Of a stretch of 64,000 nucleotides of DNA, positions 1 through 64,000 are shown one piece after another. Numbering within the stretch: position 1 is the stretch's first letter; every line of letters starts with the position of its first letter. The DNA comes from Branchiostoma floridae (Eukaryota > Chordata > Leptocardii > Amphioxiformes > Branchiostomatidae). Both the position numbers and the translations under genes were made by a program. The notes beneath the pieces were generated by a model that had not been told where the DNA came from, ran no database searches, and saw only the letters and a program-made list of their open reading frames with translations. The DNA is taken from contig NC_049991.1 of NCBI RefSeq assembly GCF_000003815.2, positions 13,538,529 to 13,602,528 on the forward strand. The letters are read 5' to 3'.

Positions 1-1113
1 TTATCGACGTAATGCAGTATAGTGATAAGTATATTTGGAGTTTGCAACATCTGACAGAGGACACTTCTAGTAGTTTTTAGAAGAGGACCGCCGGCGATGC
101 AGGAAATAAAAAGTATTAGACTGCACATTAGTTTTATTGTAGTTGATTCACTTCCGATAAGCAGGACACAAATAAAAGAATAATGAATGGAGGTTGGGGT
201 AGAAAGGAATAGAGAATGATGGTGTGAAGAACTTGGCGGATGAGAGTGGGAGAAGTAAGGATGAGAGTGGGAGAGAACGATAGAGTCAAGGAAGGTTAAG
301 ATGAGATTGGGGATAGTAGGAGGTATGGATATTTATGAACGATGGAGTGAAGGAAAGTTAGGATGAGATTAGGAATAGTAGGAGGTATGCATATGTAAGA
401 AGGAAGAATAGTAGCGCCAATATTGTATAGTGATTGTTATGGTAGGTCTGGACCACCACCCCTATAAGTGGTAGAGTTCGCTAGTGGTTACGTCACGCAC
501 TGTGTGGTGCTGGTTGTTTACCATCATGGAACGGTTCCATAAGAAGTTGTCAATAGACTATGTTGAGTATGTTGACTATGCGTCCACTGTCGTCCTTGAG
601 TATACACCGCACGCGTTCCCTATTAGCGTGGAGTCAGCGGTTGGTCTCCTAGAACCCACACACGCACCAAGAAGCTTGGATGCCACGCAACTCAGGTAAT
701 GATACTAAAAAGAAGAGGCGCGACGGAAGGCACCACCCCATAGCTTCATATGGATGAGCCAATCACTGCGCAGAAAGAATAGGTAACTATCTTTCCTGCG
801 CTGTGATTGGCGATGCCTATATTAGGCGAAGACCCAATCCCATATAAAGGCAGGATAGACTATTCACATGCAGTTTGACGGACTCATCCGCACAGCCTGG
901 AATCCGTCGAAGACGTGAACATGGGATAGAAGGAGTGGGACAAGGGAAAAGAGGTAGGCACGATGGAGTGCAGTTTTTCTTTTTCGCCCGCCCGCCCACC
1001 CACCCACTCAGTCTGGGGAATGTTATATGTATCACATCTTCGCGCGACTCCAGGCACCACCCCATAGCTTCATATGGATGAGCCAATCACTGCGCAGAAA
1101 GAATAGGTAACTG
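1..1113. repeat. Repetitive intergenic DNA downstream of ARPC1
   Basis: No gene is supported here. Positions 190-400 hold purine-rich degenerate tandem copies (GGATGAGAGTGGGAG and GATGAGATTRGGRATAGTAG type units). A perfect 61-bp direct repeat lies at 728-788 and 1052-1112. Immediately inside the first copy an imperfect palindrome (about 759-810, arms CCAATCACTGCGCAGAAAGA and its complement) could form a hairpin. Short open frames in the stretch show no recognisable protein. Confidence 0.6.
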
Positions 1114-1119
1114 TTTATT
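1114..1119 (-). terminator. Candidate ARPC1 polyadenylation signal
   Basis: Read on the minus strand this is AATAAA, about 180 nt past the ARPC1 stop codon at 1301-1303. It is the first canonical hexamer I noticed downstream. The cleavage site itself is not visible. Confidence 0.4.
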
Positions 1120-1300
1120 GTACTCTCCTCATGTCAAGTTGTTAGGTCTTCTGCCTACCATAAGTATAACATTCCGTCTTTACACTGTGATATCTCATAC
1201 AAACTGTATATCATTTTATATTCCTTCAGTATGTCTATCACATGATAATATTGTACATGTGAAGAGTTAAGAGCAGTTGTCTGCTGATGTTGTCTCTTGT

Positions 1301-4300
1301 CTACATCAGCTTCAGGCCTTGGATAGACTTCTCCAGGGACTGGAAAAGAAGCAACAAGTGATTATTACATTACCCAGATGATATGATAATAGTACAGTGG
1401 AACACAAAAAAGGTGTAATTACGATGTCTTAATGTAATGTGTGAATAAAACATATTCAAATGTGCAATGCTTGTCACAGTGCTTCACTTTGCAATGAAAT
1501 CTGAAGGGGCATAAAACATGTCAGCATCCTCCACATGCTATTTGAAACTTTTTGTTGGCTGGGCGTGAATGTAGTGTTTTGCACACATAATGGCATACAT
1601 TCAATGATATGTTTCCGCATCTAACTGTGGACAATCTTCTCCCTTTTAAAATGCTGAATCAGCAGTTTTTCACAGTTTGTAAGAACATGGTTTGACGGTA
1701 CCTTGAAGTCCCAGATGACCATCTTGCCGTCCATAGCAATGGTGACAAACTTCTCACAGCCGTCCTTGGTGCCAGTGTGCACCATCACCTGACTGGGAGA
1801 GATAAAGGAAAGTTTAACAAAGTCGCTTCAAAAACACACTTGGGAAAAGTTGATCATCAAACCAAACACTTCAGTTTCATCTTGTTGCTTAATTTTTTTG
1901 TGTAGCAGCATCTCATGCTAAAGAGCATGCTTCATTTGCAACACAGCAAGTCTATTATGTCTTGCAGAACTTGTAGAGATGTTTGATTTAATACTTTATT
2001 AGATTTTCCCATTCTTGTAAGCAGCCAACACTAGAGTAATCATGAGTACACTAGAGTACATAAAATTACAACATGAATCTGCCAATAAAAGTCCCTTAAG
2101 CTGACTGGCACTGTGACTGTGGCACTGCCATACTGGGAAACTTTTGCGATGGTTGCATTTTTTACGTCTACTGTACTACAGAATTGTTTCAGTCGTGAAT
2201 TCTAAATACCACGAGATTTACGTTTCCAACATTGTTACATACGTGATGGTGTTCTGGTGGATGGTGTTGGGGTCGGTGGTGGACACCTCGGTGGCAGCCA
2301 TGCGGTCCATGGTCTGGAAGCGCTTCATGGCGGAGATGGTGCTGTCGCCCGACGACTTGCTGCTGCTCTGGTCCAGCTTGTTCAGGAAGGTGATGTTTCC
2401 CTGGTCATCGTGGAGGTACAACATCGGCAGGCAGCCGTGGCCCTGGGAAAACAAGCAAGACTCATACATTAACATTTTTGCTCTCTACTGTCACTGTGTA
2501 TGTATGTTTTTAATTGTAATGTGTAAATATGAATGAGTAGACCACAGGAAGAATAGCCTCTTATGAGGCTAATTGTGGATCTAAATAAACTCAACTCAAC
2601 AATCAGGAACTTCCAGTATGATATTGGAGATTTCAATTGTACACATGTCAAAAGTTATTGGACATACTGGGCTGACCTAAAGTCTGCTCTTCATTTCAAC
2701 TTGACTGATACTGTAGTAAATCAATGGTGATTTTATATGGCCTCTCTCAGTCAATATTGACTGCTCTGGTCATCAGTACTACAGCATTGGCTATGACTAA
2801 ACAGCTCTATACAAGAATGACAGTCTCTGCCACATAAGGCACATCTGTACGTTGATCTACAAATGTAGCTCTGTAGCAAAGTTGGTGATGTGATTATCTA
2901 CTTCTACTGCTAAATGGGAATCATGTCATCAGAAATGTTTATGGCCAAGAATATATTCTATATGGAAAAAGGAAAGACTTTTCTCATCATCCCACAATTC
3001 CCTTTACAACGTGCATTTGTGAACTTACCGCGACCACCAAGCTGTTGTTGGTGACCCAGGTACAGGACAGGAAGGGGAGGAACTCAGTCTTAGTGGAGGA
3101 CTGGACCATGCCGTTAGCTGAGTCCACCACAGACAGGCTGCTGTCATGGCCCACCCAGCACAGCTTCTCTCCAGAACCACTGAAGCACACAGAGTGCACC
3201 CAGCCACCTGTAGCATTGGGGAAAGTTACAGAATGGTCTTCATTTTCGTTCCTTGTTTATTTTGGTAAAGTCAACCAAAGTAGTAAAATGTTAAACAGTT
3301 CCTTGCAGTGTATACTACCATATCTGTTTCAGTCAGTCTATAATGTTTTAGATTAGGACAAATACTATGCAACAAAAAAAAAGTTGTTTTTCTTTTTTAC
3401 AGTACAAAATGTTCAAAAAATCTTCATCATTGTCATGTTTTAGACACACTACAGTGACCAAAATACAACAATGTACATTTTGTATTAGAGATATTTTAGA
3501 AATGTTTACACAAGTTTATATTTCCTAGGTAGTTCAATATGTATTTATCTGTCTTTGAATTTTTGTTGAAAGTTGTTTTGTAGAAGTAGACAACAGTTAG
3601 ATGATCCAAACATCCCAATGGTAGGAAATTTATGTTTCCATGTTTAACACAGTCTTTCCATGTTGTGTGACTGGTACTCACCCCCATATGGTGAGTTGGA
3701 GAACTCCGACATGAGGTTACCAAAGGGCATCTTACTGCCCCAGCTGGTGGGGCTGGGCTTCTTCTCCACCTCCTTCACATAGGCTGAGAACACCCTGAGA
3801 AAAAAATAAACAACAACAGCTGAATCAGTGCATGTCCGACCAATACGGACAAACACATCACTACAGTTTAGACATTCAGTCACATTCAATATTAAAATTC
3901 ACAGGCTAATTATTTCTTTGAAAGTCTAATTTCTAAAAAATTATTACAATGCAAACATAGCTAAACTGTTTGTGTCAATTTTACTGTTGATGTGTGATAT
4001 CAAAATTCAACACCTAATCATTCCTTCGAAAGTCTAAGTTTCCATACATTACAACAATGAAAATTCAGGACTGTTTCTGCCAAATTTACAACTGATGTGT
4101 GACATAAAAATTCAAAAGCTAATCATTCCTTTGAAAGTCTAATCTTTGACACAGTACTGAAATCAAAACATAACTAATTCGGGGCTGTTTCAGTCAAATC
4201 TACAGATATTGTGTCTTATTTACTCTTACCTTGCCTTGAAGTCCGATGACCCAGCAGCCAGCAGAATGTTGTTGGGGTGCCAATCCAGACTAAGAGAAGA

Positions 4301-7300
4301 AAATTCAATATGAAGCTGAGGTATTAAACTTCTTCCCTAAAAGCCTCATCTAAAATAGACACTCTTCTAGAACTGATTAAATCACATTTGATGATGAGAT
4401 ATGTCAATTTTGATAGCATATTTAGATTCAGCATGTTCCAAAACCCCCAAGATACAAAGTTTGTTGCAATTGATCAAAGCATTTGAGAAATATTGAGATT
4501 TTGCATATTTAATGAGGGGACTTAGAAAATTTTGTGACAGTCTCGTTTGGCGTACCGGCAGGAAATGTAAATATTTGCTATAGTTCAGGATTACGTAGCT
4601 CAGGAAGTAATGATGGGACATGGCTGTTTTTTGTACAGGATTTAATATCACCACAATAAAGTCATGTAAAGGTGAATTGCTGACTGTGTGATGTTCTATT
4701 CTTACGATATAACAGTTTGAAAAACGAGAAAAATGGCATATCTAACAAATGCGTAAAATCCGAGGCCCAAAAATTGAAACTTACATTGCCAATATCTCAG
4801 CTATACAACATCCAATTTACTTCAAACAAAGACCATTTTGTTTCTTTCAGTGAGCTCTTTCTGATTAGCTAAATTGTGAATGGCATACAACAACTTTAAT
4901 TTTTTGTCCAATACCCCTAATTGTAGTCTCTTTTGAATTTTGCTCTCAGTTAGATTTTCATCAGCATTTGAGGCTGAAATACCAGCAAAATGAATGTGCA
5001 AAAATCTATATTTCCCCCTACTTCCTGGGACAGTAAAAATAATGAAGTTCTCCTCACCATGTGATAGTGGATCTGATTGGCTTCTTGATGTGCTTGCTGA
5101 CCCACCAGTTGTTCTCCTCCTCAAAATAGCAGACCGAGATGAGGCGGGACCCGCTCCCAACCGCAAACTTGTTCTCTAAACAGATAAAGACTTGTTAGCA
5201 TTGCGTTATTCTTGTATAAGCGTCTTCAGGTATTTTATTTGTACTATTATCATCATTCTGTTGAAAGATTCCCAAACTTTCCTGTTTTTTTTGTTCTTTG
5301 AAACATAAAAAAAAGACTTGTTAGTATCACACTTCTTTGAAACATCTAAAACTAGCCTGCTGGTACTACAATAGTACAAAATACCACCAAATACATTGTA
5401 CATTGGTCCACAAAGACTAGTACTACCAGGAGTTTCAAAACACAAGGCCACGGGAGACCCCCAAAGCACTGGAAGGACCAAATTACCATAGACACTAGAA
5501 TGAGTCTTAAGTTTGTTGAAACAAGTGCAAAGGACTGTCCTGATGGAGAGGAGCAAGGGGCCAGTCCCTGTCACTTAGGCAGGGCAGGCAGGTACTTGTA
5601 AGTGGCTGATACCAGGGCAATACTGACCTAGGGGAGACCACTTGTAAGTGGCTTATACCAGGGTAATACTGACCTAGGGGTGACCACTTGACGCAGGTAG
5701 CAGCACGGTTGATGCGCAGGATAACCAGGGTCGGGCGCCAGGAGCCGTCCTGGAGCACCCACACATAAGCATTCCGGTCCTGCAGAACAACACAACTTTC
5801 TCACATTACCGGTCATGTTAGCATGGAAGCTCATCTGTGTTGGTAGTAATCTTAGTACAATGCTAAACTTTCTTCCAACACAAAGGTATACATGGATCAA
5901 TTTTGGCTTCTTCCGATCCTGAAAACGATGACAGTGGTCATTGAAAATTTGACCTGTGTACCCCTTAGTGTACTATGATTGCCAGTTATGACTGACACTG
6001 TACCTGCACATGAGCCCTTGTAAATATATTATTTGTTTAACCAAATATATTCAAGTATTAATTAACTGCATTTCTGTGCTATGCCAATGCTTCAAGGAAT
6101 TGCTTCTATAAACTCAGAAGTCATCATACACATGTACTAGTACTTAACATCCAAAGAATATTGATTTGTTATATTTTTTTGATATCCTAGAATTTGCTTT
6201 TTTCAATGGTATGTTTGAGTTAAAGACAACAAATGTCTTTCTTCTGTTTCTTTTTACAAAGAAGCAATACTCACAGCACCACATGTCACAATCCGGTTGG
6301 AGTTCGGGGCCCAGTCGATGCCGGTCACGCACTGGCCGTGCTGAGAAGAAAACACAAACAATCATTAACATGCATGTTCTAATCATTCATTTTCAAGCTA
6401 TACATCATGGGAAAAGTGAGTAATCCATAACAGCGCAACTATCTACCAGCACATTGCCTATTGTCCATGGTAGAAAGTAGACAATGTGAATGTAACTTAC
6501 ATCTACCAAAAATAAGATATTTTCTGACCAAAATACACCTTTTAAACAATTACATTGTACTAGAATTTCACCTATCCAAACAAATGTCAGACATGCACAC
6601 ATGCATTACAGAGGAAGTCTTTGTGGTAAGTCAGGTTCAGTTAATATGCAATGCATATACAATGTATGAGTGATTTATAAATGAAAACTTAGTCGAATGA
6701 AAGCATGTACCCGGTATCTAATGTACTTAAGGTTGAGGAAAATACCTACATTGAACTCACAAACATAGTACTTAGTAGTCAGTTAGAATCAAAATACACT
6801 TGCTGTCTTGAGTTCTAATCAAAGCCAAAAGCTCACACATTTATGCAAGTAAGTTAGTAACACTGCAAAATGTTAGTACATTATTTTTAATGGCATTACT
6901 ATTAATACTATTAGATTCTAGAAATAATATCTCAAGAGAGTACTGAGAGAAAGGAAGAAAGAACAATAACATTGTATGGCTACCACTAAAGAAAGATTAT
7001 TAAAAACCAAAAACCAGGCCGAGGGGATGCAACACTCTACGAACACACGCAGTAGCGAGTCAAGAGAAGAGAAATCCGTGACTTACTGCATTGTTGTGCT
7101 GACCAAAACCACAGTGTGTGCAGAGAGACAAAGAAAAGACAGGAAAGGCACAAGGAATGAGACGGAGATGCAGGGAGGACACGGGAGACAGAGGGTTCAG
7201 ACGAGGGGAAAAAGTTACCAGGAACAAAAAGAGACAACAAAATGAATTCTTGTAACACCTGCACAGTGCACACACATACTTTTGTATAAACTATTTTTGC

Positions 7301-8575
7301 AATAATCAACCATTGAAGAATAGTTGTAAAAATTGGTTTTACTTTTCACAATTAATATACCATCCTGGATGTAACCAATCAAAACTATTGTAAAATCAGA
7401 GTTATATTCAGGCAAATTATTTCTCAAATTTGTCTGCAATTTTCATTCATTGAAATATTGATAACAGATGCATTGATCAATACATGTATAATCTACAAAA
7501 TATAATACAGTTTGTGTACTAGATTCAGAAAATTGATTATAATAACAATGTCCATTTCTGAATGGTTCAACTCAACAAGCCTTTCAAAACTTCATAAAAT
7601 ACAGTTTCCCGATACTTCATGTAGACATCAAGATCAAACTACATGCCATCCTTACCTCCTTTAGCTCATGGATTTTCTCCCAGCTCTTCCCACGTGACTC
7701 ATAGATGTGGACCTCGCTGTTGTTTGGGGACAGAGCCACCTCTGCAACATAAATGAGAACTTCATCAGTTATTTTCTCCTGTATAATTCTCATCAATATC
7801 ATGGCATAAGAGGTAACATAAATTGTGTTGAGATGGCATGAATGTACAAACATAACCAGGGCTCGAAATACCACCTCACCTGCATATGTAGGTTAGTGCA
7901 GGTAAAATTGGAGCTGTGCAGGTATTTCTGGTGTCTACCTGCACCTAACCTGCACTGGTCCAAACTGAGTTTTATACACAAATGTCCTGTAATGTAGGTG
8001 TATGTGGATTGTTATCAGCTGCATTGAATGTTACCACCTATAAAGTATAAAAGAAAAAATAGCAATGGTTCCTGAATGTTTTTTGTATGATCCATACTTC
8101 GGAGTTCCTAATTCAGAGTGGTGCAGGTAAAATTTGTCTGGTGCAGGTAATTTTCAATGTTACCTGCACCAGTGCAGGTATGCAGAAAAAAGTATTTCGA
8201 ACCCTGATAACCTACAGGAACCAATGTAAACAAATACAGTAAATGGTTTAACTTAACTCTGTCCTGAGTTATTATCATGTATCAGGGGTAGCAAACAAGT
8301 TTTCTATATGAGTATGATCAGGGTAGGATCTTTGTTGCATATCCTCTCCACCCCTGCTGGCTGATTCAAGTTTAACTTGAATACAGAATCAGCCAGCAGA
8401 TGTTGGAGAGGATATGCAACAAAGATTCTATCCTGATTCATACTCATATAGAAAACTTGGGATAAATCCTTAGAACCATAGCTCTATTTGAGTATGTTTT
8501 ATACATACGTGAGCAGTCCTTGTTAAAGGAAGCACAGGTGACAGGGCCGTACCCAAAGATGTGCTGCTGTGTCAT
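1301..8575 (-). CDS. ARPC1: ARPC1, Arp2/3 complex subunit 1 (p40/p41), complete
   Basis: WD40 beta-propeller subunit of the Arp2/3 complex, which nucleates branched actin filaments in the cytoplasm. Coding exons (minus strand): 8509-8575, 7656-7741, 6275-6340, 5674-5779, 5058-5175, 4230-4289, 3682-3794, 3029-3207, 2243-2442, 1702-1792, 1301-1339. All have GT-AG borders and matching phases, summing to 1,125 nt (374 aa plus stop); vertebrate ARPC1A/B have 370-372 aa. Diagnostic stretches are [85 protein letters not shown] and the family-specific insert helix [14 protein letters not shown]; the protein ends KSIQGLKLM. The start [14 protein letters not shown] was chosen because it aligns with the short N-terminus of vertebrate ARPC1. 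Introns hold several repeats, listed separately. Confidence 0.96.
3890..4205. repeat. Three-copy tandem repeat of about 107 bp in an ARPC1 intron
   Basis: The phrase CTAATCATTCCTTYGAAAGT recurs at about 3905, 4014 and 4119, each followed by similar AT-rich sequence ending in a CTGTTT(G/C) block. It is an old, diverged triplication within the intron; no function is seen. Confidence 0.7.
5595..5686 (-). repeat. 46-bp tandem duplication copying an ARPC1 splice donor
   Basis: Two adjacent 46-bp units (5595-5640, 5641-5686) differ at only a few bases. The unit next to the exon contains its last bases and donor (CCCCTAG then GTCAGTA on the minus strand). The other unit carries a second copy of the same donor 46 nt further into the intron. 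Use of the second donor would lengthen the exon by 46 nt and shift the frame. Confidence 0.75.
7087..7098 (-). other. ARPC1: Candidate 12-nt microexon in ARPC1
   Basis: In the intron between the exon ending HELKE and the exon starting HGQCVTG, the minus strand reads TTTTGGTCAG, then CACAACAATGCA, then GTAAGTCAC. This is an in-phase 12-nt exon encoding HNNA. Without it the protein already matches the vertebrate length (KEHGQCVTG against KEHNGHITG), so inclusion would add four residues to a propeller loop. Acceptor polypyrimidine content is only moderate. Chance or optional splicing are both possible. Confidence 0.35.
7858..8206. mobile_element. Short non-autonomous DNA element (MITE-like)
   Basis: The stretch starts AGGGCTCGAAATAC and ends with the near-exact complement GTATTTCGAACCCT, giving terminal inverted repeats of about 14 bp. 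The inside is rich in GTGCAGGTA/TACCTGCAC boxes near both ends. No coding capacity. CAGGGYTCGAAAT termini are common among hAT-type elements, but I could not see a clean 8-bp target duplication. Confidence 0.55.
8296..8460. repeat. 165-bp near-perfect hairpin element in ARPC1 intron 1
   Basis: Two arms of about 75 bp (from CAAGTTTTCTATATGAGTAT to the complementary ATACTCATATAGAAAACTTG) flank a short loop around TTCAAGTTTAACTTGAA. This is typical of a foldback MITE. No reading frame. Confidence 0.75.
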
Positions 8576-8716
8576 CGTTGTTAGAGGGTGGAACAGTCAC
8601 ACTTGTTCTTGTAAATATGTTACAATAAATACTGAAACAACAGTAGAAGCAAAGTGTTTTTCCAAGTTTTAAAAATAACTCAAGAATGCAATGAATTTGC
8701 CAAAGATTCTGAGGAT

Positions 8717-8964
8717 AAGCTCTTTTGCTGATTTCACTGCACATGTGTGTGCGACAGTAAATCCGGGTAATAAGTCAAAGATAAAGGCCCCTGAATGTAA
8801 AGGTTCTGTCATTATGCAGGCACCATCACTTTCCTGACATTCTTATGCAAAATCTTAACAATGGTCAAGACATGTCTGTTTACATCTGAGGGGCCTTTAC
8901 CTTTGACATATTACACAGGATTCCTTGTCACCCGCATATGCGTAGTGAAATCTGCGAAAGAGCT
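8717..8964. mobile_element. Palindromic MITE flanked by TA
   Basis: Inverted arms of about 80 bp run from AGCTCTTTTGCTGATTTCAC to the complementary GTGAAATCTGCGAAAGAGCT and include TAAAGGCCCCT near the centre. A TA dinucleotide stands on each side, compatible with a TA target-site duplication (Tc1/mariner-type insertion). No transposase. Its outer arms resemble those of the larger element at 9085. Confidence 0.65.
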
Positions 8965-9084
8965 TATTCTGGGACTCTTATTCTGTATATGTACTTACAT
9001 ATATATGTTGCAAAGATCATATGTTATGTAATCTATAAGTATGCATAATCATGCATATGAGACAAGCCCGGAAGAGGAGTTATA

Positions 9085-11758
9085 AGCCTTCTCACATTAG
9101 TTAGGACGCATGTGCGGCGACAGGAATTCTAGGTAATATGTCAAAGGGTAAGGCACACAAAAAGTAAACAGTCCTTGTCTTTATCATTGTTTCGATTTGC
9201 ATAACAATGTCCAGATGGCTTTTGTTTTCTTTCTGTGTGCCTTACCCTTTGAGGTCTCATAACACAGTAATTATCCGCGACCCCCGTCCCCAAAAGTAGT
9301 TCGGGTTAAAATAGTGCATCGCGGTACTTGCAAAGGCCGTATTCCTTCTTCCGTGCACGACAGCGAGGTGGAATCTATGGTGAATAGTAGAGGAATACAT
9401 CGGTGTTCATACTGTATAAGTTGGATTACGTCGCTTTTTCGGCCGGCGGGAATTTGCGCCTTGATATGTTACCGGCACTTCCTGTTCGCCGCCTGCAGTT
9501 CCATGACCTCCGCTGGGGGTCAAATCAAAGTGTCTGTTATAGAAAAACGAGCCGGCAAATCTATGCTCATCTTCAGATATTTTGTAGCTTGTACCCTCAA
9601 CTTCAACATACTAAATTCTTGTGAATTGTATCTGCACCCTACTATAGGTTTTGAGTCGTCGAACCACCTCACTTTGGGGTCCTTAACCATGTAAATCCCC
9701 ATACCCGAAAAACTGTGTTCTGAGACCTTCATCCACAGCGTGAATTCCCCAGGGACGGACAAGCACATTAAATTTGACCGACATATTAGTAATTGACCTC
9801 GGCTGACTTGAACTGTAACATTTTCGTTACCGTCTGACCCGCCGTTACCATGGCAACGGCCGCCTAGACCGTTCCCTATGCTTAAGTATAGGACTTAGTG
9901 CGGTCTAAAGCCCGCTCGACTCCCCCCCCCCCCCTTTTTCCGCCCTAAAAAGGACAAACCCCCAACCCCAACCACTCAAAACGGTAGAATGTGGTCTGGC
10001 AAGCTCCTTATAACAGAAAAAGTCAACCAGAATATTAAATTTGTTGAGATAATGAGACCAATTAGCGGCCCCTCAAATAGTCCTTGTACAGTGCCGACAC
10101 CTGTGCTAGGCGCCAAAGTGCAAAGTTGGCCATAGGGTAAGGCACACAAAAAGTAAACAGTCCTTGTCTTTATCATTGTTTCGATTTGCATAACAATGTC
10201 CAGATGGCTTTTGTTTTCTTTCTGTGTGCCTTACCCTTTGAGGTCTCATAACACAGTAATTATCCGCGACCCCCGTCCCCAAAAGTAGTTCGGGTTAAAA
10301 TAGTGCATCGCGGTACTTGCAAAGGCCGTATTCCTTCTTCCGTGCACGACAGCGAGGTGGAATCTATGGTGAATAGTAGAGGAATACATCGGTGTTCATA
10401 CTGTATAAGTTGGATTACGTCGCTTTTTCGGCCGGCGGGAATTTGCGCCTTGATATGTTACCGGCACTTCCTGTTCGCCGCCTGCAGTTCCATGACCTCC
10501 GCTGGGGGTCAAATCAAAGTGTCTGTTATAGAAAAACGAGCCGGCAAATCTATGCTCATCTTCAGATATTTTGTAGCTTGTACCCTCAACTTCAACATAC
10601 TAAATTCTTGTGAATTGTATCTGCACCCTACTATAGGTTTTGAGTCGTCGAACCACCTCACTTTGGGGTCCTTAACCATGTAAATCCCCATACCCGAAAA
10701 ACTGTGTTCTGAGACCTTCATCCACAGCGTGAATTCCCCAGGGACGGACAAGCACATTAAATTTGACCGATATATTAGTAATTGACCTCGGCTGACTTGA
10801 ACTGTAACATTTTCGTTACCGTCTGACCCGCCGTTACCATGGCAACGGCCGCCTAGACCGTTCCCTATGCTTAAGTATAGGACTTAGTGCGGTCTAAAGC
10901 CCGCTCGACTCCCCCCCCCCCTTTCCGCCCTAAAAAAGACAAACCCCCAACCCCAATCAATCAGAACGGTAAAATGTGGTCTGGCAAGCTCCTTATAACA
11001 GAAAAAGTCAACCAGAATATTAAATTTGTTGAGATAATGAGACCAATTAGCGGCCCCTCAGATAGTCCTTGTACAGTGCCGACACCTGTGCTAGGCGCCA
11101 AAGTGCAAAGTTGGCCATATCTCAGGAACCATTTGGATTTCTGATCTAAAATTTGGTACGGTTTTGTATCTTGACTAGTTTTATTGTATGAACGTAAAGA
11201 AATCCAAGGTCAAGTTGGCTTAAGGTCTCATAACACAGTAATTATCCGCGACCCCCGTCCCCAAAAGTAGTTCGGGTTAAAATAGTGCATCGCGGTACTT
11301 GCAAAGGCCGTATTCCTTCTTCCGTGCACGACAGCGAGGTGGAATCTATGGTGAATAGTAGAGGAATACATCGGTGTTCATACTGTATAAGTTGGATTAC
11401 GTCGCTTTTTCGGCCGGCGGGAATTTGCGCCTTGATATGTTACCGGCACTTCCTGTTCGCCGCCTGCAGTTCCATGACCTCCGCTGGGGGTCAAATCAAA
11501 GTGTCTGTTATAGAAAAACGAGCCGGCAAATCTATGCTCATCTTCAGATATTTTGTAGCTTGTACCCTCAACTTCAACATACTAAATTCTTGTGAATTGT
11601 ATCTGCACCCTACTATAGGTTTTGAGTCGTCGAACCACCTCACTTTGGGGTCCTTAACCATGTAAATCCCCATACCCGAAAAACTGTGTTCTGAGACCTT
11701 GACATATTACCTAGAATTCCTGTCGCCGCACATGCGCCCTAACTAATGTGAGAAGGCT
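9085..11758. mobile_element. Composite palindromic element with a 0.98-kb block in three copies
   Basis: The outer inverted repeats (about 62 bp; AGCCTTCTCACATTAG at the left, complement at the right) are flanked by TA. Inside, a block is tandemly repeated: units begin near 9253, 10242 and 11224 (spacings 989 and 982 bp), almost identical, the third truncated. Units 1 and 2 are each preceded by a 112-bp palindrome starting AAAGGGTAAGGCACAC. The third is preceded instead by about 105 bp of unrelated sequence. Each unit opens with AAGGTCTCATAACACAG, and unit 3 closes with its inverse, so the repeated block may itself be an inserted element. Open frames of 126 and 82 codons recur in each copy, but I recognise no protein and treat them as incidental. 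Confidence 0.7.
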
Positions 11759-12057
11759 TATTTTTATAGTGTACAAAATGTGAGACGAAAAAATTATGGT
11801 GATATACTACTACAGGATTCTAACCGTTATCTTTTACAAACAGAATTTCTCATTGGTTTATCACATTCATGGGGTTGCTCATATTAGTAATTTGTTTGAG
11901 CTCAACCCAGGTCCAGCCAAACGCTGAAAGGTGACCGAAGCCAGGAGCCAGGCAGGAAGTCATAAAATATTACATCGATTTTTTAAACATCTTTGCAGAT
12001 ATAATCTGAAGCTATAATGCTGCAAAAGTCATCTCTTCTCCATTATCTACGTCTTAC

Positions 12058-12200
12058 CTCGATATTGCCGAGAAATTCTTCTGGAAAGTCGGTAAAATCA
12101 GCCAAGATCCGCGGACTCTGGACAGTCTACACGAATCTCGGGGCAGGAAATTTCAGGAGGAAGTGGGTGAGTTCACTTCCGGTCAGCTTCCCATCATGCC
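12058..12200 (-). promoter_or_regulatory. Probable ARPC1 promoter and noncoding first exon
   Basis: On the minus strand a good splice donor (CTCGAG then GTAAGACGTA) closes a GC-richer stretch. That stretch carries an ETS-type site (CCGGAAGTG, plus-strand CACTTCCGG near 12173) and a ZNF143/Staf-like motif (plus-strand TTCCCATCATGC near 12188). This is how a housekeeping promoter with an untranslated exon looks. It would place the transposon cluster at 7.8-11.8 kb in ARPC1 intron 1. The plus strand also has a donor-like GAG|GTGAGAAC at about 12230, so a divergent transcript is possible. Transcription is not demonstrated. Confidence 0.4.
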
Positions 12201-12239
12201 TCAACATGGACTAGTCCAATATGATACGGGAGGTGAGAA

Positions 12240-15040
12240 CGGGAACGAAAAAAATGTGTATGTGAAACTGTGTCAACTGATGATAAAAAATGTCTAGCAT
12301 TTAGTATTCGTTAGAAAACTGGTACTGTTGTAGTAGAAATTGTACTTAAGTAACAGATCTACACTTACACTTTCTTATTCCACCACCCCTACACAAATGC
12401 AACATTCCTTAAGGTTAACCCTTGCAGCAGCTGCCACTCACCTAGCGCGACAGGGGTGGTACAGGTGTGTACGTGCAAGGTACTTAGGTAGGGCTTGTGC
12501 TGTCATCATTGCTGTAAGTATGTTGCTTTGAGCTCCTCACTCGTATGGGGCATTAGCCTTGAGTTTTTAGCAAAGGTATTTTTAATTACAGCGACGGCGT
12601 ATATAGTCAAAATATGTTTGAAAACTTAAAGGCTGGCGCACGTAATACATGTATTTACTGCCGCAGTGAGCGTACTAGAGAAAAAAACAGCTCTGGTACC
12701 GGTCGAACAAACGCTCTTGACTTAATGATGTTGCATGTACGATATCTTTTAGTGCTTGTGGCTCAAAATACCGTCTTACAGTTGTCAAATATTTGCGTTT
12801 GGGTAAAACATAAGTCAAGGTGCCCGCGGCCTTACGGCCCTATGCCACAAAGTGATCTCAATAACATAAACTTGAATCGTATTAAGTTAAACCGTTAGAA
12901 TAGGATTTTGCTGCTTTAGTCTCCTGTCTATCTGGAAGTCCATCGGTTTCAATGAAGGCCGATTTAGTCTCTTTAATACTAAATGCACAAACACCATATA
13001 TATATATATATAAACGTCTAGTCTCCAAGTCAGAGTTGGACACTGTATTTTTAATATTGTAAACACATTAATTCAGGAAATGGCGGAGTGAAATGTTCCT
13101 TTAAAACACCAATTTTGAAATCAATGCATATAGTAACACGGAGATTTATAGAATATGCTCCCCATTATATCGCGCATGATCTCTGTGTGTGAATTCGGTT
13201 CATAAAAGAATCTGAAGTGCACCGCGGTGAGAATGTTGTGTTTTGCCATCATTTGCCTCGCACAGGACCACCGTAATAGTTTGTATTGCGCCTTATAGGA
13301 ACGGGTTGTCTAATAGATTTTATGACAAGAACAACCGTTCAAATACAGCCATGATATGTCGATGAAGGGTCGGACATTCAGGTAGTAAGATACACCAAAT
13401 AGAAGTTTAGTAATTGCTATTTGGTGTAAAGAGTTCCATGACACCACTGAACCCGAACCGACCTTGAACAACCATTGAACAATACAGGATGACTAAGCAG
13501 AATGACGAGATCAACTTCAGCGTAATGTACACCGTATCACGTTCCGATCTTTGTATAGAACAGTACTTTTGCAAATTATTTCCCACTAATCATTCTGTTC
13601 CCTACTTTACTTTCCAAACGTTCGCACGACCCTTTACAGTCCGACCATTGACCCTTTAGGTACAACACAAATAGAAGGTGACCCTTGCAGCCCCAGGTAA
13701 CCGCGAACTGTGATCAGTGGTTATTATGATAAACGCCACGAACTAGTCAGTAAGGTAACCTTTAATTGCTTTAACAATTGCTTTAATAGTAAGATGGTAG
13801 CCGTTAGTTTTATCCAATGTAACAGTGAATGTTTTGCAATTCTATGGCATTGTTTCGCACAGGACCACCCGTACGGTTTGAGTTACGACTGACGGGAACA
13901 GTTTGTCTAGAGCAGTATATGGGATGGTCAGCTTTCACTTCTGTCAAATAAGTGCAGAGTCCCATGAATTATTGAGCCAACCGACCTTGAACATCCTCGA
14001 ACAATACATGTACAGTGTAGCGAAGCAGAATGCCGAGATCAATTATTTCGGCGCAATTTGCGTTCTTTCACGTTCCTACCTTTGACATGGGTAGGAAAAC
14101 ACTTTTGCATTTTCCACTTATTATTATTATACGGCACGAGTCGTTTTCATTTCTGCTTGCCAAACCTTCACACGACCGTGTAGTTTATCCATTGTTCACT
14201 CGCCTCGAGTTCAGTGACCTCTCCGTCACGTCTGCAGTTCAGCGTCGAGATCTCACTTCAAAGTGCATACACCATTAGCTGCCTCCACTTTCACAAACCT
14301 CCAGTAATCTCATACTAGCCCAAGGCCACAAGTTTGATCCCTCTGCAGTTTAACTGTATGTGTTTTGTCGCCTGTCTATGGCAACAAAGCCGGTAATTTC
14401 TGTTATAGACCAAATGGATGCCCTCTCGAATATTTTGGGCAGAAAAATAATCTAACCCTATGGCAATCTTCTCTATGTATATTTGAGCTGTAGTTGTTAA
14501 AGAAACAATTGGCCAACTGTTTGTTACGCGGCGATTATGATATTTACATCACAAGCCTTAAGAACTAAGTGGTATGGCATCTGTATCTCATTAGCTGGTG
14601 GAATTAGGTGAAATTAGATCGAAAGGTAACTTAGGAATAAGGGATAAGGAATAAGGGTTTTAAAGCTAAAGGTGGTTTCGCATTGCACTTTGGGCACCGG
14701 TACGGCACTGCAGGGTTCAACGAATTTCAGAGATAAAGAACGAATTTTCCGACGCTATATGTATTTTTGTCCTCTAAGTCATACTTTTACGTATTACGCA
14801 ATATCAAAATTACAAAAAATCGGCGAAAATAACACAAACGTGCCGCAGTGAACGAACCCAGCAGTGCCACACCGATGCCCTAAGTGCAGTGAGATACCAC
14901 CTTTACAGACTTGAAAGATATGAGGATTAGCGTGGGAACCATGCAGGTGCGTTCCAAAATTTGCTCCTCAAGGACACACAGCAGATCAAGTCACTGAGAC
15001 AAAAGATGATAAACATGTTTCCATGACGTCCCTTTTCGTG
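12240..15040. other. Intergenic region, old local duplication, no gene supported
   Basis: Short frames only. A diverged tandem duplication is visible: about 13206-13650 and 13820-14190 share ordered phrases such as TTTTGCMATYMTWTGCMT, CGCACAGGACCACC and CACACGACC. A (TA)n tract lies at 12996-13012. The last bases before MPST (15045-15058) look like an acceptor (CTACATTACAG), suggesting an untranslated upstream exon for MPST somewhere in this stretch. Confidence 0.5.
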
Positions 15041-15088
15041 CTTTTCTACATTACAGGGGCTAAGTTGGAATAAAAATCTCGTCGGAAC

Positions 15089-17637
15089 ATGTCGTCGGTG
15101 TCGACCCTGGTGACCGTGCCGTGGCTGGCGGAGCGGCTGGCCTCCCCGTCCCTGTCCTCTCGGGTCATCCGCGTGCTGGACTGCTCCTGGTACCTGCCCA
15201 AGCAGAAGCGCGACCAGCGGGGCGAGTACAAACTGCAACACATCCCGGGAGCGCTCTTCTTCGATCAAGAGGTCTGAATATTTTTTTCTCGGCTAAGAAC
15301 CAGTTACTAGTCATTCTCAGTGGTCAAGATTTATGCGACAAATCAGCTGTCGACATCTATGTGGTTGTAAAGAGGATTGCATTTTGGCCAGTACAATATT
15401 TTGATAATATCTGTGTGTCTTTGTAGGGACAAGGACAAGGTAGGTATGTAGGTAGGTGTGTCTTTGTTCTCTCCAAGCGTCCGACCATTTAACGATTAGA
15501 AATTCTACTTGTGGTTGAACATATTAGCCACATCACATGTATGTTACAGGAATGCTGTGACAAGGCCAGTCCGTACGAAAACATGCTGCCGTCTCCGGAG
15601 GACTTCGAAAGTTACGTCGGTAGTCTAGGCGTGGACAACAACACGCACGTGGTCGTGTACGATGGTTCAGGTCAGTAAAAGCAAGTTACTATCAAAGCAG
15701 CACGTTTGCCTCTTACAGTACACTTGTATCTGGAAATTGTATGATTACTTTCTTATCAATAGAATGAAGTTACCTTTGCGTTCTTAGTAGATGATTGGAG
15801 ATCAGATTTCAAAACAATCATCTAAAAGTGTTTCTGTGTTTCTGACTTCACAGACATGGGCCTGTTCTCTGCCCAGCGTGTGTGGTGGATGTTCCGTGTG
15901 TTCGGGCACCCCCTGGTGTCTGTCCTGAACGGTGGGCTGGGCAAGTGGCGCGCAGAGGGGCGCGGGGTGTCCAACGAGATTCCCAAGGTTTGTGCAACAA
16001 AGGGCTGCTGACGTGAAACGCTAATAAGTCACACTTTGACTCTCAGATTTGGGGAATGTTCAGCTCCGTCTGAGTTTACAATTGCTTTTACTGTTTTAGA
16101 CTAACAGGCCTATGGGTTATAAAGCGAATTTGTCTCCCGAGCTCACAAAAATGCCGGGGAATAGCACCTTGTTTGTAGCATAGGTACCATCCTCTGTACA
16201 TGTAGTACTGGCTCAATCGTTTCGCCGGCTAATCGTGAATCAATCGTATTTGGCCAGGGAAAAGATTGAGCCAGTTGTTACTACAGAGGATGGTACCCAA
16301 GCTACATTGTTTGTTTTGAACTGACAAATGATAAAATATTAATTTCTCGTTCATATGAACATTTCTAGGTCGATAAAGCCACCTTCAAGGCCACCTACAC
16401 ACCCGCCCTCGTGCGCGACTTCGACTTCATGACGACTAACCTGGCCGACAAGACAGCGCAGGTTGTGGACGCCCGGCCGCCTGGCAGGTTCAACGGGACA
16501 GAACCAGAACCAAGGGCAGGTCAGTGCTGTGTAACAGTGGAGTTCAAGCACCGCCAAACGACCATTCCAAATGTCTTTCAGCCTTTTAGCGTCATCGGTT
16601 GCGTGTTTGGTTTGTGACCTGACGGCCCGGCTTCGAATCCCGAGAGTCAGCATGTTGTTTCTTTCTGTTTCTAGTCATTTCTTACAACTATCAGGCCTTA
16701 GGTGTTCCGGATATGTGAACACGTTGGTGCCTGAGGAAAACAGCTGACATATAATCAACACATACAATGTTCAGCATTGGAGAAGATAAAGTTTTAAAAA
16801 TACTTTCGTCCTTTTTTTCACACCCACTAATATATCTGTATGTCATATTCAACATTTCTCTTCGCTGAAGACCTGATGATGACAATTGTCTTGTTTTTAC
16901 TTTTCCCTCTCCATAGACTGCGAACCTGGTCACATCCCGAACAGTCTGAACATGCCGTTCGGTAAGATCCTGGACCCGGAGAGTAAAACCGTCAAACCTC
17001 CGGAGAAACTTCGGGAAGTGTTCGCGGCTGCAGGTATGCACGTGCTCTAAGAAGTTCTTTCTGTCGAGGTAACATTAGCAAAAGCGGTATACATGCTTTT
17101 GTGTTTCTTATGTCTTTCTCACGAGTGAAACCTCTCTTATTGTATCTCTATTATTTATTTTAGGAATGTAGTCCATAACACCAGATTACAACAGGGCACA
17201 AATGTGACTGCAGATACTGAGAACATATAACAACAGTTGTGTTGGATTATCATACGCCATTTGTAGACTGTTGTAGTGATGCCAGAAGTTAGTGAGTGTG
17301 AAGGAGTAATAATGCGTTTTATAATGGCATAGTGTGAGGGGAAGATGCGATTGAAAAGGGTATCTTCTTCATAATTACAAAGAGTAATCTGAAGGCAATG
17401 TTGTTACAATGAAACCATACTTAATCGTACTTCCACCCCAATCTTCCCACCTCACCAGGTGCAGACCTATCTGGCCCGATGGTAGCGACCTGTGGTTCAG
17501 GCATGACGGCCTGCGGACTGGTGCTGGCCGCCTATCTGTGCGGGAAGGAAGACGTGCCGGTGTTCGATGGGGCATGGGTCGAGTGGTTCAAACGTGCCAA
17601 GCCGGAGAACATCATTTCTGAGGCTAAAAAAGAGTAG
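15089..17637 (+). CDS. MPST: 3-mercaptopyruvate sulfurtransferase (double rhodanese), complete
   Basis: Transfers sulfur from 3-mercaptopyruvate to thiols or cyanide in cysteine catabolism and H2S generation. Exons 15089-15271, 15550-15670, 15854-15987, 16369-16519, 16917-17033 and 17459-17637 join in phase to 885 nt (294 aa; human MPST has 297). Two rhodanese domains occupy roughly residues 5-140 and 160-285. Recognisable blocks are [80 protein letters not shown] and the active-site loop CGSGMTAC with the catalytic Cys at about residue 247. A CGSG loop marks MPST, while thiosulfate sulfurtransferase has CRKG. The first donor (GAG|GTCTGA) is weak but is the only one that keeps the family alignment. 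No mitochondrial leader is evident. Confidence 0.95.
16176..16304. mobile_element. 129-bp hairpin MITE in MPST intron 3
   Basis: Arms TAGCATAGGTACCATCCTCT and the complement AGAGGATGGTACCCAAGCTA enclose a second inner pair (ACTGGCTCAATCG and its complement). No coding capacity. Confidence 0.65.
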
Positions 17638-19110
17638 CGGGGTCTCAAGATTCAACAGTCAGTCCCTCATGGGATGGGGTTGTAAGTGAGCCTCGTCATT
17701 GTGTTGCCAAACAAGAGTTGCAGTATCGTAAAGTATATTTTTCCTTGTAGCTGGCACACTGCGGTTATCATAACCAGGAATGTAGAAATGCACTATCACT
17801 TGCTTCAACAGGGTCAATTTTATTGGAACAGACTAGAAATAGGACAAGAAGAAAACAGACCTTTGTGCCTTTTTATAAAGATGGACTGGGGTGACATATC
17901 GATTGAGCTTTGAAATATTTTTGACAGTTGATCGTCCAAATTTAACCGCAATAATTAAATGGTGCGGTTGCCGGAAAGATGGATGCGGCGAGCCAGTGAA
18001 GATCCTGATCACTACTATCTCTGCGACCCAATCTCTGCTTTGAGAATAGCAAGATTGGTTAAATTCTTAATTTTCAAGTTGTATGACAAAAGAAACCTGT
18101 CTGGTGTACCATAACTACATGGACCAGCCCTCAAGTACTAGTACCTCACGTGACTCAAGTTAATGGTTGTATTCTATCTGTCAAAAGAAGAGGATAAGTT
18201 GGAACAAATTATCTAAAATCCACAGCGTGTAGAACGCGCACTTGACAAAGTTGCAAAGATGTAAATTTGCTTTCAAAGCGAGTCAAAATGCAATCTGATG
18301 TACATGATCATTTGAGTTAAACTGAACAGATATATCTAAACAATTTCAGTCATTATTTAGTGACAACACTGTTTTATGTATCTAGAACTGTATACATACT
18401 CACGATTCCTGTCAATGCACGTATTGTAACGACTAGTTTTTATCACTTTCCGTCACTTGTGAATGAATAAATCATATGCAAAACGATTTTCATGCTTGCA
18501 TTTCCAGCCACACGTGCAGCTATAATACATGTCCATCACATATTTACACGTGTTGATATGATAATAAGGAGTTGCATTGAATTGAATGTGACCATACAGA
18601 AGTACAACTTTCTGTGTGATAAACCATTCGGGCATTCAATACCCAACGTGTAGCTCACTGTCTATGCTAATACTACTAATAATATTGACTTTAATACATT
18701 CATCTTCACAATCCGCAGTGGTTTTCAAGCACATAGAAAACATTATGTAAATATAATGTCCTTGATGTACCAGAAATCTGGAATAGATATGCAAACGTAC
18801 TAGTCACGCTGAGACATGAGTTCGAGATTCACTTTACATCTTGTAGGGGGATGGGCGCAGGAGATGCAATATCTTGTATACATTATGAACGTACGGAGAC
18901 ATTTGGTGCAATGGTATTCAAATGAGAAACATTATAGTGTATTCGTTTTGTGTAATGCCTGGTTAAGCCAGGAACAGAGGGTGGTATGATTCCATCATAT
19001 CTATAACAATGCCACTAACAATAACACAAGATTAATAATCATCAAATATTCAAACTAAGTCGCTGTGATACGGGTACTGAAAGTCCATTTAGCGACTTTA
19101 GATAGCGAGT
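17638..19110. other. Convergent 3' flanks of MPST and NLR gene 1
   Basis: No gene of its own. From about 18150 to 19110 the sequence is clearly paralogous to 46811-47701 beyond NLR gene 2 (shared runs such as ATCTAAAATCCACAGCG and CTGTTTTATGTATCTA). This marks it as the 3' UTR or 3' flank of an NLR gene running on the minus strand. The plus strand has AATAAA at 18466-18471, a possible MPST polyadenylation signal. Confidence 0.6.
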
Positions 19111-19785
19111 TTAGGAAATGGAAAATTTGATATCAAGGTCGTCACGTACAGACGAGAACATTTCATCTACTAGCTCCTGGTCTACCTCGTCCTCACACCT
19201 AAAGCCCATAACTGAAAACTCTGTCAACACCATGTTTCTCTGTGTCGCCAATGCCAACTGTTCAATGGCAGGTTTTGACACCGTGACGTGCCATGACTTA
19301 TCGTTTTGAGACAACATTGTGCTGACCCGTTCACGGCTAGCGCGTCTCCAGGGATCGTCAGCTTTGTGGAAATGTAAACATCTCAGCGTAGTGTTTGTGC
19401 TGACGACGTTTCCTAGGGCGCGGAATACTTCGTCAACGTTCTCTACTCCAGATAACGAAGCGTACCAACGGCCACCAGCTTTGGCTCTATACAGAATCAC
19501 AGAGAGTTTAACTGTGTGGAGTGTACTATTACCACTCAATGCAAGGATGGCAGCGGCCATTCTCTGGACAGACTCAGGGCTTTCCGTGAGGCAGTACTTA
19601 AATGTGAGATTCAGCTCATGCAAGACTGTGTTACATTGGAAGACAGATGCGATAGAGGGCCAAAGGCGATCCTGATCTGTCTTTTTAAGGCGATTGCCGC
19701 CGAGAGTTTGACTCTGGTTGCTTCCGGCTTGGCATGGTTGTTCGGTAGCTTCGTCTTCCTCACTTGAGGAATCCTCTTCGTTTCT
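19111..19785 (-). pseudogene. 3' half of NLR gene 1 (first assembled copy)
   Basis: This is the C-terminal part of an NLR receptor, homologous along its length to the end of NLR gene 2 (shared WPSIASVFQ, LNLTFKYCLT, SPESVQRM, ILALSGN, NTTLRCLHF, KADDPW, WHVTVSKPA, ATQRNMVL). It has leucine-rich-repeat-like periodicity and starts in an acidic, Ser-rich linker (EEDSSSEEDE). It has no start codon of its own. The reading frame continues only into the inverted repeat of a transposon at 19786, and the matching 5' half lies at 41738-45705. The copy at 23609-24283 appears identical, so one of the two is probably an assembly duplicate. Confidence 0.85.
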
Positions 19786-20031
19786 GGCAGATGTTCTATG
19801 TAAGACATCACGAAATCGCCGCAAAATACAGCTGACCGCGCGGGTCGGTTACAACACCGACGCCGACGCCGTGTAAGACATTTTGCCGTGACCGTGTCGA
19901 GATCGTGTATGACATCACGAAGTCGACGCAAAATGCATCTAAGCCCGCGGGCCCGTTGTAACACCATCGCGGAAGCCATGCCAGGTATTTCGCCGCAACC
20001 TTGTCGGGATCGTGTGTGGCATCTAGCCCTG
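19786..20031 (+). repeat. Foldback element left terminal inverted repeat (copy 1)
   Basis: Begins GGCAGATGTTCTATGTAAGA directly after the target sequence TCGTTTCT (19778-19785). It is nearly identical to the complement of 41493-41737 and 37952-38196. It contains an internal, diverged direct repeat of about 116 bp (GACATCACGAARTCGNCGCA occurs twice). Confidence 0.85.
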
Positions 20032-20772
20032 TTGTAGGAATCCTACATAATCCTACAACTGGTGATGTAGGTATTTGTAGGCTGATTGGACATGAAGAAC
20101 AAACCATCCAAAATTCAACTGTAGGAAGTGTAGGATTGTAGGAATCCTACATAATCCTACAACTGGTGATGTAGGTATTTGTAGGCTGAGCGGATATGAA
20201 GAACAAACCATCCAAAATTCAACTGTAGGAAGTATAGGATTGTAGGAATCCTACAAATCCTACAAATGGTGATGTAGACATTTGTAGGCTGAGAGGACAT
20301 TGGGATCGGACCATCCAAAATTCAACTATAGGAAGTGTAGGATTGTAGGAATCCTACATAATCCTACAATTGGTGATGTAGGTATTTGTAGGCTGAGCGG
20401 ACACGAAGAACAAACCATCAGAAATTCAGCTGTAGGAAGTATAGGATTGTAGGAATCCTACATAATCCTACAATTGGTGATGTAGGTATTTGTAGGCTGA
20501 GCGGACATGAAGAACAAACCATTGGAAATTCAGCTGTAGGAAGTGTAGGATTGTAGGAATCCTACATATTCCTACAACTGGTGATGTAGATATTGTAGGC
20601 TGAGCGGACATGAAGAACAAACCATCCGAAATTCAGCTGTAGGAAGTGTAGGATTGTAGGAATCCTACATATCCTACAACTGGTGATGTAGACATTTGTA
20701 GGCTAAGAGGACACAGGGAGCGGCCCATCCCAAATTCAACTGTAGGAAGTGTAGGGTTGTAGGAATCCCCCA
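20032..20772 (+). repeat. Left-oriented 104-bp satellite array, truncated by a gap
   Basis: About seven monomers of roughly 104 bp, each with the core GTAGGATTGTAGGAATCCTA and several further GTAGG/CCTAC boxes. It runs into the N gap at 20773-20872. Compared with the copy at 24529 it has one extra monomer. Confidence 0.9.
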
Positions 20773-20872
20773 NNNNNNNNNNNNNNNNNNNNNNNNNNNN
20801 NNNNNNNNNNNNNNNNNNNNNNNNNNNNNNNNNNNNNNNNNNNNNNNNNNNNNNNNNNNNNNNNNNNNNNNN
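20773..20872. other. Assembly gap (100 N)
   Basis: Exactly 100 N, the usual placeholder for a gap of unknown size. It lies inside the satellite array, where assemblers commonly fail. Confidence 1.
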
Positions 20873-20891
20873 GCGATAGCCCCTTCAGGCC

Positions 20892-22135
20892 CCTACACAC
20901 CCGCCCTCGTGCGCGACTTCGACTTCATGACGACTAACCTGGCCGACAAGACAGCGCAGGTTGTGGACGCCCGGCCGCCTGGCAGGTTCAACGGGACAGA
21001 ACCAGAACCAAGGGCAGGTCAGTGCTGTGTAACAGTGGAGTTCAAGCACCGCCAAACGACCATTCCAAATGTCTTTCAGCCTTTTAGCGTCATCGGTTGC
21101 GTGTTTGGTTTGTGACCTGACGGCCCGGCTTCGAATCCCGAGAGTCAGCATGTTGTTTCTTTCTGTTTCTAGTCATTTCTTACAACTATCAGGCCTTAGG
21201 TGTTCCGGATATGTGAACACGTTGGTGCCTGAGGAAAACAGCTGACATATAATCAACACATACAATGTTCAGCATTGGAGAAGATAAAGTTTTAAAAATA
21301 CTTTCGTCCTTTTTTTCACACCCACTAATATATCTGTATGTCATATTCAACATTTCTCTTCGCTGAAGACCTGATGATGACAATTGTCTTGTTTTTACTT
21401 TTCCCTCTCCATAGACTGCGAACCTGGTCACATCCCGAACAGTCTGAACATGCCGTTCGGTAAGATCCTGGACCCGGAGAGTAAAACCGTCAAACCTCCG
21501 GAGAAACTTCGGGAAGTGTTCGCGGCTGCAGGTATGCACGTGCTCTAAGAAGTTCTTTCTGTCGAGGTAACATTAGCAAAAGCGGTATACATGCTTTTGT
21601 GTTTCTTATGTCTTTCTCACGAGTGAAACCTCTCTTATTGTATCTCTATTATTTATTTTAGGAATGTAGTCCATAACACCAGATTACAACAGGGCACAAA
21701 TGTGACTGCAGATACTGAGAACATATAACAACAGTTGTGTTGGATTATCATACGCCATTTGTAGACTGTTGTAGTGATGCCAGAAGTTAGTGAGTGTGAA
21801 GGAGTAATAATGCGTTTTATAATGGCATAGTGTGAGGGGAAGATGCGATTGAAAAGGGTATCTTCTTCATAATTACAAAGAGTAATCTGAAGGCAATGTT
21901 GTTACAATGAAACCATACTTAATCGTACTTCCACCCCAATCTTCCCACCTCACCAGGTGCAGACCTATCTGGCCCGATGGTAGCGACCTGTGGTTCAGGC
22001 ATGACGGCCTGCGGACTGGTGCTGGCCGCCTATCTGTGCGGGAAGGAAGACGTGCCGGTGTTCGATGGGGCATGGGTCGAGTGGTTCAAACGTGCCAAGC
22101 CGGAGAACATCATTTCTGAGGCTAAAAAAGAGTAG
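20892..22135 (+). pseudogene. Partial duplicate of MPST (exons 4-6)
   Basis: It repeats 16394-17637 at a constant offset of 4,498 bp: exon 4 without its first bases up to 21017, exon 5 at 21415-21531, exon 6 at 21957-22135. The exons and introns look identical, including intron sequence. The 5' exons are absent and the left border abuts a gap. In a species with high heterozygosity, such identity points to an assembly duplicate rather than a second gene. It cannot encode a full enzyme. Confidence 0.85.
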
Positions 22136-23608
22136 CGGGGTCTCAAGATTCAACAGTCAGTCCCTCATGGGATGGGGTTGTAAGTGAGCCTCGTCATTGT
22201 GTTGCCAAACAAGAGTTGCAGTATCGTAAAGTATATTTTTCCTTGTAGCTGGCACACTGCGGTTATCATAACCAGGAATGTAGAAATGCACTATCACTTG
22301 CTTCAACAGGGTCAATTTTATTGGAACAGACTAGAAATAGGACAAGAAGAAAACAGACCTTTGTGCCTTTTTATAAAGATGGACTGGGGTGACATATCGA
22401 TTGAGCTTTGAAATATTTTTGACAGTTGATCGTCCAAATTTAACCGCAATAATTAAATGGTGCGGTTGCCGGAAAGATGGATGCGGCGAGCCAGTGAAGA
22501 TCCTGATCACTACTATCTCTGCGACCCAATCTCTGCTTTGAGAATAGCAAGATTGGTTAAATTCTTAATTTTCAAGTTGTATGACAAAAGAAACCTGTCT
22601 GGTGTACCATAACTACATGGACCAGCCCTCAAGTACTAGTACCTCACGTGACTCAAGTTAATGGTTGTATTCTATCTGTCAAAAGAAGAGGATAAGTTGG
22701 AACAAATTATCTAAAATCCACAGCGTGTAGAACGCGCACTTGACAAAGTTGCAAAGATGTAAATTTGCTTTCAAAGCGAGTCAAAATGCAATCTGATGTA
22801 CATGATCATTTGAGTTAAACTGAACAGATATATCTAAACAATTTCAGTCATTATTTAGTGACAACACTGTTTTATGTATCTAGAACTGTATACATACTCA
22901 CGATTCCTGTCAATGCACGTATTGTAACGACTAGTTTTTATCACTTTCCGTCACTTGTGAATGAATAAATCATATGCAAAACGATTTTCATGCTTGCATT
23001 TCCAGCCACACGTGCAGCTATAATACATGTCCATCACATATTTACACGTGTTGATATGATAATAAGGAGTTGCATTGAATTGAATGTGACCATACAGAAG
23101 TACAACTTTCTGTGTGATAAACCATTCGGGCATTCAATACCCAACGTGTAGCTCACTGTCTATGCTAATACTACTAATAATATTGACTTTAATACATTCA
23201 TCTTCACAATCCGCAGTGGTTTTCAAGCACATAGAAAACATTATGTAAATATAATGTCCTTGATGTACCAGAAATCTGGAATAGATATGCAAACGTACTA
23301 GTCACGCTGAGACATGAGTTCGAGATTCACTTTACATCTTGTAGGGGGATGGGCGCAGGAGATGCAATATCTTGTATACATTATGAACGTACGGAGACAT
23401 TTGGTGCAATGGTATTCAAATGAGAAACATTATAGTGTATTCGTTTTGTGTAATGCCTGGTTAAGCCAGGAACAGAGGGTGGTATGATTCCATCATATCT
23501 ATAACAATGCCACTAACAATAACACAAGATTAATAATCATCAAATATTCAAACTAAGTCGCTGTGATACGGGTACTGAAAGTCCATTTAGCGACTTTAGA
23601 TAGCGAGT
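22136..23608. other. Duplicate of the MPST/NLR 3' flanking region
   Basis: It repeats 17638-19110 at the same 4,498-bp offset with no differences that I noticed. No additional gene. Confidence 0.85.
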
Positions 23609-24283
23609 TTAGGAAATGGAAAATTTGATATCAAGGTCGTCACGTACAGACGAGAACATTTCATCTACTAGCTCCTGGTCTACCTCGTCCTCACACCTAA
23701 AGCCCATAACTGAAAACTCTGTCAACACCATGTTTCTCTGTGTCGCCAATGCCAACTGTTCAATGGCAGGTTTTGACACCGTGACGTGCCATGACTTATC
23801 GTTTTGAGACAACATTGTGCTGACCCGTTCACGGCTAGCGCGTCTCCAGGGATCGTCAGCTTTGTGGAAATGTAAACATCTCAGCGTAGTGTTTGTGCTG
23901 ACGACGTTTCCTAGGGCGCGGAATACTTCGTCAACGTTCTCTACTCCAGATAACGAAGCGTACCAACGGCCACCAGCTTTGGCTCTATACAGAATCACAG
24001 AGAGTTTAACTGTGTGGAGTGTACTATTACCACTCAATGCAAGGATGGCAGCGGCCATTCTCTGGACAGACTCAGGGCTTTCCGTGAGGCAGTACTTAAA
24101 TGTGAGATTCAGCTCATGCAAGACTGTGTTACATTGGAAGACAGATGCGATAGAGGGCCAAAGGCGATCCTGATCTGTCTTTTTAAGGCGATTGCCGCCG
24201 AGAGTTTGACTCTGGTTGCTTCCGGCTTGGCATGGTTGTTCGGTAGCTTCGTCTTCCTCACTTGAGGAATCCTCTTCGTTTCT
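23609..24283 (-). pseudogene. 3' half of NLR gene 1 (copy adjoining the long element)
   Basis: Same sequence as 19111-19785: C-terminal NLR segment with LRR-like repeats, stop codon at 23609-23611. The last eight bases (24276-24283, TCGTTTCT on the plus strand) are the target duplication that recurs at 41738-41745. Adding this segment, less one target copy, to the exons at 41738-45705 gives 3,822 nt, an exact multiple of three. So the two parts form one 1,273-aa reading frame separated by a transposon. Confidence 0.85.
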
Positions 24284-24529
24284 GGCAGATGTTCTATGTA
24301 AGACATCACGAAATCGCCGCAAAATACAGCTGACCGCGCGGGTCGGTTACAACACCGACGCCGACGCCGTGTAAGACATTTTGCCGTGACCGTGTCGAGA
24401 TCGTGTATGACATCACGAAGTCGACGCAAAATGCATCTAAGCCCGCGGGCCCGTTGTAACACCATCGCGGAAGCCATGCCAGGTATTTCGCCGCAACCTT
24501 GTCGGGATCGTGTGTGGCATCTAGCCCTG
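24284..24529 (+). repeat. Foldback element left terminal inverted repeat (copy 2)
   Basis: Same sequence as 19786-20031. GC-rich compared with the AT-rich arrays that follow (contains CGACGCCGACGCCGTG). The junction with the array is at GCCCTG|TTGTAGGAATCC. Confidence 0.9.
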
Positions 24530-27465
24530 TTGTAGGAATCCTACATAATCCTACAACTGGTGATGTAGGTATTTGTAGGCTGAGCGGATATGAAGAACAA
24601 ACCATCCAAAATTCAACTGTAGGAAGTATAGGATTGTAGGAATCCTACAAATCCTACAAATGGTGATGTAGACATTTGTAGGCTGAGAGGACATTGGGAT
24701 CGGACCATCCAAAATTCAACTATAGGAAGTGTAGGATTGTAGGAATCCTACATAATCCTACAATTGGTGATGTAGGTTTTTGTAGGCTGAGCGGACACGA
24801 AGAACAAACCATCCGAAATTCAGCTGTAGGAAGTGTAGGATTGTAGGAATCCTACATAATCCTACAATTGGTGATGTAGGTATTTGTAGGCTGAGCGGAC
24901 ATGAAGAACAAACCATTGGAGATTCAGCTGTAGGAAGTATAGGATTGTAGGAATCCTACATATTCCTACAACTAGTGATGTAGGTATTTGTAGGCTGGGC
25001 GGACATGAAGAACAATCAATTCGAAATTCAGCTATAGGAAGTGTAGGGTTGTAGGAATCCTACATAATCCTATAACTGGTGATGTAGACATTTGTAGGCT
25101 GAGAGGGACATAGGGAGCGGGCCATCCAAAATTCCGCTGTAGGACGTGTAGGGTTGCGGGAATCCTACAGAATCCTACAACTGGTGATGTAGGTATTTGT
25201 AGGCTGAGCGGACACGAAGAACAAACCATCAGAAATTCAGCTGTAGGAAGTATAGGATTGTAGGAATCCTACATAATCCTACAATTGGTGATGTAGGTAT
25301 TTGTAGGCTGAGCGGACACGAAGAACAAACCATCATAAATTCAGCTGTAGGAAGTGTAGGATTGTAGGAATCCTACATAATCCTACAATTGGTGATGTAG
25401 GTATTTGTAGGCTGAGCGGACATGAAGAACAAACAATCTGAAATTCAGCTGTAGGAAGTGTAGGATTGTAGGAATCCTACATAATCCTACAACTGCTGAT
25501 GTAGACATTTGTAGGCTGAGAGGACATCGGGAGCGGACTATCCAAAATTCAACTGTAGGAAGTGTAGAATTGTAGGAATCCTACATAATCCTACAATTGG
25601 TGATGTAGGTATTTGTAGGCTGAGCGGACATGAAGAACAAACCATCCGAAATTCAGCTGTAGGAAGTGTAGGATTGTAGGAATCCTACATAATCCTACAA
25701 TTGGTGATGTAGGTATTTGTAGGCTGAGCGGACATGAAGAACAAACCATCAGAAATTCAGCTGTAGGAAGTGTAGGATTGTAGGAATCCTACATAATCCT
25801 ACAATTGGTGATGTAGACATTTGTAGGCTGAGCAGACACGAAGAACAAACCATCTGAAATTCAGCTGTAGGAAGTGTAGGACTGTAGGAATCCTACATAA
25901 TCCTACAATTGGTGATGTAGGTATTTGTAGGCTGAGCGGACATGAAGAACAAACCATCAGAAATTCAGCTGTAGGAAGTGTAGGACTGTAGGAATCCTAC
26001 ATAATCCTACAATTGGTGATGTAGGTATTTGTAGGCTGGGCGGACATGAAGAACAATCAATTCGAAATTCAGCTGTAGGAAGTGTAGGATTGTAGGAATC
26101 CTACATAATCCTACAATTGGTGATGTAGGTATTTGTAGGCTGAGCGGACATGAAGAACAAACCATCTGAAATTCAGCTGTAGAAAGTGTAGGATTGTAGG
26201 AATCCTACATAATCCTACAACTGGTGATGTAGACATTTGTAGGCTGAGAGGACATCGGGAGCGGACTATCCAAAATTCAACTGTAGGAAGTGTAGAATTG
26301 TAGGAATCCTACATAATCCTGAAATTGGTGATGTAGGTATTTGTAGGCTGAGCGGACATGAAGAACAAACCATCCGAAATTCAGCTGTAGGAAGTGTAGG
26401 ATTGTAAGAATCTTACATAATCCTACAATTGGTGATGTAGGTATTTGTAGGCTGACCGGACATGAAGAACAAACCATCAAAAATTCAGCTGTAGGAAGTG
26501 TAGGATTGTAGGAATCCTACATATTCCTACAACTGGTGATGTAGATATTGTAGGCTGAGCGGACATGAAGAACAAACCATCCGAAATTCAGCTGTAGGAA
26601 GTGTAAGATTGTAGGAATCCTACATATTCCTACAACTGGTGATGTAGACATTTGTAGGCTAAGATGACACAGGGAGCGGGCCATCCAAAATTCAACTGTA
26701 GGAAGTGTAGGGTTGTAGGAATCCTACATATTCCTACAACTGGTGATGTAGGTATTTGTAGGCTGGGCGGACATGAAGAACAATCAATTCAAAATTCAGC
26801 TGTAGGAAGTGTAGGGTTGTAGGAATCCTACATAATCCTACAATTCGTGACGTAGACAATTGTAGGCTGAGAGGGACATAGGGAGCGGGCCATCCAAAAT
26901 TCCGCTGTAGGACGTGTAGGGTTGCGGGAATCCTACAGAATCCTACAACTGGTGATGTAGGTATTTGTAGGCTGGGCGGACATGAAGAACAATCAATTCG
27001 AAATTCAGCTATAGGAAGTGTAGGATTGTAGGAATCCTACATAATCCTACAATTGGTGATGTAGGTATTTGTAGGCTGAGCGGACACGAAGAACAAACCA
27101 TCAGAAATTTAGCTGTAGGAAGTGTAGGATTGTAGGAATCCTACATAATCCTACAATTGGTGATGTAGGTATTTGTAGGCTGAGCAGACACGAAGAACAA
27201 ACCATCAGAAATTCAGCTGTAGGAAGTGTAGGACTGTAGGAATCCTACATAATCCTATAACTGGTGATGTAGACATTTGTAGGCTGAGAGGACATCGGGA
27301 GCGGACTATCCAAAATTCAACTGTAGGAAGTGTAGAATTGTAGGAATCCTACAGAATCCTACAATTGGTGATGTAGGTATTTGTAGGCTGAGCGCACATG
27401 AAGAACAAACCATCCGAAATTCAGCTGTAGGAAGTGTAGGATTGTAGGAATCCTACAAATTCTAC
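24530..27465 (+). repeat. Left satellite array, about 28 monomers of 104 bp
   Basis: Monomers alternate between a common form (ending GAGCGGACATGAAGAACAAA) and a rarer form (GAGAGGACATCGGGAGCGG). Each has about seven GTAGG or CCTAC boxes spaced 8-10 bp apart, around a nested palindrome: GTAGGATT and AATCCTAC outside GTAGGAATCCTAC. Many monomers are almost identical, as expected from recent unequal exchange. No coding capacity; open frames within it are by-products of the repeat. Confidence 0.92.
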
Positions 27466-30400
27466 AATTGTTGCTGTAGATGTGACAAGGGTATATCCAC
27501 TGTTCGTAAACTACAATGCCGGAATTCGACAGACTCCGCAGATCGCGCATTGTTCCTTAGCTGGCTATATTCTTCTGGCCGGCTTGCTCCTCTATTTGTT
27601 TCATTTCTACGATTTTCCCAGCGATCCGGAGTCTGGTAGAGACTACGTATTCATACCGTTTTGGCCCCCAAACTGTGTAGACTCCGGATCACTGATTTAT
27701 TGCTTAGATGATCTGAACTTCGAAGCTACTTTCTTTGTGCAGAAAATGAGCGGATTACTTTTATTGCCTTTCATCAAAGCGACAGTCGACAGACTCCGCA
27801 AATCGCGTACTGTTCCCTAGCCGGCTATATTCCTCTTAACGTGGGATTTTAAGCCGCATGAGTTCCGTTTTTAAGCCGCATGAGTTTTTAAGCCGCATGA
27901 GTTTTTAAGCTGCATGAGTTCCGTTTTGACATTTTTCGACATTTTGACTAATTTCTTCAATACGCGGCCGCACGCACAAGTCGCACCTCAAACTAATTTG
28001 AATCGTTTTAGAAAGTTTCACGTGCGGAGGCAAACGAAAATATACGCATAGTTCGCCTAATAGTTTTGGACATGCACAAAACTATCATTCGTACGCAGTT
28101 TGGTGGCCAAAACGTTATGGATATGCAATACAGTGGTCCCACGTCGGTCGATTGCGCTATGGAGACGCTACATGTTTGCGCTTTATATGCGGATATCGCG
28201 GTATTGCGAGTACATAGCGTTCTTACGTCGCAGACACAACGCACCATGAACGACCGTATAACGAATGCACACATAGATCACGATTTAGTACCGTACGTTC
28301 TGCGACCGGGTTGCGCATACTATGCGTACTGAAAGCGTGATCGACGCAGACTCCAGATTTGGAATAAATACGAAGGTGCATCTGAGTCCAGAAAAAAAAG
28401 ATCATCTCAAGATGCCAGATCTAGGCCAGGATGAATTTGTACCGGGGGCAGGGAGAGATGGTCACAACTTGCAGGACACCATCAATGCGACTGGTCCCAA
28501 CGGAGCCTCCAGGGAAGGGAAGATGCAGAGGAACCTGCTGATTAGCACTGGGTCAATTTGTGTAACACACGTGTCATTTTGTGTAACAGATATTAGACTT
28601 CATTTGCTGATAATAGTACTTTTTTGTGTGTAGAACCACATGATGTAAAAGTACAATATAGAGCCATATTACAACTTTGAAAGAGGGCGTAAGGTTTCAT
28701 AATTGTTTAATTTACGAGTACGTAAAGATCTTGAATACGTTTTGTGGTGTGTATGAGTGTGATTTTTATAGTAGTTGAAATAGTAAGATGATAGGGGAAA
28801 TCATTAAGGACAAAGTGAAAACAAACACAATCTTAACAGTGCATATATTTTTAAGGTAAATGATGGCCCACAGTACTGTAAAAGTACAGTGTTACTGCTT
28901 CACTGCTTCGCAAATAAATACAAAAAAGCTCTTCACTGTCTACTTATTAATGTTCTACTTGCACTGCCTGTAAAGAAAAGTATACGCAGTACAAAGTGTT
29001 CCTCTAACAAAAATACTCTATTGGCAATGCTCGCAAACAAAAGTATATGTAACAGAAACTGTTCCTCTGACACACCTGAAATGCAGTTAGCACCAGGTGC
29101 GTCAGGCATGCGGTCGGTGGACGTTGTGTGCGTCCGGAATACGCCCAACATTGTACCCCATACGCATCTATTCGCAGTACGGAAAATTTTTTTGCGCATT
29201 TCAGAAGCAATCATACGCTGAAGTCGTAATTCAAACGCCACATGTGCTCGACGTACAATTTAATTTATTCCAGAAAAATTCCAAATGTTGGGCATTCGGC
29301 CGCGTATTGACAAAATTTCATGCGGAAATCATGCGCACTTAAAAATATACGCAGGTGTGACCCCACCTAGGCCTTTAGCCTGCAGTCCAGACTACAAACT
29401 GCGTACGAATGACAGTTTTGTGCATGTCCAAAACTATCGAGCGTATACTGGGCGTATATTTTCGTTTGCCTACGTACTTGAAACTTTCTAAAAACGATTC
29501 AGATGCGTTTGAGGTGCGTCTTGTGCGTGCAGTCATGCGGCTTGAAAATATACGCAGGTGTGACCCCACCTTTATGCCCATTTTCCACTAGACGGCGATT
29601 GCGCTGCGCTCTGACTGCGACCTACATAAGATATGTTTAACATTCACTTTCATACTAGGTATATCATACAAAATGTAAAAGCGTGACCGAGAATACAACA
29701 AAACGCGCGAATAAAAAAATCGTTTCTTTTCTATACAATTTGTTGAGCGATCTGTCAAATTTTAGGTTGCAGACAGCGCGCGGAGAAAGGAGATACTCAA
29801 AGTTTTTCTACATGTATGGTCACACTAGCCTGATTTAATCGCGCTTCTTTATAGGCCCGTCGTACATTGCCCCGCGGGGAGGAGGCTACAAGCTCCGGAG
29901 TACGGAGTTAGCGTTACACAGACTATGGTCACATCAAGTAATTAGTATGAATGGCATCCTATTCAGACAGAAAAATTAATGAGATAGGGCGAACAAGAAC
30001 GAGATGGGTTAAAAAAAACAAGATGACTAGATTTTCAAAATAGTCACCATGAACCGTTATTGAAGTGACGAAACAGGGTAGCACATACAACAAATGAAAT
30101 CATTCATCCCTGCAGGTGGACCTCATCGGGCTTAAACTTCCCGGGGCGCTGATAGGAGATCGGGCGGGCCTTACTGTCCTGGTCCACCGAATAAACTGTC
30201 GACATGTCCTAGCTGCCCGATCCTGGCTGGCTCCCAGGGTAGTATTCAAGAAGTTAACTAGTACTTTTTAGTATAGCGTAGTGACTAGTGGTAGACGGTA
30301 TCACTTATCAAATTGGCAATACACTCATAACTACCAAAGTGTAGAGCCAATGAAAGTGGTACAACTTTTGCAACCGTACATCTATTAATTTCATTTCTAC

Positions 30401-30820
30401 AACTACGGTCATGGCTAACATACTAGTGTCACTTCTTCTGCAAGGACAAGACAATCATTAGGGTACAACACAACAATTATTATATTTTCCTATGTTGGTA
30501 CTTTCTCTCCACGTTGACCTTCTCGGTAGTACAGTAAGTCAGAATTTCCTTTTTTCTCCTGAAATCTTGCGGAAACTTAATGAGTACGTGGATGTCATCC
30601 ATATAATCTATTTACTGTGGCCTAATCCTGGGTATGGCACCGCCGTGTGAAAAGCCTCCGCATTGTTAGCCTTTTCCTGTCACATAGGCCTAGGAACCGT
30701 AATTTTGTTGTTGTTGTTGTTATTGTTGTTTTGTTATCGATAAAGAGAGATAAAAAAAGTTCCTTTCGTTTATTTGCTATGTCTTTAGCATGGATATATT
30801 TTGTATTGGATTTCGTATGA
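27466..30820. mobile_element. Unique core of the foldback element, copy 1
   Basis: About 3.35 kb between oppositely oriented arrays. Contents: a direct repeat (GACAGACTCCGCARATCGCG) at about 27528 and 27787; four tandem copies of TTTTAAGCCGCATGAGT at 27847-27920; a nested inverted-repeat element whose arms (about 27965-28105 and 29390-29545) share GTTTTGGACATGCACAAAAC; the phrase GCAGGTGTGACCCCACCT at about 29353 and 29553; and a (TTG)n-like tract at about 30705-30735. The longest frames are 112 codons (27482-27820) and 110 codons (28889-29221); neither resembles a transposase or any family I know. It is nearly identical to 32417-36612 except for a 973-bp insertion there. Confidence 0.7.
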
Positions 30821-31869
30821 TTTGTTCTTCATGTACGCTCAGCCTACAAATACCTACATCACCAATTGTAGGATTATGTAGGATTCCTACAATCCTACAC
30901 TTCCTACAGTTCAATTTTGGATGGTTTGTTCTTCATGTCCGCTCAGCCTACAAATATCTACATCACCATTTGTAGGAATATGTAGGATTCCTACAACCCT
31001 ACACTTCCTACAGTTGGATTTCGGATGGTTTGTTCTTCATGCCCGCTCAGCCTACAAATACCTACATCACCAGTTGTAGGAATATGTAGGATTCCTACAA
31101 TCCTACACTTCCTACAGCTGAATTTCTGATGGTTTGTTCTTCATGTCCGCTCAGCCTACAAATACCTACATCACCAAATGTAGGATTATGTAGGATTCCT
31201 ACAATCCTACACTTCCTACAGCTGAATTTCGGATGGTTTGTTCTTCATGTCCGCTCAGCCTACAAATACCTACATCACCAATTGTAGGATTATGTAGGAT
31301 TCCTACAATCCTACACTTCCTACAGTTGAATTTCTGATGGTTTGTTCTTCATGTCCGCTCAGCCTACAAATACCTACATCACCAATTGTAGGAATATGTA
31401 GGATTCCTACAATCCTACACTTCCTACAGTTGAATTTCGGATGGTTTGTTCTTCATGTCCGCTCAGCCTACAAATACCTACATCACCAATTGTAGGATTA
31501 TGTAGGATTCCTACAATCCTACACTTCCTACAGCTGAATTTCTGATGGTTTGTTCTTGATGTCCGCTAAGCCTACAAATACCTACATCACCAATTGTAGG
31601 ATTATGTAGGATTCCTACAATCCTACACTTCCTACAGCTGAATTTCTGATGGTTTGTTCTTGATGTCCGCTAAGCCTACAAATACCTACATCACCAATTG
31701 TAGGATTATGTAGGATTCCTACAATCCTACACTTCCTACAGTTGAATTTTGGATGGTCCGCTCCCTATATCCTCTCAGCCCACAAATACCTACATCACCA
31801 GTTGTAGGAATATGTCGGATTCCTACAACCCTACACTTCCTACAGTTGACTTTCGGATGGTTTGTTCTT
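30821..31869 (-). repeat. Right-oriented satellite array, about 10 monomers
   Basis: Same 104-bp monomer as the left array but reverse-complemented (reads TACAAATACCTACATCACCA on the plus strand). Ends in a 100-N gap at 31870-31969. Confidence 0.92.
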
Positions 31870-31969
31870 NNNNNNNNNNNNNNNNNNNNNNNNNNNNNNN
31901 NNNNNNNNNNNNNNNNNNNNNNNNNNNNNNNNNNNNNNNNNNNNNNNNNNNNNNNNNNNNNNNNNNNNN
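31870..31969. other. Assembly gap (100 N) where array orientation flips
   Basis: Right-oriented monomers precede the gap and left-oriented monomers follow it, so two different array ends have been placed next to each other. Confidence 1.
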
Positions 31970-32416
31970 TGTACGACTGTAGGATTCCTACATAATCCTA
32001 CAACTGGTGATGTAGGTATTTGTAGGCTGAGCGGACATGAAGAACAAACCATCAGAAATTCAGCTGTAGGAAGTGTAGGACTGTAGGAATCCTACATAAT
32101 CCTACAATTGGTGATGTAGGTATTTGTAGGCTGAGCGGACATGAAGAACAAACCATCTGAAATTCAGCTGTAGGAAGTGTAGGATTGTAGGAATCCTACA
32201 TAATCCTATAACTGGTGATGTAGACATTTGTAGGCTGAGAGGACATCGGGAGCGGACTATCCAAAATTCAACTGTAGGAAGTGTAGAATTGTAGGAATCC
32301 TACAGAATCCTACAATTGGTGATGTAGGTATTTGTAGGCTGAGCGCACATGAAGAACAAACCATCCGAAATTCAGCTGTAGGAAGTGTAGGATTGTAGGA
32401 ATCCTACAAATTCTAC
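31970..32416 (+). repeat. Left-oriented satellite array leading into the second core
   Basis: About four monomers, matching the last monomers before the first core (27000-27465) almost base for base. The left terminus of this second element is not in the window. Confidence 0.9.
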
Positions 32417-35400
32417 AATTGTTGCTGTAGATGTGACAAGGGTATATCCACTGTTCGTAAACTACAATGCCGGAATTCGACAGACTCCGCAGATCGCGTA
32501 TTGTTCCTTAGCTGGCTATATTCTTCTGGCCGGCTTGCTCCTCTATTTGTTTCATTTCTACGATTTTCCCAGCGATCCGGAGTCTGGTAGAGACTACGTA
32601 TTCATACCGTTTTGGCCCCCAAACTGTGTAGACTCCGGATCACTGATTTATTGCTTAGATGATCTGAACTTCGAAGCTACTTTCTTTGTGCAGAAAATGA
32701 GCGGATTACTTTTATTGCCTTTCATCAAAGCGACAGTCGACAGACTCCGCAAATCGCGTACTGTTCCCTAGCCGGCTATATTCCTCTTAACGTGGGATTT
32801 TAAGCCGCATGAGTTCCGTTTTTAAGCCGCATGAGTTTTTAAGCCGCATGAGTTTTTAAGCTGCATGAGTTCCGTTTTGACATTTTTCGACATTTTGACT
32901 AATTTCTTCAATACGCGGCCGCACGCACAAGTCGCACCTCAAACTAATTTGAATCGTTTTAGAAAGTTTCACGTGCGGAGGCAAACGAAAATATACGCAT
33001 AGTTCGCCTAATAGTTTTGGACATGCACAAAACTATCATTCGTACGCAGTTTGGTGGCCAAAACGTTATGGATATGCAATACAGTGGTCCCACGTCGGTC
33101 GATTGCGCTATGGAGACGCTACATGTTTGCGCTTTATATGCGGATATCGCGGTATTGCGAGTACATAGCGTTCTTACGTCGCAGACACAACGCACCATGA
33201 ACGACCGTATAACGAATGCACACATAGATCACGATTTAGTACCGTACGTTCTGCGACCGGGTTGCGCATACTATGCGTACTGATAGCGTGATCGACGCAG
33301 ACTCCAGATTTGGAATAAATACGAAGGTGCATCTGAGTCCAGAAAAAAAAAGATCATCTCAAGATGACAGATCCAGGCCAGGATGAATTTGTACCGGGGG
33401 CAGGGAGAGATGGTCACAACTTGCAGGACACCATCAATGCGACTGGTCCCAACGGAGCCTCCAGGGAAGGGAAGATGCAGAGGAACCTGCTGATTAGCAC
33501 TGGGTCAATTTGTGTAACACACGTGTCATTTTGTGTAACAGATATTAGACTTCATTTGCTGATAATAGTACTTTTTTGTGTGTAGAACCACATGATGTAA
33601 AAGTACAATATAGAGCCATATTACAACTTTGAAAGAGGGCGTAAGGTTTCATAATTGTTTAATTTACGAGTACGTAAAGATCTTGAATACGTTTTGTGGT
33701 GTGTATGAGTGTGATTTTTATAGTAGTTGAAATAGTAAGATGATAGGGGAAATCATTAAGGACAAAGTGAAAACAAACACAATCTTAACAGTGCATATAT
33801 TTTTAAGGTAAATGATGGCCCACAGTACTGTAAAAGTAGTGTTACTGCTTCACTGCTTCGCAAATAAATAAAAAAAAGCTCTTCACTGTCTACTTATTAA
33901 TGTTCTACTTGCACTGCCTGTAAAGAAAAGTATACGCAGTACAAAGTGTTCCTCTAACAAAAATACTCTATTGGCAATGCTCGCAAACAAAAGTATATGT
34001 AACAGAAACTGTTCCTCTGACACACCTGAAATGCAGTTAGCACCAGGTGCGTCAGGCATGCGGTCGGTGGACGTTGTGTGCGTCCGGAATACGCCCAACA
34101 TTGTACCCCATACGCATCTATTCGCAGTACGGAAAATTTTTTTGCGCATTTCAGAAGCAATCATACGCTGAAGTCGTAATTCAAACGCCACATGTGCTCG
34201 ACGTACAATTTAATTTATTCCAGAAAAATTCCAAATGTTGGGCATTCGGCCGCGTATTGACAAAATTTCATGCGGAAATCATGCGCACTTAAAAATATAC
34301 GCAGGTGTGACCCCACCTAGGCCTTTAGCCTGCAGTCCAGACTACAAACTGCGTACGAATGACAGTTTTGTGCATGTCCAAAACTATCGAGCGTATACTG
34401 GGCGTATATTTTCGTTTGCCTACGTACTTGAAACTTTCTAAAAACGATTCAGATGCGTTTGAGGTGCGTCTTGTGCGTGCAGTCATGCGGCTTGAAAATA
34501 TACGCAGGTGTGACCCCACCTTTATGCCCATTTTCCACTAGACGGCGATTGCGCTGCGCTCTGACTGCGACCTACATAAGATATGTTTAACATTCACTTT
34601 CATACTAGGTATATCATACAAAATGTAAAAGCGTGACCGAGAATACAACAAAACGCGCGAATAAAAAAATCGTTTCTTTTCTATACAATTTGTTGAGCGA
34701 TCTGTCAAATTTTAGGTTGCAGACAGCGCGCGGAGAAAGGAGATACTCAAAGTTTTTCTACATGTATGGTCACACTAGCCTGATTTAATCGCGCTTCTTT
34801 ATAGGCCCGTCGTACATTGCCCCGCGGGGAGGAGGCTACAAGCTCCGGAGTACGGAGTTAGCGTTACACAGACTATGGTCACATCAAGTAATTAGTATGA
34901 ATGGCATCCTATTCAGACAGAAAAATTAATGAGATAGGGCGAACAAGAACGAGATGGGTTAAAAAAAACAAGATGACTAGATTTTCAAAATAGTCACCAT
35001 GAACCGTTATTGAAGTGACGAAACAGGGTAGCACATACAACAAATGAAATCATTCATCCCTGCAGGTGGACCTCATCGGGCTTAAACTTCCCGGGGCGCT
35101 GATAGGAGATCGGGCGGGCCTTACTGTCCTGGTCCACCGAATAAACTGTCGACATGTCCTAGCTGCCCGATCCTGGCTGGCTCCCAGGGTAGTATTCAAG
35201 AAGTTAACTAGTACTTTTTAGTATAGCGTAGTGACTAGTGGTAGACGGTATCACTTATCAAATTGGCAATACACTCATAACTACCAAAGTGTAGAGCCAA
35301 TGAAAGTGGTACAACTTTTGCAACCGTACATCTATTAACCCTCAAGCACCCGACCTTTTTTTGCGACTAAAATGACCGAGTGGGGTCCAAACGGACCCCA

Positions 35401-36612
35401 AAATGCTATGTTCATAAAATCTCAGTACCATTTCTTATCGGCAATCATTGTATATACATTGCTTCGTCAATGTAAGAGGAAGATTTTGAGATGTTAGGGT
35501 ATTGCTAATTCCAACTCATTATCATAATTTATGCAAAGGTTCAGAAGGACCGCGTTTTGCACTAAACCTACTCCGACCAGATAGGGGAATTTTGAGGCCC
35601 TCAGCAACATTTATGTCGCATAACTCATGAACGGCTAGAGCTAAAGCTACGAAACTTGGTAATTTATCACAAAATATTGTTTGCAAAGGTTTTTGGTCAA
35701 AAAAGTAAATTTTTCATTTTTGAGGGTTGCCATGGCAACCATATTCTAACAGGCATATTTTTGCCAAAATTTGACAATTTCAATTTAAACAAGGTTTTCT
35801 TGGTAAACTACACCTGTTTTCTGACAACAATTAAATTCTATGAAATTCAATGTAATTTTCATGACTTAAAATTTATAATTTATGCTAATTTCATGACGTC
35901 ATTGGTCAAAATCTAAGATGGCCGCCCTGATTAGGCAAATTGATGTCATAATGTCGTCACATTACATGTTGATGACACAGAAATTTTGGTGATGATTTAG
36001 GTTTACATTCTTATTATTGTCTGAAAGTTTGGTAGTCATACTGTAAGTGGTTAAGGAGTTAGCCTCCAAAGTTTGTTTTAAAAACTGCACATTTTTGCTG
36101 GGGTCCGTTTGGACCCCAGAGGGACTGAACACAAACTTTCTTTATAATTTCCACATTATTGTACCAATCTTTGCGAAAACTTGGGAGAAGGTATAAGACA
36201 TATTGACTGACAAAGTCACGGAAGGATTTTTTCTTCAGATCAAAAATGTTCAAATGGCACTTCAAAATGTACGCCTGGGGTCCAAATGGACCCCACTCGG
36301 GTGTTTGAGGGTTAATTTCATTTCTACAACTACGGTCATGGCTAACATACTAGTGTCACTTCTTCTGCAAGGACAAGACAATCATTAGGGTACAACACAA
36401 CAATTATTATATTTTCCTATGTTGGTACTTTCTCTCCACGTTGACCTTCTCGGTAGTACAGTAAGTCAGAATTTCCTTTTTTCTCCTGAAATCTTGCGGA
36501 AACTTAATGAGTACGTGGATGTCATCCATATAATCTATTTACTGTGGCCTAATCCTGGGTATGGCACCGCCGTGTGAAAAGCCTCCGCATTGTTAGCCTT
36601 TTCCTGTCACAT
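32417..36612. mobile_element. Core of the foldback element, copy 2
   Basis: Parallels 27466-30670 at an offset of about 4,951 bp. I noticed only a handful of single-base or short indel differences (for example GCGCATTG against GCGTATTG, and GTAAAAGTACAGTG against GTAAAAGTAGTG) plus the piggyBac-like insertion. That is too many differences for a pure assembly echo and too few for an old duplication. Two young element copies or two haplotypes would both fit. Confidence 0.75.
35339..36311. mobile_element. piggyBac-like non-autonomous element, 973 bp
   Basis: Flanked on both sides by TTAA, with termini CCCTCAAGCACCCG at the left and CGGGTGTTTGAGGG at the right (imperfect inverse). TTAA targets and CCC-starting ends are typical of piggyBac. 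Core copy 1 shows the uninterrupted site (CATCTATTAATTTCATTTC near 30386), so the insertion is precise. Subterminal palindromes GGGGTCCAAACGGACCCC occur near the left end and GGGGTCCGTTTGGACCCC at about 36099. No transposase frame, so it would be mobilised in trans. Confidence 0.85.
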
Positions 36613-37607
36613 NNNNNNNNNNNNNNNNNNNNNNNNNNNNNNNNNNNNNNNNNNNNNNNNNNNNNNNNNNNNNNNNNNNNNNNNNNNNNNNNNNNNNNNN
36701 NNNNNNNNNNNNNNNNNNNNNNNNNNNNNNNNNNNNNNNNNNNNNNNNNNNNNNNNNNNNNNNNNNNNNNNNNNNNNNNNNNNNNNNNNNNNNNNNNNNN
36801 NNNNNNNNNNNNNNNNNNNNNNNNNNNNNNNNNNNNNNNNNNNNNNNNNNNNNNNNNNNNNNNNNNNNNNNNNNNNNNNNNNNNNNNNNNNNNNNNNNNN
36901 NNNNNNNNNNNNNNNNNNNNNNNNNNNNNNNNNNNNNNNNNNNNNNNNNNNNNNNNNNNNNNNNNNNNNNNNNNNNNNNNNNNNNNNNNNNNNNNNNNNN
37001 NNNNNNNNNNNNNNNNNNNNNNNNNNNNNNNNNNNNNNNNNNNNNNNNNNNNNNNNNNNNNNNNNNNNNNNNNNNNNNNNNNNNNNNNNNNNNNNNNNNN
37101 NNNNNNNNNNNNNNNNNNNNNNNNNNNNNNNNNNNNNNNNNNNNNNNNNNNNNNNNNNNNNNNNNNNNNNNNNNNNNNNNNNNNNNNNNNNNNNNNNNNN
37201 NNNNNNNNNNNNNNNNNNNNNNNNNNNNNNNNNNNNNNNNNNNNNNNNNNNNNNNNNNNNNNNNNNNNNNNNNNNNNNNNNNNNNNNNNNNNNNNNNNNN
37301 NNNNNNNNNNNNNNNNNNNNNNNNNNNNNNNNNNNNNNNNNNNNNNNNNNNNNNNNNNNNNNNNNNNNNNNNNNNNNNNNNNNNNNNNNNNNNNNNNNNN
37401 NNNNNNNNNNNNNNNNNNNNNNNNNNNNNNNNNNNNNNNNNNNNNNNNNNNNNNNNNNNNNNNNNNNNNNNNNNNNNNNNNNNNNNNNNNNNNNNNNNNN
37501 NNNNNNNNNNNNNNNNNNNNNNNNNNNNNNNNNNNNNNNNNNNNNNNNNNNNNNNNNNNNNNNNNNNNNNNNNNNNNNNNNNNNNNNNNNNNNNNNNNNN
37601 NNNNNNN
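36613..37607. other. Assembly gap (995 N)
   Basis: Lies between the second core and a right-oriented satellite array. By comparison with copy 1 it should hold the last part of the core and the start of the array. Confidence 1.
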
Positions 37608-37951
37608 TACCTACATCACCAATTGTAGGATTATGTAGGATTCCTACAATCCTACCCTTCCTACAGTTGAATTCGGATGGTTTGTTCTTCATGTCCGCTC
37701 AGCCTACAAATACCTACATCACCAATTGTAGGAATATGTAGGATTCCTACAATCCTACACTTCCTACAGTTGAATTTCGGATGGTTTGTTCTTCATGTCC
37801 GCTCAGCCTACAAATACCTACATCACCAATGGTAGGATTATGTAGGATTCCTACAATCCTACACTTCCTACAGCTGAATTTTGGATGGTCCGCTCCCTGT
37901 GTCACTCTCAGACTACAAACATCTACAGCAACAATTGTAGAATTTTTTAAG
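37608..37951 (-). repeat. Right-oriented satellite array of the second element
   Basis: About three monomers, ending in a degenerate one (ACATCTACAGCAACAATTGT) that is also the outermost monomer at 41460-41480. Confidence 0.9.
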
Positions 37952-38196
37952 CAGGGCTAGATGCCACACACGATCCCTACACGGTTGCGGCAAATGCCTG
38001 GCATGTCTTCCGCGATGGGCTTACAACGGGCCCGCGGGCTTAGATGCATTTTGCGACGATTTCGTGATGTCATACACGATCCTGACACGATCACGGCAAA
38101 ATGCCTTACACGGCGTCGGCGTCGGTGTTTTAACCGACCCGCGCGGTCAGCTGTATTTTGCGGCGATTTCGTGATGTCTTACATGGAACATCTGCC
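37952..38196 (-). repeat. Right terminal inverted repeat of the second element
   Basis: 245 bp matching 41493-41737 with few differences, ending CATCTGCC at 38196. The adjacent bases GGTATGAC (38197-38204) differ from the TCGTTTCT beside the other element, so this end marks a separate insertion. Confidence 0.88.
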
Positions 38197-38219
38197 GGTA
38201 TGACCTACCATTTGTAGCC

Positions 38220-38829
38220 ATGTCGGTCAACACAGAATCAGACAGACATGTTTCAAACATCAGCCACTCGTGCACACATGCCTGGGAAGATGTAACAGGT
38301 GTTAAGGTAGTACTGGGGGGAGACACTACTCTGCAGATTGTTCCCATGGGTGTAGACAAGTCCTACCAACCCCAAACCATTGCTGTAGTTGTGTCAGGTA
38401 TTATAATGGCAGATGATAATCACAGAAACATGTCGTATTCTGTTGGCCATGGCAGAAATATCAGCACATTTAGTCATGAAGAAATGCTGAATGTGACGTG
38501 TCATGTCGACACCGTCCGGGGGGAGACATACCGACATGTCTTCACCACACCCGTGTCCAGTACCCCTGATGGCACACAGTGTACAGGAAAGGTGATCCCG
38601 GTCACAAGAAATGCAACCACCATCATCATGACAGCCGAGGCCCCCCTAAACCAGACGATCACAGTCACAAATGAAACTGTGACAGCGCGACCGGTAAAAG
38701 AGCAAATCACATGTTACTGTTATGCATGCCTCATATACAGCATCACATTGTCAGCTGTAGTAGGGATTGAGCATATAGCGCTGCTAGTAGCATGTGCGTA
38801 TACCATCATAAAACTGCGTAGTTGTTCTC
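38220..38829 (+). CDS. Putative membrane glycoprotein, 3' portion, truncated by gap
   Basis: I do not recognise this protein. The frame is open from about 38175 inside the transposon end, through the first ATG at 38220, to the gap at 38830 (203 codons after the ATG). The first 165 residues are Thr/Ser-rich with seven N-glycosylation sequons (NIS, NMS, NIS, NVT, NAT, NQT, NET) and three cysteines. A hydrophobic segment of about 30 residues (SITLSAVVGIEHIALLVACA) follows, then a basic tail KLRSC. This suggests the ectodomain stem, membrane span and start of the cytoplasmic tail of a single-pass protein. No signal peptide is visible and the real N-terminus is probably upstream of the insertion. 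An Ig-like fold is possible but unproven. Confidence 0.5.
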
Positions 38830-39361
38830 NNNNNNNNNNNNNNNNNNNNNNNNNNNNNNNNNNNNNNNNNNNNNNNNNNNNNNNNNNNNNNNNNNNNNNN
38901 NNNNNNNNNNNNNNNNNNNNNNNNNNNNNNNNNNNNNNNNNNNNNNNNNNNNNNNNNNNNNNNNNNNNNNNNNNNNNNNNNNNNNNNNNNNNNNNNNNNN
39001 NNNNNNNNNNNNNNNNNNNNNNNNNNNNNNNNNNNNNNNNNNNNNNNNNNNNNNNNNNNNNNNNNNNNNNNNNNNNNNNNNNNNNNNNNNNNNNNNNNNN
39101 NNNNNNNNNNNNNNNNNNNNNNNNNNNNNNNNNNNNNNNNNNNNNNNNNNNNNNNNNNNNNNNNNNNNNNNNNNNNNNNNNNNNNNNNNNNNNNNNNNNN
39201 NNNNNNNNNNNNNNNNNNNNNNNNNNNNNNNNNNNNNNNNNNNNNNNNNNNNNNNNNNNNNNNNNNNNNNNNNNNNNNNNNNNNNNNNNNNNNNNNNNNN
39301 NNNNNNNNNNNNNNNNNNNNNNNNNNNNNNNNNNNNNNNNNNNNNNNNNNNNNNNNNNNNN
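38830..39361. other. Assembly gap (532 N)
   Basis: Interrupts the putative glycoprotein frame. Whether the frame resumes beyond it cannot be judged. Confidence 1.
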
Positions 39362-40242
39362 CCTGTATAATAACCCCTCTGCTAACCGTCCCATCCATTA
39401 GCAAACATACAGTAGACATACGTGAAGTAAAAGCTGGAAACCTTCACGCCAAAACATGTCATTACCAGGCCTCAAGCCCCATCATTGTCAAATCTCAAGC
39501 CGACGTCTTGGAAAGACCACATGCACGGTCTAAGAACCTGTAAAAGAAGAGCAGGGAAGGGTTGGTAACGCCAAGTATAAAAGCTTCTTTTCTATTAAAT
39601 CTCCTTGGTAACGCTTAGTTTACCTTTATCCGCGGGTAACCTAACCTATATCCACCATATTTAGATTTTCGAAATATCAAGTTGATGGCCGGTGGTTTCA
39701 ATTGCAATATTTTCAAAACCTTGTCGTTACCCACTGAAATGGTTTATGATGCTTTATAACAGTCTTACGTAGGGGGAGAGACAAGCAATCTATTTCTGCT
39801 CCAGGTGAAGTGAACATGTAAATCATCTTTCATTCTCAAACATGAAGTTACCGACACATTATTTCATATGATGGCCCTCAATCTAACCCTGAGTTGCCCC
39901 AAAATTTGTGAGACCCCACCTAATGCCACATACCTGTGCCACATTTATCTGTATCTGGAGGCATTGAGCTTTTTAGATCTCTGGTCAGCTGGATAAGTCT
40001 GCACATATGTACGCAGGCAGGCACACAAACGCACACGTACACTCTCATGCATGCACGCACTGCAAGTACTTCGTCTGCTGTTATAACCTCTTTCTACTAG
40101 GACGGCGCTCTCATGATCACCGCTCTCTGTCTCTGACTTAAAATTTGACATATCGCTCAGCAAATTCTATAGAAAATGATAAACATTTTTTTAACACTTT
40201 GCACTTTACACAAATCTTCTCAGTCACACTATAACGTTTGAT
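39362..40242. other. Unassigned sequence between gaps
   Basis: No satellite, no core and no gene recognised. A CA-rich patch lies at about 40010-40060. Together with 38197-38829 this looks like genuine host DNA flanking the second element, bridged here between two pieces of satellite array. Confidence 0.5.
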
Positions 40243-40342
40243 NNNNNNNNNNNNNNNNNNNNNNNNNNNNNNNNNNNNNNNNNNNNNNNNNNNNNNNNNN
40301 NNNNNNNNNNNNNNNNNNNNNNNNNNNNNNNNNNNNNNNNNN
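40243..40342. other. Assembly gap (100 N)
   Basis: Separates unassigned host DNA from the right satellite array that continues to the NLR gene 1 insertion. Confidence 1.
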
Positions 40343-41492
40343 ACAGGATTCCTACAATCCTACACTTCCTACAGCTGAATTTCTGATGGTTTGTTCTTCA
40401 TGTCCGCTCAGCCTACAAATACCTACATCACCAATTGTAGGATTATGTAGGATTCCTACAGTCCTACACTTCCTACAGCTGAATTTCAGATGGTTTGTTC
40501 TTCGTGTCTGCTCAGCCTACAAATGTCTACATCACCAATTGTAGGATTATGTAGGATTCCTACAATCCTACACTTCCTACAGCTGAATTTCTGATGGTTT
40601 GTTCTTCATGTCCGCTCAGCCTACAAATACCTACATCACCAATTGTAGGATTATGTAGGATTCCTACAATCCTACACTTCCTACAGTTGAATTTCGGATG
40701 GTTTGTTCTTCATGTCCGCTAAGCCTACAAATACCTACATCACCAATTGTAGGATTATGTAGGATTCCTACAATCCTACACTTCCTACAGCTGAATTTCT
40801 GATGGTTTGTTCTTCATGTCCGCTCAGCCTACAAATACCTACATCACCAATTGTAGGATTATGTAGGATTCCTACAATCCTACACTTCCTACAGCTGAAT
40901 TTCGGATGGTTTGTTCTTCATGTCCGCTCAGCCTACAAATACCTACATCACCAATTGTAGGATTCTGTAGGATTCCTACAATCCTACACTTCATACAGTT
41001 CAAGTTTGGATGGTTTGTTCTTCATGTCCACTCAGCCTACAAATACCTACATCACCAATTGTAGGATTATGTAGGATTCCTACAATCCTACACTTCCTAC
41101 AGTTGAATTTCGGATGGTTTGTTCTTCATGTCCGCTCAGCCTACAAATACCTACATCACCAATTGTAGGATTGTGTAGGATTCCTACAACCCTACACTTC
41201 CTACAGTTGAATTTTGGATGGTCCGCTCCCTATATCCTCACACCCTACAAATGTCTACATCACCAATTGTAGGATTCTGTAGGATTCCTACAACCCTACG
41301 CTTCCTACAGCTGCATGTCGGATGGTTTGTTCTTCATGTCCGCTCAGCCTACATATACCTACATCACCAATTGTAGGATTATGTAGGATTCCTACAATCC
41401 TACACTTCCTACAGCTGAATTTTGGATGGTCCGCTCCCTGTGTCACTCTCAGACTACAAACATCTACAGCAACAATTGTAGAATTTTTTAAG
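40343..41492 (-). repeat. Right-oriented satellite array next to NLR gene 1
   Basis: About 11 monomers, reverse complement of the left array, ending in the same degenerate outermost monomer as at 37920-37950. Confidence 0.92.
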
Positions 41493-41737
41493 CAGGGCTA
41501 GATGCCACACACGATCCCTACACGGTTGCGGCAAATGCCTGGCATGTCTTCCGCGAAGGTGTTACAACGGGCCCACGGGCTTAGATGCATTTTGCGACGA
41601 TTTCGTGATGTCATACACGATCCTGACACGATCACGGCAAAATGTCTTACACGGCGTCGGCGTCGGTGTTTTAACCGACCCGCGCGGTCAGCTGTATTTT
41701 GCGGCGATTTCGTGATGTCTTACATGGAACATCTGCC
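41493..41737 (-). repeat. Foldback element right terminal inverted repeat
   Basis: 245 bp complementary to 24284-24529 with about 95% identity by eye, ending CATCTGCC at 41737. The flanking TCGTTTCT at 41738-41745 is the second copy of the target duplication. It supplies the stop codon (41671-41673) for the truncated NLR reading frame. Confidence 0.9.
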
Positions 41738-44700
41738 TCGTTTCTTGAAACACCCACATCAACATCGTCGTCAATGAATAATTCAAATGTCCTCAGGGTC
41801 CTATTTTGAGCCAGAGCATCCATCAGCCTGAAGATGTGAAACCGAGTTAACTCTCTGTAAGTGATAGGATTATCTCTGCCCTTTTGCTTATGATAAAAAG
41901 AAAAATGTAGCACAATGTGCCGAAGAACTTCAGTAACGGATATAATGTTAGCCAAGATACTTGGAAGGTTCTTGGTATGCCAAAAGACAGTGCACCTGTA
42001 CATCAACCTCAAGCTAAAGGTTTTGATGGTCTTTGACTCGCAGAGAAGCCTTCCAATCGACTCATTGAAAGCCCGGTCATCAACACTAGTTGGGACGTAA
42101 TCTTCCAGCTCATCTCCACCGTCTGAGTCTGGCTCGTAGTAGTATTCTTCTGGGTGATGTTGTAACGCTCCATAGATCCAAAGCTTGAATGTGCTGAGTG
42201 TGCTCGACGAAGCTAAGAGGTCAAAAGGCAGGCGAAGCTTGCGAAGCGGCGCACCAGAAAATATGGACTCGTGCAAGTACGACTGCAACGAGGCGAAGCT
42301 TACTAACAAGTGGTCTTCATCGAGAGAAAGCGAACCAGGGAAATCGAAATCAGACTCCTCCATGTGCAGCTTCAGTATAATAGAGGACAGAGGTGTGCAA
42401 ATGGACATGGCACGAAATAGTTTGGTCATCAGTACGAAGTCTCTGTCACTAGTTGTAAGCCCGAGGATTTGGGCGAAGAAGACACGAATAGACTGCGCCC
42501 TTTCCAATACGTCCCAGAGAGGAACTCCTCCATATGCAGCTTCCTGGTCCTCGATATTCAAGCCAGGAAATATCATAACATCTAGTTCAAGCTTTGTTAT
42601 TGAGAGATGTGTCACAAAGCGGTTTCTTACCAATGCTGAAGCCACCTCTTTCGTCATGGGATGTGTCGATAGGTTTATATCAACTCGGGTTACACCTGGA
42701 CACTCTGCGTTTAAAAGCAAAGGAAGACCAAAACGCCAGATGTCACCATGCACATATGCAAAGAGATCTGAAACATCAATAGTCTTCGGAAAACAGGGGT
42801 AAAGCACTCTCACTAGATCTAGGTCACTTTCACTCTCAATCAGACATTTGATGCAGAACGCAAACAGAGCTCTGAACTGGTCTTTTGCATCACTGTCGCC
42901 ACTACTTTGCAACGCCAGGAGACGGCTACGGAAGCATTCAAATACTGCTCTTGCGCGAGTCTTCAAGGTGCCAACGAGAAACAAGCAAACTTGGTGCAAG
43001 TTATCGTCTTCCAACGAACGCAAGACACGTTCTTTAAAAGTAGGCACGGTTTCAGACACATTTGCCCGTAGTCGCCTGGCTCGTGGTTCCACCAGAAAAA
43101 GCTGGTGTGGGATGAACTCAAACATGCCAGTTGACACAGAGCCACTTAAGCCCTCCTGGACAGCGGCATCTGTAGACAGGAAAACTGCAGCAAAGTACTC
43201 TTGGAAGGTTTTGTGCAGAAACGACCAAACAAAAGAAGCTTCGATGCGGGATGCTCCCAAGTCTTTTGTGAGAAATCCAAGTTTGAACATCTCCATGCCC
43301 CTGGTCACGGACTGAAAATCAGCCTCATCAAAGTTTACCTCATTACGGAGAAGGCCTTCCCAGGCAACTCGGCCCATTTCTACAAGCTGAGTAAATACAT
43401 TGCCAGGGATCTCTGTGCCAGCAACATTTATGTCGTTCTTGCTGCAGTAACGCTTCACAATGCAGAGAACCAAGCTAGAGAATAAACCTGTGATAGTCGA
43501 TGGAAGTGAACCGTCATTGTCTTCCCAAACAATACAAAGTAACATGGTGTTGAGGGGATTTGTGGCAAGTTCAAGTAAGTTTTTGTCTCTAGCTATCCGC
43601 GATCCAAGACTGTTTGCGAGGTGAGGGCGCTCACTAAAGTATTTGTGAATGTATTCTTGGCTATTCGCCTCTGTGTAGCCTGTGATATTGCAATGTAACG
43701 GACAACCCTTTAGGTCTGCAGTACACTCGTGAGGACGGGAGGTAACTACTACAGTAGCATCGGTCATGACCCTTTGCTGTATCAGCTTTATCACGTCAGA
43801 AGACTGTCTAACCTGAGGTTTCAACTCATCCAAGCCATCTAGGATGAACAGCACTTTGGGCTGATTGGCGGCTTGTCTCATGTATGACCATAGACCCTCC
43901 CTGTCTATGTCTGTGTCCTCGGGCAAGAGCTGGTCGAAAACGGCATCTTTGGCGTTACCATCAAAGTAACGCAGTTGCAAGAGGAAAGCGAATTCGAATT
44001 GTTGGAATGAATCACTGGACCAGTCGCACGCCAACTTACGACACTGGATACTTTTACCTATGCCCGGTGGACCCTCAATCCTTATTCTCTTTGGCTTCTC
44101 CGTTTTCTCATCCTGAAATACCCCATGATCTTCAATCTTAATAATCTCTCCATTTCTATTTACATCAAATATCTGCTCTATCCTGATAAGCCCGGGGGCC
44201 CCCCCAGAAACTCGAGGGTTACTACCAAACCGTTTCCCTGTCTCCCCCCTCCCTGGCCGTCTGAATGGTAGGTCCCTATCTGCCCTGTCCTTCCTGACTA
44301 TTTGAAGGTTTGTGTACACATCCTTCAGTTGAAGATGGAGGTCGTCGAACCAGGGAAGAGGCTGGAACTCCCCCAGCTTCGTCCTGTAGAGCCGTTTTAG
44401 ATGCCACTTCAGCCACTCTAGCTGCTCTGTGGAGGGAAGCTGAGCCTGAGGTCTGCGCACTGAAAAGACAAATAAACACAATGAATTGTTGTAAAATGTA
44501 CATATAATTAGTATAAATTTTAGTTCAATAAGAGCACTACTGCTTGGATCTTATTGGGCGTCTCTAATGGACGATATCATGTTAATAAAATAATGGATAG
44601 GCTCAGATATACATGTGCAATATATAGAAGTGTTCATAGTGCAAGTCAATGATTGGTCTTCACATCCATAAATATGACAGCTTGCATAAGAGAACAGCAT

Positions 44701-45705
44701 TCCCGTTATTATTGTCAATCCACCAACACACAAAAATATCGTGTATCAACTATGAACTGTGTATGTTTGCAAGCAGTAATCGATTGTGAATGCTTAATAA
44801 CACACAAAAAACACGTTTGCTTGCACTCACATCTGTTTCGAAATTTCTTGTTGACATAGTTTTCAAAACAGGTGCCTTCAAGTTTCCAGTAACTTCAGGA
44901 AAAGATGTGCAGCAGAAAATATAACGTCGATACTCCATTGTTGTTTTTGCATGAGAGATAACGTTACCATTTGTGAGCGGGCGACCTGTGGGGATGTTGG
45001 CTAAGCTTGCTATGTCGTCCAGTCTGTCGATATCTGCTGAGTGTGTCTGGTGTCTCAGACCTTCCTCGCCAGCATCATACGTCACTTCGGTTCCTACGTA
45101 AAACACATGAAAACATATAACAGCAGTCTTTGTTTTGCAACAATAACAGCTGCAGACTATTGACAGCAACCAACGTTATTGTTTTGGGGCGAGAGAACAT
45201 ATTTTTTTTAACAAACATGCAAACGTTTGCCACTCGCCTGACCGGCATTGACTTTGCGGGCTTTGTGAAAACTGATCCCCTACACCCATGATTGTTGTTG
45301 ACACTCACCGTCCTTATACGTTACGTGTGTGACGTGTTGGATAAGAGGGCTGTTGAAAGTTAGCTCGCAGTTGGCCCCAGGCTGCAGTAGGACGTTGTCC
45401 TTGCCCTCCACGTGACCAGTATAGCTGATGCCCTGAACAGTGCCTGGCTGTTGACAGGCCAGTCTGAGCTGCAAGTCACCTAGGTACGAATGAAGTAGAA
45501 AATCAGCGTAACTTTATAACAAATAGCCCCAAACAGTGTATGTGGCCCAATTTGTGACATTGAACTCACCTTCATATGCCTGAGCATCTCTGGACGAGAC
45601 TGCAAGTTCCCCTGGGTTAGCTTGGCGGCACAGAGCTCCCGTGTCGTCATCCGAGCTGTTGCTTGACGACCGCCGAGCATAAACTTTAGGACGTGCACCA
45701 GACAT
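41671..45705 (-). CDS. NLR gene 1, 5' half: NACHT receptor truncated by a transposon
   Basis: Intracellular innate-immune receptor of the NLR class. Exons 45570-45705, 45309-45479, 44968-45093 and 44459 downward join in phase. Exon 4 leaves host sequence at 41738, and about 22 aberrant residues encoded by the transposon end precede a stop at 41671. Residues 1-45 start MSGARPKVYARRSS and are Ser/Asp-rich. Residues 46-102 (exon 2) form a small unknown module with NVLLQPGANCELTF. Exon 4 opens with a linker (QLEWLKWHLKRLYR, QLKDVYTNLQIV) followed by the NACHT NTPase: Walker A GPPGIGKS at about 274-281, Walker B LFILDGLDEL at about 348-357, sensor VVVTSRP at about 381-387. Helical and LRR-like regions follow to FELFIDDD. 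No CARD, DED or death domain is recognisable. The missing C-terminus is at 23609-24283. Confidence 0.88.
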
Positions 45706-45942
45706 TTGTGGTGCCGTTACGGTGGGTGGCGGCTGTTCAAATGGTACGTCGCAAAAACACCTCTCATCGAGGTCATCAAGTCTGCAGGTCAGAGAGCATA
45801 CAGCTGTCGGCACAGAAACGTGATCATCGGTATACAGATATGCTAGAAGTGCGATTCAACTATTCTGTCCCTCAACAATCAACAAACCCGAGGGTCAGCC
45901 ATTTTGAACAAGTTAGTCGTCATGTTACACGTTAAGACTTAC

Positions 45943-46060
45943 CTGGTGCACCGAGGTCTCTTGGGTATCTGTATGTCTTCTATGGAGTATCTTCACTCTA
46001 GGAAAGAGCTCCAGGAGCCCAATTCCTGGGTCACTGATGTGTTTTATGGTGAACGAACAC
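45943..46060 (-). other. Probable untranslated first exon of NLR gene 1
   Basis: On the minus strand a consensus donor (GGTGCACCAG then GTAAGTCTT) closes a segment conserved with the equivalent position of NLR gene 2 (52487 onward, GGTGCACCAG then GTAACTTT). The upstream limit is a guess based on the extent of similarity and the position of the NF-kB/CRE block. Confidence 0.45.
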
Positions 46061-46120
46061 CTCACGCTCTGCCCCACCTGGTACATGCAAATGAAGAAAA
46101 ATAGTCGGGTATTTCCATGC

Positions 46121-46140
46121 GGGGATTCCCCATGACGTCA
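46121..46140. promoter_or_regulatory. NF-kB site abutting a CRE/ATF site, NLR gene 1 promoter
   Basis: GGGGATTCCCC (46121-46131) is a perfect palindromic Rel/NF-kB consensus. One base later comes TGACGTCA (46133-46140), the full CRE/ATF palindrome. They lie 416 bp upstream of the ATG, just beyond the probable first exon. The arrangement is kept at NLR gene 2. Functional use is inference. Confidence 0.6.
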
Positions 46141-47701
46141 CCCTTTGAGAGCGGACGTTGACCTTTCCATCCAGCTTTTATAGCTTAATAACGTTCCGTT
46201 CCCAGCTATAAGGTATGATAACAATCGATTCATGTGAGGACTATTTACTTACAAACCGTTCCTTGCGGCACGGTTTAACGTTTAGTTTATGATAACGTAA
46301 TGAACTGATCTGATCTGATCTGACCCTTGTAGTCAACGCGTTGGTTTCGATGATGTAATGACCGAAAGTAAAAACAACAGGTTGGCTCGATTTGTAATTG
46401 TGGGAGGGGTGTGTGAAAAACGAAAAAGCTTTGGTAGCACCTAATTTTCCTGACCAGTGCATTTATGACATTATTGTCATCCATGATGCTAACTACCTTC
46501 GCCAAGGCCGGGGCAGTTTGCTGGAACGAAAAGTAAGATATGAAAGAATTCAAAACACACGAAACGTAAAAAAATAGTCATGGGCATTACGATGTGTATA
46601 TTTCTTGACATACACTTTATTTTTCTTTCCCGCAAACAACCTGGCTGGGCCCCGGTTAGGAAATGTGACTCTGTCATAACAAAGATTGAGACTGGATGAG
46701 GGGAAGTTGACCTTCCGCATGATAACATACATTGAAGGGGATTTGTCTGGCAACCGGAACCATGCCTGGTGTAGCATGAATACGCTGACTAGTCCGCAAA
46801 TAGATCCATCACACGTGATTTAAGTTAATGATTTTATTTTATTTGTCAAGATAAAAAGACAAGTTGGAACAAAGGATCTAAAATCCACAGCGAGTAGAAC
46901 TCGTAAATTACAAAGTTATAAAGATGTAAATTTAGATTTGCTGTCAAAGTGAGTCAAAATGACGCCTGTTGTACATGATCATTTCAGTAAAGGTTAACAG
47001 ATATCTAAACATGGTCAGCTATTCTCCAGTGACATCACTGTTTTATGTATCTACAGTTGTATACATACACACGATTCCAGTCAACGCATTGTAATGACTA
47101 CTTTGTACCACATCCACTTGTGGAGACATACATCATCTGTAAAACCAGCTCCATGTTTACATTTCTAGCCAAAAGTTCAGGTATTATATAGATTCATCAC
47201 TTACATACACATATGACCATACAAAAATGCAATTCTCCGCATAGTAAACCACGTTGGCATTCAATAAACCACTGTCGATGCTGCTACTATGAATGATATT
47301 GATTCTATATATATATAATCTTCAGTGGGTTTCATGCATCAGAAATCTGCAACACATGCGAAACGCAAGCTGGAACTTTAGGTTTAAATTCACTTTATAA
47401 GAGATGTGTATAGATGCAAACAACATCACGAACTCGTGATATTATTTCTGCATATTCTGAATGCACGGAAATATTGGGTGCAAAGATTTTCAAATGATGA
47501 TGATTGATGGGGAAATATTGTGGAGTGTATTAGTTTGATGTCATACTTGGCTAAGTCGGGAGCCAACGGATTCCATCACATTTATAACAATACTAATAAC
47601 ATTGACACGAAATCGTTAAGTACCAAAATTGTATAGGTACTTAAACTCCATATGAACTCCATACTGAAACTCCACTTGGCAATTTTATTTTGATAGTCAG
47701 G
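46141..47701. other. Intergenic region between the NLR genes
   Basis: 46811-47701 is paralogous to the 3' flank of NLR gene 1 (18150-19110) and is probably the 3' UTR of NLR gene 2; AATAAA on the minus strand occurs just past the stop and again near 46835. 46141-46800 holds no gene I can support. Confidence 0.55.
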
Positions 47702-50700
47702 CTAGGGAATTGAAAATGTGATATCAAAGTCGTAACGTGCAGACGAAACGATTTCATCTACCATCTCTTGGACTCCCTCGTCCTCACAGCTAAAGCCCGA
47801 AACTGATAACTCTCTCAACACCATGTTTCTCTGTGTCGCCGATGCTAACTGCACGACGGCTGGTTTTGACACCGTTACGTGCCATGTTTCATCGCTTTGA
47901 ACCAGCTCTGTGAAACTATGGAGCTCGCGCCTAGCGCGCTGCCAGGGGTCGTCAGCTTTGCGGAAATGTAAACATCTCAGGGTTGTGTTTCTGCAGACAA
48001 CATTTCTTAGAGCTTGGAATACTTCGTCAACGTTCCCTATTCCATTTACCGAAGCGTTCAAGTCCACATGGCTACTAACAGTGGATCTATACAGCATCAC
48101 AGCGAGCTTGACTGTGTGGAGTGTTCTGTTACCACTCAACGCAAGTATGGCATTTTCCATTCTCTGTACTGATTCAGGGCTATCAGTGAGACAGTACTTG
48201 AACGTGAGATTCAACGTATGTAGTACTGTATTGTTTTGGAAGACAGATGCGATGGAAGGCCAGAAGCGAACCTGATCTGTCTCTGTGCAGGAGACGCTAC
48301 AAGGGGAATGCCTCTGACTGCTTCGGGATTGCCATTGTTGAGACGGACGTTCGTTGGGATCTGCTTCAACGTCCTTATTTGACGAATTCCGTTCGCCTTT
48401 ATAATGCTGGGGTGTCCCGTCAACATTTCCTACAGTAACTACATCTGAATCAGCGTCGTCAAGAATAGCGGGACCAGCCCAAGAACCACGACTTCTCACA
48501 TTATTACAAGCATTACTGGCTGTAGGTTCGTCAGCGCTATTGGGAAACAAACTGTAGGTAGTTGAAGTCCTCTCGTCATTCACATCTTCCTCCATCTCCG
48601 TGAAGGCATCATTTTTTGTCATGTCATCACCATCACCACCACCATCATCATCATTATCATCATTATCATCATCATCATCATCAATGAATAACTCAAATTT
48701 TCTCAAAGTTTTGTTGTGAACCAGGGCCTCCACCAGGCCGCAGACATGCAACCGAGTGAGCTCTCTGTACGTGAGGGGATTTTTTAAGTCCCGCTGTTTG
48801 TGATAGAAAGAAAAATGTAGCTCAATATTCCGAAGAACCGCAGTACTAGATATTGCGTGAGCCAAAATACTTGGGAGATTTTTGGCATGTTCAAAGACGA
48901 CGCACCTGTACACCATATGTAGACTGAAGGTTCTGATGGTCTTTGATTCACAAAGAAGCCTTCCAACGGACTCATTAAAATCATTGTCATCAACACTTTG
49001 ACAAACGAAATAGCCAAACCTGTCAACAATCTCACCGAACCTTCCAATTCTGTTACCTGAGCCTTCCATGTCGTAGTACACATTTGTTATGGCATGATGG
49101 CGAAATGCTCCATAGATCCAAAGCTTTACGGTGGTAAGCGTGCTCAACGGGGCTAAGAGGTCCACAGGAAGTCGAAGTTTTCCAGTGCAGTCAGTGAAAG
49201 TTCTCCTGAGGTGTAGCTTCAACATTGCTGACGATAAATGTGTGCTTTTGGACATGGCATGCAACAGTCTTCTGATCAGCTTGACTTCTCTGTCATCTGT
49301 TGTGATTCCCTGGATTCTGGCATAGAAGCGCAGAGTTGACTGGGCTCTTTTCAAGACTTCGAAGAGAGGAAAGTCCTCCTGCTCCGTATCCAAACTGGGA
49401 ACCATTACATCATCAAGGTAAAGGTTGGTTATTGATAGATGTGCAACAAAGAGGTTTCTTATAAATGCCTCAGCCAGATCCTTATCCATCTCATGTGTCG
49501 ATAAGTCCATATCAACACGTGTAACCGATGGACACTGTGCGTCTAAAATGAATCTCAGACTGGAAGACCATGTATCATCATACACATGACCAAAGAGATC
49601 TGAAACATCGATAGCTGTTGGAAAACAAGCACTCGCACTAGATATGAGCCGTTTTCACTTTCAATCAGACATTTGATGAAGAACCTGAACAGAAATTTGT
49701 ACTTGTTCCGTGTAGCATCGCCAGCACTTTTGCTCAAGACCCTGAGATGACTACCAAAGCATTCAAATACTGCTCGTGCTTTGTACTTTAAGATCCCGAC
49801 AAGAAACAAGAACACCTGATGCAAATTATCGTTGTTCAACAATTGCAACACACGATCTTCGAAAGAGGAACCAGGTGTATTTGAAGACACGCATGCCTGC
49901 TGTCTTGAAACACATGATTCGACCAGAGAAAGCTGCGGTGGAATGTATGTAGACTTGCCCGTTGGCACAGTGCCACCAAACACCGCCTGCATTTCTGCAT
50001 CTTTAGACAGGAAAACTGCAGCAATGTACTCTTGGAAGGTTTTGTGCAGAAACGACCAAACGAAAGAAGCTTCGATACGGGATGCTCCCAGGTCCTTCGT
50101 GAGAAACCCAAGTTTAAGCATCTCCGTGCCTCTGTCCACGGACTTAAAATCAGCCTCATCGAAATTCACCTCATTACGGAGAAGCCCTTCCCAGGCAATT
50201 CTGCCCAACTCTACAAGCTCATCATGTACATTTTCAGGAATTACGGTGCCATTTACAGCTATGTCGTTCTTACTACAGTAACGCTTCACAATGCAGAGGA
50301 CCAAGCTAGAGAATAAACCCGTGATAGTCGACGGAAGTGAACCGTTATTGTCTTCCCAAACGATGCAAAGTAACATGGTGTTGAGGGGATTTGAGGCCAG
50401 TTCAACTAGGCTCTTGTTTCTAGCTATCCGCGCCAAAAGACTATTTGCAATCTCAGGACGCCCTTTGAAATATTTGTGAATATATTCCTGGCTATTCGAC
50501 TTTGTGTACCCCTTAATGTTGCAATGTAAGGGACAACCCTTCAGGTCTGCAGTGCACTCGTGAGGACGGGACGTAACTACTACTGTAGCATCGGTCATGA
50601 CTCTTTGCTGTATCAGCTTTATCACGTCAGACGTCTGTCTAACCTGCGGTTTCAACTCATCTAAACCATCTAGGATGAACAGCACGTTGGGCTGGTTTGT

Positions 50701-52250
50701 AAGTTGTTTTATGTACGACCAAAGTTCTTCCCTATCTATTTCTGTGTCCTCGGGCAAGAGCTGATCAAAAATGGCATCTTTGACGTCGCCACTAAAGTGC
50801 CGCATTTGCAGGAGGAAAGCAAAGTCGAACTGCCTGAATAAGTCACTGGACCAGTCAAACGCCAACTTACGACACTGGATACTTTTACCCATGCCCGGTG
50901 GACCCTCTATTCTGATTCTCTTTGGTTTCTCAGTTTCCTCATCTTCAAATTCCCCTTGATCTTCTATCCTAAGAATCTCCCCATTCCTATTCACATCGAA
51001 TATCTGTTCTATCCTGATCAACCCAGAATCGTCTCTGGAATCTCGATAACTACCATCAGATACTTCCTCAGTCTCCCCCCTCCCTGACCGTCTGAATGGT
51101 AGGTCCCTATCTGCCCTGTCCTTCCTGACTATTTGAAGGTTTGTGTACACGTCCTTCAGTTGAAGATGGAGGTCGTTAAACCAGGGAAGAGGCTGGAATT
51201 CCCCCAACGTCGTTCTGTAGTGCCGTTTTAGGTGCCGTTTCAGCCACCCTAGCTGCTCTGTGGAGGGAAGCTGAGGCCTACGTACTGTAAAGAGATAGAC
51301 ACGTAACTCACACTCATGACAATGAAATGTACATCATGAAAGGAAAATGGCAAACGCTACAACAATGTAGCGCTACCCAATGTTGCCCGAATTGTTCAAA
51401 ATTACATTTTCGTTAGAAACGCGCGGACCGTGAAGCCAAATGCTTAACCCATTTAACGAAATATCAACTCTTCTACAAAGAAAAATACATGGTCTGTAAA
51501 GTTTTGTCAACGTGAATTCATGGTGAAACGTAATGTTCTATGCTTGTTTTTTGTCCCATAAGTAATATTACCTCTCGTGGGCGGGTGACGTGTTTGGCAA
51601 ATGGCCAAGCTTTTCAAGTCGTCCAGTGTGTCCACAGCTGCTGGGTTTGTCTGGTGCCGCGAAACGTCATCATCATCATCGTCATATCCCACGTTAGTTC
51701 CTACATGAACAAAGATACATGATGATCTCGTAACAACAGTAGACATTGAACTGGGGATGTATATGTATGGCATTGTTGTTTGCTAGACACGGTTTAATAA
51801 CAGGTCCGCCATGCACATGGGTTCTGTTGACACTCACCGTTAGTATTCGTGACATGTACGTGTTGGACCAGGGGGCCTGTGATTGCCATTGTGCAGTTGT
51901 CTCCCTGCTGCAGTGCGACGTTATCCCTACCATCCACCTGATAGTTGATGCCCCGAACAGTGCCTGGCTGTTGACAGGCCAGACTGAGCTGCACGCCATC
52001 TGCGTACAACAGAAGTAATGATTCAGAGTGAGTAACCTAATAACAGACCACTGTATAAACAAAACAGTCCAACACACTGACACAACACTGATCCCCATTT
52101 GCGACCGATCTCACCTTGATTTGCCTGAGCATCTCTGGACGAGACTGCAAGTTCCCCCGAGTCAGATTGGCGGCACAGAGCTCCCGTTTCCTCGTCCGAA
52201 CTGCTGCTTGACGACCGCCGAGCATAAACTTTAGGACGTGTACCAGACAT
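47702..52250 (-). pseudogene. NLR gene 2: NACHT-LRR receptor with a 7-nt frameshift
   Basis: Tandem paralogue of NLR gene 1. Exons 52115-52250, 51838-51999, 51572-51700 and 51284-47702 have the same phases. The start MSGTRPKVYARRSS and exon 2 module (NVALQQGDNCTMAI) match gene 1. The NACHT domain is complete: GPPGMGKS, LFILDGLDELKP, VVVTSRP. A 7-nt deletion relative to gene 1 at about 49626/49627 (GAAAAC|AAGCAC on the plus strand against GAAAACAGGGGTAAAGCAC) ends the frame at 49555. Host-like coding resumes in another frame down to the stop at 47702. Total exon length is 4,010 nt; adding seven gives 4,017, a multiple of three (1,338 aa). The C-terminal part has an Asp-rich hinge coded by a (CAT)n tract at about 48625-48692, then LRR-like repeats. 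It could be a pseudogene, an allele or an assembly error. Confidence 0.8.
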
Positions 52251-52486
52251 AGGTGGTACTGTGGCGGCTGTTCAATACAGGTACGTAGCAAAAATGCCCT
52301 TCATCACGCCTGCGGGACAAAGAGTGCACAGGTATCGGTACAGAAACGGTGTCGGTGAAGGTCGGTATGCAGACATGTTAGAAATAGGAATGCGTTTCAA
52401 CAATTCTCTCCCTCGAAATCAACAAGCCCACATGTCAGCCATTTTGAACAGGTTAGTAATGAAAACTGTCACGTCAAAAAAGTTAC

Positions 52487-52600
52487 CTGGTGCACCGAGG
52501 TCTCCTGGATATATGAATGTCTTCTATGAAGTATCCTCACTCTTTGAATTAGCTCCAGGGGCCCAGTCCCTGGGTCCCTGCGGTGCTTTACACTGAAGAC
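52487..52600 (-). other. Probable untranslated first exon of NLR gene 2
   Basis: Same position, donor context and flanking similarity as 45943-46060. The NLR gene 2 coding exon is preceded on the minus strand by an acceptor-like GCCGCCACAG|TACCACCT just before the ATG at 52250. Confidence 0.45.
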
Positions 52601-52669
52601 CTCGCGATCTGCCCCACCTGGTACGTGCCACAATTATGCACGACGAAATACATTCGGGTATTTCCGTGC

Positions 52670-52689
52670 GGGGATTCCCCATTACGTCA
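52670..52689. promoter_or_regulatory. NF-kB site abutting a CRE-like site, NLR gene 2 promoter
   Basis: GGGGATTCCCC (52670-52680), one base, then TTACGTCA (52682-52689): the same composite as at 46121-46140 with one change in the CRE half. It lies 420 bp upstream of the ATG. Surrounding bases (TCGGGTATTTCC before, GGAGCGGACGTTGA after) are also shared between the two loci. Confidence 0.6.
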
Positions 52690-53675
52690 CTATCCCCTTG
52701 GGAGCGGACGTTGAACTTTCCACTTTTGTAATAGCCTTCTATAGTTCAACGTTGCCATTCAAGATATGATAACAATCGATGCACTTGAAGAATAAGCACT
52801 TTCCTACCATTCCTTACGATCCGGTATATAAATTTAGTTAATGTTAACGTAATGACATGATATGCCTTAAACCAAGTTGATGAAAGCTCCTTGCAAAAAC
52901 ACTGCGGACGTTTGTAGGCAACGTGTTGGTTTCGGTGATGCAATGCTCGAAAGTAAAAACAACAGGTTGACTCTAGATCGGAACCAGTATTTGTATTTGG
53001 TGGGGTGCATGTGCTGGGTGTGAGGAAAATAAAATGCTTAGGGAGAACCTAATTTTCTTTCACAACTGTCGGACCAGCACATTTGTAACATTGTTGGCAT
53101 CCATTACAAAGGTATCCTGCTCCTATCTAGTTGAAGGTTGCAGAAGTGTTGCCAGTAAAAGAAAGCAATTTCTATTCAAAGTCTCACAGTACAGTATATG
53201 TATATCGAACATATTGTTTTATTTGTTATGAATATAATCAAATAGTACATACACCTTGAATATAGGGCGTTATATTATCGTAACATGTCGCTTCATATTG
53301 TTTGGTACTATTATGTATGTAATGGATGTGTAATGGCGTTTTGAAGATACGTACAATGTTTGAAAAATTTACTCCTGAATACTGGAAGACAGGACAATTC
53401 AGCTTCCTGAGAAAAAAGGACCCCAAAATGACCTCAGGATACAATAGAGGGTAGACCTCATGTAAAGTATACAACCAAACATAATGCGTTTACTATTGAT
53501 TACATTAAAATGATATGTTTATCTAGTGCTCTATATATGACAAAGCATATTCTATGCCACTCAATTACAAAAAATACAAATGTTGAGCGCATTTTACTTC
53601 TTTCTTCTTAAGTATCACACGACTCTCCTGTTCTTCTTTTGCCTCTTAGATAAAAGTACAATGTATCAAACTAAA
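52690..53675. other. Intergenic region between NLR gene 2 and the ABCC gene
   Basis: AT-rich, with only short frames. It should contain the 3' UTR of the ABCC gene at its right end and distal promoter sequence of NLR gene 2 at its left end. No repeat or RNA gene recognised. Confidence 0.5.

Positions 53676-64000
<10,325 letters not shown>

Follow-up and report, generated by a model that had tools for sequence, protein, structure and literature searches.

A foldback-type DNA transposon divides one member of a local NLR gene pair in Branchiostoma floridae

Does a giant transposon split an NLR immune receptor gene in Branchiostoma floridae, and how much of the element that the assembly displays at this locus belongs there? 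The window, the whole stretch of 64,000 nucleotides analysed here (C13:13538529-13602528; genome 513 Mb in 431 contigs), had been described in an earlier note as holding a giant foldback-type element that splits the receptor gene and is flanked by a perfect 8-bp target-site duplication. The central claim, that an NLR gene is split by a foldback-type transposon flanked by an 8-bp duplication, is borne out by TCGTTTCT at both junctions and by the open frame of the joined gene. We assign a probability of about 0.9 to the reading that a foldback insertion of ~9 kb plus one gap splits the gene, that contig B is misplaced and that 16394-20772 is redundant (Table 1).

Table 1. Window coordinates of the split NLR gene, its paralogue, the inserted element and the adjoining assembly features
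Feature	Position	Strand	Basis or remark
NLR gene 1, upstream (NACHT) part	41746..44481	-	ORF; Pfam NACHT; 76% identity to gene 2, 527 aligned positions
NLR gene 1, displaced C-terminal part	23609..24283	-	ORF; 71% identity to gene 2 C-terminus
NLR gene 2, comparison paralogue	47702..51207	-	ORFs, Pfam, alignment; two overlapping frames
Target-site duplication TCGTTTCT, left side	24276..24283	.	directly outside left terminus
Target-site duplication TCGTTTCT, right side	41738..41745	.	directly outside right terminus
Redundant contig end	16394..20772	.	holds second left terminus at 19786
100-N gap	20773..20872	.	
Left terminal inverted repeat	24284..24529	.	starts GGCAGATGTTC
Left array, 104-bp units, 28.4 copies	24530..27479	.	
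Element interior	27480..30805	.	no frame >=150 codons; two frames without Pfam match
Right array, 104-bp units, inner part (contig A)	30806..31869	.	orientation same as 40345-41485
100-N gap (contig A/contig B)	31870..31969	.	
Contig B: second element copy and foreign flank	31970..40242	.	own right end at 38196
100-N gap (contig B/contig C)	40243..40342	.	
Right array, 104-bp units, outer part (contig C)	40345..41485	.	
Right terminal inverted repeat	41486..41737	.	ends GAACATCTGCC

The junctions carry the argument for an insertion. Identical copies of TCGTTTCT directly abut the two termini, a match expected at random for two 8-mers with a probability of ~1.9e-5 from base composition, although TCGTTTCT is itself enriched within the window (8 matches vs 1.8 expected, some of which fall in repeated stretches). 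The inverted termini are likewise present as claimed, with 24284-24529 and 41493-41737 sharing 94.3% identity over 246 bp with one gap. The NLR frame was said to enter the right terminus, leaving a truncated NACHT protein that ends in the transposon, and we confirmed that the upstream half, on the minus strand, continues into the element, takes 21 residues from it and stops there, at 41671. Joining the two halves with one copy of TCGTTTCT restores the hinge as the earlier note had read it, VSRNE-EDSSSEEDE, and the joined NLR frame runs from 44481 for 3,411 nt or 1,136 codons, with its sole stop at the last codon. Because any clean insertion keeps the frame once the element and one duplication are dropped, the preserved frame is no separate surprise.

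Comparison with gene 2 further supports the unity of the two halves. The joined protein is collinear with gene 2 in successive blocks of 76%, 50% and 71% identity, the last of which lies beyond the insertion, and the 3′ flanks of the displaced half and of gene 2 proved paralogous, as the earlier note had reported (74.9% identity across 478 bp and 69.6% across 125 bp), with a further, mostly coding block of 836 bp at 74.6% identity. The insertion falls in an acidic hinge at residues 904-946 of the joined protein that is unalignable to gene 2, so the paralogue provides no test of the exact breakpoint. NLR gene 1 contains a NACHT domain (Pfam PF05729, 2.3e-20), and no Pfam family was matched by its C-terminal 224 amino acids, which the earlier note had called LRR-like, or by the C-terminal frame of gene 2. 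In the assembly, 1-kb queries from the two halves matched only themselves and gene 2, plus the redundant contig end for the C-terminal half, and recovered no empty allele. The insertion into the NLR gene is genuine and of an ordinary kind. In gene 2, the frames 49555-51207 and 47702-49585 overlap where gene 1 is open throughout, a pattern that could reflect a frameshift, a short intron or faulty sequencing.

The size of the element is a separate matter. The earlier note called it giant, and the 17.5-26 kb that this implies is very probably a product of the assembly, since two assembly problems, a redundant contig end and contig B, inflate it. The segment 16394-20085 equals 20892-24583 letter for letter over 3,692 bp across a 100-N gap, and the two copies begin to differ only within the 104-bp array. 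Given this identity, the alternative left end at 19778-19785 is no separate site and is best read as part of the redundant contig end; a second real insertion site at 19778 is rejected. Runs of exactly 100 N separate the pieces listed in Table 1 and recur at 63320-63419, and longer N runs occupy 36613-37607, 38830-39361 and 59923-60544.

Contig B has the makeup of a second element copy with a foreign flank. It begins in a left-type array, its interior is 99.7% identical to that of contig A over 2,910 bp, and its right terminus is followed by GGTATGAC, a 1/8 match to TCGTTTCT, so that the 8-mer beside contig A's left end and the one beside contig B's right end agree at one position of eight. 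From about 38197 onward, the flank is a member of a multi-copy family, for which 29 further matches were recorded. This flank (38197-40242) represents the host family of the second copy, with members on C7, C19, C2 and C16, and its open frame at 38220-38828 matches no Pfam family above cut-off. Contig B also carries ~974 extra bp (35339-36311) that are absent from contig A and show no match of at least 80 bp in the loci compared.

A position for contig B is available on C2. At C2:386341, a left terminus preceded by GGCATGAC occupies the equivalent base in a member of the same host family, and C2 shows N from 386419 through at least 392300 and, further on, as far as 395083, a stretch of 8,665 bases if continuous vs 8,273 for contig B. 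Past the N stretch, C2 matches a relative, locus L061, from position 1538, and contig B matches L061 up to position 1533. Within the window, contig A ends and contig C begins with array units of one kind and one orientation (93.7-95.5% across the five best overlaps), whereas array overlaps reach at most 43% between contigs A and B and at most 38% between contigs B and C. Contig B is therefore very probably misplaced and very probably belongs in the N stretch C2:386419-395083. Against this placement, the left terminus on C2 can be followed for only ~47 bp before the sequence turns into a unique tail and then N, the flanking 8-mers of C2 and contig B agree at 7/8 positions, the contig B flank is 87-88% identical to the two C7 copies vs 80-83% between the sequence upstream on C2 and its relatives, and the N on C2 may represent either a gap or withheld sequence. 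We also considered C2:386341 as a member of a different subfamily, and this is unlikely because its junction sequence matches the genome once, at itself, with up to 3 mismatches allowed.

Without contig B, the element comprises 7,586 + 1,395 = 8,981 bp plus one gap. Since the contig joins are N gaps, the evidence linking contigs A and C is the shared 8-mer, the joined frame and the array type rather than reads, and the array likeness by itself would suit any copy of the element family. By their positions, the paired termini on C3 lie 10.8 kb apart end to end, and those on C12, with N between them, 10.3 kb. The copy at C12:17.57 Mb differs from the window element by one mismatch in the left 247 bp, is 99.5% identical over the right 393 bp, has the left array in common and is 92% identical over 2.6 kb that are mostly array. 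It was rejected as a full twin: the readable core stretches compared do not match contig A, and the C12 copy accordingly supports the element size only loosely.

The same ends recur throughout the genome. Searching with a 30-base pattern of the terminus, at most 2 mismatches allowed, gave 81 matches, the redundant copy and contig B included (41 forward, 40 reverse), vs 0 for a reversed control. Flanking 8-mers agreed in all ten facing-terminus pairs that were read: seven at 8/8 (the window, C12:17.57 Mb, C3:20.43 Mb, C19:10.85 Mb, C5:1.65 Mb, C7:24.51 Mb and C14:16.03 Mb) and three at 7/8 (C12:2.53 Mb, C1:34.10 Mb and C7:6.70 Mb). Among the 90 non-partner pairings of these 8-mers the best agreement was 6/8, and in the C5 pair the nearer right terminus agrees at 1/8 and the next right terminus matches. 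The 81 matches show that copies of the family are dispersed, and the ten pairs read show sharp ends flanked by target-site duplications. Copies with the same ends differ internally, with 104-bp arrays around different cores in the window and on C12 and arrays of about 110 and 158 bp in the C14 copy. Between two facing family termini in locus L059 (C15:2240000-2248000), positions 3678-7313 hold an open frame of 1,211 aa that looks by eye like a LINE-type retroelement.

These observations bear on the preferred reading and its rivals. If the scaffold were correct, a true 17.5-kb composite would be present, one element holding a second element and 2 kb of another host gene family; composite and nested transposons are known in general, and the scaffold order as given speaks for this account. 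Contig B nevertheless has no left end here and is joined on both sides through 100-N gaps, its ends are unlike the neighbouring contigs, its right flank agrees with the left duplication of the window at 1/8, and both of its sides suit the C2 N stretch. On account of the separate right end, foreign flank, C2 fit and mismatched arrays of contig B, we reject a giant or composite element, and we regard the scaffold order as very unlikely to be true. Another possibility is that the NLR halves were never one gene here and that a scaffolding error set partial genes beside copies of one repeat family, as might be suspected where gaps separate the halves and two other assembly problems already lie in the same stretch. 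Such an error would have to produce the identical 8-mer at both junctions (chance ~1.9e-5), in a family whose true partners agree and whose non-partners do not, together with a joined frame that is open, that is collinear with gene 2 to either side of the insertion and that continues into a related 3′ flank, and two halves that are otherwise single copy; we hold it to be very improbable.

A third account accepts the insertion and questions its consequence, with the element spliced out as an intron or providing an alternative 3′ end so that the gene still functions. Neither half has an internal stop, and dN/dS against gene 2, calculated with our own script, comes to 0.29 and 0.37 in two stretches of the upstream part and to 0.45 in the downstream part. 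The insertion nonetheless interrupts a continuous open frame, and constraint measured against gene 2 mostly dates from before the insertion, making a functional gene a very unlikely outcome. The dN/dS values would fit a gene constrained until recently and give no date for the insertion. That the insertion is recent, as the earlier note had it, is thus plausible with indirect support, from the absence of internal stops and from another copy whose interior is 99.7% identical across 2,910 bp.

The element that divides NLR gene 1 in the preferred reading has long inverted ends and internal tandem arrays in opposite orientation, the right array lying partly in the gap. It is best read as a non-autonomous DNA transposon of foldback type, which is a structural class, that disrupts one NLR copy and has a core without a recognised protein. 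Pfam searches of eight frames, two from C14, two from C7, two from the window interior and one from C235 (element or element-like) and one from the contig B flank, returned only weak matches below cut-offs (E 0.099 to 0.24). Candidate intervals were defined by the proximity and orientation of terminus matches, and none of the 26 contained any of the 27 genome hits to MULE transposase, with a distant or unlisted partner still possible, any of the at least 33 hits to hAT transposase, or any of the three hits to the P-type/TNP-like family PF21787. Two 6-kb stretches around PF21787 hits had no paired ends, with one 10-mer carrying one mismatch in locus L071. The P-type family PF12017 gave no match, a result that is uninformative because no control scored either. 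As these searches found no transposase, we infer that the element moved in trans.

A transposase supplied in trans would probably have recognised the element ends, and a cut-and-paste insertion at a staggered cut may then have produced the observed 8-bp duplication of TCGTTTCT. The insertion parts the NACHT-bearing portion from the last ~224 codons, which the upstream product would lack while keeping NACHT. Since the upstream frame stops inside the element, after its 21 element-encoded residues, the allele probably yields a shortened receptor or no receptor at all.

Structural counterparts exist in other animals. Tetris, a foldback element of Drosophila virilis, is described as having inverted ends, internal tandem repeats of ~220 bp and duplications of 8-10 bp (PMC4079207). 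The present element resembles it in combining inverted ends and tandem repeats (104 bp here) with a middle without apparent coding capacity, and differs in belonging to another phylum and in showing 8-bp duplications in ten pairs; the likeness is a structural one. Tm1, a Mutator/foldback family of root-knot nematodes, is similarly characterised in PMC3169594 by duplications of 8-10 bp, mostly 9 bp, with no clear consensus, by composite inverted ends of variable length and by many members without a transposase. The two groups share these features apart from the prevalence of 9-bp duplications; Tm1 also has a putative MULE-type transposase, and no MULE hit lies in the 26 candidate intervals here. 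Galileo, a Drosophila element of the P superfamily with 7-bp duplications and a P-type transposase according to PMC3573991, likewise has long, internally repetitive Foldback-like ends whose repeat number differs between copies; the duplications here are 8 bp, and none of the three P-type hits lies in a candidate interval. According to PMC3573991 and PMC4079207, the end repeats of Galileo are said to carry extra transposase binding sites. The word 'foldback' is absent from the main text of a paper on amphioxus transposons (PMC5802833), and no title among the literature results listed concerned this element family, which is no proof that it is unpublished.

Together, these data document how a transposon cleanly disrupted one member of a local NLR pair, and they define, by its ends, a foldback family whose internal arrays and cores vary. 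Tandem arrays in such elements can break an assembly and so create a false giant element, and at this locus the assignment of one contig can be changed from C13 to a particular N stretch of C2. A broader proposal is that this same-end family, with its differing arrays and cores, is still mobile through a transposase other than MULE, hAT or P and creates presence/absence variation in receptor-like genes, the multi-copy genes concerned being the window NLR and the contig B host family; we offer it as a doubtful conjecture.

Two further features of the window lie outside the NLR locus. Tandem copies of a ~985-bp unit occupy 9142-11519, with one 300-bp stretch 100% identical in three copies, and represent either a young triplication or another assembly effect. 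Translated fragments at 53679-53798 and 59920-60687 resemble, by eye, parts of ABC-transporter domains.
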